Below, one piece after another: positions 1 through 64,000 of a DNA stretch of 64,000 nucleotides. Position numbers and translations under genes: made by a program. Within the stretch, counting starts at the first letter, position 1. Each line of letters begins with the position of its first letter. This stretch comes from Marinomonas rhizomae (GTDB lineage: Bacteria > Pseudomonadota > Gammaproteobacteria > Pseudomonadales > Marinomonadaceae), in NCBI RefSeq assembly GCF_024397855.1, contig NZ_CP073343.1:2914001-2978000 (forward strand). Reading direction: 5' to 3'. The notes beneath the pieces are model-generated. The model had not been told where the DNA came from. It saw only the letters and a program-made list of their open reading frames with translations, and searched no databases.

Positions 1-260
1 AGCTCTAAGCTCCTCCCCCTGCTAAGGGGGGAGGCTGGGAGGGGGTCAAAAAATTAATAACCCCATCCTAGCCTTCCCCTTGAAGATAAGGGGAAGGAAT
101 AAAAAGCTCTAAGCTCCTCCCCCTGCCAAGGGGGGAGGTTGGGAGGGGGTCAAAAAATTGACAACCCCTTCCTAGCCTTCCCCTTGAAGATAAGGGGAAG
201 GAATAAAAAAGCTCTAAGCCCCTCCCCCTGCCAAGGGGGAGGTTGGGAGGGGGTCAAAAA
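1..260. repeat. Tandem GC-rich palindromic intergenic repeat (two and a half ~105-bp units)
   Basis: Units begin at 1, 105 and 210 with AGCTCTAAG; the third is cut after its first half, about 20 bp before the nth start. Each full unit has an outer hairpin of the CTCCCCC/GGGGGAG type, then GGGAGGGGGTC, an A/T-rich spacer, then ACCCCATCCTAGCC and a second hairpin CCTTCCCC/GGGGAAGG. GGAGGCTGGGAGGGGGT and ACCCCATCCTAGCCTTCC are near-complementary, so a whole unit can fold into one large stem with a small hairpin on each side. No coding potential is seen. It resembles dispersed REP-like or MITE-like elements; the family name is unknown to me. Confidence 0.85.
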
Positions 261-280
261 ATAAATAAAGGCTATTTACT

Positions 281-916
281 GTGAACAAAGACAAGCGCTA
301 CGAGATTTTTTCTCGCTTACGAGCTGAAAACCCAAATCCCGTAACTGAGCTGGAATACAACTCGCCTTTTGAGCTTTTGATTGCGGTTTTATTCTCAGCC
401 CAAGCCACTGATGTTAGCGTCAACAAAGCCACACGCAAGCTTTTCCCTGTGGCCAACACGCCAGAAACCATGCTCGCCCTTGGCGTAGATGGCTTAAAAA
501 GCTATATCAAAACCATTGGCTTATTTAACGCCAAAGCCGAAAATGCCATTAAAACTTGCCAGATTCTGATCGAAAAACACAACAGTGTTGTACCTGAAAC
601 GCGCGAAGAGCTTGAAGCCTTACCTGGCGTTGGCCGCAAAACCGCCAACGTGGTTTTAAACACGGCATTTCGACAAGTGGCCATGGCGGTGGATACGCAT
701 ATCTTTCGTTTTGGTAATCGCACAAAAGTCGCACCGGGAAAGAACGTCTTAGAAGTAGAAATGAAGCTACTGAAATTTGTGCCAAAGGAATTTCTCTTGG
801 ACGCTCACCACTGGATGATTTTGCATGGCCGCTACATCTGTGTAGCTCGTAAACCTAAATGCGATGCCTGTATTATTGAAGACCTCTGTGAGTACAAAGA
901 CAAGACGTCTACCTAA
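281..916 (+). CDS. nth: Endonuclease III (DNA glycosylase/AP lyase)
   Basis: Base-excision repair enzyme that removes oxidised pyrimidines and nicks the abasic site. At 211 aa it has the usual length. The helix-hairpin-helix LPGVGRK ends in catalytic Lys120, and catalytic Asp138 lies in VDTHIFR; both match the classical E. coli numbering. The C-terminal [4Fe-4S] loop C-x6-C-x2-C-x5-C is intact. The start codon is GTG, preceded by AAAGG about 10 bases upstream. The gene sits directly behind a palindromic repeat array, so its promoter is either inside or upstream of the repeats. No terminator was seen before the next gene. Confidence 0.97.
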   Translation: MNKDKRYEIFSRLRAENPNPVTELEYNSPFELLIAVLFSAQATDVSVNKATRKLFPVANTPETMLALGVDGLKSYIKTIGLFNAKAENAIKTCQILIEKHNSVVPETREELEALPGVGRKTANVVLNTAFRQVAMAVDTHIFRFGNRTKVAPGKNVLEVEMKLLKFVPKEFLLDAHHWMILHGRYICVARKPKCDACIIEDLCEYKDKTST

Positions 917-1053
917 TTAAGTTATAGACCTTTAGTTAAGACTCTTTAGTTAACTAAAGACTAACCTAAATTTAAATAACATCGCATTTATTAAACCTTT
1001 CCAGCTCGGCATTCTTACTCTATTAGATTTCACTTTTTTAGAGGGAGAATGCC

Positions 1054-2379
1054 ATGAGTCATCGTTTAACCCAAGCCCAGCTTGATGCCCATTGGATGGC
1101 CTACACAGGCAATCGTCAATTCAAAAAAGATCCTCGCATAATCACTTCTGCTGCTGGCAACTATTACACCGACAGTGATGGCAGAACGATTTTTGATGGT
1201 CTGTCTGGCTTATGGACTTGTGGTTTGGGACATAGCAACCCAGCCATTAACGAAGCGGTAGCTCAGCAAGTTAAAACCCTTGATTACTCCCCTGCTTTTC
1301 AATTCGGTCACGAGAAATCTTTCTTGTTAGCGGAACAGATTACCGAGTTTATGCCTGCGGGATTAAATCGTATTTTCTTCACAGGCTCTGGTTCTGAATC
1401 TGTCGATACGGCACTAAAAGTGGCCCGGGCTTACTGGCGTAAAAAAGGCATGGGTACGAAGACCAAATTCATCGGTCGTGCCAAAGGTTATCATGGCGCG
1501 GGGATTTCAGGTTTCAGCGTCGGTGGTATTCCTGCAAACCGTACGCTTTACGGCCAAGGTTTAGAATCCTACCACCTTCCTCATACGCAAGTTCCAGGCA
1601 GCGAGTTTTCCAAAGGCATGGCCGAGCAAGGCAAAGAGCGCGCGGATGACCTGCTAAATCTAATCATGATGCACGATGCGTCTAACATTGCCGCGGTGAT
1701 CGTTGAGCCTATGTCAGGTTCTGCTGGTGTGATTGTGCCACCGAAAGGCTATTTACAACGTTTGCGCGAAATCTGTGATCAGCACAATATCTTGTTAATT
1801 TTTGATGAAGTCATTACGGCTTTTGGCCGCATGGGCGCAAAAACTGGCGCAGAAGCCTTTGGCGTGACGCCTGACGTGATTACCATGGCAAAACAAGTAA
1901 CTAATGGTGTTATCCCAATGGGCGCTGTGGCCTTCAAACAAGAGATCTACGATACCTTCATGGATAACGGCGGCCCTGACTACATGCTGGAAATCCCTCA
2001 TGGTTACACCTATTCGGCTCACCCTATTGCTTGTGCCGCGGCGCTAGCATCACTTGATGAAATCAAGAAGCAAGGCTTGATTGAACGTGTTAACAGCATG
2101 AGTTCAAGCTGGGAAAACAGCGTCCACCAGCTGAAAGATGCCAGCCCTATGATCACAGACATTCGTAACTATGGATTTGCCGCAGGTATTACTATTGCGC
2201 CAATCGATGGCGAGCCAGCGAAACGTCCGTTCCAAATCGCTATGGCCATGTGGGACAAAGGGTATTATGTACGTTATGGCGCTGATACTATTCAATTAGC
2301 CCCGCCATTTACAACAGAGCAATCCGAAATCGACAGCCTGATCAATGCTCTGGGCGAGACAATTAAGCAACAAAACTAA
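1054..2379 (+). CDS. Class III PLP aminotransferase, omega-amino acid (beta-alanine)--pyruvate type
   Basis: Fold-type I PLP enzyme of 441 aa. PLP residues visible are the GSGSES phosphate loop (111-116), KGYHG (144-148), Asp251 in IFDEV and the Schiff-base Lys280 in TMAKQVTNG. The N-terminal signature DAHWMAYTGNRQF and the LSGLWTCGLGH segment are typical of beta-alanine/omega-amino acid:pyruvate transaminases, which make malonate semialdehyde and alanine. The start is set by GAGGGAGAATGCC just upstream. No malonate-semialdehyde dehydrogenase is adjacent, which is the usual partner. It may also accept taurine-, GABA- or polyamine-derived amines; exact substrate uncertain. Confidence 0.85.
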   Translation: MSHRLTQAQLDAHWMAYTGNRQFKKDPRIITSAAGNYYTDSDGRTIFDGLSGLWTCGLGHSNPAINEAVAQQVKTLDYSPAFQFGHEKSFLLAEQITEFMPAGLNRIFFTGSGSESVDTALKVARAYWRKKGMGTKTKFIGRAKGYHGAGISGFSVGGIPANRTLYGQGLESYHLPHTQVPGSEFSKGMAEQGKERADDLLNLIMMHDASNIAAVIVEPMSGSAGVIVPPKGYLQRLREICDQHNILLIFDEVITAFGRMGAKTGAEAFGVTPDVITMAKQVTNGVIPMGAVAFKQEIYDTFMDNGGPDYMLEIPHGYTYSAHPIACAAALASLDEIKKQGLIERVNSMSSSWENSVHQLKDASPMITDIRNYGFAAGITIAPIDGEPAKRPFQIAMAMWDKGYYVRYGADTIQLAPPFTTEQSEIDSLINALGETIKQQN

Positions 2380-2409
2380 CAGACGCTACCAGCCTTAGTA
2401 ATACACTCT

Positions 2410-2450
2410 AATCAAGGTGTTGCCGATAAGTTCCCAGCAACACCTTGATT
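2410..2450 (+). terminator. Stem-loop after the aminotransferase gene
   Basis: A perfect 14-bp inverted repeat (2410-2423 / 2437-2450, AATCAAGGTGTTGC) with a 13-base loop follows the aminotransferase stop by 30 bp. Only a weak T-rich tail follows, so termination may be inefficient. It covers the long upstream extension of the next reading frame, which argues for the later start of that gene. Confidence 0.55.
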
Positions 2451-2557
2451 CATATCAGTTTTATCTAGCTATCACTTGTCTAGCATCTTGCACTATAATG
2501 GCTGTCCTAGAAGAGTCATCAACGACCTTGGATCTTCACCCAGTAAAGGATAAACCA

Positions 2558-2884
2558 ATGTCTATTTCACATTCGCCTTACGTTCGCTGCTTTTGGACAG
2601 GCACATTGTATTTAACCAATGGCAAAACCATGCCTATTCATTGCACACACATATCAACACAAATGATAGAAGTGGAAGCACCTGAAGGTATACAAGGGTC
2701 TAAAATGGTGAAGCTAGAGTTGAAGGCAATTCATGAGGGAAAAATAGCCACGCTAAAAGTATTATGCGATCCGCAACTGGATGTTTTTAACGAGCATAAT
2801 AAACACTATATAAAACTTAGCTATCACACCATTTCAGATAAAGACGTGAACTTTATCAAAGAATTCGCCGACGCTCATTCCTAG
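2558..2884 (+). CDS. Small PilZ-like protein (108 aa), function unknown
   Basis: An all-beta protein of 108 aa without signal peptide or membrane segment. The strand pattern and the end (YIKLSYHTISDKDVNFIKEF) resemble the close of PilZ domains. However, the c-di-GMP motifs RxxxR and (D/N)xSxxG are not evident, so it would be an atypical, probably non-binding PilZ. The start was chosen at 2558 because AAAGGA lies 8 bases upstream; the open frame extends to 2417 but would run through the preceding stem-loop. Spacing from the aminotransferase and this hairpin suggest independent transcription. Family assignment is tentative. Confidence 0.6.
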   Translation: MSISHSPYVRCFWTGTLYLTNGKTMPIHCTHISTQMIEVEAPEGIQGSKMVKLELKAIHEGKIATLKVLCDPQLDVFNEHNKHYIKLSYHTISDKDVNFIKEFADAHS

Positions 2885-2935
2885 CCCATAACAAAGATAA
2901 GCTAGGATAGCGTAGCGGATCACTAGGTGTGAATT

Positions 2936-3208
2936 TTACTCTGCGTCATCGCCGTCCGCTTTTTTCGCTGTCTCTTCCGCTTTCTTCACGCGGATTTTAG
3001 AACCATCAACATCCATACCGTTTAGGGTTTTGATTGCCACTTTTGCTTCGCCCACTTTTGGCATTTCAACAAAGGCAAAGCCTTTAGATTCGCCCGTTTC
3101 TTTGTCCATCACAATCGTGCAAGACTGTAAAGTACCATGAACGGCAAACAAACTTCTCAACTCTTCTTCGGTGGTGTTGCGGGCTAGATTTCTTACTAAT
3201 AATTTCAT
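2936..3208 (-). CDS. RRM-domain RNA-binding protein (90 aa)
   Basis: Single RNA recognition motif of the small bacterial/cyanobacterial Rbp type. RNP2 is KLLVRNL at the N terminus and RNP1 is SKGFAFVEM in the middle, followed by the beta4 strand GSKIRVKKA and a charged K/D/E-rich tail. It probably binds single-stranded RNA; such proteins are often linked to cold response, which is not shown here. The start at 3208 is supported by GAAGAGAAAAAT upstream. A longer frame begins at 3253 but would start inside the terminator of the upstream nucleoside hydrolase gene, so it is rejected. Confidence 0.92.
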   Translation of the reverse strand: MKLLVRNLARNTTEEELRSLFAVHGTLQSCTIVMDKETGESKGFAFVEMPKVGEAKVAIKTLNGMDVDGSKIRVKKAEETAKKADGDDAE

Positions 3209-3230
3209 ATTTTTCTCTTCATAAATAAAA

Positions 3231-3258
3231 AAGGCATGGACGTTATGCTCCATGCCTT
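3231..3258 (-). terminator. Intrinsic terminator after the nucleoside hydrolase gene
   Basis: A 10-bp stem (AAGGCATGGA with TCCATGCCTT) and 8-base loop is followed on the minus strand by a run of T. It lies between the nucleoside hydrolase stop (3286) and the RRM gene start (3208). Confidence 0.85.
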
Positions 3259-3285
3259 CAAGTTTGATTACGCCATTCTAACGGT

Positions 3286-4227
3286 TTAAGACAAGGTTGT
3301 CTCAAACAAGGCCAACAATTTTTCACTGTCCACTTCCATGCAAACCTGTGTCATTGGAACATCGTTCCAATGTGGTTCAGGGAAAGTCATGCCTTGTGGT
3401 GCAAAAATCGTTTGCCCAATACCAATGCCTTCGCAAGCCACACGCACCGCGCCAAGCTCTACCCCAAAAATACTCGGGTCCATTACATAGGCAATCGTCG
3501 ATGCATCATGGAAGTAACAACCATCCATATCAAAGCGGCTGCTGTAAAAATTAATGTAATGCTGAGCGCAATCATACAAGAAACCACCTTCAGTAGGATT
3601 CGCTTCTCTAATACGTTCTAGAATCGGGTTATCCAGCAACACTTGATGAGTGACGTCCAAACCAATCATGATCACTTGCCAAGGCGCGGTGAAAACCAAA
3701 TCAGCAGCATGAGGGTCGTTCATGATGTTGGCTTCTGCTACTGGCGATACGTTACCGTATTCAATTGCTGTACCGCCCATTAGAACCACTTCATCAACCA
3801 AGTTGGCCACTTCTGGATCAATCTCCAACGCTTTTGCCAAGTTACCTAGCGGACCAAGAGCGATAATAGTCACTTCACCTGGAAACTCACGGACAGTATC
3901 AACAATAAATTGCGCGGCACTTTTATCGATGGCTTTACCTTTTGGTGCTGGCCAATCAATATTACCGAAGCCATCTGCACCGTGAACAAAATCTGGATGT
4001 GGGCGTGGGGCAATCTTACTTGGTACGGCAACGCCTTTTGCAACAGGCACGTTTACTTTCGCAATCTCAGTCAAGGTGATGGCGTTTTGTGTTGCCAAAT
4101 CTACAGACACATTACCAAAGGTTGTCGTTAAACCTAGTACATCAAGCTGTGGTGCCTGAAAGGCGAAGAAGATCGCCATTGCATCGTCTATACCTGGATC
4201 TGTATCAATTATAATTTTACGAGCCAT
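3286..4227 (-). CDS. Inosine-uridine-preferring nucleoside N-ribohydrolase
   Basis: Hydrolyses ribonucleosides to base and ribose in the cytoplasm. The family signature DTDPGIDDA (residues 8-16), which carries the calcium-binding aspartates, is intact. The VLMGGT motif and the C-terminal aspartate region are also present, and 313 aa is the usual length. It is the second gene of a two-gene operon behind ribokinase (47 bp apart), so ribose released here would be phosphorylated by its neighbour. It ends at a clear terminator. Whether it prefers purine or pyrimidine nucleosides cannot be read from the sequence. Confidence 0.93.
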   Translation of the reverse strand: MARKIIIDTDPGIDDAMAIFFAFQAPQLDVLGLTTTFGNVSVDLATQNAITLTEIAKVNVPVAKGVAVPSKIAPRPHPDFVHGADGFGNIDWPAPKGKAIDKSAAQFIVDTVREFPGEVTIIALGPLGNLAKALEIDPEVANLVDEVVLMGGTAIEYGNVSPVAEANIMNDPHAADLVFTAPWQVIMIGLDVTHQVLLDNPILERIREANPTEGGFLYDCAQHYINFYSSRFDMDGCYFHDASTIAYVMDPSIFGVELGAVRVACEGIGIGQTIFAPQGMTFPEPHWNDVPMTQVCMEVDSEKLLALFETTLS

Positions 4228-4273
4228 GTTTCAATTCCTCTTTTCACTATTCGTTGTTGGCAATGTATTTTGG

Positions 4274-5170
4274 CTAACGGTTGTGCTTAGCAAGAAAGGC
4301 CGTCACTTCATCTTGCGTTGGAATTGCTGATGCGGCACCTAAGCGAGTAACGCAAATAGCCGATGCGGCACAGGCACGAGTAATGGCCTGCGTCATATCT
4401 TCATCATTCATTAGAGAAGACAAGCAAAAACCAATAAAGGTATCGCCAGCTGCTGTGGTATCAACCGCTTCTACAGAAAAGGCTTTTACCGATAACTTCT
4501 CATTACCGTTAAAGTAACAAACACCCGCTTTGCCAAGCGTCATCAATACAGCAAGCTCAGGATAAGCCTTTGGAAACGCTTCAATCGTGCTATCTATGTC
4601 TGCCGTGCCAATCAAATCCATGGCTTCGACTTCGTTAACTATTAACAAATCAACAAAACCAAGCACTTTCTTAGTGAGCTCCGCGTCCATAGGCGCTGGA
4701 TTAAATGCGACCTTAACTTTGTTCTCTTGCGCTTTGCGCATGATGTATTCAATCAGGTTAGTTTCGTTTTGTAGTAACACCCAATCACCAGCGTTTGCTT
4801 GCGACAATACTTGGTCAACCTGTTCTTCCGTTAGCGCATGATTCGCGCCTTGGTACAAAATAATCGAGTTTTCCGCTTCTTTGGTTAGCTGAATAATCGC
4901 ATGACCGGTTGGTACATCAATTCGGTTTATCAAGCCGGTATCAACACCAAGGGATTCTAGCTGATCAATCACAGCTTGATCACTGTGATGAATCGCACCA
5001 ACGTGTTTTACGTCAGCGCCAGCTTTAGCAAGAGCTACGGATTGGTTTGCCCCTTTACCACCCAATAAACACTGATAGTTATTGGATGCCATGGTCTCGC
5101 CTGGCCGAACAAAATGATCTAGCTGATAAAGGTGGTCGAGGTTAATCGAACCAAAGTTATAAATTGTCAT
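4274..5170 (-). CDS. rbsK: Ribokinase (PfkB family)
   Basis: ATP-dependent phosphorylation of D-ribose to ribose 5-phosphate. The N-terminal PfkB motif GGKGANQSVALAKAG (about residues 38-52) and the C-terminal catalytic motif DTTAAGDTF are intact, and 298 aa is normal. The start is supported by GGAAGAG ahead of the ATG. It is upstream of and co-oriented with nucleoside hydrolase, giving a nucleoside-ribose salvage pair. No ribose ABC transporter, RbsD or LacI-type regulator lies beside it, so ribose here probably comes from nucleosides. Another PfkB sugar as substrate is possible but less likely. Confidence 0.92.
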   Translation of the reverse strand: MTIYNFGSINLDHLYQLDHFVRPGETMASNNYQCLLGGKGANQSVALAKAGADVKHVGAIHHSDQAVIDQLESLGVDTGLINRIDVPTGHAIIQLTKEAENSIILYQGANHALTEEQVDQVLSQANAGDWVLLQNETNLIEYIMRKAQENKVKVAFNPAPMDAELTKKVLGFVDLLIVNEVEAMDLIGTADIDSTIEAFPKAYPELAVLMTLGKAGVCYFNGNEKLSVKAFSVEAVDTTAAGDTFIGFCLSSLMNDEDMTQAITRACAASAICVTRLGAASAIPTQDEVTAFLAKHNR

Positions 5171-5291
5171 AATTCTCTTCCTTCAAGATCAGCGTGCTTA
5201 TTTTATCGGCACATTTTATTCCACTGCTCATTTTTCAAAGCATGCATGCTATGTCAATTTACCAGCGAATACTGACCAAGTGTACAAAAAT

Positions 5292-5329
5292 AAAAAACGC
5301 TCCAATTCTGCAAGAATGGAGCGTTTTTT
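5292..5329 (-). terminator. Intrinsic terminator after argG
   Basis: A 13-bp stem (AAAAAACGCTCCA / TGGAGCGTTTTTT) with a 12-base loop has A/T tracts on both sides. It lies 30 bp past the argG stop on the minus strand. Confidence 0.9.
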
Positions 5330-5358
5330 GAAAGCTTATTTTCTATATCAACAAGTAA

Positions 5359-6591
5359 TTACTTATCGTTATCTAGAAAACCACGACCTTTTTGAGCGGC
5401 AATACGCATACGAAGCGCATTCAACTTGATAAAGCCTGCAGCATCTTTCTGATCGTAAGCACCAGCATCGTCTTCGAATGTTGCGATAGAGCTATCGAAC
5501 AAGCTGTTTTCAGATTGACGACCAACAACCGTTACGTTGCCTTTGTACAATTTAAGACGAACCGTACCGTTAACATATTTCTGAGACGTGTCGATCATCG
5601 CTTGCATCATGCGACGCTCTTCAGACCACCAGAAACCGTTGTAAATAATTTTCGCGTAACGAGGCATCATTTCGTCTTTCAAGTGCATCGCTTCGCGGTC
5701 TAGCGTAATAGACTCAATCGCACGGTGCGCACGCATCATGATGGTGCCACCAGGTGTTTCATAACAACCACGTGCTTTCATACCAACAAAACGGTTTTCA
5801 ACTATGTCTACACGGCCAATACCGTTCGCGCCACCAACCTTGTTTAATGTTTCCAAGATGGTTGCAGGAGACATAGCTTCACCATTGATAGAAACTGGGT
5901 CGCCTTTTTCGTAACCGATTTCGATGTAAGTTGCTTCATTTGGCGCATCTTCAGGAGATACAGACCAACGCCACATATCGTCTTCTGGCTCTGTCCATGG
6001 ATCTTCCAACTGGTCACCTTCAAAAGAGATGTGCAGTAGGTTAGCGTCCATAGAGTAAGGTGATTTTTTCTTCTTAGTAGAAAAATCCACTGGGATATTG
6101 TGCTTTTCGCAGTACGCCATTAGGGTTTCGCGAGACGTTAGGTCCCACTCACGCCAAGGAGCAATCACTTTAACGCCAGGTTTCAACGCGTAAGCGCCAA
6201 GCTCAAAACGTACTTGGTCGTTACCTTTACCTGTTGCGCCGTGAGAAATGGCATCTGCGCCAGTTTCATTGGCAATCTCGATCAAGCGTTTAGCGATCAA
6301 AGGACGCGCAATGGACGTACCTAATAGGTATTCGCCTTCGTAAATAGTGTTAGCACGGAACATTGGGAAAACGAAGTCGCGAACAAACTCTTCGCGCAAA
6401 TCTTCAATGTAGATTTCCTTAATACCCAACGCTTGAGCTTTAGCACGAGCTGGTTCAACTTCCTCACCCTGACCCAAATCAGCGGTAAAGGTAACCACTT
6501 CACAGTTATACTCTTCTTGAAGCCACTTCACGATTACGGAAGTATCCAGGCCGCCAGAATAGGCAAGCACTACCTTCTTCACGTCAGACAT
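5359..6591 (-). CDS. argG: Argininosuccinate synthase
   Basis: Joins citrulline and aspartate with ATP in arginine biosynthesis. The N-terminal ATP-pyrophosphatase loop AYSGGLDTS follows directly after MSDVKKVVL; the [16 protein letters not shown] segment (here [14 protein letters not shown]) and the DLTSRE region are present. With the ATG at 6591 the protein is 410 aa. That start has GAGGAG upstream; the open frame running to 6660 adds a basic tail with no family counterpart. It stands alone: argH is not adjacent. I could not identify a convincing ArgR operator in the 200 bp upstream. Confidence 0.97.
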
Positions 6592-6719
6592 TATCTCTAT
6601 TCTCCTCAACGAGCTCGCGCTCCCACGCCAATGCTTTAAAACCAGTACATGGCGGCGCAAATAATTTAAAAAAAGGGGCTGTAAGTGTAAGATCTCGATT
6701 CTTGCTTAGCAAGCAAAAA

Positions 6720-6755
6720 GCCCTGCTCTACTAAGATAATTCAGTAAAACAGGGC
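6720..6755 (-). terminator. Intrinsic terminator after motY
   Basis: An imperfect 13-bp stem (GCCCTG outer, ACT/AGT inner, two mismatches) is followed on the minus strand by five T. It lies 39 bp beyond the motY stop and upstream of argG. Confidence 0.75.
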
Positions 6756-6793
6756 CCTTTTAGTAAATTATAGAGAATCAAATAATACATAAA

Positions 6794-7681
6794 TCAACTA
6801 GCATCGGCTTTTTCCAAGCGAATCGTCACTCGTCGGTTACGTTCTCGTCCTTGGCTCGTATTATTCGTCATAGCAGGATAGCGCTCACCGTGATAACGAG
6901 AAATAATTTTCCCTGCGGGCACGCCTTTTTCCAATAAATACGAGGTAACTTTTTCTGCTCGTACTTTTGACAGTTCGCGGTTATCTCGGCGAGAGCCAAT
7001 AATATCCGTATGACCATCGATATATATGTACTCGACACTTGGGTCAGACGACACGTATAAGGCAACCAGATCCAAACGCGCCTTAATTCGATCAGTAAGG
7101 TTCACGCCATTGGTTGGAAACAGAGCCGCCGTTCTGGCGATTTGATCGTAGTTCACCGGTAACAAACTAGCCAAACAGCGTCTAAACTCATTGTACGCTG
7201 GGGCAAAGTTAATATTCGACAAGCCGACTTCCACAGTCTCGCGATTGTTTTCCCAGGCCGTTCCTGCGACAACAGGATGACGCCCACGATCCAAACTTGT
7301 GAGCATTCGTTCCGCGACTTTGCCGCCCACTTCCACCGTTAACCCGTAACCCGGATAAGGCAGAATATCTAAGGTTTCTGGCCTTAATCCCGGCGACCAA
7401 TCTGGTGCTTGGGAAATAATATACACCTGACCGGGACCAAGTTTTTCATTCTGCGGCTGCAAAATAAACTTCATTGGTTCGCCCGCTTCTTTTATAAAGT
7501 GGCCTTCGCCATAGTTCGGCACGGGGTGCGTTAAACTGCACGAAAAAATGTCGCCCGAAAGTAGCCACTCAGAATCCGAAATACCGGATTGATAGTGAGT
7601 TATGGCCTGGGCTTGCATAAATGGCATGGCAGCAGCCAATAAAAATGTTGTGCGAATTAGAAGTTGTTGGGGAATTCCCAT
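6794..7681 (-). CDS. motY: Sodium-driven flagellar motor protein MotY
   Basis: T-ring component that surrounds the flagellar basal body and anchors PomA/PomB-type stators in the periplasm. It has a signal peptide (about 1-26, ending AQA), then the MotY N-terminal domain with the HPVPNYGEGHF segment. The C terminus is an OmpA-like peptidoglycan-binding domain (IDGHTDIIGSRRDNRELSKVR and RERNRRVTI). At 295 aa it matches Vibrio-type MotY. No other flagellar genes are in the window, as is common for motY. It is divergent from rnt with about 95 bp between. An ordinary OmpA-family lipoprotein is less likely because of the MotY-like N-terminal half. Confidence 0.88.
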   Translation of the reverse strand: MGIPQQLLIRTTFLLAAAMPFMQAQAITHYQSGISDSEWLLSGDIFSCSLTHPVPNYGEGHFIKEAGEPMKFILQPQNEKLGPGQVYIISQAPDWSPGLRPETLDILPYPGYGLTVEVGGKVAERMLTSLDRGRHPVVAGTAWENNRETVEVGLSNINFAPAYNEFRRCLASLLPVNYDQIARTAALFPTNGVNLTDRIKARLDLVALYVSSDPSVEYIYIDGHTDIIGSRRDNRELSKVRAEKVTSYLLEKGVPAGKIISRYHGERYPAMTNNTSQGRERNRRVTIRLEKADAS

Positions 7682-7776
7682 TTAGACATCTCGTTCAAGC
7701 ATTATCAAATGTGTTATGATCCGATCCTATTGTATACCGTTACTGTTGATCAAGCGGCAGAATTAAGGACCTTCTT

Positions 7777-8445
7777 TTGTCAAACCATGAAATCAAAGAT
7801 AGATTCCGCGGCTTCCTACCTGTTGTTATCGACGTAGAAACCGCAGGCTTTAATCAAAAAACCGATGCTTTATTAGAAATGGCAGCCAGCATCCTTCGAA
7901 TGGATGAAAATGGCGACTTATATATCCATGAAACATTAGAGTTTTTGATTAAGCCATTTGAAGGTGCAAACCTTGAAAAAGCAGCGCTGGACTTTACAGG
8001 CATAGACCCTTTTGCTCCCGATAGACAAGACATACCAGAAAGCGAAGCACTTGGCCAAATGTTTAGCAAAGTTCGAAAAGAACTAAAGTCTGTTGGCTGT
8101 AAACGTGCCATTCTTGTTGGCCACAATGCTGCATTTGACCACGGATTTTTAAACGCAGCTATTGAGCGAGTGGATATTAAGCGCAACCCATTTCACCCTT
8201 TCTCTAGCTTCGATACCGCAAGTCTAGCAGGTTTGGTATTTGGACAAACAGTATTAGCAAAAGCCTGTGAAGCGGCGTCTATTCCATTCAGTAACTCCGA
8301 AGCACATTCGGCAAAGTACGATACGGAAAAAACCGCAGAACTATTTTGTGAAATGGTGAATCGCTTAAAACGACTTGGTGGCTGGCCACTGGTTGAAAAC
8401 GAAGCAGAAGATAGCATGGCCGCTATTTTTAATTCAGGAAAATAG
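7777..8445 (+). CDS. rnt: Ribonuclease T
   Basis: 3'-to-5' DEDD exonuclease that trims tRNA and stable RNA ends. Motif I is VIDVETAG (Asp19, Glu21), motif II is [10 protein letters not shown] and motif III is [14 protein letters not shown], all intact; 222 aa is normal. The start codon is TTG with AAGGA upstream. A following terminator separates it from the DUF454 gene. Its neighbour motY is divergent, a gene order seen in several gammaproteobacteria. Confidence 0.96.
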
Positions 8446-8454
8446 CTCAATTGG

Positions 8455-8489
8455 AAAAACGCGTTTTTACGTTGATAACGCGTTTTTTT
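8455..8489 (+). terminator. Intrinsic terminator after rnt
   Basis: A 9-bp stem (AAAAACGCG / CGCGTTTTT) is followed by T residues, 9 bp past the rnt stop. Confidence 0.85.
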
Positions 8490-8515
8490 ATTTACCCTTT
8501 AGAGAGTGCATTCAT

Positions 8516-8977
8516 ATGCAAGGAAAGCGAATCTTATATTTGATGCTGGGCTGGTTCTCTCTGATCACAGGCATCATTGGCATTTTCCTTCCCTTACTTC
8601 CCACAACACCGCTGGTGTTACTCGCTGCTTGGTGTTTCTCTCGTTCCTCTGTACGATTCCACACATGGTTGATTGAACATAAATTCTTTGGCCCTATTGT
8701 GCGTGATTGGCAATCTTCAGATGGCATCCCTCGCAAAGCAAGAAACCGTGCCATTATTTTTATGTGGGCCGGTATGGCCATTTCGATCTTTATTGTTTCT
8801 CGCTTTTGGGCAACGATAGGATTAATTACCATAGGCCTCTGCGTCAGCACTTATTTATTACGCATGCCGATTCGTTCTGAGGGCGTATCAACCGCAGACA
8901 GTACGAACATCAATGAGCCTGACAATGAATCGTCAGACACATTAAAAAAGCCAGAAGAAAAAGACGGAACCAACTAA
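8516..8977 (+). CDS. DUF454 (YbaN-like) inner-membrane protein
   Basis: A 153-aa membrane protein. The conserved YbaN-like core is GWFSLITGIIGIFLPLLPTT followed by PLVLLAAWCFSRSS, then two further hydrophobic segments and a hydrophilic acidic tail (about 122-153). The start at 8516 is used because it follows the rnt terminator; the frame stays open upstream to 8375 but that stretch overlaps rnt and its terminator. Function of the family is unknown. It lies 43 bp before the DUF748 gene on the same strand and may be co-transcribed. Confidence 0.88.
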   Translation: MQGKRILYLMLGWFSLITGIIGIFLPLLPTTPLVLLAAWCFSRSSVRFHTWLIEHKFFGPIVRDWQSSDGIPRKARNRAIIFMWAGMAISIFIVSRFWATIGLITIGLCVSTYLLRMPIRSEGVSTADSTNINEPDNESSDTLKKPEEKDGTN

Positions 8978-9020
8978 CCAATAGCCACTTATTTTTACAT
9001 ACACAGCAGAAAGGCACTTT

Positions 9021-12000
9021 ATGATGACACGCCGACATTTTCGACTCTTTGTCTTTTACCCATTTGCAGCTCTGACTGGTGTAACGACGGCTACTTGGCT
9101 GGCTGCGCCATTTGTCGCTGAACACTATCTAACCACTTATTTTCAAGAACAAGGCGAAGATGTAACTGTTGGCAAGCTGTCTATTGATTTCTTCCCACCT
9201 AAAGTTGATTTGAAAAACATTGTTATTAATGACAAATCGCAAGACACCTTGACGCTTGAACGCGCTGTTTTCGAAGTTGAAATTTGGCCACTCTTGACTA
9301 AAACAGTTCATATCTCAGAAGCCAAAATTGAAGGTTTAAACTTAGTCGTCTCTCAAAAAGAGAAAGATTGGATTGTTGCCGGTATTAATACGTCCCAATT
9401 CATTACACCGGAAGACCAACAAGAACCTGAGCCAGAAGCTGAATCGGAAGAAAATACGAGCGCACCTTGGACCATCAAACTGCCTTCGTTTTCCTTTACA
9501 AACAGCCAAGTTGATTTATCTCGCCAGCCAGACCTAAACGTCCCAGCTGAATCCGATAAATTCGTCTTAACAAATTTGTCTATTGAAGACCTATCCGGCC
9601 AAGAACTCACTTGGCAAGGTGAAATAGCGCTATCCGCCCTCGTCAACGAAACAACACTGTCTTTAAATAGCCAATTTGACTACTCACCAGAACAAGCCAA
9701 TGCTGACGTCGATATTAAAAACACACGATTGCTAATAGAAAGTTTTCGTCACTTCTTACCTTCTCCATATAACGAAGGCAAAGGCCAACTGGATCTCGCA
9801 GCAAATTTTCAATTTACTCAGCAGCAAGTTAATGGTGCACCTACTTTTGACATCAAAAACCTAACCCTAAACACGCAAATTGAAAACCTAGATTTACCGT
9901 TAGGAGAGCAAGACAAAGCCTCTACTAAATCTACAACACTGGCACTTTCAAAAGCCAATATAAACTTTGTTTCAGCCGATCAGCTAGCGGCGGCGGGAAC
10001 GCTTAACTTACAATCTACACAATCATTCTTTGCGCAGGCCGATATAGCCGCACAATTTGATCAGCTAACTCTAAACACGCCGTTCGATGTAAAACGTGAT
10101 AAACAGGGATTAGCAGCAAACGGCAATCTTGATTTACAGCTAGAGCAGCCTCTATTTACTCAAGCTGAACAAAAAGCACAGCTCGATACACTTACGCTTA
10201 AAACACCCTTCGATATCAAGCAGAATGAGCTTGGATTAGCCGCCAGCGGTGACCTTGACTTACAGTTAGGAAAATCCCTATTTGCACAAGCGGAACAACG
10301 CGTACAGTTCGATAATTTGACGTTGAACACACCTTTCGATGTCAAACAAGATAAGCAGTCGGGGCTGACCGCCAACGTGGCCTCTACAACACTGGACATG
10401 AATGCACTTTCTCTATCATCAGAAAGCCTTGCCGTGCAAAACAAGCAGCTACACATTGCATTAAACGATGTCGCTTTTACTATGGATAACAATGAATCTC
10501 TTACTGCTTCATTGCTCGCCGATATCCAAAGCAAAAACCTATCAGTACAGCAAGCTGGTAACACTGCAAACTACGAAGAATTCAATTTATCTAACACGCT
10601 TTCCCTACAAAAAAACAGCGATACGCTTTCGGCTAAAAACAGCAAACTGTCCATCGATATTAAAGAGTTGAAAGGGACACAAAGTGACGAAAAGCAATTT
10701 TCATTAGGTGTCGCAAAACTGACAGCGGACCAATTGAATGTAGAACAAGCGAATCAGCAGCCTCCTGCAATAAAGGGTACTAACCTAAACTTCACCAGTG
10801 AATCGCTGGACAGCATGTTGACGAATCAGAAGCGCATTGCTTCTTGGAAAAATGCCGACATTAGCGGTCTTTCATTCACTCAGCAAGATAAAGACTTTGA
10901 TGCTTCATTAGAGCAATTAAGCATCAAGGATTTAACCGTTTCCGAACAGCTTGCAAAAGAAGGTAGCAAACAAACACTTCCACCACTGGCTCATGTTGGC
11001 AGCATTCAAGTAGAGCAATTGAGCGCAAATCAAGATGGCGCGAAAATCAAGCAGATTACGACAGACTCAGCCAAGGCCAGTCTCATTTTGGATACACAGA
11101 AACGTATAGAAAATCTCGTTTTTGTCGATGTAGAACAGCAAAAAGCACCTGAGCCAGTGCTCAAAAATCCAAACGTTCCAAGGGAAAAAGACGCCAACAA
11201 TGCCATTAGCAGCACTCAGGACGGAGAACAGAATCCGGCATTTAAAGCACCTTACTACGTTGTTTTAGACGCTTACGATACTACGGGGAAATCCAGTATC
11301 TATATAAAAGACAATAGCATTTCACCAGCACTGCAACGTTCTTTAGACATAGATACATTGTCATTGCGTAACCTAAACACGCAGAAAAAAGATCAAGCCA
11401 CCGTGTTGGCTTTAAAAGCACGCAATGGCAAATACGCTACGTTAACAAGCGATATCACCATTTGGCCTTTGGCAGACAAACTCACCTTAAAAAGCGACGT
11501 CGTTATTCGTGAAGCGGAATTGCCACCCTACTCCTCTTATATTGCCAGCGTTTTAGGCTACCAAATTGACTCAGGACAACTGGATCTAGACTTAAAGCTT
11601 AATGCAGATAATGGCGTGTTAAATGGCAACTCGCATATCGTATTAAGGGAGTTTGATCTGGGTGGACGCAAAGAAAGCAGTTCCGCTATCAAAGCGGGCG
11701 CTGTTCCACTTAACATCGCCGTCGGCATTCTTAAAGACAGAGACAACAACATTGATCTCGATATCCCCTTGTCTGGTGATATTGAAAAACCAGAATTTGG
11801 CTGGCAGGACTTCTTGCTTCTACCGGTCCGGAAAGCATTGTACAGCGCATCAAGCACCTACTTAATGCAGACGTTTATTCCTTATGCCAATGTCATTAGC
11901 ATTGCGCAATTTGCCGGTGATCAACTACTCAAAATTCGCGTAGAGCCTTTGATATTTGACGCAGAAGACGACGAATTAAACGACTCGCAAGACGCCTTTT

Positions 12001-12272
12001 TAAAACAACTTGTCGCCCTAATGAAAGACAAAAAAGACAGTCAGCTAAAAGCCTGTGGTGTAGCAAGCTATCTCGATCTAGGGCTTGAGAAACCACCAGT
12101 ATCGATTGATAGTGATACACGGGAAGCCGCCAGCAACCTAGCACAGAAGCGCGCCGATCACTTAAAAGACTATTTGGTAAAAGAAGGCATCTCGTCATCA
12201 CGAGTTTTCCTTTGCACTCCTGAAGTGGACCTATCTAAAAGCAGTAAACCAAGAGTAGAATTAAACTTCTAA
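9021..12272 (+). CDS. Giant DUF748 AsmA-like envelope protein (1083 aa)
   Basis: Has an N-terminal membrane anchor (about 10-35), then a long periplasmic region of beta-rich repeats typical of the DUF748/AsmA-like group. That group is thought to form hydrophobic grooves bridging the envelope and to carry lipids. The N-terminal part (VGKLSIDFFPPKVDLKNIVI) and C-terminal part (GYQIDSGQLDLDLKL, SGDIEKPEFGW, ending PRVELNF) match family DUF748. The C-terminal ~100 residues look OmpA/MotY-like in layout (RADHLKDYLVKEGISSSRVF). The middle has a 42-residue direct repeat, about two and a half copies (10056-10375). It follows DUF454 and ends at a strong terminator. Lipid transport is inference from the wider family. 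Confidence 0.85.
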   Translation: MMTRRHFRLFVFYPFAALTGVTTATWLAAPFVAEHYLTTYFQEQGEDVTVGKLSIDFFPPKVDLKNIVINDKSQDTLTLERAVFEVEIWPLLTKTVHISEAKIEGLNLVVSQKEKDWIVAGINTSQFITPEDQQEPEPEAESEENTSAPWTIKLPSFSFTNSQVDLSRQPDLNVPAESDKFVLTNLSIEDLSGQELTWQGEIALSALVNETTLSLNSQFDYSPEQANADVDIKNTRLLIESFRHFLPSPYNEGKGQLDLAANFQFTQQQVNGAPTFDIKNLTLNTQIENLDLPLGEQDKASTKSTTLALSKANINFVSADQLAAAGTLNLQSTQSFFAQADIAAQFDQLTLNTPFDVKRDKQGLAANGNLDLQLEQPLFTQAEQKAQLDTLTLKTPFDIKQNELGLAASGDLDLQLGKSLFAQAEQRVQFDNLTLNTPFDVKQDKQSGLTANVASTTLDMNALSLSSESLAVQNKQLHIALNDVAFTMDNNESLTASLLADIQSKNLSVQQAGNTANYEEFNLSNTLSLQKNSDTLSAKNSKLSIDIKELKGTQSDEKQFSLGVAKLTADQLNVEQANQQPPAIKGTNLNFTSESLDSMLTNQKRIASWKNADISGLSFTQQDKDFDASLEQLSIKDLTVSEQLAKEGSKQTLPPLAHVGSIQVEQLSANQDGAKIKQITTDSAKASLILDTQKRIENLVFVDVEQQKAPEPVLKNPNVPREKDANNAISSTQDGEQNPAFKAPYYVVLDAYDTTGKSSIYIKDNSISPALQRSLDIDTLSLRNLNTQKKDQATVLALKARNGKYATLTSDITIWPLADKLTLKSDVVIREAELPPYSSYIASVLGYQIDSGQLDLDLKLNADNGVLNGNSHIVLREFDLGGRKESSSAIKAGAVPLNIAVGILKDRDNNIDLDIPLSGDIEKPEFGWQDFLLLPVRKALYSASSTYLMQTFIPYANVISIAQFAGDQLLKIRVEPLIFDAEDDELNDSQDAFLKQLVALMKDKKDSQLKACGVASYLDLGLEKPPVSIDSDTREAASNLAQKRADHLKDYLVKEGISSSRVFLCTPEVDLSKSSKPRVELNF
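10056..10375 (+). repeat. 126-bp (42-codon) tandem repeat inside the DUF748 gene
   Basis: Copies start at 10056, 10182 and 10308 (last one partial). The encoded units begin FDQLTLNTPFDVK, LDTLTLKTPFDIK and FDNLTLNTPFDVK, and carry NLDLQL or DLDLQL and FTQAEQK or FAQAEQR at matching places. Copies differ at many bases, so this is an old or selected duplication. Confidence 0.85.
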
Positions 12273-12315
12273 GACCTCTTATTAACCGCTTTTAAAGTAC
12301 ATCAGACTTACCCCA

Positions 12316-12353
12316 AAAGCCGTGATAGAAAACCACTCTATCACGGCTTTTTA
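12316..12353 (+). terminator. Intrinsic terminator after the DUF748 gene
   Basis: A 15-bp perfect stem (AAAAGCCGTGATAGA and its complement) with a 7-base loop and T-rich end lies 43 bp past the stop. Confidence 0.93.
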
Positions 12354-12621
12354 ATGTCAAAAATACGCAAAGAAACCTGCGAATCAGTGCAACCTAATCT
12401 AGACTTAAACACCCTCCATTGAAAAGCAAAATAAACAGACCATAACTATATTAGAGCGTTTGAAATCCCTATCTGGGACATTTGGTAAACAGCCGACATC
12501 CCTTTGTAGCAAAGCAATTGGTCGATGTTTTAAAGACTCACTAAAACATGATCAACATCAAGAGAAGGCTACCCTAACTAGGTTAGTCTTTAACAAAAGC
12601 TAGCAAGTATAGGAGGCAATT
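12354..12621. other. Non-coding interval before the YdcH-like gene
   Basis: I see no gene here. An inverted repeat ATGTTTTA / TAAAACAT lies near 12531-12555. A strong AGGAGG ribosome-binding site ends the interval. The promoter of the small downstream gene is probably here, but no clear -35/-10 pair stood out. Confidence 0.5.
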
Positions 12622-12882
12622 ATGCCGATTGAAGACCACAATTTAATAAACGAATTTCCTGAATATAAAGATGACATCCACCAGCTAAAAATGGACGATG
12701 CGCACTTTAAAAGACTCTATGATGAATATAATCACTTAACAAAAGAAGTGGAAAAAATGGAGCAAGAACTTACCCCAGCTCCAACCATGGAAGAAGAAAA
12801 ATTAAAGAAGCAACGTCTACAGCTGAAAGACACTATACAAGGCTACATTAAGGCATCGAAACTCGCTGCTGAAAAAGCGTAG
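12622..12882 (+). CDS. YdcH-like (DUF465) small coiled-coil protein
   Basis: An 86-aa charged helical protein with the YdcH/DUF465 layout: HNLINEFPEYKDDIHQLK, then HFKRLYDEYNHLTKEVEKME, then KKQRLQLKDTI. No membrane segment. AGGAGG seven bases before the ATG suggests strong translation. The family is widespread in proteobacteria and has no settled function. It has a long upstream region and no obvious operon partner. Confidence 0.9.
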   Translation: MPIEDHNLINEFPEYKDDIHQLKMDDAHFKRLYDEYNHLTKEVEKMEQELTPAPTMEEEKLKKQRLQLKDTIQGYIKASKLAAEKA

Positions 12883-12958
12883 CAGTGTTATGTATATACT
12901 TAATAGAAAGCAGTTTTAATCCCTACAAATGAAGCTTTTTGGGAGAGTGAACAGGAAC

Positions 12959-13516
12959 TCAAAGTAGGAGACGAAAGGTTAAACTTATCCTCTCCTCTTT
13001 GATCCGCTTCCTTACCGGTAAAGAATGCTGCCACAACACTTGTGTTGAAGCCGACATCACTAGCCAACTTCCATTTTCTAATTCAACGCTGTGCTTAATT
13101 TGATGATTCACTTTTAAGCGAAATAAAAAGGGTCGACTCACGCCAAGACTCAACATAGCAACAACGGGAGCCGGACCTAATATTTTCTCGTCGTCCGCAT
13201 GCCAGCCCATATATTCATCACCATCTTGATACCAGTTCAATAACACCGCATTGAAAGATTGACATGCATGTTGTTCAGCCTCTTTCTTAATAGGCAACAG
13301 CCAATCAGGCCAACCAAAACCATGATGATCTTTAGCGGAATAACGATAACAAACACCGTGATCCGCTATAAATGCGACTTGGCGTGGCACCAAAACATCA
13401 CGTCCAAACATAGTCAGGCTTTCCCGCTCCCACAGCACATCCGATTTAAGCTGAGACATCAACGACGGCAAGCTTGAGCTAGAAAATGAGTATCGGTATG
13501 ATGGCCGAGCTTCCAT
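12959..13516 (-). CDS. AlkB-like 2-oxoglutarate/Fe(II) dioxygenase
   Basis: Probable DNA/RNA dealkylation enzyme of the AlkB family (185 aa, like short ABH2/ABH3-type members). Fe(II) ligands are His106 and Asp108 in WHADDE and His164 in WQHSLP. The 2-oxoglutarate-binding R-x5-R is Arg176 and Arg182 in RISLTFR. NWYQDGDEYMGWH is the typical central strand. The start has AAGGTG nine bases upstream. It is divergent from the DUF1624 gene with almost no gap, so the two promoters must overlap the opposite coding ends. No Ada or AlkA gene is adjacent. Confidence 0.92.
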   Translation of the reverse strand: MEARPSYRYSFSSSSLPSLMSQLKSDVLWERESLTMFGRDVLVPRQVAFIADHGVCYRYSAKDHHGFGWPDWLLPIKKEAEQHACQSFNAVLLNWYQDGDEYMGWHADDEKILGPAPVVAMLSLGVSRPFLFRLKVNHQIKHSVELENGSWLVMSASTQVLWQHSLPVRKRIKEERISLTFRLLL

Positions 13517-13539
13517 TTAATTATTCACCTTGGACTTCA

Positions 13540-14265
13540 ATGCAAACCTCTTCCGTTTTCGAGCCAACCAAACGCAGCGCATTTTTAGACGTATATCGCG
13601 GATCTGCTGTTCTACTAATGATGATCTTTCACTTCTGCTGGGACCTACGGAATTTTGGGTTTATGGAGTTTTCCATTTATGACCCTTTTTGGGTGTATTT
13701 TCGCAGCGTTATTTTAACACTTTTTCTTACGGCCATCGGTTGGTCCACTTACCTCACGCTAACCAAAGCCAAACACCCTTCATTCTGGAAACGCGATACC
13801 AAACTGTTTATTTCCGCGGCTGCAATTTCACTCGCCACATATCTTGCCGCACCTAACCAATGGATATACTTTGGCATATTACACTTTATCTTTATAGCCT
13901 CTTTGATCACCAGACCATTTGCCAAATGGCCAATTAGTTCAGCGCTGGCTGGCGCAGTCATCACAATTATCTACCATTCCACAAATTGGCTACATTTCCC
14001 AAACGCATTTTCAGTCATTACTTCTTATGTAGAGCTGCCGCAAAGAACCTTAGATATTGTATTTCCATTTCCATGGATAGGCGTTGTTTTAATTGGTCCT
14101 CTTCTTGGCTACTTGAACTCGCACAAGTGTCCAACACCAAACGCGCTAATAATAGACATTCTGGCCTTTATGGGACGCTACGCTCTGCCTATATACCTTA
14201 TCCATCAAGTCATTTTATTTATACTAGTGGCAGCGTTCAAAATGGTGCTCGATTTCATTTCTTGA
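13540..14265 (+). CDS. DUF1624 / heparan-alpha-glucosaminide N-acetyltransferase-like membrane protein
   Basis: Polytopic membrane protein with about seven hydrophobic segments. The N-terminal signature FLDVYRGSAVLLMMIFHFCWDL is typical of DUF1624 proteins, relatives of HGSNAT-type acyltransferases; the conserved His is in that stretch. From the ATG at 13540 it is 241 aa. An earlier in-frame ATG at 13486 would overlap the start of the divergent AlkB gene by 31 bp, so the later start is preferred, though its ribosome site is weak. Substrate unknown. Confidence 0.82.
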   Translation: MQTSSVFEPTKRSAFLDVYRGSAVLLMMIFHFCWDLRNFGFMEFSIYDPFWVYFRSVILTLFLTAIGWSTYLTLTKAKHPSFWKRDTKLFISAAAISLATYLAAPNQWIYFGILHFIFIASLITRPFAKWPISSALAGAVITIIYHSTNWLHFPNAFSVITSYVELPQRTLDIVFPFPWIGVVLIGPLLGYLNSHKCPTPNALIIDILAFMGRYALPIYLIHQVILFILVAAFKMVLDFIS

Positions 14266-14477
14266 TCACTTTTCGTGCATTCAGTGAGGTGAGTTTTTTT
14301 CATCAAAAAATAGATAAAAATAGCCCTAACGGTATTGCCAATTGCTAACTTTACGCTTCTTCAGGCAAGTAAAGTAAGTAAGCACTTAGCTATTATTTAA
14401 TTATCATTTTAGAGTTTTTTTCAAGCCTTGATTTTCACTTGAATGAGCACTATTGTTCACCACAGATTATTAACAAA

Positions 14478-14525
14478 ACACTATATGTAGTATGTTAACC
14501 AAAACAAACACACTACATAGAGTAA
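14478..14525 (+). promoter_or_regulatory. Pair of NrdR boxes upstream of nrdA
   Basis: ACACTATATGTAGTAT (14478-14493) and ACACTACATAGAGTAA (14510-14525) match the NrdR-box pattern, with the second copy weaker. Their starts are 32 bp apart, about three helical turns, as is usual for paired NrdR sites. They lie 40-90 bp before the nrdA start. nrdR itself is not in the window. Confidence 0.85.
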
Positions 14526-14564
14526 ACCACCTCTTTTTATATCGCACTAATGGGAAGTCAATGC

Positions 14565-16829
14565 ATGAGTACTCTCACAGTTACTAAACGTAACGGGACG
14601 ACGGAAAACATCAACCTAGACAAGATTCATAAAGTCATCGCATGGGCGGCTGAAGGTCTAGACAATGTTTCCGTTTCCCAAGTAGAGCTAAAAGCACGAA
14701 TTCAGTTCTTTGAGGGCATTCGAACTACAGACATTCACGAAACTCTAATCAAGTCTGCTGCAGACTTGATTTCTGAACATACGCCTGATTACCAATATCT
14801 GGCTGCTCGCTTAGCTATCTTTCACTTACGTAAAAAAGCTTTTGGTGATTTTGAGCCTCCACACCTTTATGCGCATGTAAAAAACCTAGTTCAACAAAAG
14901 CGATATGACGCTCAATTGCTAGACAAGTATTCTGAAGAAGATTTCAATCAGCTGAATGAATTCATTGACCATTCTCGTGACATGAATTTCTCCTACGCGG
15001 CCGTCAAACAGCTTGAAGGTAAATATCTAGTACAAAACCGTGTAAGCGGCGATATTTACGAAAGCCCTCAGTTTATCTACATCCTAGTTGCTGCTTGCTT
15101 GTTTGCTGAGTACGACTCAAAAGATCGCTTGAATCTTATTCGCCGTTTCTACGATGCCGTTTCTAAATTTAAGATTTCATTACCAACACCTATCATGTCT
15201 GGCATCCGTACGCCGACACGCCAGTTTAGTAGCTGTGTCCTAATTGAGTGTGGTGATTCCTTAGACTCCATCAATGCAACATCCAGCGCTATCGTCAAAT
15301 ACGTCAGTCAACGTGCCGGTATTGGTGTAAATGCAGGGGCTATTCGTGCATTGGGTAGCGCTATTCGTGGTGGCGAAGCCTTCCATACTGGCTGCATCCC
15401 ATTCTACAAACATTTCCAAACCGCCGTAAAAAGCTGTTCTCAAGGTGGTGTTCGTGGTGGTGCAGCGACTGTTTTCTATCCAATCTGGCACCTTGAAGTC
15501 GAAAGCCTACTAGTATTAAAAAACAACCGTGGTGTAGAAGAAAACCGCGTTCGCCACTTAGACTATGGCGTTCAGTTCAACCGTTTAATGTACCAACGTT
15601 TGATTAAAGGCGGTAACATAACGCTATTTAGCCCCTCTGACGTCCCAGGTCTATACGACGCCTTCTTTGCCGATCAAGAAGAATTCGATCGCCTATACAC
15701 CATGTATGAGCAAGATCCTTCTATCCGCAAGCAAACCGTTAAAGCAACAGAGTTGTTTACTTTGTTTGCTTCTGAGCGTGCAAGCACTGGCCGTATATAC
15801 CTACAGAACGTGGATCATTGTAATACTCACAGCCCATTCGATCCCAAAGTTGCACCAGTCAAACAAAGTAACTTGTGTTTGGAGATCGCGCTTCCAACCA
15901 AACCACTAAATCGCATTGATGACCCAGAAGGCGAGATTGCACTTTGTACATTATCTGCGTTTAACCTAGGTGCCCTAGAGAACCTAGACGAGCTTGAAGA
16001 ATTGTCTGAGCTGATCGTCCGTGCACTAGATGCACTGTTGGATTACCAAAACTACCCAATTCCAGCAGCACAACGTGCAACTGAACTACGCCGCACATTA
16101 GGTGTAGGTGTTATTAACTACGCTTACTACTTGGCGAAAAACGGTGTTAAATACTCTGACGGCAGCGCAAACGAGCTCACTCATAAAACGTTTGAAGCAA
16201 TTCAGTACTTCTTATTGAAAGCCTCTAACAAGCTAGCGAAAGAGTTTGGTCCATGCTTGGCTTTTAACGAAACAACATACTCTAAAGGCATCTTGCCAAT
16301 CGACTCTTACAAAAAAGAAATCGATAACATTGTTTCTAACGAATTGATCTATGATTGGGAAACGTTACGTTCTGAGATCGTTGCTCACGGTCTACGTAAC
16401 TCAACACTGACAGCATTGATGCCATCAGAAACGTCTTCTCAGATCAGCAACGCAACTAACGGTATCGAGCCTCCTCGTGGTTTCGTGTCTGTTAAAGCAA
16501 GTAAAGACGGTATTTTAAAGCAAGTAGTTCCTGAATTTGAACGTCTAAAGGACAACTATGAGCTGTTGTGGACTATCCCATCAAACGATGGCTATCTACA
16601 ATTAGTTGGTATCATGCAAAAATTTGTCGATCAAGCGATCTCTGCTAACACCAACTATGATCCTCAAAAATTTGAGTCACAAAAGGTACCAATGAAGGTC
16701 ATTTTGAAAGACCTACTAACCGCTTACAAACTTGGTGTAAAAACCCTTTACTACCATAACACTCGCGATGGTGCTGATGATAAACAAGAAGACATGGACG
16801 ATTGTGCTGGCGGTGCTTGCAAAATCTAA
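14565..16829 (+). CDS. nrdA: Ribonucleoside-diphosphate reductase, class Ia, alpha subunit
   Basis: Aerobic reduction of NDPs to dNDPs. It has an N-terminal ATP-cone (VTKRNGTTENINLDKIHKVI), then the catalytic barrel. The three active-site cysteines are visible in QFSSCVLI, SNLCLEI and ALCTLSAFNLG. The C-terminal CAGGACKI carries the shuttle dithiol for thioredoxin/glutaredoxin. The ATG at 14565 gives 754 aa with GGAAG upstream; an ATG at 14550 is possible but less likely. It is first in nrdA-nrdB-ferredoxin, behind two NrdR boxes, so repression at high ATP/dATP is expected. Confidence 0.97.
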   Translation: MSTLTVTKRNGTTENINLDKIHKVIAWAAEGLDNVSVSQVELKARIQFFEGIRTTDIHETLIKSAADLISEHTPDYQYLAARLAIFHLRKKAFGDFEPPHLYAHVKNLVQQKRYDAQLLDKYSEEDFNQLNEFIDHSRDMNFSYAAVKQLEGKYLVQNRVSGDIYESPQFIYILVAACLFAEYDSKDRLNLIRRFYDAVSKFKISLPTPIMSGIRTPTRQFSSCVLIECGDSLDSINATSSAIVKYVSQRAGIGVNAGAIRALGSAIRGGEAFHTGCIPFYKHFQTAVKSCSQGGVRGGAATVFYPIWHLEVESLLVLKNNRGVEENRVRHLDYGVQFNRLMYQRLIKGGNITLFSPSDVPGLYDAFFADQEEFDRLYTMYEQDPSIRKQTVKATELFTLFASERASTGRIYLQNVDHCNTHSPFDPKVAPVKQSNLCLEIALPTKPLNRIDDPEGEIALCTLSAFNLGALENLDELEELSELIVRALDALLDYQNYPIPAAQRATELRRTLGVGVINYAYYLAKNGVKYSDGSANELTHKTFEAIQYFLLKASNKLAKEFGPCLAFNETTYSKGILPIDSYKKEIDNIVSNELIYDWETLRSEIVAHGLRNSTLTALMPSETSSQISNATNGIEPPRGFVSVKASKDGILKQVVPEFERLKDNYELLWTIPSNDGYLQLVGIMQKFVDQAISANTNYDPQKFESQKVPMKVILKDLLTAYKLGVKTLYYHNTRDGADDKQEDMDDCAGGACKI

Positions 16830-16870
16830 TCGGTCAGCCATCGCACACAGATCTGTTGCATGATCTGACA

Positions 16871-16900
16871 AGCAGAGCCTCATATGGATGAGGCTTTGCT
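16871..16900 (+). terminator. Intercistronic stem-loop between nrdA and nrdB
   Basis: A 13-bp stem with one mismatch (AGCAGAGCCTCAT / ATGAGGCTTTGCT) and a four-base loop has no T-run. A second stem TAGGGCAT / ATGCCCTA (16941-16979) follows, just before nrdB. These more likely set mRNA stability or the nrdA:nrdB ratio than fully terminate. Confidence 0.45.
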
Positions 16901-16993
16901 ACGTTTACTGCTTTAATGAAACCTAAAATCTATTAATAACTAGGGCATTTTCTTATTGAACATGCCCTACGCTTTTGAGGAATACCCTGAAAC

Positions 16994-18127
16994 ATGAGTT
17001 ACTCGACTTTCAACCGCAAGCACTTCGATAGCACAAAAGAACCTATGTTCTTTGGTGAAAATGTCAACGTTGCTCGCTATGATCAGCAAAAGCATCCTAT
17101 TTTTGAAAAGCTAATCGAAAAGCAATTGTCTTTCTTTTGGCGCCCTGAAGAAGTCGATCTATCTACTGATCGCAAAGACTTTCAACGTTTAGAAGAGCAC
17201 GAACAACACATCTTCTTAAGTAACCTTAAGTACCAAACTCTGCTAGACAGCGTGCAAGGTCGCTCGCCAAACGTTGCTTTATTACCGATTGTCTCTTTGC
17301 CTGAATTAGAAACGTGGATCGAGACGTGGTCTTTCAGTGAAACGATTCACAGCCGTTCCTACACACACATCATTCGTAACATCGTTAACGATCCCACCAA
17401 GATTTTTGATGATATTGTGACAAATGAAGAAATAACCAAACGTGCTGATAGTGTTTCTATCTACTATGACCGTCTAATTGAAATGGTCAATTTGTACAAC
17501 ACCATGGGCATGGGAACCTTTGATATTCCAGGTAAAGGCGAAATTGAAATTTCTATGCCTAAACTTAAAAAGGCCCTTTACCTGACAATTGCTTCCGTCA
17601 ATGTGTTAGAAGCGATTCGCTTCTATGTAAGCTTTGCTTGTAGCTTCGCCTTTGCTGAACGCACTCTAATGGAAGGCAACGCTAAGATTATCAAGCTGAT
17701 CGCTCGTGATGAAGCCTTGCATTTAACAGGCACTCAGCACATGTTGAACCTAATGGCTTCCGGTAGAGATGACCCAGAGATGGCGGTGATTGCTGAAGAA
17801 TGCCAAAACGAGGTTCGCCAAATCTTCATCGAAGCGGCGGAACAAGAAAAAGAATGGGCAAAATACCTATTCAAAGACGGCTCAATGATCGGTCTTAACT
17901 CTCAAATTTTAGGCCAATATGTTGAATACATTACTAACGTACGTATGCAAGCGGTTGGACTTGAAACTTGTTTCGACACCAAACACAACCCAATCCCTTG
18001 GATAAACGCTTGGTTGGTGAGTGATAATGTTCAAGTTGCCCCACAAGAAGCAGAAATCAGCTCTTACCTAGTAGGACAAACGGACAATAGCTTAGACGAT
18101 TCAGACTTTGATGACTTCGACCTCTGA
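16994..18127 (+). CDS. nrdB: Ribonucleoside-diphosphate reductase, class Ia, beta subunit
   Basis: Holds the diiron-tyrosyl radical cofactor. The radical tyrosine is in [11 protein letters not shown] (Tyr123 with Met counted, equal to E. coli Tyr122). The iron ligands are in LLDS, FSETIH and ARDEALH-type motifs. The C terminus ([15 protein letters not shown] and an acidic tail ending FDDFDL) is the NrdA-docking peptide. At 377 aa it matches E. coli NrdB closely. It overlaps the ferredoxin gene by 17 bp, consistent with translational coupling. Confidence 0.97.
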
Positions 18128-18407
18128 TCCCAAAGCCCCAGAAAAAAAAGACCAAGTACATCGCGTACTCTTAGGGAAAAAACAAATTCTTGTCACAGAG
18201 GATGAGCCCTTACTGGTACAACTTGAACGAGCTGGTATTCACGTTGAATACCAGTGTCGTGAGGGATATTGCTCTTCGTGCTCAATCAAGCTCTTATGGG
18301 GAAATGTTATGTACCCATTTGAGCCTCTAGCGTGGGTGCAAAGCGGTTATTTGTTAGCTTGCTGTGCTATTGTCAAAAGTGACATTGAAATCGCTTTTTT
18401 CGATTAA
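18111..18407 (+). CDS. yfaE: YfaE-type 2Fe-2S ferredoxin for NrdB cofactor maintenance
   Basis: A 98-aa plant-type ferredoxin with cluster cysteines in [10 protein letters not shown] and a distal Cys in LLACC. In E. coli the equivalent YfaE delivers electrons to assemble or repair the NrdB diiron-tyrosyl cofactor; its position at the end of nrdAB says the same here. The ATG at 18111 lies within the end of nrdB; no separate strong ribosome site is seen, so coupling is likely. It is convergent with the CDP-alcohol phosphatidyltransferase gene, 16 bp away. Confidence 0.92.
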
Positions 18408-18423
18408 AGCTTGCACTGAGAGT

Positions 18424-19029
18424 TTAAGATAATGTTCGGTAACCTGCATAAATTCGGGTTGCCGTCGTTATCCAACACATCAAACCGAAAACATACGCCA
18501 TGACAGCAAAGTAACTTGGGAACAAACAAATCAATATTAGCAACGCTATGGTTTCTGTCCCTTCCGCTAGACCACCTAAAAAATACAGCGATTTACGACC
18601 ATAGTCTAAGCGCTCTATTTTTTGCTTCTCTGCCATGATAGCAAACGCTAAAAAACTACTCCCCGTTCCCATAAAAGAAAAAATCAAAAAGCTCGCGGCT
18701 AGCGCGTTCTCCAACGGATTCATCAAAGCAAAACCAAAAATCACCGCTGAATAAAAAATAAAATCCAAAGTGATGTCTAAATATCCGCCTAAATCGGTGG
18801 GCCCCTGCACTCTTGCCACAGCACCATCTAAACCATCCATCACTCTATTAATGATCACGCACAGCAACGCCAATGACGTATTTCCAAAATACAAAGCAGG
18901 CAACACCATCATGCCAAAAGCAAAGCCAAACAAAGTAATCCAATTGGCTTTAATGCCCAATTTATCGATCACCACTGCTGTAATCCGCAAAGGATGTTTC
19001 AAGCTCTTTATAAAAAACGTGTCTAACAT
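18424..19029 (-). CDS. CDP-alcohol phosphatidyltransferase family membrane protein
   Basis: Integral membrane enzyme of 201 aa that transfers a phosphoalcohol from a CDP donor. The family motif is intact as DGLDGAVAR followed by G-x3-D-x3-D (GGYLDITLD). About five hydrophobic segments follow. Phosphatidylglycerophosphate or phosphatidylcholine/serine synthase-type roles cannot be separated by sequence reading alone; the short length resembles uncharacterised PgsA-like paralogues. It is divergent from the esterase gene with an 85-bp gap. Confidence 0.85.
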   Translation of the reverse strand: MLDTFFIKSLKHPLRITAVVIDKLGIKANWITLFGFAFGMMVLPALYFGNTSLALLCVIINRVMDGLDGAVARVQGPTDLGGYLDITLDFIFYSAVIFGFALMNPLENALAASFLIFSFMGTGSSFLAFAIMAEKQKIERLDYGRKSLYFLGGLAEGTETIALLILICLFPSYFAVMAYVFGLMCWITTATRIYAGYRTLS

Positions 19030-19114
19030 TCAAACAACTACCTTGATTCTATAGGGACGAAACTTTCCAAGACTTGATACAATGTATCTATATTCACTTC
19101 CACACAAGGCTCCT

Positions 19115-19876
19115 ATGATACACGCAAAGCAATATGGCTCATCTGGCCCAAATCTTATTGTCATACATGGTTTATTTGGTAATGCTGACAACTGGCACTC
19201 CATTGCACAAAGCTTGGCTGAACATTTCACAGTGCACTGTATCGATCTTCCTAACCATGGTAAATCAGACAGTATGTCTGATGCCAGCTATCCAAAAATG
19301 GCAGAAGCGATATTCGACTGGGCTGAGCTCAATAAAATAAACACTTTTTACCTTCTCGGCCACTCAATGGGTGGAAAAGTCGCTATGCAGATGGCTGCAA
19401 ACGCACCTGTGGGAAAAATTGAAAAACTCATCGTGGTTGATATCTCTCCAGTTGATTACCAACCAAGTCATACCCGTATCTTAGAAGGATTAAAGGCTAT
19501 TGAGAAATCACAGCCAGCCTCAAGAAAAGAAGCCGATGCCCTGCTAAGCTCATACGAATCAAATTTAGCAGTCAGACAGTTCTTACTGAAAAACCTAGTG
19601 AGAAGTGAGCAAGGCTTTACTCTGGAGCTCTCTGTCAACAACATAGCAGATAGTTATTCTACCATCCTAGAAAAGCCAGTTATGGAAAATGTAGTAGACA
19701 TACCAACGCTATTTATCAAAGGCGAGAACTCAGATTATATCGTGGCACAACACCAAGAAGCGATCATGGCTCTTTTCCCTAATGCCAGCTTTAAAATCAT
19801 CACAGACGCTGGTCATTGGCTACATGCAGAAAAGCCACTCCCCTTTACCAGCCTGGTAAAACGTTTTTTACAGTAA
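19115..19876 (+). CDS. YbfF-like alpha/beta-hydrolase (esterase)
   Basis: A 253-aa cytoplasmic alpha/beta hydrolase. It has the oxyanion stretch VIHGLFGNADNW, nucleophile Ser in LGHSMGGK and catalytic His in DAGHWLHAEKP. These are typical of YbfF, an acyl-CoA/short-ester thioesterase-esterase. The start at 19115 has AAGG 7 bases upstream; the frame extends to 19082 without a better site. It ends 3 bp before the oppositely oriented periplasmic-protein gene, so transcripts converge. Physiological substrate unknown. Confidence 0.9.
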   Translation: MIHAKQYGSSGPNLIVIHGLFGNADNWHSIAQSLAEHFTVHCIDLPNHGKSDSMSDASYPKMAEAIFDWAELNKINTFYLLGHSMGGKVAMQMAANAPVGKIEKLIVVDISPVDYQPSHTRILEGLKAIEKSQPASRKEADALLSSYESNLAVRQFLLKNLVRSEQGFTLELSVNNIADSYSTILEKPVMENVVDIPTLFIKGENSDYIVAQHQEAIMALFPNASFKIITDAGHWLHAEKPLPFTSLVKRFLQ

Positions 19877-19879
19877 GCA

Positions 19880-20782
19880 CTAACATGCCGTTTCCGAACA
19901 AAGACCATATTTATCTTTCAAATAAGAAGGGGACGGCAATACGACACCGTGAGATTTGATGAGATAAGGATTAAAACTCACCCGCAACTTGTCAGGGTAT
20001 ACAGCAGGCAAAAGAATCTCTCTTGTCTGCCATACGCCAATTTGATTGGCCAATATGCCTAGCTTGGTGCCTGTATCAGAATAAACAGCAAATAAAGAAC
20101 CCGCTCGAACAAAAGCGAAAGACGGGCCAATCATGACACGTTGCTTATGAAACAGTAACTTTAATACATCCTGAGCTATACGATTCTTATAAAGCTCCGT
20201 ATCAACCAATGAAAACACCATGATTGAATCTTCTAAAACAAAATTGATGGCCTTCAAAACAGAGAGTCGGTCGCTTTCTGTTTTCATAAACTGGAACTCA
20301 AAACCATATTGAGCAGCCTGATCTTGCATTTCTTGCTCATCAACCAAGAGATTATCACTGTAGAGCATAGCCAGTGGTTTACGGTCAAACCAAACCGCTT
20401 TTAGCAATGCTAATCGTTTATCCAAAGGCGCTCCGGAAAATACCGCTGTATTCGGTATTGAACATTGCGCTTGGGCTTTAAGGTATTCCTCTTTACCGAT
20501 GAAAATAGCCATAACCGCCCCTTCAGATACTGATGAGCAAACTTGACTAAAGCTATCCACTCCAATTGCCACCATAACGTCTTCTTCTTTCAGAGAAGAC
20601 ACATTTTGCAGAAATAAAGAACGACGCACTGGGATCAGCTGACTGTCTTCAGGCAGTAATTTAGAAAGTTGGAATGATAGAGAACGTACTGAACTTTCTT
20701 CAATATCATGGACTATATAAATCGCTGCAGACACGTGCATGGATGTCAGCAGCAAAAAAATAATAGAAAAAATCCTTTTCAC
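19880..20782 (-). CDS. Periplasmic ABC-type substrate-binding-like protein next to a TonB receptor
   Basis: A 300-aa protein with a signal peptide (about 1-19, ending VSA) and a two-lobe periplasmic-binding fold resembling the ABC-transporter substrate-binding family PF04392. It is third in pheA / TonB-dependent receptor / this gene, starting 17 bp after the receptor stop. No ABC permease or ATPase is near, so it may work with the receptor, sense its substrate, or serve a transporter elsewhere. Two C-terminal cysteines (LCSETAC) could form a disulfide. Confidence 0.7.
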   Translation of the reverse strand: MKRIFSIIFLLLTSMHVSAAIYIVHDIEESSVRSLSFQLSKLLPEDSQLIPVRRSLFLQNVSSLKEEDVMVAIGVDSFSQVCSSVSEGAVMAIFIGKEEYLKAQAQCSIPNTAVFSGAPLDKRLALLKAVWFDRKPLAMLYSDNLLVDEQEMQDQAAQYGFEFQFMKTESDRLSVLKAINFVLEDSIMVFSLVDTELYKNRIAQDVLKLLFHKQRVMIGPSFAFVRAGSLFAVYSDTGTKLGILANQIGVWQTREILLPAVYPDKLRVSFNPYLIKSHGVVLPSPSYLKDKYGLCSETAC

Positions 20783-20799
20783 TTTTCTATTTATCCAAG

Positions 20800-22845
20800 C
20801 TAGAAAGTGATATTCGTGTAAACATAAGCAAACGTATCTTCCGTTATATTATTGTGCTTAGAAACCAGTGCGTTATTATCCAAACGCGTTTCTGCCCCAA
20901 AACCCATGGTTGCTTTTGAGTATCCTCCTAAAGACAATCGATAAGACAACCAAGTATTGAGAAGCTCGTAATCTTTTCCACCTAACTCTTTTCCATACCA
21001 GTAATAGCTTTGAATAGCCCAACGCTCCGCTAGTGGCAGACTTCCGAAAAAAGACAACATCACAGGCGTTGTGGCCTTCAAAAGACTGGCGTTGTCTGTT
21101 TGAGTATCTTGATATGCGTAGGTGAAACGAGTAATAGCACCAGATCGAAAGCGCCAATCCAGCTCAAGCTCAAGCCCATTGATATTAACATCTTCGACCA
21201 CACCCTCTTCGATAGGCGCATCAGCATTAAGAGCGGTAAATAATTTCTTACTTAATACCATGTCCTCAATTTCATCATGATATAGCTTCACATCAAGAGA
21301 AACACCATGACTCGCCCAGTATTGATAATAACCGAGCTCATAAGAGGTAATTTTTTCCTCTTCCTCACCATTCACTGCGTAGTTTGTGAACGATTCTTTG
21401 CCATTCGACAAAACATAATGCCATTTGAAGTATTGATCTGACAAATCTGGCGTTCTCACCGCTTTGGAAACATTAAATCTAACTGACTCCTGTTCAGATA
21501 GTTTATACGTCATACCAAGCTTAGGAGATAAAAATTCACCTCCCATTTCACTACGCTCGAACATTGCTCCCGCATTGACGATCCAAAGATCGCTCGCTCG
21601 ATACTCCATATTCGAGGAAAGACGAAACACTTCATCACTCGCTGTTCCAGATAAGAAACTCTCGGATTCTGCTTCGTCCCAACGATAGCCTATCGCAGAA
21701 ATTAACCTAAGTTTTTTAGATGCCTCCCACGTGCTCTGAAGTTCAATATCATGACGCGTTTCTAACAGGTCAATCAAGTATGAAACGTCTACATCATCAG
21801 CGCTTGAAGCACTGAAGGCCGCATTATAAAAATCTTTATTTAATCGAGCTTCATGATATTCGCCTAAATCAGATTGATCATAGTAATACTGAACTTTAAG
21901 CTCATGCGTTGGTGAAACTTGCTTACTATAACTGAACTTAATGTGCTCACGATCGACCAAGCGCATAGGGTTATTGGTATCCCTTCCTCCAGATATAGAG
22001 CCTATGTCATATCGCATAGGATCCACTTTGTCTTTTAAAGAGCTCGCACCAATATCTAAATCAAAAAAACTGTTTGACGTTTCTTTTTGAATGAAAACAT
22101 TTCCCATCGTTGAACGATGGCCATCGTGCCTGTCTTCACCGTAGTAATCTTTATCAAAACCATGCACAGCATTTGTTGAAGCAGATGCACGATAACTCCA
22201 ATCTCCATTTAAGCCACTATGCTGCCCATATAAACGATAATCTCCACGAGACCCAGAATACGCAGTAATACTGTCACCCAGAGTCTCTAAAGGAGATCGG
22301 GTGATAATATTCACTACAGCAAAATACGAGTTAATACCGTAACTGGCAGCATTTGGTCCGCGGTTAACCTCCACACGAGCAACATCTTCAATACTAAGCG
22401 GCAAAGTCGCCCATTCAACACGTGCTAGCCCTACGCTATAAACAGAGCGCCCATTAACCAAGACTTGAATTCGGCGATATTGGTCTAACTGAGTACCGTG
22501 GTATGAGGCTTCTTTTTGGCTGGATGATTTATAAGGTGCAACAGAAAAACCGGGGACAAACTGCAAGAGGTCCTCCACGTATTGAATATTAATACGTCGA
22601 ATGAACTCACCATCCAATACCGATAAAGTAGAAGACACATCCACTCTAGGTTGAGACATTTTAGACGGAGTTACCACCACAGGAATATGATCAAAAAAAC
22701 CATCATATGCACTCATATCGGAAAAGCTGCCACCAGCAGTGTTTTCATACAAGGCATCACCTCTGAAAGAGGAATCATCCATTTCTGCCCAAGTACTCAT
22801 ACTAAAAGGCAGACATAAACTAACACATAACCAACGAGTCATCAT
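20800..22845 (-). CDS. TonB-dependent outer-membrane receptor
   Basis: A receptor of about 681 aa with a signal peptide (ending TWA), a TonB-box-like IPVVVTPSK, a plug domain (EDLLQFVPGFSV, RIQVLVNGRSVYS, VEVNRGPNAASYG, AVVNIITRSP) and a 22-strand-type barrel ending in TNITF with terminal Phe. Start uncertain: GTG at 22851 overlaps the pheA stop, but ATGs at 22845 and 22842 are more likely. The plug is closest in style to vitamin B12/iron-complex receptors; the ligand is not readable. It is co-transcribed with a periplasmic binding-like gene downstream. Confidence 0.88.
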   Translation of the reverse strand: MMTRWLCVSLCLPFSMSTWAEMDDSSFRGDALYENTAGGSFSDMSAYDGFFDHIPVVVTPSKMSQPRVDVSSTLSVLDGEFIRRINIQYVEDLLQFVPGFSVAPYKSSSQKEASYHGTQLDQYRRIQVLVNGRSVYSVGLARVEWATLPLSIEDVARVEVNRGPNAASYGINSYFAVVNIITRSPLETLGDSITAYSGSRGDYRLYGQHSGLNGDWSYRASASTNAVHGFDKDYYGEDRHDGHRSTMGNVFIQKETSNSFFDLDIGASSLKDKVDPMRYDIGSISGGRDTNNPMRLVDREHIKFSYSKQVSPTHELKVQYYYDQSDLGEYHEARLNKDFYNAAFSASSADDVDVSYLIDLLETRHDIELQSTWEASKKLRLISAIGYRWDEAESESFLSGTASDEVFRLSSNMEYRASDLWIVNAGAMFERSEMGGEFLSPKLGMTYKLSEQESVRFNVSKAVRTPDLSDQYFKWHYVLSNGKESFTNYAVNGEEEEKITSYELGYYQYWASHGVSLDVKLYHDEIEDMVLSKKLFTALNADAPIEEGVVEDVNINGLELELDWRFRSGAITRFTYAYQDTQTDNASLLKATTPVMLSFFGSLPLAERWAIQSYYWYGKELGGKDYELLNTWLSYRLSLGGYSKATMGFGAETRLDNNALVSKHNNITEDTFAYVYTNITF

Positions 22846-22847
22846 TG

Positions 22848-23714
22848 TCACTTCAACCTATAATCATCCGCCAAATAGGTTCCTAATATCCGCACTTCTT
22901 CAGAGAAGAAACGCAACTCTTCAAGTGCCGCTTGCATAGAAGATGATTGAAAGTGCGCCTCAACGTCTACATAGAACTGAGTCGCGGTGAAATTACCATT
23001 CACCATATAACTTTCTAACTTCAGCATATTAATACCTTGTGTCGCAAAACCGCCCATCGCTTTATACAGTGCAGCAGGGATATTTCGCACGCGAAACATA
23101 AAAGAAGTGATATAGGTTTTACCGTCTTCATAAACGGGCATTTTTTGCTGGCGGGAGAAGACCAAAAACCGTGTTGTATTGCCTACCGTATCATTGAAAA
23201 AAGTTTGTAATACATTTAGACCATACAATTCTGCCGCCAACTCAGACGAAATAACCGCCAAGCCGGGTTCATCGAACTCAGCAATATGCTTAGCCGCGCC
23301 AGCCGTGTCATACATAGCCTGACTCTTCGCCCCTAACGCCTTGATATTGGCATCACATTGCGCCAATGCCTGAGGGTGACTACCAATTCGTGTAATTTGA
23401 TCCAATGTCATCGAGTGACGAGCAATCAGACAATGATTGACAGGCTCAAAATGCTCTTTCACCACATACAGCTGGGTACGCTTTAGTTCTCGATATATTT
23501 CTTCCACTCGACCAGCGGTGGAATTTTCTACTGGAATCATTGCGTAGTAAGCATCGCCTCGCTCCACCATCTGCAAAGCATCAACAAAGCTCGCACAGTG
23601 AATACTGGTCCAATCTGGGAAGGTATGTTTGCAAGCAAGATGAGAGTAAGCCCCAGGCTCGCCTTGATAAGCAACAACCTGCATTGCATCAAGAGTAAGA
23701 TGTTGATCTGGCAT
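22848..23714 (-). CDS. pheA: Monofunctional prephenate dehydratase (PDT-ACT)
   Basis: Converts prephenate to phenylpyruvate in phenylalanine biosynthesis. The PDT domain is about 11-190 with VENSTAGRV and the catalytic TRF in NTTRFLV; the ACT domain is about 200-280. The ACT signature is LESYMVNGNFTATQFYVD, the style seen in alphaproteobacterial monofunctional enzymes. No chorismate mutase domain is present, unlike the bifunctional P-protein common in gammaproteobacteria. The stop overlaps the start region of the TonB receptor gene. A separate P-protein elsewhere in the genome would make this a paralogue. Confidence 0.9.
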   Translation of the reverse strand: MPDQHLTLDAMQVVAYQGEPGAYSHLACKHTFPDWTSIHCASFVDALQMVERGDAYYAMIPVENSTAGRVEEIYRELKRTQLYVVKEHFEPVNHCLIARHSMTLDQITRIGSHPQALAQCDANIKALGAKSQAMYDTAGAAKHIAEFDEPGLAVISSELAAELYGLNVLQTFFNDTVGNTTRFLVFSRQQKMPVYEDGKTYITSFMFRVRNIPAALYKAMGGFATQGINMLKLESYMVNGNFTATQFYVDVEAHFQSSSMQAALEELRFFSEEVRILGTYLADDYRLK

Positions 23715-23825
23715 AGTAGAATCGATTCTGTGATATATTTCCGCTACAGTAACAAATAGACGCTACCATTTACACAAAAATGACACACTTCCCACCATCA
23801 AACACTTCACTAAAGTAAGCGGCTC

Positions 23826-24080
23826 ATGAAAAGATTCTTCATATTATTAGTAAAAGGCTATCAGTTTTTAATCAGTCCATTATTGGGGAATAACTGCCGC
23901 TTTTATCCTAGCTGTTCACAGTATATGATCCAAGCCATTGAACGCTTTGGAATTTTTAAGGGAGTGTGGCTTGGCTTGAGAAGATTGTCTAAATGTCATC
24001 CATGGCACGAAGGTGGCATGGATCCAGTTCCAGACTCATGCCACTGCAAAAGCGAGAAAACAGAAAAAGACAAGAATTAG
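23826..24080 (+). CDS. yidD: Membrane protein insertion efficiency factor YidD
   Basis: An 84-aa YidD with all family marks: [36 protein letters not shown] and GGMDPVPD. It has an amphipathic N-terminal helix and associates with the inner membrane. It is normally found between rnpA and yidC; here it stands alone between pheA and a response-regulator gene. The stop codon overlaps that of the convergent LuxR-type gene. Confidence 0.96.
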
Positions 24081-24730
24081 CTTTGTGTCGCGCTCATTTG
24101 CAACTTCAAATCACTCGCAACTAAGACCGCCTGAGTTCTATTATTAATCTCCAATTTACGGAAAATCGCTGTAATATGAGCCTTTACCGTTGCTTCAGAA
24201 ATAGACAATTCATAAGCAATTTGTTTATTCAACAGACCTTCATGCAGATAGCACAAGACCTTATATTGCTGGGGCGTTAACTCAGTGACTTTATGCTGCA
24301 TTGATAAATCAGGCTTAGGTTGCTTGGCAACCTCTTCCCTAAGTCCATCAGGTAGCCAAATACCACCAGCCAAAATCGCATGAATGGCTTGCACATAAGT
24401 AGCGGGCTCACTCGTTTTAGGAATAAACCCCAAAGCGCCAGCATCAATCACCTTTGCAACCATGGTGGTGTCTTCGCTACCAGAAATAACGGCTACGGGC
24501 ACATCAGGAAAGTCTTTACGAATTCGTATGAGCCCATATAAATCACCGCTTCCCGGCATATTCAAGTCCAGCAGCAGCAAATCAAGATCATTTAGACTAT
24601 CCAAACACTGTAACGTCGAATCCAAATCATGGGATTCGACTATGGTAATGCCCTCAATTTCTGACCGTAGTGCGCCACATAGCGCACTACGGAACAAGGG
24701 ATGATCATCCGCGATAACAAGTGAAATCAC
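24077..24730 (-). CDS. LuxR/FixJ-family response regulator (CrbR-like), downstream of acs
   Basis: A 217-aa regulator: receiver domain about 1-120 with phospho-acceptor Asp55 in [10 protein letters not shown], acidic pair in IADDHP, Lys in FIPKTSE. The LuxR helix-turn-helix is about 150-205 ([29 protein letters not shown]). The start is GTG with AAAAGGA upstream. It directly follows acs; in Vibrio and Pseudomonas an orphan-position regulator of this kind (CrbR) activates acs with the sensor CrbS. The kinase is not in this window. Control of acs is inference from context. Confidence 0.88.
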
Positions 24731-24740
24731 TGTGTATCCT

Positions 24741-24770
24741 TTTAAATGTGTAAACCGTCACACATTTAAA
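24741..24770 (-). promoter_or_regulatory. Perfect inverted repeat between acs and the response-regulator gene
   Basis: An 11-bp perfect inverted repeat (TTTAAATGTGT / ACACATTTAAA) has an 8-base centre. It overlaps the acs stop codon (24758-24760) and ends 10 bp before the response-regulator GTG start. It could be an operator for the regulator itself or an mRNA hairpin; there is no T-run for classical termination. Confidence 0.6.
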
Positions 24771-26716
24771 CGGTTTTCAATTAAATCATCAACCACACTT
24801 GGATCAGCTAATGTACTTGTATCACCTAATTGATCATGTTCATTCGCAGCAATTTTTCTCAAAATTCGGCGCATGATCTTACCAGATCTAGTTTTCGGTA
24901 GCCCTTTGCTAGCCCACTGAATAAGGTCTGGTGTCGCAATGGGCCCAATCTCTTGTCGAACAAACTGCTTCAATGACTTAGTCAGCTCTTCATCTGGCGT
25001 CACACCAGCGACAGCACTAACATAAACATAAATGCCTTGCCCTTTAATATCATGAGGGTAGCCAACAATAGCGGCCTCAGCGACGGAAGGATGAGCAACT
25101 AACGCACTTTCAATTTCAGCGGTCCCTAGACGATGCCCTGATACGTTCAATACATCGTCCATACGGCCAGTGATCCAATAATGACCATCTTCATCGCGAG
25201 AAGCACCGTCACCAGTGAAATACATACCCTCGAAAGTACTGAAGTAAGTTTGCTCGAAACGCTCATGGTCGCCATACACGGTACGCGCCTGACCAGGCCA
25301 AGAATCGGTAATAACCAAACCACCTTCAACCAACACACCTTGCTCTTCTTGCAAGACACCTTGCGCATCAACCAAGGCAGGCTGCACACCGAACAAAGGA
25401 CCAGTACATGACCCAGGCTTAACATCACCTTGAACAATACGAGGTGACATCATCATGCCGCCAGTTTCTGTTTGCCACCAAGTGTCAACAATAGGACAAG
25501 AGGCATTACCAATTTCGTTGTAATACCAAGACCACGCTTCAGGGTTAATTGGTTCACCGACACTACCCAACACTCGTAAAGAATCACGTTTGCTGGAGCG
25601 AGTCGCTTCATCACCTTTCGCCATCAAAGCACGAATTGCCGTTGGTGCAGTATATAAAAGAGTCACGCCAAATTTGTCTACCACGCGACCGATACGACCA
25701 GAATCTGGATAGGTTGGAACACCCTCAAATAAGATGCTGGTTGCGCCATTGGCAAGTGGCCCATAAACCATATAACTGTGACCTGTGATCCACCCTACAT
25801 CGGCAGCACACCAATAAATATCGTCTGGCTTAAGGTCAAATACCAACTCATGAGTTAACGAGGCATAGACTAAATAACCGCCTGTTGTGTGGACAACGCC
25901 TTTTGGCTTACCCGTTGAACCTGAAGTATAGAGAATAAACAGCGGGTCTTCGGCATTCATGGGCTCAGCTGGACATTCAGTGCTTTCGTTTTCTACTTCA
26001 GCCGCCCAATCCAAATCACGACCCTCAAACCAAGGTACATCTTTTTGGGTATAGCGATAAACCACAACACCTTCAACCGACGGACAAGCATTCTTGTCTA
26101 GGGCCATGTCGACATTATGTTTAAGGGGAATAGTATTACCTGCGCGACGGCCTTCGTCTGCGGTAATAACGAGCTTCACTCCACAATCATTTAATCGATC
26201 AGCGATCGCGTTGGCAGAAAAACCACCAAAAATAACAGAGTGAATAGCACCGATTCGAGCACACGCCAACATGGCATAGGCTGCTTGGGGGATCATTGGC
26301 ATATATATAGCGACACGATCGCCTTTACTAACGCCTTGGCGCTTCAATAGATTGGCTAAACGCCCGACTTCATCATGCAATGTCTGATAGGTAATTGCGG
26401 TTTTTTCATCACTTTCTTGGTCGCCTTCACAGTAGTAAGCGACTTTATTTGCGGCGTGGGCTAAATGGCGGTCAATGCAGTTGTAAGCTACATTCAGCTC
26501 ACCGTCTTCAAACCACTTAATGTCAACTTCACCGCGTTTGAAAGAGGTATTTTTAACCTTTGTATATGGTGTAAACCAATCTAAACGCTGACCTTCTTTG
26601 CCCCAAAATTCGTCTGGGTTTTCAATCGATTCTTGATAGCGTTTTTCAAATTCTGCTTGACTCACATTGGCATTTTTTGCCGCCTCATTTGAGGTTGCGC
26701 TATATAATGACTTCAT
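24758..26716 (-). CDS. acs: Acetyl-coenzyme A synthetase
   Basis: Activates acetate to acetyl-CoA through acetyl-AMP. At 652 aa it has the AMP-binding loop [15 protein letters not shown], the WWQTETGG core, YFTGDGA and the C-terminal catalytic Lys in [10 protein letters not shown]. That Lys is the usual acetylation/deacetylation control site. The start at 26716 is chosen by GGAG 7 bases upstream; an ATG-like start 12 bases earlier is less likely. It is followed by the LuxR-type regulator after an inverted repeat. It could consume acetate or be fed by beta-oxidation products from the 36-47 kb island, but no direct link is shown. Confidence 0.97.
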
Positions 26717-26815
26717 AACCCGCTCCATTGTTAAATTTTTTATTCGGATGCTGAACTACTATAACCTGCCAGAGGTTCCAATCTATTCCACTTTAGTCTT
26801 ATTGCAAAAGCAGAC

Positions 26816-27556
26816 CTAAGCGAAACGCCCCGCCTTAACAAAGAATGGCAAGCGTATTTCTTGTTTCTTTGTTGGCTCAGACCAAGCGTCACGAATAATA
26901 GGTGAAGCATTTACTAAAAAGTCATCACCTTCTTCCTGAATGCGCAATTGAGACGCAGACCAAGTCCGAATAAAGTCCAGCGTTTGCGTAACAGACCAGT
27001 GACAGTTCAGCTCAAAAGCTGGAACCTCTATTAATTCAAAGGGAAATTTAATATCACGATATTGATTCCACAACAAACGGCTTTCAGCAGGCCAATAGGT
27101 TTCAAGGTGCGGCAAGACATTCTCTGCAATCGCCTTATCTTCTGCTTCACCAACCTGCAGCCAGTTGTAACCCCAGCAAACAAACATTCCGCCGGGTTTT
27201 AATACGCGCTTGAGCTCAGCCCAAAACGCATCTAAATCAAACCAATGTAGTGCATGGGCAACACACACCACATCGAAATAATCATCGGGATAAAGCGTCT
27301 TCTCAGCGGGAAAAACCTGATAATTCACCTTGCGGTGCGGTGTCGCTGCGGTGACCTGAGACTCACTAATATCAGACGCCTCTACGCGATCAAAATACGC
27401 AGCAAGATCTACCGACGCTTGGCCTGTGCCACATGCACAATCCCATACAGTACTTGATGCTGGTACTTGCTGTGATAACCAATAATAAAGCTCAGCCGGA
27501 TACATGGGCCGAGTCCGCGAATAACTTGTAGAAGATTGCCCATCAAAAGTACGCAT
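26816..27556 (-). CDS. Class I SAM-dependent methyltransferase
   Basis: About 246 aa. SAM-binding motif I is VWDCACGTGQAS, the acidic residue of motif II is in VEASDIS, and the Methyltransf_11-type motif is DVVCVAHALHWFDLDAFWAEL, then RVLKPGG. The AHALHW feature resembles trans-aconitate or lipid-like small-molecule methyltransferases. The start at 27556 has AGAGG upstream. No substrate can be named. The gene lies between acs and a HAD phosphatase, same strand, with no evident functional tie. Confidence 0.85.
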   Translation of the reverse strand: MRTFDGQSSTSYSRTRPMYPAELYYWLSQQVPASSTVWDCACGTGQASVDLAAYFDRVEASDISESQVTAATPHRKVNYQVFPAEKTLYPDDYFDVVCVAHALHWFDLDAFWAELKRVLKPGGMFVCWGYNWLQVGEAEDKAIAENVLPHLETYWPAESRLLWNQYRDIKFPFELIEVPAFELNCHWSVTQTLDFIRTWSASQLRIQEEGDDFLVNASPIIRDAWSEPTKKQEIRLPFFVKAGRFA

Positions 27557-27633
27557 AGAAACCTCTAGACCAAATAGCATTTACACCTCTACAGCTTAAT
27601 TTAAGGCTTCAAGCAATTCTATTGCCGCTTATC

Positions 27634-28266
27634 TCAAGCAATAATCTCGCCGGACAACACCCCATGTTGATGAAGCACTAGACGCGCCTCCTTTATTCCT
27701 TTAACCCGAAACGCTTTCATACCTAATGCATTCGCTGTATCAATGTTTATCTGATTATCATCAATGAAAAGTATCTGCTCAGGCGCCACTTGTAAATGTC
27801 GTATCACATACTGATAAATCGCCTCATCCGGCTTTACAAACCCCACCATATGAGAAGCATAATAACTGTGAAATTTACCAGCCAGTCCCATTTCACCCAT
27901 TAAGCGCGGCCAATGCGCCGCATTAGTATTGGATAAAATAGCACGATGATATTGAGGTTTCACAGCGTCAACTAATTCAAGCGCGCCGTCAAATAATCCT
28001 CTTGGCCATGCTTTAAAAGACGCTTTAAATATTTCCTTATCAATACTACTGCCAACCTCTTTTAATAAGCTATCAGCAAATTGGTCAAAAGTGATTTTAC
28101 CTGAATCAAAGGCAGCGACGGTTGGAGATCTTAACCACTTCAACCAAACCTCAGATTCCTCACCTTGCGTATTCAACATAGCATGCATTTCAGAAACATC
28201 ACCTAAGTCGACTAAGACATTTCCCAAATCAAACAATACAACCCGAATATTATGATCTTGTTTCAT
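27634..28266 (-). CDS. HAD-superfamily phosphatase (YihX-like)
   Basis: A 210-aa haloacid dehalogenase-like hydrolase. Motif I is VLFDLGNVLVD, motif II is LSNTNAAHW, motif III Lys is in VGFVKPDEAIY and motif IV is LFIDDNQINI. The DLGNV(L/I)VD form of motif I is typical of YihX-type alpha-D-glucose-1-phosphate phosphatases. A sugar phosphate is a plausible substrate, unproven. It lies 77 bp upstream of the methyltransferase gene on the same strand. Confidence 0.88.
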   Translation of the reverse strand: MKQDHNIRVVLFDLGNVLVDLGDVSEMHAMLNTQGEESEVWLKWLRSPTVAAFDSGKITFDQFADSLLKEVGSSIDKEIFKASFKAWPRGLFDGALELVDAVKPQYHRAILSNTNAAHWPRLMGEMGLAGKFHSYYASHMVGFVKPDEAIYQYVIRHLQVAPEQILFIDDNQINIDTANALGMKAFRVKGIKEARLVLHQHGVLSGEIIA

Positions 28267-28489
28267 TATTCTCTCGCTCTAAGTCCATCGGCAATATTTT
28301 GCTCATGATATCAAACGCCATGACACAAAATAGCATGTTTGTAAGGGGTTTTGCTCGCTTACATCGTAAGCAATTTATTGCCGACAGTGAAACGTCAACC
28401 ATAAGCAATAAATAGCGCATATGTGTATATTAAAACAAAGGAAATACTAAGGATAAAATAAAACACCTATAAATCAATAAGATATATAT

Positions 28490-28506
28490 TTGGCATGATA
28501 ATCGCT
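28490..28506 (+). promoter_or_regulatory. Sigma-54 (-24/-12) promoter candidate
   Basis: TTGGCATGATAATCGCT has GG and GC separated by exactly 10 bp and matches YTGGCACGNNNNTTGCW at nearly all conserved positions. It lies about 40 bp before the TAXI-protein start, in a 280-bp gene-free region where an enhancer-binding activator could sit. Confidence 0.7.
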
Positions 28507-28546
28507 ATAGAGTATGTCAACACCCCATCAATAGGAGAAAAATAAT

Positions 28547-29575
28547 ATGAAATTGGGCTTTGTTACTAAAACGATTCTTACCAGCGCAACAGCGGCTGCT
28601 ATTGCGTTATCTGCATCTGGTGTATCCGCTGCAGACAACCGCAACTATATCTTAGCGACAGCATCGACAGGGGGAACTTATTACCCAGTGGGTGTCGCTA
28701 TCGCCACCTTAAGTAAAGTAAAACTAGAGCCTAAATTTGGCTTATCAGTTTCTGCCATTAGTTCAGCAGGTTCCGGCGAGAACATCAAACTTCTACGTGA
28801 AAACCAAGCACAATTTGCCATCTTACAAGGTCTTTATGGTGCTTGGGCTTGGGACGGTGAAGGCCCATTTGAAAGCTCAGGCAAACAGACTGAATTACGT
28901 TCAGTTTCCATGCTTTGGCAAAACGTAGAGCATTTTGTGCTAAAAACTGACCTAACCAAAACCGGCACTATGTCAGATTTAAAAGCTCTTGAAGGAACCA
29001 ATAATAAGTTTTCCATTGGTACTAAAAATTCTGGAACGGAAGGCTCTGGTCGTCAGCAGCTTAAAGGTCTGAATATTGACCCAGATAAGTTCGCTCTTGC
29101 TTACATGGGCTACGGTGCAAGTGCTGATGCAATGCAAAACGGTAATATCGATGGCATGAACACACCTGCAGGTGTTCCAGTCAGTGCTGTAACGAGACTG
29201 TATGCCTCCATGGGCGACAAGGTCAAAGTATTAGATTTCACGGACGAGCAAATCAAAGAAGCAAACGGTAACTACGAATTGTGGACTCGCTATGTCATTC
29301 CGGCCAATACCTACCCAGGTCAAACGAAAGACATCAATACGGTTGCTCAACCAAATTTCTTGGCAACTCGCGCCGACTTATCAGATGACGATGTCTACGA
29401 ACTCACCAAGTCACTTTATGAGAACTTAGGGTATTTAAGCGCTATTCATAAAGCGACATCCGTTATGTCAATTGAGAAAGCCATCGCTGGCCTTCCAGTG
29501 CCATTGCATCCTGGTGCGGCTCGTTATTATCGTGAACGCGGTATTAACATCCCAGCTCGTCTAATCACTCAATAA
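28547..29575 (+). CDS. TAXI-family TRAP transporter solute-binding protein
   Basis: Periplasmic binding subunit (342 aa) with a signal peptide of about 28 residues (cleavage near SAA/DN). The TAXI signature ATASTGGTYYPVGVAIA is at the start of the mature chain, followed by SSAGSGENIKLL. Paired with a fused TRAP permease 96 bp downstream. TAXI proteins take up glutamate, 2-oxoglutarate or similar acids where known; the ligand here is not known. AGGAGA lies before the ATG, and a sigma-54 promoter candidate lies upstream. Confidence 0.93.
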   Translation: MKLGFVTKTILTSATAAAIALSASGVSAADNRNYILATASTGGTYYPVGVAIATLSKVKLEPKFGLSVSAISSAGSGENIKLLRENQAQFAILQGLYGAWAWDGEGPFESSGKQTELRSVSMLWQNVEHFVLKTDLTKTGTMSDLKALEGTNNKFSIGTKNSGTEGSGRQQLKGLNIDPDKFALAYMGYGASADAMQNGNIDGMNTPAGVPVSAVTRLYASMGDKVKVLDFTDEQIKEANGNYELWTRYVIPANTYPGQTKDINTVAQPNFLATRADLSDDDVYELTKSLYENLGYLSAIHKATSVMSIEKAIAGLPVPLHPGAARYYRERGINIPARLITQ

Positions 29576-29595
29576 CAAGGTTCCATCTCGTTCTA

Positions 29596-29617
29596 GCGCC
29601 GTACCTAAGTACGGCGC
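29596..29617 (+). terminator. Stem-loop between TAXI protein and permease genes
   Basis: A perfect 9-bp stem (GCGCCGTAC / GTACGGCGC) with loop CTAA is followed by GCTTTTT. It is likely a partial terminator or 3'-end stabiliser that raises binding-protein over permease levels. Confidence 0.75.
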
Positions 29618-29671
29618 GCTTTTTACCTCTTTGCACGACCCGCTTTTTGCACACACAAAGGTAGCCTGTCT

Positions 29672-31795
29672 ATGACTGCTTCATCGCAACCAACAGAACC
29701 TCAAGACGTCAATCTTGAAGATTTCGAAACCAAACACCGCTCTGGCCCTTGGCTAAACCGTTTTGTATTCACACTGTCAGTTTTCTTAGCTGTTGCCCAT
29801 ATTTACATCAACACCATCGCCACGCTGCCAGAACTCTGGGTCTCTGCTTTTCATTTTGCAGGCTTCGGTACCCTATGTGCCTTACTGATTCCAGCGCACC
29901 CTAAATGGCAAGACAGCAAGGTAGCCCTATTTTTTGATGGCGCTATTGTGCTCGCGCTCATAGGAATGGTGCTTTACATTGTATTTTTTGAAGACGCCCT
30001 TTACGCCCGAGGCGTCACCTTCAATACCTCAGATTGGATTGTCTCAAGTGTCGCGGTTTTACTGTCCCTCGAACTTATTCGTCGCACCAGCGGCTGGTTT
30101 ATCCCTTTTTTGATCATCGTCGCACTAACTTATGTGGTGCTATGGGGAAGTTGGCTGGGAGGAATGTTTAACTTTCCTGGACTCAGTTTAGAAACCTTGT
30201 TGTATCGTAGCTTTTTTAGCACCGACGGTATGTTCGGTTCCATCTCCCGTATTTCATGGAGCTTTGTCTTCATGTTCATTTTATTTGGTGCATTTCTAGT
30301 CAAGTCCGGTGCGGGCGACTTTATCATTGACCTATCTCGATCTCTTGCTAGCAAAATGATCGGTGGCCCTGGTTTTGTCGCGGTACTAGGCTCTGGTTTG
30401 ATGGGCTCTGTTTCTGGCTCATCGGTGGCGAATACGGTATCCACTGGTGTCATCACTATTCCATTGATGCGCAGAGCTGGCTTTCCAGCACGATTTGCCG
30501 CAGGTGTAGAAGCCGCCGCGTCTACCGGTGGGCAATTGATGCCACCAGTAATGGGTGCTGGGGCGTTCATTATGGCTTCTTATACGCAAGTGTCGTACGT
30601 CACTATTATCAGTGTTGCCGCGATTCCAGCGCTATTGTATTTCCTTTCTGTTGGATTCTTCGTGCGTGTCGAAGCAAAACGAAGCAAAGTCATCGCCACA
30701 GAAAGCGATGATGCCGTCAAAATTTCACAAGTACTTAAAGATGGCTGGCATCATATTGTGCCACTTGGCGTTTTAGTTACCTTGTTAGTACAGGGTTTTA
30801 CACCGACCTACGCCGCTGGCATCAGTATTTTGGCCGTTATTGCCGCCTCTTTCCTGTCTAGTAAGCATAGAATGGGGCCTGCTGCCGTGATCGATGCCAT
30901 GGCTCAAGGCGCGAAAAACATGTCTACTACCGCCGTTCTACTGGTTGGTATCGGCTTGGTAGTTAACGTAATTAGTACCACAGGCGTTGGGAATACTTTC
31001 TCTTTATTAATTACCAATTGGGCTGGTGGCAGCCTGTTCTTCACCATTATTTTAGTCGCCATCGCGTCTTTGATTTTGGGTATGGGCTTACCTGTAACCG
31101 CGTCTTACATTGTATTAGGGACATTATCTGCACCAGCCCTATTTAACCTTATCGCTGAAAGCCAACTATTAGACATGATGTCTGCTGGCAATTTACCTGA
31201 AGCCGCCAGCGCTGTCTTCATGCTGGTTGACCCTTCCGCTATTGCAGCATTAGCGCAAGGCATGCCAATGGAGCAAGCTCAAGCTCTATTAGCGCAAGTT
31301 CCTAACGACTTCAAAAGCATGTTAATGGATCAAGCATTGGGGGCTCAAAGTGTGGCGATGATTCTCGTCACAGCCCACATGATTATCTTTTGGCTTTCCC
31401 AAGACAGTAACGTCACGCCTCCGGTTTGCTTAACCGCGTTCGCAGCTGCTGCCATAGCCAAAACGCCGCCAATGCGAACAGGTCTAACGGCGTGGAAACT
31501 GGCTAAAGGCCTTTATATTGTTCCTCTGTTAATGGCTTATACGCCATTAATTGGCGGTGATACAGAAACACTTCTGCGATTGACTGTCTTTGCTATATTT
31601 GGCATGTACGCTCTCGTTGGGGCAATGGAAGGTTACCTAGAAGATAAACTATCGATCTTTGCTCGAGTGATTGCCTTAGTTGCTTCTGTAATGATGCTGT
31701 GGCCACATCTAGCGCTTTGGATTAATTGTCTTGGCTTAGCCATTTTTTTGGTGCTTTTCGTGATCGGTAACAAATCGTACAAGAAAAACATGTAA
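29672..31795 (+). CDS. TRAP transporter permease, fused 4TM/12TM type
   Basis: A 707-aa inner-membrane protein fusing the small DctQ-like and large DctM-like subunits, as usual in TAXI systems. About 16-18 hydrophobic segments are visible. Conserved DctM-like parts include FAAGVEAAASTGGQLMPPVMG and LGMGLPVTASYIV. A short hydrophilic N terminus precedes the first helix. It ends at a bidirectional terminator shared with the M23 peptidase gene. Confidence 0.94.
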   Translation: MTASSQPTEPQDVNLEDFETKHRSGPWLNRFVFTLSVFLAVAHIYINTIATLPELWVSAFHFAGFGTLCALLIPAHPKWQDSKVALFFDGAIVLALIGMVLYIVFFEDALYARGVTFNTSDWIVSSVAVLLSLELIRRTSGWFIPFLIIVALTYVVLWGSWLGGMFNFPGLSLETLLYRSFFSTDGMFGSISRISWSFVFMFILFGAFLVKSGAGDFIIDLSRSLASKMIGGPGFVAVLGSGLMGSVSGSSVANTVSTGVITIPLMRRAGFPARFAAGVEAAASTGGQLMPPVMGAGAFIMASYTQVSYVTIISVAAIPALLYFLSVGFFVRVEAKRSKVIATESDDAVKISQVLKDGWHHIVPLGVLVTLLVQGFTPTYAAGISILAVIAASFLSSKHRMGPAAVIDAMAQGAKNMSTTAVLLVGIGLVVNVISTTGVGNTFSLLITNWAGGSLFFTIILVAIASLILGMGLPVTASYIVLGTLSAPALFNLIAESQLLDMMSAGNLPEAASAVFMLVDPSAIAALAQGMPMEQAQALLAQVPNDFKSMLMDQALGAQSVAMILVTAHMIIFWLSQDSNVTPPVCLTAFAAAAIAKTPPMRTGLTAWKLAKGLYIVPLLMAYTPLIGGDTETLLRLTVFAIFGMYALVGAMEGYLEDKLSIFARVIALVASVMMLWPHLALWINCLGLAIFLVLFVIGNKSYKKNM

Positions 31796-31845
31796 GCACT
31801 GTATTCACACAACATTAAAGTATCTAAAGATAAAAAATAGCCAAC

Positions 31846-31882
31846 AAAAAAGGCGTCTCTTCTTCAGAAAAGACGCCTTTTT
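31846..31882 (+). terminator. Bidirectional terminator between TRAP permease and M23 peptidase genes
   Basis: A 13-bp stem (AAAAAAGGCGTCT / AGACGCCTTTTT) has T/A runs on both sides and lies between two converging genes. Confidence 0.93.
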
Positions 31883-31912
31883 CTATTGCGTTATGCAGCT
31901 TAAAATCAAAGT

Positions 31913-33379
31913 TTAATTTGCAACAGCATCTAATGTAGACTGCGAATCGACCATAGAATCAGGCTGTGCATCCGTGACATCTGGGTCTCCTGCCTGATTG
32001 CCCATCATCATATTTAACAAACGCTCAACATTGTTAGAGTATTCTTTTTTATCACTCTTGGGGATGGACTGAGTCGTCGGAATTTCTGCGGTCATTGGAT
32101 TCACGGGACGACCTCTTATATGTAGCTCATAGTGCAAATGAGCACCCGTTGTACGTCCAGTATTACCAGACAACGCAATAACTTGACCACGCTTAACCTT
32201 CTGGCCTTTTTTCACCAATATCTTACTTAAATGTAAAAAGCGTGAACCATATGGGCCAGTGTAATCAATTACAACATACTTGCCTGCATATTTATGCGAA
32301 GCAACACGAGTCACCACACCATCACCGGTTGCCAGCACTTCCGTTCCCGAAGGCGTCGCCAAATCAACACCATTATGTGGCGCCGGGTGACCTGTAATAG
32401 GATGTAGACGATTCGCATTAAAGGGTGAGCTAATTCTATATTTCTTATGTGTTGGCCAGCGCAATAAAGCTGGCGTTAAACTATTTCCATCTTGGTCATA
32501 AAAACGACCATCTGAATGTAGAAATGCACGATAGGTTTCACCTTTTACTGTGATTTCTAAGGCTTCTAACTGGCTGTCGCCTACTTTTACACCATCAATG
32601 CTGCCACTCTTAATGACGAAGTCAAACGCATCATTGGCACGCAGGTCTTTACGAAAATTCACCCGACCTTTCAGCAAATCATTAATAATTAAAATTTGCG
32701 TATCAGATAAGCCAGCTTTTTTTGCTGAAAGATAAAAGTTTCCAACGATTTTACTGTGTACTGCTTTCTGCGTGTAAGTAATGGGTTTGATGCTCTCTTT
32801 GTAGCTAAAACCACCGCCATCATGCTGAACATAAGACACACTTTTACTGATATCTATGCGTCGGGTAATTTCGAGTAAGTCACCGTCTTCATCCAATTTA
32901 AAGGTGAACTTATCATCTGGCAGCAATGGCTCAAGTACCAAGTATTCCTGATCGGCTTCCAATACTGAGTATAAGGCCTCTCTGGATAATCCTAAACGAG
33001 CAAAAATACGTGCCAGTGTATCGCCGGGTTTAATAACATATTCTATCGAGGGGATAACAGGCGGTACTTTCTCCACATTTTGCAGAGCGTCCATCGTAAC
33101 CAGAGAATCATAATTATTGTCTTCATCTGTGTTCGAACTGATTTGGGGGAAAATGACATTGTCATTATTGCTGATCTTAGGCGTGTATCCCTTACCCGTT
33201 ATGACATCGGTAACACTTGGAAGTGTATATTCATTAAGGTCATTAGCTGGAGACACAAGAGACTTATAAACGAAAGAAAGTACAATAAATACTATAAAAA
33301 TAATGGATAACCAAGCTCGCGGGCCAGAAAGAGCCCAACGCGAGAGGTGTTTGATAAACTGCATAAATAAAAAACTCAT
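31913..33379 (-). CDS. M23 family murein endopeptidase (MepM-like)
   Basis: An envelope D,D-endopeptidase of about 488 aa. It has an N-terminal membrane anchor (RAWLSIIFIVFIVLSFVY), an OapA/LysM-like domain (YVIKPGDTLARIFARLGLS), a linker domain and a C-terminal LytM domain with zinc ligands in HNGVDLA and HLHYELH. It probably cleaves peptidoglycan crosslinks during growth. Start unclear: ATGs at 33379 or 33364 are both possible without a good ribosome site, and a GTG lies at 33397. An Asp/Ser/Gln-rich tail follows the catalytic domain. Confidence 0.9.
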   Translation of the reverse strand: MSFLFMQFIKHLSRWALSGPRAWLSIIFIVFIVLSFVYKSLVSPANDLNEYTLPSVTDVITGKGYTPKISNNDNVIFPQISSNTDEDNNYDSLVTMDALQNVEKVPPVIPSIEYVIKPGDTLARIFARLGLSREALYSVLEADQEYLVLEPLLPDDKFTFKLDEDGDLLEITRRIDISKSVSYVQHDGGGFSYKESIKPITYTQKAVHSKIVGNFYLSAKKAGLSDTQILIINDLLKGRVNFRKDLRANDAFDFVIKSGSIDGVKVGDSQLEALEITVKGETYRAFLHSDGRFYDQDGNSLTPALLRWPTHKKYRISSPFNANRLHPITGHPAPHNGVDLATPSGTEVLATGDGVVTRVASHKYAGKYVVIDYTGPYGSRFLHLSKILVKKGQKVKRGQVIALSGNTGRTTGAHLHYELHIRGRPVNPMTAEIPTTQSIPKSDKKEYSNNVERLLNMMMGNQAGDPDVTDAQPDSMVDSQSTLDAVAN

Positions 33380-33788
33380 TAAACAAAAGTGGCTCACGGA
33401 GAACCTGACTATGTACTGATCTTTTGACCGTACACGTTCTCAATATATGACAAAAACAGAACCACACTTTGTAGCATGCACTTTTTCCTTGCCACTGTTG
33501 GAGTGCAAATAATCACAGTCCATACCCTTTTACCCCATAGTTTTACAAAACCCAGACGGATAAAAGTATTCGAAGCTTAAATTTTCGGGGTAGGATACGG
33601 TATTTTAACGGCTAAAGAAATACTTCCCGCCTTTGAAAACCTGCCGTATATTGCTGCTTTATTAAACAAACAATATTTATTCAATATTCATGTCGTTTTC
33701 ATCCTCTTTCTTAGCGCAAAAGCATTGGACGCTCTTGGCCACTGTCCGTACTATGAGTACATCTTTTTAATTAACCGATCTCAACATC
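33380..33788. other. Gene-free interval between the M23 peptidase and fdhD
   Basis: About 410 bp holding the divergent promoters. I see no supported gene. One plus-strand frame stays open for about 73 codons up to the start of fdhD but has no normal start codon near its beginning. Confidence 0.5.
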
Positions 33789-34631
33789 ATGCAGCATTCG
33801 CCGATTTCTTTTACTAGCCACAGGCGCCAAAAATTTGGCCGTTGCGATACGTTACAGATAGACTCGACGCAACAACAGGCATCATTCGAATCAGCAGAAC
33901 TTGTTGAAGAAGTTCCGTTAGCACTTAGTATCAACGACATTTCTTATGCCGTCATGATGGTAACACCTGTCAATTTAGAGGCCTTTGTCGTCGGCTTTGC
34001 TCGCAGTGAGGGGATTATTGAACATATTAATGATATCCGAGACATTGATGTCCAGCTTTCTCAAACGCACCCAGACATCGAAAGTGTTGCAATCAATTTA
34101 GAGCTAAGCCCACGTCGATTTTCACAATTCAAACAAAGAAGACAAACACATCTTGGCGCAACAGGGTGTGGTTTGTGTGGTATAGAATCATTAACCCAAG
34201 CCATTCCAGTACTACCAAGGCTTCAAGCAAGCCAAGCGATAAAAGAAACAGACTTGCTGACATTAAGAAGCCGTTTATCTGAATTCCAAGCATTGGGCAA
34301 TAAAACAGGGGCGGTTCATGCCGCTTTATTGATTTCACCGCAAGGCGAACCCATTGTTTGCATGGAAGACATAGGTCGGCATAATGCCCTAGATAAAATA
34401 ATCGGCTATGCACTACAGCAAGATATAAACTTACATAACTACAGTGTTTTGATGTCAAGCCGATGCAGTACGGAACTGGTCCAGAAAGCGGTGCGGGTTG
34501 GGCTGTCTAGATTAATTCATTTGGCATCACCAAGTACTCTAGCCGTCAAGCTCGCTCAGCATTATGGGCTTACATTAATTCATTTACCCAAGCACGATAC
34601 ACCGCGAGTGTTCGCCTTTTCGAGCAAATAA
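33789..34631 (+). CDS. fdhD: Formate dehydrogenase accessory sulfurtransferase FdhD
   Basis: Moves sulfur from IscS to the molybdenum cofactor of formate dehydrogenase. The CxxC motif is GCGLCGIE (about residues 126-133), and GAVHAALL, MEDIGRHNALDK and SSRCSTELVQK are family blocks. At 280 aa it is of normal length. No formate dehydrogenase or Moco genes are in the window, so its client lies elsewhere. It converges on trkH with a 19-bp gap and no terminator between. Confidence 0.95.
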   Translation: MQHSPISFTSHRRQKFGRCDTLQIDSTQQQASFESAELVEEVPLALSINDISYAVMMVTPVNLEAFVVGFARSEGIIEHINDIRDIDVQLSQTHPDIESVAINLELSPRRFSQFKQRRQTHLGATGCGLCGIESLTQAIPVLPRLQASQAIKETDLLTLRSRLSEFQALGNKTGAVHAALLISPQGEPIVCMEDIGRHNALDKIIGYALQQDINLHNYSVLMSSRCSTELVQKAVRVGLSRLIHLASPSTLAVKLAQHYGLTLIHLPKHDTPRVFAFSSK

Positions 34632-34650
34632 TGGCATAAGAGCAATATGT

Positions 34651-36105
34651 TTAATGACGCCACATCACGGGTAAGAAAAGCACTAGCACAGTAAAGTACT
34701 CCAATCGCCCCAAGATCATCGCAAAGCTCATCAGCCAAGTCCCTGTATCACTTAGCGGGGAAAAGTTATTCCCAAGTTCCGCAAAGCCTGGTCCAAGCAC
34801 ATTCAAGCAAGCTGCGGTGGCACTCAGAGAAGCCATAAAACTCATCCCCGTCATCATCAATAAGGCAGTAAATAAAACCGTAACCATAGCGGCAAGACAC
34901 ATAAAACCCATCACAGAATGGCGGACATCGGCACTGATAGTTCGTCCCTGAAACTTCATCGCAAAAACACCATTTGGGTGTACTAAACGTTTCAATTCCA
35001 ACGAAATAGATTTTAAAGAAATAACATTCCGAATGACTTTATTACCACCCGCTGTCGACCCTGCGCAACCGCCAATATAACCAACAAAAATCAATACAAT
35101 TGATGTTACTGCAGGCCAAGCACCAAAGTCTGTTGCTGCGAATCCCGTACTGGTAATAAAAGAAATAACATGGAAAAAAGACTGTGTGATAGAAACCCAA
35201 AGTCCATCTTCTGAACCCGTTTGGAAAAGAAACAAAGCCAATAATAAAGCCACAAAAGCAATGATTTTCAAAAAACCTCGTGTCTCTTCATCTTGCCAAT
35301 ACAACTTAATACTACGGGCAATATAAATACGGTAATGCAACGCGAAATTCACCGCCCCCAATACCATAAAAAGATTACAAATCCACAAAATCAACGGGCT
35401 GTTAAAGTACCCCATACTGGCATCATGGGTTGAAAACCCACCAGTCGATACCGTGGTAAAACTGTGACCTATGGCATCAAACGCTGACATACCTGCAAGG
35501 TAATAACTCAGCGCACACAAACCGGTAATAGCCAAATACACCATCCATAGATAATGAGTTGTACTGGATACTCGTGGAGAAAGTTTATCGTCTTTAATCG
35601 GTCCTGGTGTTTCTGCTTTTAATAAGCGCATGCCACCAATGTTCAACATTGGAAGAATGGCTACCACAAAGATCACAACACCAAGCCCCCCCATCCATTG
35701 CAAAAACTGACGGTACATCAAAAAAGTAGGTGGCATGTCATCTAGGCCTGATAACACAGTTGCACCTGTGGTAGTCAACGCACTAATGGATTCGAACACC
35801 CCATCAGTGAAAGAAATATGCGTTATCGAAATAATAGGAATCGCACCAAGCACACCAACAGCCAACCACGTTAAAGTAGCAAACAACATGGCTTCACGAG
35901 AATTCACTGAAGGTAAAGGGTACTTTTTAAAACCCAGTAAAATAACTAAGGCGATGCTAAACGTAATCAAGGCAGGCAGTGCAAAAGCACGCCCAACATC
36001 ATCCTTAAAAAACATAAAGGACAATTCACCAAACACAAACTGCACGACGCTCATCCATAAACACGGCATAGTCAGCAATCGCATAATCAACAATGGGCGA
36101 ATCAT
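34651..36105 (-). CDS. trkH: Trk potassium uptake protein TrkH
   Basis: Inner-membrane K+ translocating subunit (484 aa, about ten hydrophobic segments). Four selectivity-filter loops can be seen, each with the key glycine: TTTGATVLSG, VSTGGFSTHD, TSTGFAATDF and LGPGFAELGN. It needs TrkA for gating; trkA is not in the window. A TrkG paralogue cannot be excluded. GACTCCT upstream of the ATG leaves the ribosome site weak. Confidence 0.95.
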   Translation of the reverse strand: MIRPLLIMRLLTMPCLWMSVVQFVFGELSFMFFKDDVGRAFALPALITFSIALVILLGFKKYPLPSVNSREAMLFATLTWLAVGVLGAIPIISITHISFTDGVFESISALTTTGATVLSGLDDMPPTFLMYRQFLQWMGGLGVVIFVVAILPMLNIGGMRLLKAETPGPIKDDKLSPRVSSTTHYLWMVYLAITGLCALSYYLAGMSAFDAIGHSFTTVSTGGFSTHDASMGYFNSPLILWICNLFMVLGAVNFALHYRIYIARSIKLYWQDEETRGFLKIIAFVALLLALFLFQTGSEDGLWVSITQSFFHVISFITSTGFAATDFGAWPAVTSIVLIFVGYIGGCAGSTAGGNKVIRNVISLKSISLELKRLVHPNGVFAMKFQGRTISADVRHSVMGFMCLAAMVTVLFTALLMMTGMSFMASLSATAACLNVLGPGFAELGNNFSPLSDTGTWLMSFAMILGRLEYFTVLVLFLPVMWRH

Positions 36106-36369
36106 GAGTCTTCACGACTCCTATAAACAATCTGCACAGTATAAAGCATCTTTAATATAGAGGGAGTATTTCAAAAGAACCATAGGATCGAGGTATACAG
36201 TAAATCCCGACGCACACTATAAGCCAATAAGGCAAAATTCAAAACTTTTCATTGTCGCAAATAAATGCTTTTCAAACGGCCTATTTCGCAAACAGTATGG
36301 ACGAATTGTGAATCTTGTGCTTTTATTAAACAAAATAACAATGATAAAAATTCACAAAAGGAATCATCT

Positions 36370-36495
36370 ATGGAAAACATGCTACTTGTTGATTTTTTTC
36401 ACCTTACCGCTTTAGCAACGACGGTTTGCTGTTTCTTGGTTATCAGTGGAAAACGCGTTATTGAGCTTTGCTCTCAATCTAATTCAAGCAAATAA
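36370..36495 (+). CDS. 41-residue single-span membrane peptide
   Basis: A small ORF whose first ATG is preceded by AAAAGGAATCATCT. The peptide is MENMLLVDFFHLTALATTVC through a hydrophobic segment (about 5-26), then a short polar Ser/Asn tail. A strong GC hairpin follows the stop by 3 bp. A ribosome site, a plausible transmembrane helix and an immediate terminator-like hairpin together suggest a real gene. No family is recognised. It lies between trkH (divergent) and etfA (convergent). Confidence 0.5.
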   Translation: MENMLLVDFFHLTALATTVCCFLVISGKRVIELCSQSNSSK

Positions 36496-36498
36496 ATA

Positions 36499-36518
36499 AA
36501 CCGAGCCGAGGCTCGGTT
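36499..36518 (+). terminator. Hairpin after the 41-codon gene
   Basis: Inverted repeat AACCGAGCC / GGCTCGGTT with only two bases between the arms. A T-run is absent. It may end the small-gene transcript, or the etfA operon from the other side. Confidence 0.5.
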
Positions 36519-36588
36519 AACGTCATCAAATTCACAACAGGCAGTCTAACTTGATGTTAGACAGTCTATTTATTATGGAAATGTATCC

Positions 36589-37521
36589 CTATAGCTTACT
36601 TGTCATTTCTGGAAGCACAGCAAAAAGATCACCTACCAAGCCATAATCCGCCACTTGAAAGATAGGTGCGTCTTCGTCTTTGTTTACCGCCACAATCACT
36701 TTGGAGTCTTTCATACCTGCTAAATGCTGAATAGCACCAGAGATCCCAAAAGCCATGTACAAATCGGGCGCGACGATTTTACCCGTCTGGCCAACTTGTA
36801 AATCATTCGATACAAAACCCGCATCCACTGCCGCACGAGAGGCACCGACCGCTGCCCCTAGTTTGTCGGCCAACGCCTCAACCAACGCAAAATTCTCGCC
36901 ACTGCCAACTCCACGACCACCTGACACAATGCGGCTCGCACTGGAAAGATCTGGTCTTGTTGACTCAGTAATATCATCAGATTGCCAACTAGACAAAACA
37001 CTCTCAGCCACAAAATCGATCGTTTCAACAGGACACTTCTGATCATTCTGTTTAATGTTTTTATCAAAAGAAGACGCCCGTACTGTAATGACTTTTGTGG
37101 CATCCAAAGCCGTTACCGTCGCAATCGCATTACCAGCATAAATCGGGCGTTTAAATTGCTCAGCACTCAACACAGCGCAAATATCAGACACCTGCCCAAC
37201 ATCCAATAGAGCCGATACTCTAGGCATGAAGTCTTTTGACTCTGAATTGGACGGCGCAATAATGTGCGAATAGTTTGCCGCTAAATGCACGACCAAATCC
37301 CCCATTGGCTCAGCCAAGGCGTATTCATAAACATCCGCATTGGCACACAACACCTTAGCAACACCAGCAAGGCTCGCCGCCTCATCGGCAACGGACTCAA
37401 CATTTTTACCTACCACCAGCACATGGATGTCATTGCCAATGGCTTGAGCGGCCGTCAAGCCGCATAAAGTAGCAGACGAAAGCGTACTCGAATTATGTTC
37501 TGCAATTAATAAAGTCGTCAT
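36589..37521 (-). CDS. etfA: Electron transfer flavoprotein alpha subunit
   Basis: FAD-binding subunit (310 aa) that takes electrons from acyl-CoA dehydrogenase to ETF:ubiquinone oxidoreductase. The C-terminal FAD motif is seen in [36 protein letters not shown] and [13 protein letters not shown]. The ATG overlaps the etfB stop by one base. Last gene of the nine-gene CoA operon. A housekeeping etfBA pair may also exist elsewhere; this copy is embedded with its likely electron donor, the acyl-CoA dehydrogenase. Confidence 0.96.
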
Positions 37522-38270
37522 TAGATCACCTTCGCTTCATCTTTCAATTTACTGATCAATTCATCCACCGACGCCACTTTAATGCCCGCACTACGAGTTG
37601 AAGGCGCTTCCACTTTATCTAATCGGTAATGAGCCTTTGGCGTTACGCCCAAGTCTGCCAAGGATAAGGTATCGAGTGGTTTACGTTTAGCCTTCATAAT
37701 ATCGGGTAATTTGGCATAGCGAGGTTCATTAAGACGTAGATCCGTCGTTACAATCGCAGGCAATGTCAGGACAACAGTACGTAGCCCGCCATCGATTTCA
37801 CGAGTAACAAGCGCTTTATCGCCGTCGATAACAAGCCTAGAAGCAAAGGTTCCCTGTGGACATTTAATCAAGGCAGCTAACATCTGTCCCATTTGATTGT
37901 TATCAGAATCAATCGACTGCTTGCCAAGAATCACCAATCCAGGTTGCTCTTTTTCAACGACTGCGGCAAAGGCTTTGGCGACATTTAAAGGCTCAATGTC
38001 GCTTTCAGCTTCAACCCAAATGGCACGGTCAGCGCCTAACGCCAGGGCATTACGAAGTTGCTCTTGGCTTTGCGTCGTTCCAACGCTCATAACGATCACT
38101 TCAGATGCCACGCCAGCTTCTTTCAGGCGAACCGCTTCTTCAACAGCGATTTCGCAAAATGGATTCATTGCCATTTTGACATTGGTTAAATCCACATTGC
38201 TTTGATCTGCTTTAACACGAACCTTAACGTTGTAATCAATGACGCGTTTAACACCTACTAAAATTTTCAT
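37521..38270 (-). CDS. etfB: Electron transfer flavoprotein beta subunit
   Basis: AMP-binding ETF subunit, 249 aa. Family marks include [28 protein letters not shown] and [17 protein letters not shown]. The dehydrogenase-docking recognition loop is [14 protein letters not shown], here [20 protein letters not shown]. It is coupled to etfA by a one-base overlap. It lies 20 bp after the thioesterase gene in the same operon. Confidence 0.96.
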
Positions 38271-38290
38271 TCTTTCACTGACCTTTCTGT

Positions 38291-38707
38291 TTAACCATGA
38301 CTCAACATTTTTGCTCGAATGTCATCTGGAATTGTCTTAGCTTTAAGATCACCTTCTGCATTTAGACAGGCCCAGACACGTTTTTCCGTGCATTCGACCG
38401 CTAAGTCACCATCATTAAAAAGCTGATGACGAATCCCAAAGCTGGCACGACCAACCTCAGTAAACTCACTTTTAATAGTAACCTTGTCACCATACTTAGA
38501 AGGTTTAAAAAATTGAGAGCGCGTATCAACCATTGGAAAACCAACGGTCTTTAATACATCGCGAATATATCTAAGCGAAACGCCCATTGCCTCAAATAAA
38601 GCCCCCGTTGACGCGTCAAAATAGGCAAAATAACGCGGGTAAAAAACAATATCGGCGGGATCGCAGTCACCCCACTCAATTTGTACTTGGCGTTCATTGT
38701 TAAACAT
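38291..38707 (-). CDS. Hot-dog thioesterase, 4-hydroxybenzoyl-CoA thioesterase type
   Basis: A 138-aa hot-dog-fold protein. The segment [17 protein letters not shown] closely follows the FGDCDPAGIVWYPNY block of the Pseudomonas 4-hydroxybenzoyl-CoA thioesterase; Asp16 aligns with its catalytic Asp17. In this operon it could release the aromatic acid from its CoA after thiolytic side-chain removal. Related hot-dog enzymes act on other aryl or acyl-CoAs, so the exact substrate is open. It sits 11 bp after the CoA-ligase gene. Confidence 0.85.
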
Positions 38708-38718
38708 GACGCTCTTCC

Positions 38719-40572
38719 TTATAAACTGATAACCAAATCAGAAAGAGGCTCTTGATACAAAAGCTCAATTTGGTCTTCTCGATGAGCTTGCACCGCACGC
38801 TGATTCAACGAACCTTTATCAGTAATTTCATTTGCATCAATACTCGGTGGCACAGCTTGCAACAAAATACGTTGAACCACAGTCGAACTACCGGTGCTGT
38901 TTTTAGCAAAATCTCTTAACTTCTGCTGAAAAGCATCACGTACTGCTGAGTGTGCAATAACTTGCTCGTTCGTCTCCACCAAATCATGAGGAAGAATCGC
39001 CTGACAATGAGCCCAATCAGGAAAGATCAATGCACTGATATAGCCACGGTTCGTACCACATAACACAACATCTTGTACAAATGGCGCAAAGGCACTGATA
39101 AATTTAGCACGCAATGTACCTGCACTGACCCAAGTACCACTATCGAGTTTAAAGTCTTCCGATACACGCCCGTCAAAACGGAAGCCTCGCTGCGGTTCAT
39201 TTTCATCAAGATATGCTATCGCATCGCCTAAGCAATAATAGCCTTCTTCATCAAACGCTTTTGCGGTCAATTCTGGTTGACGCCAGTAACCCGGCATCAC
39301 AGTTTCAGCTTTCACACGCGCTTCTAACTTACCTTCGTTTGGAACAAGCTTGATAGACACACCTGGCGCAGGAACACCAATAACACCAGAAGTTGATTCT
39401 TCAACAGAAGCAAACGTCGCTGACGGCGCTGTTTCGGTACAGCCTAGCCCAGTGACCATAGGGATTTTCTTGCCAGTATATTGAATCGCCAGCGCATCCA
39501 AATCATCCCAAATATGCTGAGCCAAACCTGCAGCGGCAAAGAAGGTAAACTGTAAGCGCGCAAAAAACTTCTCAGCTAACTCACTGTCCGCTTTCAAATT
39601 TTTCACTAATAACTCAAAACCTTTTGGCACATTGAAATACACGGTTGGAGATATCTCCGCCAAATTCTGCAATGTCTTAGCGAACAGTTTTTCAGTTGGC
39701 TTGCCATCATCAAGATACAAACTACCGCCGTTATACAAAGCGATACCAATATTATGGTTACCGCCAAAAGTATGGTTCCAAGGTAGCCAATCAACCATAA
39801 TAGGCGGCTGATCTTGCAAGAACTGCATTACTTGATGAATCATCACCTGATTGGCGCAAATCATACGCTGAGTATTGATAACGCCTTTTGGCATACCTGT
39901 GGTACCAGAGGTGAAAAGCACTTTGGCAATCGTATCGCCATTCACTTGCTCGTTCATTTCATCAATCAAAGCCGACTCAGGAAAGTCCCAAAAGGATTGA
40001 AAAGCCACAATTGGATTGTCAATTTGTTGTGCCTTGGTATCCCCTTTGATCACCACTACGGGAATTTCCGTATCTTGGCAAACCGCTTTAATTGCCTTTT
40101 CATAAGGTGCCAACTCATCCACCACAATCATGCCGGGTGTCAAAATATCCACAATACCTTGCAGCTTAGAATAATCCGTCGCGATAAGAGAATAAGCAGG
40201 CGACAAAGGAGAATGAGCCACACCCACATACATACCAGCCAAAGCAAGCATCAAATGCTCAACGCTGTTGCCACATAAAAAAACGATGGGACGCTCAGCA
40301 GAAACTGGCTGAGTGATTAACCAAGATGCTATTTTTCGTACTCGGGCTACCGCTTGTGAGTAGGTAACTTCCTGCCAGTCACCTTGCTCATCACGCTGCG
40401 CAACAAATATTCGATCGGGGGTTTTATCAGCCCAGTATTCAAGCTGATCTGTCCAGCAACGAGCATACTCATCGAGCGCTTTTTGGCTATTGATGATTTG
40501 CACTCCGCCGTCGCGATTTTCAATGTCGATAGGATGCGCTACAACTTTTATTGGATGAAATTCACCGTTCAT
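38719..40572 (-). CDS. fcs: Feruloyl-CoA synthase-like acyl/aryl-CoA ligase
   Basis: AMP-forming ligase of 617 aa, the length of Fcs-type enzymes. The ATP loop is LFTSGTTGMPKGV and the core motif is GLGCTETAPS; RFDGRVSEDFKL and SGTWVSAGTLR are marks of the feruloyl-CoA synthase subgroup. It would activate a hydroxycinnamate, phenylpropanoate or related acid at the start of the pathway. The start at 40572 is chosen by GGGAG 8 bases upstream over the open frame to 40659. It lies 134 bp after the acyl-CoA dehydrogenase gene, the largest gap in the operon. Confidence 0.88.
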   Translation of the reverse strand: MNGEFHPIKVVAHPIDIENRDGGVQIINSQKALDEYARCWTDQLEYWADKTPDRIFVAQRDEQGDWQEVTYSQAVARVRKIASWLITQPVSAERPIVFLCGNSVEHLMLALAGMYVGVAHSPLSPAYSLIATDYSKLQGIVDILTPGMIVVDELAPYEKAIKAVCQDTEIPVVVIKGDTKAQQIDNPIVAFQSFWDFPESALIDEMNEQVNGDTIAKVLFTSGTTGMPKGVINTQRMICANQVMIHQVMQFLQDQPPIMVDWLPWNHTFGGNHNIGIALYNGGSLYLDDGKPTEKLFAKTLQNLAEISPTVYFNVPKGFELLVKNLKADSELAEKFFARLQFTFFAAAGLAQHIWDDLDALAIQYTGKKIPMVTGLGCTETAPSATFASVEESTSGVIGVPAPGVSIKLVPNEGKLEARVKAETVMPGYWRQPELTAKAFDEEGYYCLGDAIAYLDENEPQRGFRFDGRVSEDFKLDSGTWVSAGTLRAKFISAFAPFVQDVVLCGTNRGYISALIFPDWAHCQAILPHDLVETNEQVIAHSAVRDAFQQKLRDFAKNSTGSSTVVQRILLQAVPPSIDANEITDKGSLNQRAVQAHREDQIELLYQEPLSDLVISL

Positions 40573-40706
40573 TTTTTTGCTCCCACTCTCATCTTTTGCC
40601 CTTAAGGGCTCTATGATTATTTTTATGGCTAGAGTTTTAGGGAGTGGTTTATTAACCACTGCCGAATTGTTATTTTTATCTCGACTTCAGACCTAAATGG
40701 CCTGCT

Positions 40707-42455
40707 TCAAAATTTATATTTGCCAAGACCTAACCCAGCGTTTTCAACGACCTTCAATGCCGCCATGGCAGACGGCAAACGATAAGCACCGTAAAATACG
40801 GATAGCGCCTTAATATTCTGCACGTAAGACTCATCCGTATTTTCTTGCGCTTGCTGATAAGCCAACACATTCAATAACTGCCATGTGCAACATAAGATCC
40901 CCATGGCTTCCAAGAAGGGCACAGACACAGCCAGTAAATCTTCATGGTCCATATCAGGATTCAGCAAATGTGAATGCAGTAACGACGTCATCTTATTAAT
41001 CACTTGCTGAGAGTCTTGCGCCATAGAGGCAAATACCTCGTCGGACTCAAAAGACTGAGCCAACTGAGTTACTTCTGCTAATAACTCAGTTAAGGCTTTA
41101 CCCTGATCGCCGCGCACTTTTCTAAACATCAAGTCACGGGCTTGAATACCAGTGGTGCCTTCATAAATCGTCGTCACTCGAGCATCACGCATAATTTGCG
41201 CCACACCAGTTTCTTCTACAAAGCCCATACCACCAAATACCTGAACCACTTGACCCGCCATGACATTCGCACGTTCGGTTGCAAAGGCTTTAAAGATCGG
41301 CGTTAGCAAAGCCACTCGGTCTTTTTTCAGCGGATCATCTGTCACTTCAGTCGCATCAATTTGCGCCGCAATCTGATAACCCACGGCACGCAGCGCAAAG
41401 GTTTCCGAACGTATTTCTAACAACATCCGTTTTACATCAGCATGTTCAACAATGGCCACTTTTTCACCTTGGCTATTGGCACCCTGAGTTCTTTCTTGGG
41501 CATATTCCAATGCACGCTGGTATCCTAATTCACCTAACGCCACACCTTGCAGGCCACAACTTAATCGAGCCTCGTTCATCAAGACGAACATCGCCATTAG
41601 GCCTTGATTCAACTCACCGACTAATTCACCAATACAGTCATCTTGATCACCGTAACTAATAGAGCACGTTGGGCTACCATGAAGTCCCATTTTGTGTTCA
41701 ATACCGGTACAGCGAACATCGTTAAACTCTCCTAATGCACCATCATCAGCAACACGATGTTTAGGTACGATAAATAGCGAAATACCGCGACTGCCTGCTG
41801 GTGCATCTGGTGTTCTAGCCAAAACCAAATGGGCAATATTGTCGGTAAGATCATGATCACCGTAAGTAATGTAGATTTTCTGGCCTTTAATTTTATAAGT
41901 GCCGTCAGCTTGTTGAATCGCCTTAGTATTCAGTGCGCCTAAATCCGATCCTGCATTAGGCTCAGTTAGCGCCATCGCCACGGTCCATTCACCGCTAACA
42001 ATCTTTGGTAAATAACGATTTTGAATCGATTCATTGGCAAAATTTAAAAGAATTTCTGAACCACCTTGCGCCAAAGCTTGAAACATCACAAAGGCCAAAT
42101 TCGCTGACAGCCACATTTCGTTTACAGGCTGGGCAATGTATTTTGGCAGACCTTGACCACCAAACTCCTCAGGCAATGCCAAACCAATCCAGCCAGATTC
42201 GGCAAATTGCTGATACGCCTCTTTCCAGCCATCAGCTGTAATCACTTTCCCGTCTCGAAAGCGACAACCTTGCACATCACCAACTTGGTTCAGTGGAGCA
42301 AGCACACCAGTAGCGAACTTAGCCGCTTCTTCCATTACCGCATTGGCCAATTCAGGGTCGAAACCGTCTAACGATTCAACGCCAGCCAGACCTTGCTGTT
42401 GATAGGCTTGTGCCACCAGCAACTGCATATCTTTGTAAGGAGCTTGATAGTTCAT
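40707..42455 (-). CDS. Acyl-CoA dehydrogenase (long form with extra C-terminal domain)
   Basis: FAD enzyme that makes the alpha,beta-double bond and passes electrons to ETF. Blocks seen are MALTEPNAGSDLGAL, KIYITYGDHDL, VFGGMGFVEETGVAQIMRD and the acidic TIYEGTTGIQA; the C-terminal AcdA-type extension brings it to 583 aa. The start is ATG at 42455 (or 42458) with GGAG upstream. With EtfAB in the same operon the electron path is self-contained. It would be needed for saturated side chains such as dihydrocinnamates. Fatty acyl-CoA is the main alternative substrate. Confidence 0.93.
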   Translation of the reverse strand: MNYQAPYKDMQLLVAQAYQQQGLAGVESLDGFDPELANAVMEEAAKFATGVLAPLNQVGDVQGCRFRDGKVITADGWKEAYQQFAESGWIGLALPEEFGGQGLPKYIAQPVNEMWLSANLAFVMFQALAQGGSEILLNFANESIQNRYLPKIVSGEWTVAMALTEPNAGSDLGALNTKAIQQADGTYKIKGQKIYITYGDHDLTDNIAHLVLARTPDAPAGSRGISLFIVPKHRVADDGALGEFNDVRCTGIEHKMGLHGSPTCSISYGDQDDCIGELVGELNQGLMAMFVLMNEARLSCGLQGVALGELGYQRALEYAQERTQGANSQGEKVAIVEHADVKRMLLEIRSETFALRAVGYQIAAQIDATEVTDDPLKKDRVALLTPIFKAFATERANVMAGQVVQVFGGMGFVEETGVAQIMRDARVTTIYEGTTGIQARDLMFRKVRGDQGKALTELLAEVTQLAQSFESDEVFASMAQDSQQVINKMTSLLHSHLLNPDMDHEDLLAVSVPFLEAMGILCCTWQLLNVLAYQQAQENTDESYVQNIKALSVFYGAYRLPSAMAALKVVENAGLGLGKYKF

Positions 42456-42468
42456 CATCAACTCCGTA

Positions 42469-43236
42469 TTACTTCGCAGCCATACGAATCGCACCGTCAA
42501 GACGAATCACTTCGCCATTCAGCATGCCATTTTCGATGATGTGTTGTGCCAAAGACGCGTATTCATCAGGCTCACCAAGACGCGGTGGAAATGGCACAGA
42601 TTCACCCAAAGATTTTTGCACTTCTTCCGGCAAAACATCCATCATTGGCGTTTTAAATAATCCCGGAGCAATGGTCATCACTCGAATACCAAAGCGTGCT
42701 AATTCACGAGCAATTGGCAAAGTCATGGCGCACACACCACCTTTGGAAGCGGCATAACCTGCTTGCCCGATCTGACCATCAAACGCCGCTACAGACGCTG
42801 TATTAATAATTACGCCGCGCTCTAAATTGGCTTCTTGCTCGTTATGCTGCATTTTGTCAGCAACCAAACGAATCATATTAAAAGTACCAATTAAGTTAAC
42901 CGATACCGCACGTTGAAATGATGCCAAGCGATGTGGCCCTTCACGACCGACAATACGCTCTGCGCCTGGAATACCTGCGCAGTTCACTAAACCACTAATA
43001 GGACCAAAGGCTTCAACGGCTTGATTAATCGCACTTTGTACCGAATTCTCATCAACGATGTCTGTCACGCAACCTTGTACGCGCTCACCTAAATCAGATT
43101 TAACGCGTGCTAAACCTTCTTCATTCACATCGGCTAGGGTCACTTTTGCTCCTAAACCATGTAGACGACGGGCAACCGCCTCGCCAATCCCCGAAGCTGA
43201 ACCTGTCACCACAAAATGTTTATCTTGAATTTGCAT
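42469..43236 (-). CDS. SDR-type (type II) 3-hydroxyacyl-CoA dehydrogenase
   Basis: A 255-aa short-chain dehydrogenase. NAD-binding GSASGIGEA (12-20), Asp in LADVNEE favouring NAD, catalytic Ser in NTASVAA, and YAASKGG. The sequence TGSASGIGEAVARRLHGLGA and IAPGLFKTPMM resemble HSD17B10/type II HADH enzymes that oxidise 3-hydroxyacyl-CoA. It lies 13 bp before the acyl-CoA dehydrogenase gene and 50 bp after the crotonase gene, supplying the third beta-oxidation step. Confidence 0.92.
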   Translation of the reverse strand: MQIQDKHFVVTGSASGIGEAVARRLHGLGAKVTLADVNEEGLARVKSDLGERVQGCVTDIVDENSVQSAINQAVEAFGPISGLVNCAGIPGAERIVGREGPHRLASFQRAVSVNLIGTFNMIRLVADKMQHNEQEANLERGVIINTASVAAFDGQIGQAGYAASKGGVCAMTLPIARELARFGIRVMTIAPGLFKTPMMDVLPEEVQKSLGESVPFPPRLGEPDEYASLAQHIIENGMLNGEVIRLDGAIRMAAK

Positions 43237-43286
43237 CTTAATACTCCTTACCTTGCTGTTATTTTTATGACAAAGGGCAAAACTTC

Positions 43287-44045
43287 TTAGCTTTTTTTAC
43301 GATTCAAAAACGCATCAATACGTGCTTTTACTTCATCGCTGGTTTGCGTAATGCCACAAATCAATGATTCAGTGTACAGACCATCTTGTGCCGACATATT
43401 GCTAATACGGCTCAGACCTGTGGTCATGGCCCAGTTGGAGTATTTCGAGTTTTTGCCGATGCCTTCTGCGATTTCAAAGGCTTTTGCCAAGGCTTCACCA
43501 TTGCCAACAACATAATGTGCCAAGCCAATACGCAAACCTTCTTCGGCTCTTACATCACGCCCCGTCAGCATCATTTCTGTCATGCGGCTGGCACCAATCA
43601 CATTGGATACATTTACCGATGCGCCACCGCCAACAAAGATGCCATGTTTGCCCTCAGGCAGACGGTAAAAGGTATTTTCTTCACTGACGCGAACATGGGC
43701 ACAAATAGCCAATTCCAAACCACCGCCAATCACCGCGCCATGCATAGCAGCCACGACAGGAATGCCTGAATCACTAATATGACCAAACACGCGATGCCAC
43801 ATATTAGAGTGCTTCACCACTTCAAATGGCTCACGGGCTTTGTGCTCTTGCAAATCCAGACCAGAGCAAAACTCCGGGCCGCTACCTGAAAACACAATGA
43901 CATTAACGTCATCGGTTAAATTCAAAAACACGTGTTCAATCTCAAGACATAAGCTGTCATTGATGGCATTTTTCTTTTCTGGGCGATTAAGCTGCAAATG
44001 CGCCACGCCATTTTCTACGGAATAGTTAATAAATTGATAAGTCAT
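43287..44045 (-). CDS. Enoyl-CoA hydratase/isomerase (crotonase family)
   Basis: A 252-aa crotonase. Oxyanion-hole blocks are FSGSGPEFCSGLDL and MHGAVIGGGLELAI; both acidic positions used for hydration appear to be kept (Glu in GGGLELA and Glu in RLPEGKHG). It therefore looks like a hydratase and not a dehalogenase or isomerase. It is not evidently the hydroxycinnamoyl-CoA hydratase-lyase type, which is about 275 aa. It would hydrate the enoyl-CoA made or supplied upstream. Confidence 0.9.
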   Translation of the reverse strand: MTYQFINYSVENGVAHLQLNRPEKKNAINDSLCLEIEHVFLNLTDDVNVIVFSGSGPEFCSGLDLQEHKAREPFEVVKHSNMWHRVFGHISDSGIPVVAAMHGAVIGGGLELAICAHVRVSEENTFYRLPEGKHGIFVGGGASVNVSNVIGASRMTEMMLTGRDVRAEEGLRIGLAHYVVGNGEALAKAFEIAEGIGKNSKYSNWAMTTGLSRISNMSAQDGLYTESLICGITQTSDEVKARIDAFLNRKKS

Positions 44046-44117
44046 CTCGGATTACCTTTAAAATTCTTTATGGAACGCCTCAAACTCTTATTGGCGAGCG
44101 CAGTAGTCATGCCGTTT

Positions 44118-45320
44118 TTATCGGTCAGAAACCTTAATCACCACGGCCATGCCAGTGTCTCCAGCAGCACAACCCGTGAATAAACCGTAACCGCCGCCGT
44201 TGATGACCAATTCTTCAATAAGCTCAATAATGGCGCGCATGCCAGTTGGCCCTTGAGGGTGTCCCCAAATCAATGAGCAGCCGTAGTTATTCATCGTCAT
44301 CACATCAACATCCATGGCTTTGGCAAAAGCCACATCGTTCACAGCAAATGGATTGTGTGTTTTGATCGCTTTGACTTGTTTAATATCGACTCCCGCTACA
44401 GCTAGAGCGCGTTTTGCCGCTTCTATTGGCGCCGCTGGCATGTAAGCAAGATCATCTCGGGCTTGGCCAAAACCTAGCACTTCTACTTTAATTTCAGGGC
44501 GAGAAGTGAGTGAAGCAACCTCTTCAGAACGACAAAGAATCGCAGAGGCATTACCATCAGCAGGATGCGTTTGGTTACCAAAGGTAATCACGCCACCTTC
44601 TTGAATGGGTTTTAGTTTTTGCAAGCCCTCCAGCGTCGTTGGGAAAACCCCTTCATCGCCAGTAATTACCGTGTCTTCTTTTTTGAAGTTAGCCGTTGGC
44701 ACAGACAAAGGCAGCGTCATATAACGCTTTTGAAAAGCTTGATCGTCTTTCAAAGCATCTTGATATTGTTCATAACGTCTATAAGTTACTAAATCCAATT
44801 CTTCACGAGTAATATCAAAACGTTTGGCAACGTTTTCACCCGTTTGCATCATCGAATGGCCGCCAACACAATCGTTCATCATGTTATAAGTTACTTGGTC
44901 TTCAGATGCTCCAGCTGGACCTTTCGCATTTGGGTAATAAATATGCGGGCCATTTGAACAGCGATCTGCCGTCATCAAGAGAGAGATATTCGCCATGCCA
45001 CAGACGATTTCTGATGCTGCTGCAAACAAACCACGGGCACTGGTCGCGCACACTTGGTTAACCGCATGACCTGCTGTATTTACCGCACCAATATCATACA
45101 AAGGCCAAGGTGCGCCGTTAAAAGATTGATACTGATTAACCGTCATGCCCAATACGCCTGAATCGAACACCTTTGGATCAATGTTGCGTTTTGCCAATTC
45201 AGCTTTCGCTACGTGCGCAGCGAATTTCATCGAGTGCAGATGCTGAAGTGAACCTTGCCATTTGGTAAACGGTGTACTCCAGTAAGCGCCGTAAGGAATT
45301 TCTACATTCTTGATAGACAT
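44118..45320 (-). CDS. Thiolase (acetyl-CoA acyltransferase-like)
   Basis: A 400-aa thiolase. Nucleophile Cys91 is in NQVCATSARG, the His in NPFAVNDVAF-type position, and the C-terminal Cys and HP-G-TG motif appear as WGHPQGPTG and GCAAGDTG. Both differ slightly from the fatty-acid thiolase consensus, which suggests a specialised substrate such as a 3-oxo-arylpropionyl-CoA. The start at 45320 has GAGGA upstream; the open frame to 45437 lies inside the CoA-transferase gene and is rejected. It follows that gene by 31 bp. Confidence 0.9.
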   Translation of the reverse strand: MSIKNVEIPYGAYWSTPFTKWQGSLQHLHSMKFAAHVAKAELAKRNIDPKVFDSGVLGMTVNQYQSFNGAPWPLYDIGAVNTAGHAVNQVCATSARGLFAAASEIVCGMANISLLMTADRCSNGPHIYYPNAKGPAGASEDQVTYNMMNDCVGGHSMMQTGENVAKRFDITREELDLVTYRRYEQYQDALKDDQAFQKRYMTLPLSVPTANFKKEDTVITGDEGVFPTTLEGLQKLKPIQEGGVITFGNQTHPADGNASAILCRSEEVASLTSRPEIKVEVLGFGQARDDLAYMPAAPIEAAKRALAVAGVDIKQVKAIKTHNPFAVNDVAFAKAMDVDVMTMNNYGCSLIWGHPQGPTGMRAIIELIEELVINGGGYGLFTGCAAGDTGMAVVIKVSDR

Positions 45321-45351
45321 AAAGTGTCCTCGCTTATTTATTCTTGTTATT

Positions 45352-46920
45352 TTACTGTTGGCTAGCTGCTGCCATGATGTCGCCCAAACCGCCCCACTGC
45401 TCAGCAAAGATTTCTGCTGGCATATTTTTAAGGTCATCAGCGATGATTGGACGGAACGCCATCACACTTAACACGTCTTTTTCTAGATCTAGTCCCGGTG
45501 CAATTTCGGTTAGAACCATGCCTTCTTGGCGCAGCTCCAACACACAACGTTCAGTGACAAACACGACAGGTTGATGATTTTCTCTCGCAACAGACCCACT
45601 GAAAGTAATGTGATCAACGGCTTCAACAAACTTCTGCACCTTACCTTCTTCCAACACTTTCATCTTGCCATTTTCGAAACCAAGTTTGGCACCGTTGACT
45701 AATGTGCCGCAGAACACCACTTTCTTAGCGCTCTGGGAAATATTAATAAAACCACCAGGCCCAACCACTTTAGGGCCAAATTTACTGACGTTTAAATTGC
45801 CATTTTTATCCGCTTGAGCCAGTCCTAAGAAAGCAATATCCAAACCGCCGCCGTCATAAAAATCGAACTGAGCTTCATGCTCAATAATCGCATCCGCATT
45901 CCACGCCGCACCAAAATCACCGCCAGACGCGGGAATACCTCCGTAAGTGCCGAGCTCGGTTGTTAGAGTAAATAAATGGGAGACTTTTTCTTCTGCGGCA
46001 ATTGCGGCGACACCGTCTGGCATACCGATACCAAGGTTCACCATGACATTCGCTTTCAATTCCATCGCAGCACGGCGAGCAATCACTTTTCGGTCGCTGA
46101 ATGCCATAGGTGGTAAAGCGTTTAACGGTACACGTGAGTTACCGGCTAAACCTGGGTTGTAGGTTGTGGTGATGGTTTGTTTGTGATCTTCGGCCGGCGC
46201 GACGGTAACGTAATCCACTAAAACGCCTGGCACTTTGACTTCTTTAGGATGTATTGAATGACGTTCAGCAATGTATTTCACTTGCGCAATAACGATACCA
46301 CCGCTGTTTTTCGCTGCCTGCGCCATAGGCAAAATTTCCGCCAACATGGCTTCTTCTTCTACAGACAAGTTGCCATTTTCATCAGCCGTAGTGGCACGGA
46401 TAACCACCACATCTAACGGGAATTTTTTATAAAGCAGCCACTCTTCGTCTTCAATATCGATGCGTTTCACTAGATCTTCAGTGGTTATAGATGTCACTTT
46501 ACCACCACTAATCAAAGGATCAACGTAGGTTCCCATGCCAACTTTGGTAATCACACCAGGCTTGTTTCCTGCGATTTGACGCCACATGGTGGTTAATACA
46601 CCTTGAGGAAGAAGATAAGCCTCAATCACATTATCTGTGATCATTTGCGCCATCTTTGGAGCTTGACCTGTGTGACCAGAAATCAAACGCTTCACCAAAT
46701 TTGGATGCGCCATATGTGACATGCCTGCATCTCTACCATCACCACAACCACAGTCATGAATAAGCGTTAATTGCTGTGGATGACCTGTTTTTTCAAAACG
46801 CTGCTCAACAGCTTTGGCGATCGCTTCTGCAAAATAAGACATTCCTACGGTAGACCAAGCGACGTTGGCACCATCTGGAATTAAGTCAGCAGCTTGCGCT
46901 AGGGAAATAACCTTGCTCAT
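45352..46920 (-). CDS. Fused alpha-beta CoA-transferase (YdiF/acetate-type)
   Basis: A 522-aa family I CoA-transferase with both halves fused, like YdiF and propionate CoA-transferases. The catalytic Glu is in LTTELGTYGG and the GIGMPDGVAAIAAEE oxyanion region precedes it. It swaps CoA between an acyl-CoA and an acid such as acetate. First gene of the operon, divergent from the first dctP. It may provide a second, ATP-free way to activate the imported acid, or may recycle CoA from a short-chain product; both are inference. Confidence 0.92.
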   Translation of the reverse strand: MSKVISLAQAADLIPDGANVAWSTVGMSYFAEAIAKAVEQRFEKTGHPQQLTLIHDCGCGDGRDAGMSHMAHPNLVKRLISGHTGQAPKMAQMITDNVIEAYLLPQGVLTTMWRQIAGNKPGVITKVGMGTYVDPLISGGKVTSITTEDLVKRIDIEDEEWLLYKKFPLDVVVIRATTADENGNLSVEEEAMLAEILPMAQAAKNSGGIVIAQVKYIAERHSIHPKEVKVPGVLVDYVTVAPAEDHKQTITTTYNPGLAGNSRVPLNALPPMAFSDRKVIARRAAMELKANVMVNLGIGMPDGVAAIAAEEKVSHLFTLTTELGTYGGIPASGGDFGAAWNADAIIEHEAQFDFYDGGGLDIAFLGLAQADKNGNLNVSKFGPKVVGPGGFINISQSAKKVVFCGTLVNGAKLGFENGKMKVLEEGKVQKFVEAVDHITFSGSVARENHQPVVFVTERCVLELRQEGMVLTEIAPGLDLEKDVLSVMAFRPIIADDLKNMPAEIFAEQWGGLGDIMAAASQQ

Positions 46921-47269
46921 TTTCTACCCTCACATGTCTTTTATAATTGTTTAGTAAGTTGGGCTTTAGTTTGCTGACGTTACTTTGCCAGACATAATTA
47001 TGTTGTACACCACAACTATTTTTTTTACAAACATTTTATGTTGGCGTTACTTTTTTTGAATAGCCAGTGTAAAAATCCAATAAGTGTAAATGTTGAAAGA
47101 AACAACAATTTATGTGAAAAACAAACTATGATCTAGAAAGTAATAGTTTGATGGCAGTCGACTCGATATTGCGTAAACGCTCTTGGTAGCGTCATAAAAA
47201 AGCTATGTAACGTAGTCACCACACTGTTGCTAGGTCTCGATTAATAAAAATAAAACAAAGGTGAATAGA
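46921..47269. promoter_or_regulatory. Divergent control region between CoA operon and TRAP genes
   Basis: About 350 bp without a gene. It holds TGTTG-N7-CAACA (47091-47107), followed by AATTTATGT, and AAACTAT-N13-ATAGTTT (47123-47149). The first resembles a better palindrome upstream of the second dctP. A MarR gene at the far end of the TRAP cluster is the likely binder. A strong AAAGGTGA ribosome site precedes dctP. Confidence 0.55.
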
Positions 47270-48304
47270 ATGAAAAAAATCCCTCTAGCAGGCTTGGCCT
47301 TATTAGCTGGCTCAATGATGTCTATGACTGCTTTCGCAGCAGAGCCTGAATATAAGCTCAAACTACACCACATGCTGCCACCAGCATCTAATGCCCATAG
47401 CAACTTTCTAGAACCTTGGGCAAAAAAAGTGGAAGCAGAATCGAATGGGCGTATTCACATTGATATTTATCCGGCTATGCAATTAGGCGGCAAGCCGGCT
47501 CAACTTTTCGACCAAACTCGCAAAGGTATTGTCGATATTTCTTGGACTGTCGCAGGCTATACTCCTGGACGTTTCCCTAAAATGACCTCTTTTGAACTGC
47601 CCTTTATCCCAGGCTCGGCTCAAGCAACCAGTATGGCTTTACAGGAATATGCCGAAACAGAAATGCAAGATGAACTAAAAGATGTTCATCTACTGGCGGT
47701 TCATACTCACACACCGGGCTCTCTTCACTCACGTGATAAAAGAATTAAAACGCTTGAAGACCTAGAAGGATTAAAAGTACGTGCGCCAAATAAAGCCATG
47801 TCTGAAGCCTTCGATCTTGTGGGCGCCAATACGGTATTTTTACCCGTAACAGAAATGCCCAGCGCTCTTTCTAAAGGTGTAATAGACGTAGCTGTATTGC
47901 CATATGAAGTGGTTCTACCAATGAAAATCCATGAACTTGTTGGGCACCATACTGAGTTTAAAGGCACCGGCTTATACACAAATACCTTTATTTTTTCGAT
48001 GAATAAAAAAGTATATGACAGCATGCCTCTCGACTTACAAAAAGTGATCGACAATAACTCAGGCATTACGTTAGCGGGCCACATTGGCAAGCTTTTCGAT
48101 GACTACGAATTATTTGCACGTAAATTCGCTGTGGATCGTGGTAATACTTTTGATTATATCGAAGGAGCAGAACATCAACATTGGGAAAAAGCCATGTCCC
48201 CAATCGCAGAAAAATGGGTGAAAGACATGAATGAGGATGGCTATGATGGCCAGCGCTTACTTGATAAAACGAAATCCTTGATTCAAAAATATAATGACCT
48301 CTAA
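47270..48304 (+). CDS. dctP: DctP-type TRAP solute-binding protein, copy 1
   Basis: Periplasmic acid-binding protein (344 aa) with a signal peptide ending AFAA. The DctP fold marks are KLHHMLPP, GRIHIDIYPAMQLGGK, the carboxylate-binding Arg in LEGLKVRAPNK, and FLPVTEMPSALSKGVIDV. It is very similar throughout to copy 2, which lies 344 bp downstream. The start at 47270 is set by AAAGG and not the GTG at 47261. A terminator-like hairpin separates it from copy 2. Given the operon across the promoter, an aromatic or aryl-alkanoic acid is a candidate ligand. Confidence 0.93.
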   Translation: MKKIPLAGLALLAGSMMSMTAFAAEPEYKLKLHHMLPPASNAHSNFLEPWAKKVEAESNGRIHIDIYPAMQLGGKPAQLFDQTRKGIVDISWTVAGYTPGRFPKMTSFELPFIPGSAQATSMALQEYAETEMQDELKDVHLLAVHTHTPGSLHSRDKRIKTLEDLEGLKVRAPNKAMSEAFDLVGANTVFLPVTEMPSALSKGVIDVAVLPYEVVLPMKIHELVGHHTEFKGTGLYTNTFIFSMNKKVYDSMPLDLQKVIDNNSGITLAGHIGKLFDDYELFARKFAVDRGNTFDYIEGAEHQHWEKAMSPIAEKWVKDMNEDGYDGQRLLDKTKSLIQKYNDL

Positions 48305-48648
48305 GAAGCATCATTGTTAACCTGAAAACAGCGCTCTTCCCTTAGAGCGCTGCTCTTATAGGGATATCTCACAAAACACTGTTATAACGAAGGATTAGGA
48401 ATAATCTAAATAGGTCACTTTCACCCTTTTTTAAGCAACCATACCTATTTTGAATACCTTGGGTAAAAAATCTATCTTCCAGATTGTTGAAATGCACAAC
48501 AATCTATGTCAAAAAGGAGTGAGTTTTAGGCAATAATAAGGAAATGACGCCTGCATAACTTTGTCATCTAAAGTGATGACATACCTAAAATGTCATTAAC
48601 GACTCCAAAAGCAAGACTCGTATAACAAAAAAAATAAAGGTGATCACA
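48305..48648. promoter_or_regulatory. Region between the two dctP copies, with terminator and palindromes
   Basis: CAGCGCTCT / AGAGCGCTG (48329-48352) forms a hairpin after copy 1. ATTGTTG-N7-CAACAAT (48483-48503) is a perfect palindrome followed by CTATGT, matching the region ahead of copy 1. TGTCATC-N6-GATGACA (48562-48581) is a second palindrome absent from copy 1. Copy 2 therefore probably has its own regulated promoter. No gene is seen. Confidence 0.6.
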
Positions 48649-49686
48649 ATGAGAAAATTCAAACTACAAAGCTTGGCATTAATTGCTGGCTCTATCATGT
48701 CCATCAATGCCCTAGCGGCAGAGGCGGAATACACCTTCAAGCTTCATCACATGCTTCCACCAGTCTCTAATGCACACACAAACTTTCTACAACCTTGGGC
48801 AGATAAGGTAGAAGAAGAATCTAACGGCCGCATCCATATTGATATCTATCCAGCCATGCAATTGGGTGGAAAACCACCACAACTTTTCGATCAGACTCGT
48901 AAAGGGGTTGTTGATATTACTTGGACGGTTGGCGGCTATACTCCCGGACGCTTCCCGAAGGCCACTGTATTTGAACTGCCGTTTATGCCTCTAAACGCTC
49001 GTACCACAAGCATGGCTTTACAAGAATATGCAGAAAAAGAAATGCAGGATGAACTAAAAGACGTTCACTTACTTGCCATGCACACCCACTTCCCAGGCTC
49101 CCTCCATTCCCGTGATAAAGACATCAAATCTCTTGAAGACCTTGATGGACTAAAAGTACGTGCGCCAAACAAAATGATGGCTGATGCTTTCGGTATTTTG
49201 GGTGGCAATACGGTTTTCATGCCGGTTCCTAGCATGCCAAGCGCCCTATCAAAAGGCGTTATCGATGTAGCTGCGCTACCATTTGAAGTCGTTAAACCAT
49301 TAAAAATTGATGAATTAGCACCACACCATACTGAGTTCAAAGGTGATCGTGGCCTCTACACTCAATTTTTCATTTTCGCGATGAATAATGATTCTTACGC
49401 AAAACTTCCAGCGGACCTGAAAGCCGTCATAGACCGAAATTCTGGCGTGAATCTAGCAGGCTTTATTGGTGACGCATTCGATGCGTATGAAGTAGGCGCT
49501 CGTGGTGATGCAGTAAAACGCGGTAATACTTTCAGTACCATTGAAGGTGCCGAATACGATCGCTGGAAAACAAAACTTGCGCCTGTCACTGAGCAATGGC
49601 TAGAAGAAATGAATGATGAAGGTTATGACGCACAACGTCTTCTAGACGAAGCCAAAGACCTCATTAAGAAATACGAAAACTTTTAA
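48649..49686 (+). CDS. dctP: DctP-type TRAP solute-binding protein, copy 2
   Basis: A 345-aa paralogue of copy 1 with the same layout: signal peptide ending ALAA, KLHHMLPP, the binding Arg in LDGLKVRAPNK and MPSALSKGVIDV. Differences cluster near the ligand region (VTEMPSA versus VPSMPSA; VVLPMKIHEL versus VVKPLKIDEL), which could change specificity. It lies 33 bp before dctQ, so it is the copy most closely tied to the permease. The start has AAAGG upstream. Confidence 0.93.
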   Translation: MRKFKLQSLALIAGSIMSINALAAEAEYTFKLHHMLPPVSNAHTNFLQPWADKVEEESNGRIHIDIYPAMQLGGKPPQLFDQTRKGVVDITWTVGGYTPGRFPKATVFELPFMPLNARTTSMALQEYAEKEMQDELKDVHLLAMHTHFPGSLHSRDKDIKSLEDLDGLKVRAPNKMMADAFGILGGNTVFMPVPSMPSALSKGVIDVAALPFEVVKPLKIDELAPHHTEFKGDRGLYTQFFIFAMNNDSYAKLPADLKAVIDRNSGVNLAGFIGDAFDAYEVGARGDAVKRGNTFSTIEGAEYDRWKTKLAPVTEQWLEEMNDEGYDAQRLLDEAKDLIKKYENF

Positions 49687-49719
49687 GCCATACCGTTACC
49701 GTACGTAGGATGATTTAAC

Positions 49720-50223
49720 ATGATACGTTTTACTACCGACTTACAGCGCTCTTTCCTAGGGCGCGCCTCTGACATATTAGCACTGACAGGTGGGTTTATC
49801 ATGTTAGTGGTAGCGGCGGTTACCGTCGCTAGCATTATTGGACGAACCACGATTGGTCAATCAATAGAGGGAGATTATGAGATAACAGAAATGGGGCTAG
49901 CCATGGCCATCTTTCTCTTTCTCCCTACTTGTTATATCCGTAAAGGCCACGTCATTGTTGACTTGTTTACGGCTAACTGCAAACCAAACACCTTGCTCAC
50001 TTTAGGAATAATTAGTGACCTTGTGTTTACCCTTGTTTCGTTTACTTTTGCGTATCGAATGACCCTAAGTGGCTTTGAAGCAAAAGAATATTTAGAGCAA
50101 AGTATGCTACTTGAACTTCCCACTTGGTGGACTTTTATTGTTGGTGTCATTGCTATGACACTTTGTGGTCTGTGCGGCCTATATCGCTTGTCCGCAACAC
50201 TTCGTGGAGGTAATCATGAGTAA
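49720..50223 (+). CDS. dctQ: TRAP transporter small permease DctQ
   Basis: A 167-aa inner-membrane protein with four hydrophobic segments (about 20-45, 60-80, 95-118, 138-158). The block GDYEITEMGLAMAIFLFLPTCYIRKGHVIVD is typical of DctQ. It forms the membrane complex with DctM, whose start overlaps its end by 8 bp. Confidence 0.93.
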   Translation: MIRFTTDLQRSFLGRASDILALTGGFIMLVVAAVTVASIIGRTTIGQSIEGDYEITEMGLAMAIFLFLPTCYIRKGHVIVDLFTANCKPNTLLTLGIISDLVFTLVSFTFAYRMTLSGFEAKEYLEQSMLLELPTWWTFIVGVIAMTLCGLCGLYRLSATLRGGNHE

Positions 50224-51535
50224 TATCGAACTGGCCTTTTTAATGATGGCTGTGCTGATGGTCTTAATGAGCATCCGCATTCCGATTGCATTGTCCATGT
50301 TAGTGTGTGGCGCATTTGGTTACGCCATGATCGGTGGCTTCCCTGCTCTATTGGAATATTTAGGCACCGCGCCCGTTTCAAAGTTCTCTAGTTATGATTT
50401 ATCGGTTGTACCGCTTTTCCTACTAATGGGAGAGTTAGCCACACGCTCTGGTATTACAGCAGAACTTTTTAGAACCTGTAATACATGGATAGGCCGTCAA
50501 CGTGGTGGTATTGCCATGGCGGCTATTGCAGGTTGCGCTGCATTTGGCGCTATTTGTGGATCTTCGTTAGCAACAGCGTCCACTATGGGGAAAGTAGCGC
50601 TTCCTGAAATGAAGCGTCTTAATTATTCTGGCAGTCTTGCTGCTGGCGCACTAGCGGCAGGCGGTACATTAGGGATTTTGATTCCGCCATCAATGGTACT
50701 CATCATCTTTGCGGTACTGACTGAGCAAAACATCTCTAAGATGTTTATTGCAGCCTTTGTTCCAGGCTTTTTAGCAGCTGGCGGTTATATTCTTGCCATT
50801 GCTATTTATGTGCGTTTGTACCCAGATGCTGGTCCACGCGGTGAAAAAACGACCTTTGCCCAAAAAATCAAATCCACCAAGGATGTTTGGCACATCACGG
50901 GGATTTTCTTAATTGTTTTGGGTGGGATTTATTTAGGTGTTTTCACACCCACTGAAGCCGCGTCTGTTGGGGTTATCCTGACAGCAATCCTAGCATTCAC
51001 TCACGGTAAAATGCGTCTTGATGGCTTGTTAGTCTGCTTAATGAAAACGGCTGTTTCTTCTGCAATGATCTTTTTCATAGTCTTGGGGGCAGATTTATTT
51101 AGTGTCTTTATTGCGCTATCAAGATTACCAGACTTAGGGGTAGAGCTGATTCAAAACTCAGGTTTGTCGCCATACACTATATTGGTTTGCATGCTGCTTA
51201 CCTATTTGGTCATGGGCTGCTTCTTAGACAGTTTGGCGATGATTTTGCTAACCATTCCAATCTATTTCCCAATGGTTATGGCAATGGACTTTGGTATTCC
51301 ACAAGCAGATTTAGGTATTTGGTTCGGCATACTCGCTTTGATCGTTGTCGAAGTGGGATTAATAACGCCCCCTGTTGGTATGAACGTTTTTATTATCAAA
51401 TCGTTTGATGATTCGTTGAAACTAAAAGAGTGTTTTAAAGGTGTGATTCCATTCCTCCTCTCTGACTTTGTTAGGGTGGCTTTGTTAATACTTTTCCCAA
51501 GTATTACCCTCGGCTTGGTTCACCTAATTGGCTAA
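50216..51535 (+). CDS. dctM: TRAP transporter large permease DctM
   Basis: A 439-aa transport subunit with about 12-13 hydrophobic segments. Conserved stretches are AICGSSLATASTMGKVALPEM, AGGTLGILIPPSMVLI, GVFTPTEAASVG and VGLITPPVGMNVFII. It moves the bound acid with Na+. The ATG at 50216 has TGGAGG in front; the open frame to 50165 lies inside dctQ. It serves both DctP copies presumably. A 13-bp GC hairpin follows (51543-51576). Confidence 0.95.
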   Translation: MSNIELAFLMMAVLMVLMSIRIPIALSMLVCGAFGYAMIGGFPALLEYLGTAPVSKFSSYDLSVVPLFLLMGELATRSGITAELFRTCNTWIGRQRGGIAMAAIAGCAAFGAICGSSLATASTMGKVALPEMKRLNYSGSLAAGALAAGGTLGILIPPSMVLIIFAVLTEQNISKMFIAAFVPGFLAAGGYILAIAIYVRLYPDAGPRGEKTTFAQKIKSTKDVWHITGIFLIVLGGIYLGVFTPTEAASVGVILTAILAFTHGKMRLDGLLVCLMKTAVSSAMIFFIVLGADLFSVFIALSRLPDLGVELIQNSGLSPYTILVCMLLTYLVMGCFLDSLAMILLTIPIYFPMVMAMDFGIPQADLGIWFGILALIVVEVGLITPPVGMNVFIIKSFDDSLKLKECFKGVIPFLLSDFVRVALLILFPSITLGLVHLIG

Positions 51536-51542
51536 TGAAAAC

Positions 51543-51576
51543 CAACAAGAGCCGGGAATTATGCCGGCTCTTGTTG
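51543..51576 (+). terminator. Stem-loop after dctM
   Basis: A perfect 13-bp stem (CAACAAGAGCCGG and its complement) with an 8-base loop lies 7 bp past the dctM stop. A T-run is poor, so some read-through into marR is possible. Confidence 0.65.
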
Positions 51577-51666
51577 CATAGAGAAGACTCTAAACTGTTT
51601 AGCATTACACCAGATTAGTTTTTTTATATTACAATACGGGTTCATCTGATTAAAAATGAGACTTAA

Positions 51667-52125
51667 ATGGCTGACGACACAAAAAAAACAGACCAACCAG
51701 TGGACTTTGGGATACTCAATAGCTTAGTTGGTTATCGCCTACGTCGCGCTCAAATGAATTTCTTTAGCAAGTTTTCTGAAGTGTGTTCTGATCTTGGCAT
51801 TAGTCCTGGTTTATTTGCCATTATTGCCATCGTGGAACGTAACCCTGGCTTAACTCAAACGGCTGTCGCTCAAGCCCTCGGTAATGACAGATCGGCCATG
51901 GTGGCCGCGGTCGATAAGCTAGAGCAAATGGACATTATTGAACGTCGACCAGCCATTAATGATCGCCGTTCTTATGCTTTATTTATGACTAAAAAAGGTG
52001 AAAAGTTTTTCTTAACGTTAAGCGATCGCGTCATGGAACATGAACAAATCATGGCTGCACGCTTAGAAGGTGAAAATGAATTGGAGTGGCTTTTGAAAAC
52101 GCTAGACACCTTGTCTCATGGCTAG
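51667..52125 (+). CDS. MarR-family transcriptional regulator
   Basis: A 152-aa winged-helix repressor type protein. Helix-turn-helix is LTQTAVAQALGNDRSAMVAAVDKLEQM; the wing is RRPAINDRRSYALFMTKKG. MarR regulators (for example HcaR and CouR) commonly control hydroxycinnamate operons and respond to the CoA thioester. Placed at the end of the TRAP cluster, it is the natural candidate to bind the palindromes before both dctP genes. The inducer is not known. Confidence 0.92.
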   Translation: MADDTKKTDQPVDFGILNSLVGYRLRRAQMNFFSKFSEVCSDLGISPGLFAIIAIVERNPGLTQTAVAQALGNDRSAMVAAVDKLEQMDIIERRPAINDRRSYALFMTKKGEKFFLTLSDRVMEHEQIMAARLEGENELEWLLKTLDTLSHG

Positions 52126-52163
52126 ACAAAGTAGCGCAAAATCTGACTCTCTTATCTTGTCAT

Positions 52164-52204
52164 AAAAAATAACCCAACCATCAAAAATGGTTGGGTTATT
52201 TTTT
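52164..52204 (+). terminator. Bidirectional terminator between marR and hybrid kinase genes
   Basis: A very strong 18-bp stem (AAAAAATAACCCAACCAT and its complement) with a 5-base loop and T/A runs on both sides lies between two converging genes. Confidence 0.96.
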
Positions 52205-52229
52205 TGTAATATACTCGCTACCGTTCTAA

Positions 52230-55200
52230 TTACGGTAATGCTGCGAAAATGATAGCGAGCTCTTCTTCTAGCTCAACATTCAACTCGGTCGTATTAATAG
52301 ACGCCATGCAGGCTTCTATTTCAGCTATGTCTTCTGACACTTTTAACACACTTTCATAGGCAAACACTCTATTGGAAAATTTCAACAATCCCATCGTCAG
52401 TGCTGCACCTTTTAGAGTGTGAAGGTTCTCACGCGTTGTCACCTGATCCTTCTTATCGGCCGCTTCTTTTATCTTGTCTAATAAATCTTTTGCCTCAAGA
52501 GTAAAGCCTTCGACAACGCTTCGGTAAAGATCCACACTGTCACCAAATCGGTTCAAGATGGATTCTATGTCTTCGTATTCATCACCATTGTTGTCACTGG
52601 CATTGTTTTCACTAGCATTGTTTTCACTAGCATTGTTTTCACTAGCATTGTTTTCACTAGCATTGCTTTCAGGTGTTATGACTGCTGGCTCAATACACTC
52701 AGGTGATTCGCTCTCTTCTTCATGAATCACAACCGCTGAGTTACTTTGATTCGCCGGTTTAGCCGTCGTGTGTTTAAGAATACAGCCAACCATCTGATCT
52801 ATATCTAAAGGTTTACCAATATGATCGTTCATGCCAGCGTCAAGGCAAGACTGACGGTCTGTTTCTGACACATTTGCGGTCATGGCGATAATAGGAAGTG
52901 GAGCAAATTTCGACACTTTACGAATTTGCCTAGTCGCTTCTAAACCGTCCATTTCTGGCATCTGCATGTCCATTAAAACCAAGTCAAAGCTGACTTCATC
53001 ATGGTTTAATACTGTTGCGACACCCTCTATGCCATTTTCAGCAACGGAAACGATAGCCCCTTCCGCCCTCAATAACTCCGTGGCGACTTGTCTATTAAAA
53101 GCGTTATCTTCCACCAGTAGTAGTTTTAGTCCCATTAGACTTTCTTCTTGCTGATTATCCTGAGACCTTTCTATATCGGTAGTCGTACCTGAAAGAGATT
53201 GGTATACAGATTCTGATAATTTGCTCAAAGTAACAGGTTTCAATAAGTAGCTGGAGACTGCTTTAAGCTCATTGCCTGATTGATTACTCTGCATGCTGGA
53301 CAGCATTATTATTTTGGGTGCTATTTTAAAGTCACCGGTACTAGACAGCAGATCTTCAATGCTGTTCTGATCGATGAAGTCCACAGTCTTTGTATCCAAC
53401 AAAATCACATCATAAAAATCATCCTGTTTGGCAGCTAAATGAATACATTGCACAGCTTCTTCAATAGACTCCGCTTTTTCGCAATACCAGCCGAGAGTCG
53501 ATGCCATACGAGTCAAAATAACTTGTGTCGCCACATTGGTATCGACAATTAAAATACGCAGTGTTTTTGAGGGTAATGAATGTGGTCTTGTTTCAAGCGG
53601 ACTATCAGCAGTTGGCAAATCAACAGTAAAATGAAAACGACTGCCTTCCCCCAATACACTATCTACGTTCAACTCCCCGCCCATCAGCTCAACAAATCGG
53701 CGGCAAATGACCAAACCTAGACCCGACCCTCCAAAACGCCTTGCAGTAGAGGATTCAGCTTGCGAGAACACATCAAAAATAGCGTCTATTTGATCTTTCG
53801 CAATACCAATACCCGTATCATTAACAGAAACACTTAAACGTGATACGCCCTCAACAGCCTGCGACTTGATTTGCACAACAACACTGCCTTCTAGGGTGAA
53901 TTTGACAGCATTGCTGACTAAGTTAATCAGTATCTGCAATAGGCGTAATTTATCTCCGATGAGATATTCTGGTATATCTTTATCAACGTCAAAAATCAGC
54001 TCAACGTCTTTTCCTAACGAACTTCCAGACAAAACAGTAGACAGTTCGCATAATAATTCTTCGACTTCAAACGGCGCTTTCTCTAAAACCAGCTTTCCAG
54101 CATCGACTTTAGAAAAATCCAAAATATCATTAATTAAACTCAATAATGATTTCGCTGATATTTGCGCTTTTGATACATAATCATTTTGTTGATGAGTTAA
54201 CGTCGTACGTTTGACTAAATGCAGCATCCCCAGAATGGCATTCATGGGCGTACGAATTTCATGACTCATATTGGCAAGAAAGTTTGATTTCGCCGCACTA
54301 GCCGCATCCGCTTCCTCTTTGGCTTTTCGCAGCCAACTCTCTAATTCATATTCTTTGGTAATATCGCGGTTTATTCCCATTAATTTTGTCATTTTGCCAT
54401 TTGAATTTTTTTGTAAAATGGCACGCCCCAAAATATAACGAATACTGCCATCGGATACGATGATTCTAATAATGACTTCTTCGTGTTCTTGCCCTGCAAT
54501 GGCAGCATTGAATGAAGCTTCAGCAGACGCTAAATCTTCAGGATGAATAAATTCCCGCCATTTTTCGAGTGACAGTCCTTTATTCGTTATGGAACGAGGT
54601 AGCTGATAGATGTCGAACATCAAATCGCTCCATTCCGACACTCCAGTTTCTATGTCTAAATGCCAAACGCCTAACTGAGCGACCTCTGCCGCCATAAGCA
54701 TTTGATCTCGCGCATAAATCAACTCTCGCTGAGCTCTTTTTTGTTCCGAAATGTCGATGGCCATCCCAAGAAAACCAATCAACTCACCATCGCTATTTTT
54801 CATTGGTGTAACCAATATAGAAACAGGGAGATGATTCCCCTGTTTATCAATATAGGTCCATTCTTGGCTATCGTAACCATCACGTAACGCGAAATAAACG
54901 AACGCTTCACGTTCATCAACTTGCACTCCGGTCGTTTCAAATATTGTCACACACTTCTGGTCCATCTCCGATTGAAGATGGAATACAGCTGGCGTCAACT
55001 TACCAACCACTTCCTCTGCGGTATAACCCAACATTTTCTCTGCGCCATAGTTAAAGAGTGTAATAAAACCACTCATATCCGTTGCGATCATTGAAACCTC
55101 AGATGACGCATTTAGCACATCATTTAATAATACATTAAGTTCACGTAACTCAGCTGTTTGCTCCTTAACCTGATGTTCTAAATTGGTATTCAATTCTTGT

Positions 55201-56594
55201 ATTCTAGCCTCTGCTTTTTTACGCTCAGAGATATCTCGCACACTTTTAGACACACCAATGATGATATTTTTAGCATCTAAAATGGGGGACAACGTCAGTG
55301 AAACGGGGACTTCCGTACCGAATTTAGTCTTTCTACGAGTCTCAATGGAGTGCGCTTCTTTATTCGCTATTAGATTAGAAACCGTATCAAAATTTTCCTC
55401 TTTAAGGTCTCCTGGCACCAGTAGATCATAAATAGATTGTCCTATGGCCTCTTCATGGGTGAAACCCAAAATACGCTCGGCGCTCTTATTCCAACTGACA
55501 ATCAGCCCATCTAAACTATGACTAACAATACCATCAGCAGAGCTTTCTACTAACGCGGTGATTCTGGATTGATGAGCCATCACTTCACGCTGACGTACGG
55601 TGTTTACTCGAACCACCACCACAAAACCAGCACCCAGTAAGCTGATAAAAAAGCCCACTACTAAAAAAAACAAAGGATCTGGAAGGTGTAGATCTGCAAT
55701 AAAGGCAGGAGAGACATTTAATTTACTCTTCCAATTCCGACCATAAACAACTGTCGTTTGAACTTGCTCATAACCTCTATGTTTCAGTTCACCTGTGTTA
55801 TAAAAAAGCACTTGATCATCTAAATCTGTAATGTCATAAAGTTGGTAATGAACTTTATTAGGATCATAACTTAGGCTGTCGAGAACCTCTTCCGTTATCA
55901 ACGCCGCATAACTCCAACCGAAACCTTTGTTTATTCGCTCTGATTGAGTATTTGGCGTACTACCTCCACGGTAAATTGGCATAAGAATTAAAAAAGATTG
56001 CTGAGGTTTTCCCGTGGCTTGCACTAAAGTAATTGGACCGCTTAAACGCACTTCGCCAGTGTATTGCGACGATGTAGCAGCCTCTCTGCGGTTTCTTTCT
56101 GATGCTATATCCAACCCAACCGCCTGACGATTACGCTCTACCGGTTCAATATACTGAATAACATAATGCTCGTTAAAGTTGGGGTTAAGCATTTTTATGG
56201 AAAATTCTGGCCAGCCATCTTGACGAGCCAACGATGTAAAACTCGCTATGTCTGATTGTGGTACTCGTCGGATAAAACCAAAACCGTGAGCCCCTGGAAA
56301 CTCGTCGTCAATATCTCTCGATAGACTATATCGCTTAAAAATATCGCGTGTAATCGTGTTTTCACCTGCTGTAAGCACAGCTCCGCGAGCACCGCGCAAT
56401 CCATACTGGTATAGCTCTATTCTAGACGTCACTTCTTGCTTTAAAGTAACCGATGTATCGTAAGCCGCCTGATTAATTCTTTTCTCATTTGAGTAATAAA
56501 CGTCATAAGCCACAGCACAAGTGATTAACGTCCCGACAAGCAAAGTGATCATCACCCAGCGATTGAATATGTTTTCAGATGACAACCAATTCAC
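52230..56594 (-). CDS. Hybrid histidine kinase: CHASE-PAS-PAS-PAS-HisKA-HATPase-REC-REC-Hpt
   Basis: A 1454-aa membrane sensor. Order: TM about 13-32; periplasmic CHASE domain (YQYGLRGARGAVLTAG, GAHGFGFIRRVP, GLDIASERNRREAA); TM about 305-328; three PAS domains (about 345-460, 490-610, 630-750); HisKA with His778 in NMSHEIRTPMNA; HATPase with DTGIGI and GGSGLGL; receiver 1 with Asp1067; receiver 2 with Asp1209 in LMDMQMPEMDG; a low-complexity linker of NASEN repeats; Hpt with His1392 in HTLKGAA. This gives a complete phosphorelay with Hpt as output, so a separate response regulator must exist. No regulator is adjacent. The ligand of CHASE is unknown. Confidence 0.95.
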   Translation of the reverse strand: MNWLSSENIFNRWVMITLLVGTLITCAVAYDVYYSNEKRINQAAYDTSVTLKQEVTSRIELYQYGLRGARGAVLTAGENTITRDIFKRYSLSRDIDDEFPGAHGFGFIRRVPQSDIASFTSLARQDGWPEFSIKMLNPNFNEHYVIQYIEPVERNRQAVGLDIASERNRREAATSSQYTGEVRLSGPITLVQATGKPQQSFLILMPIYRGGSTPNTQSERINKGFGWSYAALITEEVLDSLSYDPNKVHYQLYDITDLDDQVLFYNTGELKHRGYEQVQTTVVYGRNWKSKLNVSPAFIADLHLPDPLFFLVVGFFISLLGAGFVVVVRVNTVRQREVMAHQSRITALVESSADGIVSHSLDGLIVSWNKSAERILGFTHEEAIGQSIYDLLVPGDLKEENFDTVSNLIANKEAHSIETRRKTKFGTEVPVSLTLSPILDAKNIIIGVSKSVRDISERKKAEARIQELNTNLEHQVKEQTAELRELNVLLNDVLNASSEVSMIATDMSGFITLFNYGAEKMLGYTAEEVVGKLTPAVFHLQSEMDQKCVTIFETTGVQVDEREAFVYFALRDGYDSQEWTYIDKQGNHLPVSILVTPMKNSDGELIGFLGMAIDISEQKRAQRELIYARDQMLMAAEVAQLGVWHLDIETGVSEWSDLMFDIYQLPRSITNKGLSLEKWREFIHPEDLASAEASFNAAIAGQEHEEVIIRIIVSDGSIRYILGRAILQKNSNGKMTKLMGINRDITKEYELESWLRKAKEEADAASAAKSNFLANMSHEIRTPMNAILGMLHLVKRTTLTHQQNDYVSKAQISAKSLLSLINDILDFSKVDAGKLVLEKAPFEVEELLCELSTVLSGSSLGKDVELIFDVDKDIPEYLIGDKLRLLQILINLVSNAVKFTLEGSVVVQIKSQAVEGVSRLSVSVNDTGIGIAKDQIDAIFDVFSQAESSTARRFGGSGLGLVICRRFVELMGGELNVDSVLGEGSRFHFTVDLPTADSPLETRPHSLPSKTLRILIVDTNVATQVILTRMASTLGWYCEKAESIEEAVQCIHLAAKQDDFYDVILLDTKTVDFIDQNSIEDLLSSTGDFKIAPKIIMLSSMQSNQSGNELKAVSSYLLKPVTLSKLSESVYQSLSGTTTDIERSQDNQQEESLMGLKLLLVEDNAFNRQVATELLRAEGAIVSVAENGIEGVATVLNHDEVSFDLVLMDMQMPEMDGLEATRQIRKVSKFAPLPIIAMTANVSETDRQSCLDAGMNDHIGKPLDIDQMVGCILKHTTAKPANQSNSAVVIHEEESESPECIEPAVITPESNASENNASENNASENNASENNASDNNGDEYEDIESILNRFGDSVDLYRSVVEGFTLEAKDLLDKIKEAADKKDQVTTRENLHTLKGAALTMGLLKFSNRVFAYESVLKVSEDIAEIEACMASINTTELNVELEEELAIIFAALP
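52586..52670 (-). repeat. 15-bp in-frame tandem repeat between receiver 2 and Hpt
   Basis: About five and a half copies of CATTGTTTTCACTAG (plus-strand view) encode repeats of Asn-Ala-Ser-Glu-Asn. The inner copies are identical and the outer ones carry substitutions. The copy number can change without breaking the frame, altering only linker length. Confidence 0.95.
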
Positions 56595-56851
56595 ATTTGC
56601 CTCCTAGCAAAATTATCTACCGATAAGTGTAGATTAACTAATGGTTTTTAGAAGCAACTGAGTCATAAAAAACAAAGAAATTACATAACGTTACGTATGG
56701 TAAAATCACTCTCGACGTTTCACCTGAACACTACTATTTAACATTCCATAACCTTGTCCTGTATCAACAGAACAGTCACAACCTGAGCGTTTATCTTCTT
56801 TTTAGGCTATAAATACATTATTTTCCGATCAAAACGACAGGATCACGTTTT

Positions 56852-57841
56852 ATGAAAGTCGCTGTTTTCTCATGCAAACCTTACGACAAAAGAACACTAG
56901 CCACCTTCGCCAATGAGAAAGCATTATCAATGAGCTACTTTGAAAGTCGGCTTAGCATGGAAACCATTAGCTTAGTACAAGGATTTGATGCCGTCTCATG
57001 CTTCGTTAACGATGATGTTAATGCCGAGGTCATTCATCTTTTAAAGCAACAAGGTGTAAAAACCATCGCCCTGCGGTGTGCTGGCTTCAATAACGTCGAT
57101 CTAGACGCTGCAAAAAAAGAAGGCATAAAAGTATTTCACGTTCCCGACTACAGCCCGACTTCGGTTGCCGAACACGCTGTTGCTCTCATCATGACATTAA
57201 ACCGCAAAACTCATCGAGCTTATCATCGCGTCAAAGAAGGCAACTTTGCACTTGAAGGATTGATGGGCTTTAACCTAGAGGGAAAAACCGTTGGCTGCAT
57301 TGGCACAGGGCGAATTGGCGCGGCGTTTTGTCGCATCATGAAAGGCTTCGGCTGCAAGGTGTTATGTTATGACCTATATCCGTCACAAGCGCTCATCGAC
57401 CAAGGTTGCCAATACCTCACACTCGATGAAATCTACCAACAAAGCGATATTATTAGCCTGCACTGCCCTTTAAACGAATCGACTCATCACCTAATCAACA
57501 AGCACAGCCTAGAAAAAATGAAAGACGGCGTGATGATCATCAACACCAGTCGCGGCGCACTCGTCCACGCCCAAGAAGCCATCGACGCCCTTTACAGCGG
57601 TAAAATTGGTTATCTGGGTTTGGATGTGTATGAGCAAGAAAACAAAATTTTCTTCGAAGATATGTCATCTCATATCATCCAAGACAGCGTCTTCCAGCTC
57701 ATGCTTACTTTCCCGAACGTCGTCGTAACAGGACACCAAGGCTACTTCACTATCGAAGCGCTGAACCACATAGCCGAAACAACCATCGACAACTTACTGC
57801 ATCATCAAAGCGACAGCAGTGGAACAAGGCAATTGGCATAG
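56852..57841 (+). CDS. ldhA: D-lactate dehydrogenase-like 2-hydroxyacid dehydrogenase
   Basis: A 329-aa NAD-dependent D-2-hydroxyacid dehydrogenase close to fermentative LdhA. NAD loop GTGRIGAAF, catalytic Arg in NTSRGALV, Glu in YEQENKIFFED and His in TGHQGYFT. The YEQE-x3-FFED and GHQ(G/A)(Y/F)FT motifs are LdhA marks. It would reduce pyruvate to D-lactate. It stands alone, 257 bp from the hybrid kinase start; an inverted ATAACGTTAC-type element lies in that gap. Confidence 0.93.
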   Translation: MKVAVFSCKPYDKRTLATFANEKALSMSYFESRLSMETISLVQGFDAVSCFVNDDVNAEVIHLLKQQGVKTIALRCAGFNNVDLDAAKKEGIKVFHVPDYSPTSVAEHAVALIMTLNRKTHRAYHRVKEGNFALEGLMGFNLEGKTVGCIGTGRIGAAFCRIMKGFGCKVLCYDLYPSQALIDQGCQYLTLDEIYQQSDIISLHCPLNESTHHLINKHSLEKMKDGVMIINTSRGALVHAQEAIDALYSGKIGYLGLDVYEQENKIFFEDMSSHIIQDSVFQLMLTFPNVVVTGHQGYFTIEALNHIAETTIDNLLHHQSDSSGTRQLA

Positions 57842-57952
57842 TGTTAAGTAGTAACAAAAACATCACAGAATAATCAAAATTCACTAAACCATTCGTCACT
57901 CTGATCACGTATAATTTGTGAACCTTGGAAAGCACAAAAGGAGTGACGAAAA

Positions 57953-58807
57953 ATGAACCTCGATAAACCAACTCAAGCAAGACTAATAAACATTGTCCGT
58001 AGAGCAGGCCAAGAGATCGTCATGCCAAACTTTCGTCAGCTTAGTGCCGCAGACGTAGAAACCAAAAGTAGCCTTACCGATCTTGTTACCATTGCCGATA
58101 AAGCCAGTGAAGCCTTTATCACTGAGGAAATTCAGGCTGCCTTTCCGGATTGGGAAATCGTCGGAGAAGAAGCCGTCGCGGAAGATCCATCCACCACAGA
58201 TAAAATTGGCACCTCAGACACTTGCGTAATAATCGATCCTATTGACGGCACCTGGAACTACGCCCACGGATTATCAGAATTTGGCATCATACTCGCCGTG
58301 GTAGTAAAAGGCGTCACGCGTTTTGGCTTACTTTATGACCCAGTAAATGATGACTGGATATACGCCAACCTAGGTGAAGGTACTTTTTTCCAACGCACCG
58401 CAATGAATGAAAAAGGCAAACATCAAACGCCTAAACAAACGCCATTGGCACTCAGCTTCACCGCTGAACCAGACCTAGATAAGCTCATTGGCATCATGTC
58501 GGTTAACTCGTATACCGGCCAGAAAAAACAAGATTTTGCTCTTAAAGCGAGCCGCTTTGTTCGCATTAACAACTTACCTTCCTGCCCTGCTTATAGACAA
58601 ATAGCCCAAGGCCACTTTCACTTCAGCTTAACCTACAAAATGCTGCCATGGGATCACGCCGCGGGCGTACTGGTTCACACCGAAGCTGGCGGCATCTGCC
58701 GTACACTCGACGGCCAAGAATACAGCCCAACCATGCTAGACGGCGAAATGCTCGCCGCTCAATCAGAACAGCAATGGAAAGATTTAGCTGAGTGGTTTAG
58801 GAGATAA
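57953..58807 (+). CDS. Inositol-monophosphatase-family phosphatase
   Basis: A 284-aa Mg-dependent phosphatase of the FIG superfamily. Metal ligands are GEE (71-73), DPIDGT (95-100) and the WDHAAG motif near 220. Substrates in the family include inositol 1-phosphate, histidinol phosphate and PAP; none can be chosen here. AGGAGTGACGAAAA lies before the ATG. It follows ldhA by 111 bp on the same strand. Confidence 0.9.
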   Translation: MNLDKPTQARLINIVRRAGQEIVMPNFRQLSAADVETKSSLTDLVTIADKASEAFITEEIQAAFPDWEIVGEEAVAEDPSTTDKIGTSDTCVIIDPIDGTWNYAHGLSEFGIILAVVVKGVTRFGLLYDPVNDDWIYANLGEGTFFQRTAMNEKGKHQTPKQTPLALSFTAEPDLDKLIGIMSVNSYTGQKKQDFALKASRFVRINNLPSCPAYRQIAQGHFHFSLTYKMLPWDHAAGVLVHTEAGGICRTLDGQEYSPTMLDGEMLAAQSEQQWKDLAEWFRR

Positions 58808-58836
58808 GTTTAAGTTTCCAATTTTACCTCTTATCA

Positions 58837-59736
58837 TCACCAAGGATGCTCGGCAAAGTAGCGTTCTAAATGATCGATCAAAGCACGAACATTGGGTGAT
58901 AAATGTTTTCGAGACGAATAAAGCGCGCAGATAATCAGGTCTTTGGGTTTCCAGTCAGGCAAGACATGGCACAAGCTACCATCGTTAATGTAGCGATTCG
59001 CTAAATAAGTAGGCTGAAGACAAACCCCCATGCCATTCAATGTAGCATGCAAAAGTGCTGTGGCTTCATTGATGCTTAAACGACAATCCAAAGAGACAGA
59101 TTCAAATTGGTCATGCTGGGATAGGTGCCAAATATGGCGTGCTAGATTTTTGTAGCCCAAGCAATCGTGATGAATTAGGTCTTGCGGATGCTGGATCTCG
59201 CCTATCGTATGTCGTACTTTTTCAAGATACGCAGGAGACGCTACCAACACGGATTCACACACGGCAATGGGTTTGCCGATTAACGATGGATCCGGATTCG
59301 AAGCAATGCGTATAGCAAGGTCGATGCTTTTCTCTGTTAAGTCGGCCGTACTGTCTTCTAGATCGATATCAATATGAACTTTGGGATGTTTCTGCATGAA
59401 GTCTTGAATGGCTGGCATCAGTTGAGAAAAACCAAACGACATGCTGGATGTGATTCGCACCAAACCTGACAACTCATCACTGGTATTCACCAAGGAAAGA
59501 ATATTATCAGCTTGCTCCAACCACTGTTCCACGTCTTTTAAACAGGCTTCACCTGCGCTAGTAAGTGATATTTTCCGTGTCGTTCGATGCAACAAACGAA
59601 TCTTTAACCAATCTTCCATGGCTTCTATATAACGCGTCACCATGGGGCGCGACATATTTAAACGCTCTGCCGTGCGGGAAAAACTCCGCGATTGGGCAAC
59701 ATCGATAAAAACTTTCGCTGCTATCACTCTATCCAT
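58837..59736 (-). CDS. LysR-family transcriptional regulator
   Basis: A 299-aa regulator with the N-terminal helix-turn-helix (VAQSRSFSRTAERLNMSRPMV) and a C-terminal co-inducer domain. It is divergent from the beta-lactamase-fold/DsbA-like pair with 120 bp between and is the likely regulator of that pair. The CrgA/AaeR-like style of the recognition helix fits regulators of small redox or stress operons. Inducer unknown. Confidence 0.92.
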   Translation of the reverse strand: MDRVIAAKVFIDVAQSRSFSRTAERLNMSRPMVTRYIEAMEDWLKIRLLHRTTRKISLTSAGEACLKDVEQWLEQADNILSLVNTSDELSGLVRITSSMSFGFSQLMPAIQDFMQKHPKVHIDIDLEDSTADLTEKSIDLAIRIASNPDPSLIGKPIAVCESVLVASPAYLEKVRHTIGEIQHPQDLIHHDCLGYKNLARHIWHLSQHDQFESVSLDCRLSINEATALLHATLNGMGVCLQPTYLANRYINDGSLCHVLPDWKPKDLIICALYSSRKHLSPNVRALIDHLERYFAEHPW

Positions 59737-59856
59737 AACCTACCTTTCACTTGCACGATAAAAGAAACAATCATGTTCATTTTTGTGTATTTTTCCGAGC
59801 ACGTCAATTCTCTATGATGGCCACATGAATTACACAATCACTCTTTGGAGATAAAG

Positions 59857-60723
59857 ATGAAAAAACTGATTACCTTCGTTGCTTCTGCACTTATCGCTCA
59901 TTCTGCAGTTGCAGCAGACACAAAACCGTTAATGTTAGATGTATATAATGCAGATGCTAATAGCTTTAATGTGACCTCTACTTTGGTATATGGTGAAACG
60001 GAAGCTATGCTTATCGATACTGGTTTTACCAAAGCTGATGCATTGCGTATTGCGGCCAAAGTGCTCGATTCCAATAAAGAGCTAAAAACTATTTTCATTA
60101 GCCAAGCAGACCCTGATTATTACTTTGGTGCCGAGACACTGCACACCATTTTCCCAAAAGCCGACATTATCACGACTCCTGCAGTTAAAAAGGTCATTGA
60201 AGAAAAGCTGGCGGGGAAATTAGCTTTTTGGGGACCAAAAATGGGCAACAACGCACCAGTCAATCCAGTTATTCCAACGGCTTACGATAAACCTACTTTG
60301 ATGGTAGACGGCCATACTATTGATATTCGTGGCACTGAAGGTGCATTTGCACATCGCCCTTACCTTTGGATTCCAGAGAATAAAGCTATTTTAGGCAACG
60401 TAGCGGTATACGGAAACATGCATCTATGGATGGCAGATGCGCAATCTGATGCCGCTCAAGCCGCCTGGACTGCCCAATTAGAAGAAATGTTGGCATTAAA
60501 ACCAAAGGTTGTTATTCCTGGTCACATGGCACTAGGTACAGAACTTGATTCAAGCACTATTTCAAGCTCGCTGAATTACATCACAGTCTTTCAGAAAGCG
60601 AAGAAAGAGAGCAAAAACAGTGCTGAACTTATTAAAGCCATGACAGCAAAATATCCAGATGCTAAAGGTGCTTTAAGCTTAGATATCGCAGCTAAAGTCC
60701 ATAAAGGTGAAATGTCATGGTAA
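59857..60723 (+). CDS. Exported metallo-beta-lactamase-fold protein with altered metal motif
   Basis: A 288-aa protein with a signal peptide (about 1-20, ending AVAA). The fold start is LIDTGFTKADALR and the motif 2 strand is TIFISQADPDYYFGAE. The canonical HxHxDH is replaced by QADPDY at 83-88 (numbering from the chosen start). Relatives with HPDPDH keep the flanking His. Downstream His in HRPYLW and GHMALG remain. It may bind a different metal or none. The start at 59857 follows GGAG. Its last 7 bp overlap the DsbA-like gene. Confidence 0.85.
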   Translation: MKKLITFVASALIAHSAVAADTKPLMLDVYNADANSFNVTSTLVYGETEAMLIDTGFTKADALRIAAKVLDSNKELKTIFISQADPDYYFGAETLHTIFPKADIITTPAVKKVIEEKLAGKLAFWGPKMGNNAPVNPVIPTAYDKPTLMVDGHTIDIRGTEGAFAHRPYLWIPENKAILGNVAVYGNMHLWMADAQSDAAQAAWTAQLEEMLALKPKVVIPGHMALGTELDSSTISSSLNYITVFQKAKKESKNSAELIKAMTAKYPDAKGALSLDIAAKVHKGEMSW

Positions 60724-61337
60724 AAGTTCATTACTTCTTCGACCCTATGTGTGGCTGGTGTTACGGGGCATCATCATTGGTAAGTGTATTGGCTGACATG
60801 CCGGAATTGGAAATCATTTATCACCCTGGAGGCATGATTCCGAAACGGGCAATTGACCCTTCGTTTAGACAACATATTTTGCAAGCTGATGGTCAAATAG
60901 CCAACATGACAAAAGTACACTTTGGCGATGCATATAAAGCAAGAGTGGCGGGTGCAGGCGATTTTATCGTGGATTCTTACTCGACAACTCGTGCCTTTCT
61001 TGTTGGTCAAGAAATGGGGATTGAAGCACATTTCATGCTCGCCGCCATTCAAAAAGCACACTATCAAGATGGTAAGCATCTCGATGAGTTAGATGCCTTA
61101 GCAGAACTGGCTGTATCTATGGGATTAGATAAAGCTACTTGGAACGAAAAAATGGCCGACTCTGAAGCGAGCATGCTGAATCAAGTGGAGGAAAGTCATC
61201 GCTTGATGGGTAAATTGAGAATCAGTGGATATCCAACCATGATTATTGAAAGAAATGACCAGTTAACCTGGTTAGAACACAGCAAGTACTATGGCAGAAC
61301 GGCTGAGTGGGAACGCTATTTAGCTGAATTAGTTTAA
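60717..61337 (+). CDS. DsbA/FrnE-like thiol-disulfide protein
   Basis: A 206-aa thioredoxin-fold protein. The redox centre is CGWC at 12-15, followed by an all-helical insertion and the cis-Pro region ISGYPTMII. It has no signal peptide, so it should act in the cytoplasm, unlike classical DsbA. It starts inside the 3' end of the beta-lactamase-fold gene, which implies translational coupling. The pair sits opposite a LysR gene. Confidence 0.9.
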   Translation: MVKVHYFFDPMCGWCYGASSLVSVLADMPELEIIYHPGGMIPKRAIDPSFRQHILQADGQIANMTKVHFGDAYKARVAGAGDFIVDSYSTTRAFLVGQEMGIEAHFMLAAIQKAHYQDGKHLDELDALAELAVSMGLDKATWNEKMADSEASMLNQVEESHRLMGKLRISGYPTMIIERNDQLTWLEHSKYYGRTAEWERYLAELV

Positions 61338-61345
61338 ACCTATAA

Positions 61346-61373
61346 AGCCTTCTCTGAATCAATAGAGAAGGCT
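61346..61373 (+). terminator. Intrinsic terminator after the DsbA-like gene
   Basis: A 10-bp perfect stem (AGCCTTCTCT / AGAGAAGGCT) with an 8-base loop is followed by CTTTTT. Confidence 0.93.
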
Positions 61374-61405
61374 CTTTTTATAATCAATCAACAAATCGCT
61401 ACTCT

Positions 61406-62464
61406 TTAAATCTGCCAAGCAAAAGTCATTGTTCCGTAGCGAGTAAAACGATCAATTTTTCTATCGTGTTTGTCGCCATTAATAGTGAATGGTGAGTTAA
61501 TGGCAAAGGCAATGGCAATGTCATCCCATGCATAGCTCACACCAGTGGAGAATACGCTTGTATTATGGTCATAATCGATCGACCGGCTATCTCTGAAGGT
61601 ATTACCGTCTGTAAAAATTTGGTTAAAAGTATAGCCCACCTTAACGCCCGCATATACAAACCAACCATTGTCTATAGCCATGGGGTTGGACATGCGATTC
61701 TCGGCTAATAACGTAGTGGCGTATGAACTTTCTAGGTTACGACCGTAGCGAAACATAACCCCCGTGTTCGTCGAACTTTTCAGGGTCCCTACACTCACAT
61801 CAAAACCGGTTAACACGTCCATGGTGTCCGCTTCTGAAATCCATGAACGCCATATACGGCTTCTGGATAATTCAAACACCAACTCATTATGAAGCTGAGT
61901 ATTCCAGCCTTTGGGGTCTTGGGCACTTATTACTTTATGGATAGTTTTCTGGGTTTCTTTACCCAACGCCCATGGCCCGACAATGCCAATAGTCGTACTG
62001 ACAAGATCCGCATGATCATCACGTGTCGTGATGTAAGTATTATTGATACTCACCAATGCAGAATATGGAAATGAGCCTTGGGGGGGATTGGTTAGCGTCA
62101 GATCTTCAGCTGTGTTCAAGGTTTGACCAACGCTGTAGACATTTGCTGACGTCTTAACTGGTGCATCTGACATAGTCCACATTAGTGGCTTAACCCAGAA
62201 ATCCGGCCAGTGTGAATCATTACCAGATTCATTGACGTCATAGATAGTTACATACAGACCGTTAGTGTAGCCATTATCTTCATTGACAAAAAAGTCATTA
62301 TCTAAAGTTGCAGACATCCAACTTTGGTTCGCATATGCAGACATTCCAAACAAGAGAGACAAACCAATTAAAGAGTATTTCACTAGATTTAAACTGCTTT
62401 CAACGATTGCATCTTTGTTTCTAACCACTCCTTTTTGATCGTCTCTGTCTATTCCCTGCCGCAT
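61406..62464 (-). CDS. LpxR-like (DUF2219) outer-membrane lipid A deacylase
   Basis: A 352-aa outer-membrane barrel. LpxR-family marks are SATLDNDFF with D-x-GYTNG downstream (the Asn/Asp and Thr active-site area) and GWNTQLHNELVFEL with its His/Glu pair. It ends with an aromatic strand (TMTFAWQI). The ATG at 62464 has GGAG 7 bases upstream but leaves an unusually long charged N-region before the signal core (SLIGLSLLFGMSAYA), so an inner start remains possible. It probably removes acyl chains from lipid A; enzymatic activity is not proven by sequence. Confidence 0.8.
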   Translation of the reverse strand: MRQGIDRDDQKGVVRNKDAIVESSLNLVKYSLIGLSLLFGMSAYANQSWMSATLDNDFFVNEDNGYTNGLYVTIYDVNESGNDSHWPDFWVKPLMWTMSDAPVKTSANVYSVGQTLNTAEDLTLTNPPQGSFPYSALVSINNTYITTRDDHADLVSTTIGIVGPWALGKETQKTIHKVISAQDPKGWNTQLHNELVFELSRSRIWRSWISEADTMDVLTGFDVSVGTLKSSTNTGVMFRYGRNLESSYATTLLAENRMSNPMAIDNGWFVYAGVKVGYTFNQIFTDGNTFRDSRSIDYDHNTSVFSTGVSYAWDDIAIAFAINSPFTINGDKHDRKIDRFTRYGTMTFAWQI

Positions 62465-62637
62465 AAGAACTCCCCCGCCCTACGTACGCACATTGCGTAT
62501 TCAAATTATTAAGATTGTAAACATTATAAAGAGAAATCATGCTGGAGAGGACGACTAAGAGTTATAACTTTAAGGAAATAAGCAGTGGTATTATATATAA
62601 TTTTCAAGAATATTTCAATATGTGCACTAAATAGGAA

Positions 62638-62685
62638 AAACAGAGCGAACTTGGCTAAAACCTCTAAGCCATGACCGCCCTGTTT
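62638..62685 (-). terminator. Terminator after the AtoE-type gene
   Basis: Outer stem AAACAGAGCG / CGCCCTGTTT with one mismatch and an inner stem TTGGCT / AGCCA is followed on the minus strand by TTTTT. Confidence 0.75.
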
Positions 62686-62696
62686 GGTGTTTTAGA

Positions 62697-64000
62697 TTAG
62701 AAAATCAAAAAGCCTAAAGAAATAATCACACCAGAACCGATCAATGCCATCAAGCAATAGCCCATCACGTCTTTTGCACCAAGCCCTGCAATGGCCAGTG
62801 CTGGTAATGCCCAGAATGGTTGAATCATATTTGTCCAAGCATCCCCCCAAGCAATCGCCATGGCTGTTTTCGCGGCATCAACACCCAGTGCTGCACCTGC
62901 TGGCATCATGATTGGCGCTTGTACTGCCCACTGACCACCACCAGAAGGCACAAAGAAGTTAACGATACCGGCACTCAAGAAAGTAAACAGCGGAAAAGTC
63001 GTTTCATTGGAAATAGACACAAATGCCTGAGAAATCACCCCTGCCAATGACGCACCAGAGTCACCCGTTGCAGTCATCATGCCCATGATCCCTGCGTAGA
63101 ATGGGAATTGCAGCAAAATACCAGAACAGTTACGTGCTCCCTGAGAGACCGAATTCAACAAACTTTTTGGTGTTCCATGAAGCAAAACCGCCGAAAACAA
63201 GAAGGTAAAATTCACTATATTCAGGTTCAGTGCGAAACCGTTATTCACAAAATAGTAAATCACGTAAGCAAAGCCCATCACACCTAACAGCATGGATAAA
63301 ACACGACTGTTTTCAAGGCGCTCAGCTGTTGTCATGTCTGCTTTATTTGGCATTTCGACGACTTGCTCTTTTAACAATTCTGCATCAATCGCAACCGTGT
63401 CCTGTGGTGCGGGATGCATCAAACGATTTAATAACGGGATAGTGACAAACATCACAGCCAAAATGGTTAAGTTCATCGCAGAGAAAATTGTCTCTGACGT
63501 TGGAATCGCAGCCGTCACTGCGCCATTCGTGACCTTTTCTATATTCGCACCGCCTGCAATAGACAGAGGAATAGAGCCAGACAGTCCAGCGTGCCAGAAC
63601 AAAAACCCACTGTAAGCAGAAGCGATTAATAAACGGTAATCTACGCCTTTAACACGAGCAGCAATTTCTTTGGCAAAAATAGCACCGACGACCAAGCCAA
63701 ACCCCCAGTTAACCCAGCACGCCATCGCACTAATAGCCGTTACTAAGATAATCGCTTGCCCAGGTGTTTTCGCGACACCCGCCAACATAGCCAACTTACG
63801 TTTGAACGCCGGAGCGCTTGCCATGGCATGGCCCGTAACAACTACCATCGCCATCTGCATAGAGAAGCTAAGTAAATTCCAAAAGCCACCCGCCCAAGCA
63901 TTAACTACTTGCATTGGCCCTTGCCCAGTACTCGGCATCACCAATAAAAATACAGCAAATGTTAAGACTATGGCGAAAATAAAAGGATCAGGAAGGTAAC
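62697..64000 (-). CDS. atoE: Short-chain fatty acid transporter, AtoE family (5' end beyond window)
   Basis: Inner-membrane permease of the AtoE family with about ten hydrophobic segments in the visible part. Reading past the first in-window start gives YLPDPFIFAIVLTFAVFLLV before MPSTGQGPMQVVNAW, so the coding frame continues to the window edge and the start is outside. Family marks include WVNWGFGLVVGAIFAKE, FFVPSGGGQWAVQAP and AWGDAWTNMIQPFWALP. It would import butyrate or acetoacetate-like acids. Whether ato genes follow upstream is outside this window. Confidence 0.93.
   Translation of the reverse strand, partial: YLPDPFIFAIVLTFAVFLLVMPSTGQGPMQVVNAWAGGFWNLLSFSMQMAMVVVTGHAMASAPAFKRKLAMLAGVAKTPGQAIILVTAISAMACWVNWGFGLVVGAIFAKEIAARVKGVDYRLLIASAYSGFLFWHAGLSGSIPLSIAGGANIEKVTNGAVTAAIPTSETIFSAMNLTILAVMFVTIPLLNRLMHPAPQDTVAIDAELLKEQVVEMPNKADMTTAERLENSRVLSMLLGVMGFAYVIYYFVNNGFALNLNIVNFTFLFSAVLLHGTPKSLLNSVSQGARNCSGILLQFPFYAGIMGMMTATGDSGASLAGVISQAFVSISNETTFPLFTFLSAGIVNFFVPSGGGQWAVQAPIMMPAGAALGVDAAKTAMAIAWGDAWTNMIQPFWALPALAIAGLGAKDVMGYCLMALIGSGVIISLGFLIF

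Follow-up and report, generated by a model that had tools for sequence, protein, structure and literature searches.

A Marinomonas rhizomae gene block for the probable import and side-chain shortening of plant-derived phenolic acids

The cou regulon of Rhodococcus jostii RHA1 combines a MarR-family regulator and several inverted-repeat operators with CoA activation, deacetylation of the side chain and an aromatic acid as product; as described in PMC4737184, CouR is released by p-coumaroyl-CoA, and the amidohydrolase CouO carries out the final step. In Rhodopseudomonas palustris, the phenylpropenoate TRAP transporter TarPQM lies beside a ligase and a crotonase under CouR; PMC3610893 describes TarP as binding coumarate, ferulate, caffeate and cinnamate, and the cou cluster as non-beta-oxidative and supplied with an additional ABC transporter. 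Beta-oxidation of arylpropanoates via 4-hydroxybenzoyl-CoA is described for Aromatoleum aromaticum EbN1, where an ABC transporter is assigned to uptake and the product proceeds to benzoyl-CoA (PMC9765128). One paper on a Comamonas notes that it is not yet clear which enzymes carry out the beta-oxidation step that yields 4-hydroxybenzoyl-CoA (PMC6307125).

In M. rhizomae, one gene block very probably serves to take up phenolic acids of plant origin, p-coumarate and ferulate among them, and to shorten their side chain. The window, by which we mean the whole 64,000-nucleotide stretch of DNA that was analysed, holds at 36589..52125 intact ORFs for all 14 genes at the positions given. Nine minus-strand genes, with intergenic gaps of -1 to 134 bp, run from CoA-transferase through thiolase, hydratase, SDR, acyl-CoA dehydrogenase, ligase, thioesterase and EtfB to EtfA; divergent to these, on the plus strand, are two DctP genes, DctQ, DctM and MarR. 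Pfam and NCBIfam profile matches agree with the labels of an earlier note on this DNA, and the gene set and orientation that it claimed were confirmed. Start context indicates that the thiolase, DctP1 and DctP2 likely begin at 45320, 47270 and 48649, which are not the longest-ORF starts. The features are:

36589..37521, minus strand: EtfA, electron transfer flavoprotein alpha (PF01012 over cut-off; ETF-alpha families below cut-offs)
37521..38270, minus strand: EtfB, electron transfer flavoprotein beta (PF01012 over cut-off)
38291..38707, minus strand: 4HBT-fold acyl-CoA thioesterase (4HBT domain, solved relatives, GDCDPA motif kept)
38719..40572, minus strand: ATP-dependent aryl-CoA ligase, PRK12582 type (AMP-binding domain, profile match)
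40707..42455, minus strand: acyl-CoA dehydrogenase with PF12806 C-terminal domain (Acyl-CoA_dh domains; optional module in the genus)
42469..43236, minus strand: SDR, probable 3-hydroxyacyl-CoA dehydrogenase (adh_short; glycine motif and YxxxK)
43287..44045, minus strand: enoyl-CoA hydratase (ECH_1; NF006013 over cut-off)
44118..45320, minus strand: thiolase (Thiolase_N/C; below all NCBIfam thiolase cut-offs shown)
45352..46920, minus strand: family I CoA-transferase, single-chain YdiF/FadX architecture, 522 aa (CoA_trans, PF01144)
47002..47016, minus strand: putative operator O1, GTTGTGGTGTACAAC, before the catabolic operon
47091..47108, minus strand: putative operator O2, TTGTTGTTTCTTTCAACA, before DctP1
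47270..48304, plus strand: DctP1, TRAP solute-binding protein, presumed aromatic-acid group (profile and solved-structure matches; Arg in GLKVRAPN)
48485..48502, minus strand: putative operator O3, TTGTTGTGCATTTCAACA, before DctP2
48649..49686, plus strand: DctP2, second TRAP solute-binding protein (profile and solved-structure matches)
49720..50223, plus strand: DctQ, small TRAP membrane subunit (DctQ domain)
50216..51535, plus strand: DctM, large TRAP membrane subunit (DctM domain)
51667..52125, plus strand: MarR-family regulator (MarR domain; nearest solved structure named CouR)

Ligase, hydratase and dehydrogenase genes are thus all present, as in the Rhodococcus regulon; unlike that regulon, the island has a TRAP transporter, and in place of CouO it offers a thiolase, a CoA-transferase and a thioesterase. 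No amidohydrolase was found among the island genes, and a genome search for the amidohydrolase of a related locus (L029, below), run without a positive control, returned no match. The pairing of a TRAP transporter with ligase and crotonase recalls R. palustris, the ligand and regulator type of the island being assigned by likeness.

Both solute-binding proteins pass NF037995, and they are identical to each other at 241 of 346 aligned positions. The best solved relatives of both, at 284-328 bits, are 5i5p/5i7i, 5iga/5izz, 5im2, 7nr2, 7nsw and 7nrr, which we take to be aromatic-acid-binding proteins; after these six the remaining solved binding proteins fall to about 134 bits or less, among them 7nqg (132-134 bits), which may be R. 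palustris TarP itself. A control TRAP binding protein encoded beside HpaD in the same genome scored 99-145 bits against the top relatives of the DctPs and 208 against 4p56. The carboxylate-binding arginine is kept in the motif GLKVRAPN (residues 168-175 in the DctP1 and DctP2 constructs) and aligns with an arginine of the five solved chains listed for DctP1. Two binding proteins are indeed present, as the earlier note had stressed; they are a lineage-variable duplication.

The solved chain nearest to the island regulator is 6c28, named CouR, at 65.6 bits, with the next best at 33.6; 5cyv, which we assume to be CouR of RHA1, gave 25.5 bits. Three similar inverted-repeat operator-like sites occur at the three presumed promoters of the island. 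All 19 of the 19 Marinomonas intergenic regions compared, that of the window among them, retain the GTTGTNNNNTACAAC portion of O1, an O1-type site by itself being no rarity (at least one in 27 of 100 shuffles). The operator pattern has five matches in the 4.37 Mb genome, three of them in the island; it was derived from these same sites, and a reversed control gave 3 matches.

The gene arrangement is not chance, since every one of the 18 Marinomonas loci that show this part of the cluster has the order CoAT-THI-ECH-SDR-LIG (CoA-transferase, thiolase, hydratase, SDR, ligase), and the order recurs in a Halomonas-labelled MAG (L026). When related ligase loci were inspected, pobA or vanA lay within about 11 kb of the ligase in 17 of 78 (pobA in 13, vanA in 4, at 2-11 kb); Pandoraea accounts for ten of the 13 loci with pobA, and in these the gene and the ligase start are about 11 kb apart. 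In L028 and L029, pobA-pobR-marR is divergent to ECH-SDR-ACD-LIG (ACD, acyl-CoA dehydrogenase). The L029 proteins, from an Oceanospirillaceae MAG, are 55-78% identical to the island hydratase, SDR, acyl-CoA dehydrogenase and ligase, and their genes follow the same order as far as they are visible (L027 shows SDR onward), whereas an amidohydrolase, in our reading CouO-like, replaces thiolase, CoA-transferase and thioesterase, with pobA nearby. Beside the Marinomonas island itself, pobA or vanA was found in 0 of 19 cases. M. fungiae, for which a genome announcement reports putative, unlisted ferulate and p-coumarate genes or clusters (PMC5843745), is locus L023.

Genes for attack on the ring are present elsewhere: the genome encodes pobA (over cut-off) and ligAB (protocatechuate 4,5-cleavage) away from the island, as well as a VanA_C Rieske protein, not named VanA by NCBIfam, with a reductase-like gene. 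To call the island self-contained was therefore an overstatement, and the claim that every step is present stands for import, side chain and ETF but not for the ring, nor was an ETF-quinone oxidoreductase found among the ORFs of 33000-56000. The four Rieske proteins found in the genome (one VanA-like, two GbcA, one of 120 aa) include no benzoate-type oxygenase, and neither BoxB nor an intradiol dioxygenase was found in the genome; a 4-hydroxylated ring therefore fits better than a bare one. In the study reported in PMC7540876, a Marinomonas isolate grew on 4-hydroxybenzoate and weakly on ferulate, vanillate appeared in the medium of all isolates, and ferulate was assumed to be degraded by way of vanillin. 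The aromatic, hydroxycinnamic ligand proposed earlier is supported by the binding-protein group, the CouR-like MarR, the pobA/vanA linkage and the downstream ring genes. The earlier note had drawn its aromatic reading from ligase and thioesterase resemblance only.

The ligase scored 715 bits against the acyl-CoA synthetase model NF009232 (cut-off 777); among solved structures it is closest to carboxylic acid reductases and general acyl-CoA ligases, and the genome has just two further matches to it, both partial and 30% identical. Among solved structures, the two closest to the thioesterase (63 and 52 bits) carry the name 4-hydroxybenzoyl-CoA thioesterase. The thiolase keeps its cysteines (VNQVCAT, GCAAGDTG) and histidine (GHPQG), and its relatives are not aromatic-specific; one, in L125, is accompanied by hydantoinase-like genes. 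The CoA-transferase resembles the FadX type, below the cut-off of that model; its fusion is that of an ordinary YdiF-type enzyme, common enough that 7038 of 7999 candidates scored at E <= 1e-150. The acyl-CoA dehydrogenase is absent from 5 of 18 Marinomonas loci, where SDR adjoins LIG and none of the five has EtfB; this is what one would expect of a pathway whose core substrate arrives unsaturated. The primary substrate is probably a 4-hydroxycinnamate, with the dehydrogenase and ETF as an add-on for dihydro forms.

Other readings were weighed against these data. The hydratase might instead be a hydratase-lyase that splits hydroxycinnamoyl-CoA into acetyl-CoA and an aromatic aldehyde, with SDR and thiolase serving another purpose; the coupling of CouR and TarPQM to a non-beta-oxidation cluster in R. 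palustris, as PMC3610893 presents it, would suit this. So would L035, a TRAP-bearing locus of a Phyllobacteriaceae MAG with ECH and LIG but no SDR or thiolase match, although it carries an amidohydrolase, a CouO-like partner. To our knowledge, hydratase-lyases lack one of two catalytic Glu positions, and the island enzyme retains both putative ones (GGGLEL, LPEG), as ordinary hydratases do; with no aldehyde dehydrogenase among the island genes, and SDR and thiolase retained by all 18 Marinomonas loci, we regard cleavage by a lyase as unlikely. Equally improbable is a saturated or unhydroxylated arylalkanoate (phenylpropanoate, cinnamate) as the main substrate, ending in benzoate. The window has acyl-CoA dehydrogenase and EtfBA genes additional to an EtfBA-like pair elsewhere (G000:C1:2828479-2829644), A. 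aromaticum is described as beta-oxidising 3-(4-hydroxyphenyl)propanoate (PMC9765128), and the Marinomonas isolate of PMC7540876 also grew on benzoate; against this stand the absence of the dehydrogenase from 5 of 18 Marinomonas clusters and the missing benzoate-ring genes noted above, and the 4-hydroxylated dihydro forms are likely extra substrates.

An island for DMSP-related methylmercaptopropionate (Dmd-type) or another aliphatic acyl-CoA would suit a marine host, the PF12806 domain of the dehydrogenase, and a thiolase relative (L123) that adjoins a fatty-acid-type fused hydratase/3-hydroxyacyl-CoA dehydrogenase. Among the solved structures closest to the hydratase are 4izb/4izc/4izd, which we take to be DmdD of DMSP metabolism; the island ligase belongs to another subfamily. 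As far as we know, however, chemistry of the DmdD type requires neither an SDR nor a thiolase nor an aryl ligase; a candidate aliphatic ligase/ACD/EtfBA block lies at G000:C1:2828479-2833996, and the binding-protein group, CouR-like regulator and pobA/vanA linkage point elsewhere, leaving a non-aromatic role very improbable.

We therefore favour, with considerable confidence, a CouR-type regulon that serves to take up 4-hydroxycinnamates (p-coumarate, ferulate, probably caffeate) and to deacetylate them by beta-oxidation, and to do the same with their dihydro forms through the optional dehydrogenase and ETF, a reading that builds on directly observed gene content, conservation, repeated operator-like sites and the presence of downstream genes. 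Judging by its binding proteins, the TRAP transporter would import the phenolic acid, and the ligase would make an aryl-propenoyl-CoA, which, by analogy with CouR, would lift MarR off the three putative operators. From domains and gene order, hydratase, SDR and thiolase would convert this thioester to acetyl-CoA and 4-hydroxybenzoyl- or vanilloyl-CoA, so that beta-oxidation would pass through 4-hydroxybenzoyl-CoA as in A. aromaticum, with different uptake and a different fate of the product. Such thiolysis should yield aroyl-CoA, which would explain the presence of both thioesterase and CoA-transferase; either or both may free 4-hydroxybenzoate or vanillate, to be degraded by the PobA, VanAB-like and LigAB proteins encoded elsewhere.

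All 20 loci that have a thiolase or a YdiF-type CoA-transferase have both, none of the 78 ligase loci combines the thiolase with the amidohydrolase, and every one of 18 Marinomonas loci retains the CoA-transferase, whereas 6 of these 18 lack a thioesterase near the cluster. These counts suggest, tentatively, that the CoA-transferase closes a CoA-recycling cycle, passing CoA from 4-hydroxybenzoyl-CoA (or acetyl-CoA) to incoming hydroxycinnamate while the ATP-dependent ligase mainly primes; if true, this would be an ATP-saving, thiolytic degradation of hydroxycinnamates, alternative to the hydrolytic CouO variant. The pathway seems to be a variant of known lignin-acid routes, finishing with thiolase and CoA-transferase, and the island, its transporter and operators included, provides a complete set of candidate genes for removing the side chain of lignin-derived hydroxycinnamates in a marine genus. 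Thiolase/CoA-transferase and amidohydrolase would mark two endings of the same pathway that differ in energy cost, a division that can be tested.

Open reading frame and family searches of the window recovered every gene that the earlier note had listed, all of them intact, in two divergent blocks.

46920 to 36589, minus strand: nine catabolic genes, with intergenic gaps of -1 to 134 bp
47270 to 52125, plus strand: DctP1, DctP2, DctQ, DctM and MarR

The thiolase, hydratase, SDR-type dehydrogenase (SDR), acyl-CoA dehydrogenase, aryl-CoA ligase, thioesterase and CoA-transferase have kept all of their expected motifs, the residues of which we take to be catalytic. A promoter and terminator scan returned 6 promoter-like sites against 4.9 expected, and no terminator, and was not relied on. 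The genome is a single contig of 4.37 Mb; a second EtfBA-like pair elsewhere in it ruled out that the island has, by chance, the only ETF of the genome. This second pair belongs to a group of genes at G000:C1:2828479-2833996 that also encodes an AMP-dependent ligase together with an acyl-CoA dehydrogenase of the PF12806 type, a candidate aliphatic or DMSP-related acyl-CoA pathway.

The ligase protein and its counterpart in Marinomonas foliarum CECT 7731 (locus L025) are 100% identical. Approximately 2.2 kb across the ligase gene (38801-41050) is 99-100% identical in DNA to L025, against 84-99% in flanking 250-base steps, 81% for DctP1 and 74% for DctQ; DctP2 and DctQ are closer to three other loci (L010, L013, L021) than to L025. 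This pattern looks like recombination within the genus. Outside the island, a 775-aa oxidoreductase-like gene lies near fdhD in 6 of 7 Marinomonas stretches compared; no match to it was found in L010 or in the window, the region concerned being 33789-36105, and there trkH adjoins fdhD.

Gene content was compared across 78 distinct ligase loci, representing the best 80 of 157 relatives from one genome-collection scan; since the scan patterns came from this ligase, the counts lean to its near relatives. The sample includes 19 Marinomonas and 10 Pandoraea loci, which are hence not independent. More than 8 kb was visible on either side of the ligase in 59 of the 78, the others being cut short, so some gene absences are not real. 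Thresholds for gene presence were set by us, and MarR counts across loci were left out of the analysis.

The CoA-transferase, thiolase, hydratase and SDR were found in all 18 Marinomonas loci with this stretch in view (19 among the matches listed); the remaining locus, L009, begins at the ligase and was left out of the 18. The acyl-CoA dehydrogenase is present in 13/18 loci among the matches listed, EtfB in 10/19 and the thioesterase in 13/19 (12 of the 18 showing the CoA-transferase). In L016, L019, L020, L022 and L034 the acyl-CoA dehydrogenase is missing at the cluster, with the ligase gene coming straight after that of the SDR. EtfB accompanies 9 of the 13 acyl-CoA dehydrogenases and none of the 5 loci without one; its tenth occurrence is in L009, where the dehydrogenase position lies beyond the contig. 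Three of the 19 loci (L018, L023, L024) have a gene for ETF-quinone oxidoreductase after the cluster. By this distribution, the core is made up of the ligase, SDR, hydratase, thiolase and CoA-transferase, whereas the acyl-CoA dehydrogenase and its flavoprotein form a module that is optional. A core without a cluster-borne acyl-CoA dehydrogenase would suffice for an acid that already has an alpha,beta double bond.

The binding proteins and the regulator bear on the class of acid. Both DctP1 and DctP2 scored 284-328 bits against six solved structures (5i5p, 5iga, 5im2, 7nr2, 7nsw, 7nrr), which we take to be binders of benzoate, hydroxybenzoate and phenylpropanoids, versus about 134 bits or less against the remaining listed solved binding proteins, 7nqg (perhaps R. 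palustris TarP, as we presume) among them. A control TRAP binding protein from the same genome, encoded next to a 3,4-dihydroxyphenylacetate dioxygenase (HpaD) gene at L101 6859-10684 (G000:C1:3012000-3028000), matched 4p56 best (208 bits) and gave 99-145 with the six; its transporter is perhaps a second aromatic-acid importer. Among solved structures, one stands out as a relative of the MarR protein: it is named CouR and scores 65.6 bits, against 33.6 for the runner-up. CouR is reported to respond to p-coumaroyl-CoA in both Rhodococcus (PMC4737184) and R. palustris (PMC3610893).

Neither the fused CoA-transferase nor the twin binding proteins set the island apart: fused CoA-transferases are a common architecture, and within the genus the cluster has one or two binding proteins or, in L019 and L020, none close by. 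Where a Marinomonas has a single DctP relative, it is sometimes closer to DctP1 and sometimes to DctP2 (both within 47270-49686 of the window), a pattern that would follow from an old duplication and different later losses. Among the matches listed in the open-licence literature, we recognised no description of this unit in Marinomonas.

Three putative MarR operators were located.

47002-47016: putative operator O1, between the divergent operons, GTTGTGGTGTACAAC
47091-47108: putative operator O2, between the divergent operons, TTGTTGTTTCTTTCAACA
48485-48502: putative operator O3, ahead of DctP2, TTGTTGTGCATTTCAACA

O1 matches GTTGTNNNNTACAAC in 19/19 Marinomonas intergenic regions (the window plus 18 loci), inside a near-invariant block of columns; such a site alone is not unusual in 64 kb, since 27 of 100 shuffles of the window contained one or more with one mismatch allowed. 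O2 was recognisable in 13/19 by our count (two or fewer changes; weak matches in L019 and L020 left out). The operator alignment did not include L026, L028 and L029; of these, L026 carries just a poorer form, and L028 and L029 carry a different repeat. The 64 kb contain two copies of TTGTTGTNNNNNTCAACA when one mismatch is allowed, where 0.16 would be expected, and two copies were seen in 1 of 100 shuffles. Genome-wide, the pattern GTTGTNNNNTWCAACA, itself derived from O1, O2 and O3, matches 5 times, 3 of them at the island, versus 3 times for the reversed control. The arrangement would fit one local regulator with a putative operator at each of three promoters.

Gene linkage was followed for the ligase and for the thiolase. 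Among the 78 ligase loci, pobA is present in 13 and vanA in 4, the distance to the ligase being 2 to 11 kb; the pobA-linked loci are not independent because 10 of the 13 are Pandoraea, and neither gene occurs in any of the 19 Marinomonas loci among the matches listed. Both L028 and L029 carry pobA-pobR-marR divergent from hydratase, SDR, acyl-CoA dehydrogenase and ligase genes. A search of the class with the thiolase (369 genomes, E <= 1e-60, scoring limited to about five candidates in each genome) gave 10 matches including our own, or 9 of 368 other genomes. All nine other loci were inspected, and eight open reading frames of five loci were examined by family search. The thiolase relative adjoins a ligase of the island's kind in L122 and L129; it lies near BcrAD/BadFG-type ATPase genes in L126 and L128 (one genus), and L126 in addition has HGD-D and TRAP genes nearby; it is beside hydantoinase/oxoprolinase and TRAP genes in L125 and beside a fatty-acid-type fused hydratase/dehydrogenase in L123; and L124, L127 and L130 gave no clear signal. 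The thiolase family alone therefore marks no aromatic substrate.

A DMSP or other aliphatic acid as substrate was put second to a 4-hydroxycinnamate: the hydratase is DmdD-like, which favours it, but the group of the binding proteins, the regulator and the gene linkage go against it. The classical hydratase-lyase route was rejected, there being no aldehyde dehydrogenase among the genes of the island and the SDR and thiolase being kept throughout. Benzoate as the end product was considered as well; BoxB, a benzoate-type Rieske oxygenase and an intradiol dioxygenase were looked for in the genome and not found.

The island resembles a CouR-type regulon in its regulator and putative operators, and its binding proteins may be of TarP type; it differs from the Rhodococcus cou type in that no CouO-type amidohydrolase was found in it. 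In Rhodococcus, CouO performs the last step and the free acid is released (PMC4737184). Across the 78 loci (best 80 of 157 relatives), 24 carry a relative of the amidohydrolases in L029 and L035 and 20 carry the island-type thiolase, with no overlap; the CoA-transferase is found in exactly the 20 thiolase-bearing loci, and the thioesterase (16 loci) is never found with the amidohydrolase. Five loci with thiolases at 22-26% identity, none of which has the amidohydrolase, were excluded from the island-type count. This split is a pattern, not a test, since 18 of the 20 belong to one genus and the pair in L031 lies several kb from the ligase. It fits the chemistry, because hydrolysis yields a free acid and thiolysis an aroyl-CoA, which would have to be freed before PobA or vanillate demethylase could act. 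Since 18/18 Marinomonas loci keep the CoA-transferase and 6 of them lack the thioesterase near the cluster, release may depend mainly on the CoA-transferase, which may also pass the CoA on to the incoming acid.

Two further arrangements were observed. In Bisbaumannia pacifica (L031 15480-21428), a CoA-transferase (63%) and thiolase (46%) sit beside a TRAP transporter of a different type, near the ligase but set apart. In Falsiroseomonas and Acetobacteraceae loci (L047, L052), the ligase is accompanied by a remotely related thiolase (about 25%) and by a thioesterase of 50% identity; this may be a separate thiolytic version of the pathway.

Profile searches of the genome placed pobA above its cut-off. 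The ligAB genes have quinate/shikimate-type genes as neighbours, as well as one that is PcaQ-like; another gene of LigB type is grouped with an oxalomesaconate tautomerase. The four Rieske proteins are one VanA-like, two GbcA and one short; the first has a VanA_C domain, though NCBIfam does not name it VanA, and a reductase-like gene is also found. In PMC7540876, a Marinomonas isolate near M. communis grew well on 4-hydroxybenzoate (OD 0.94 at 1 d), reached OD 0.74 at 6 d on benzoate and grew weakly on ferulate (OD 0.44 at 10 d); ferulate media of all isolates of that study contained vanillate and no 4-hydroxy-3-methoxystyrene, and a protocatechuate 4,5-dioxygenase cluster is stated for three Marinomonas genomes. 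In our genome, breakdown of unsubstituted cinnamate would seem to end at benzoate; given the growth of that isolate on benzoate, such a stop is not genus-wide. With pobA, ligAB and the VanA-like set, hydroxycinnamates would therefore be usable, and the island probably works like a CouR-regulated hydroxycinnamate pathway.
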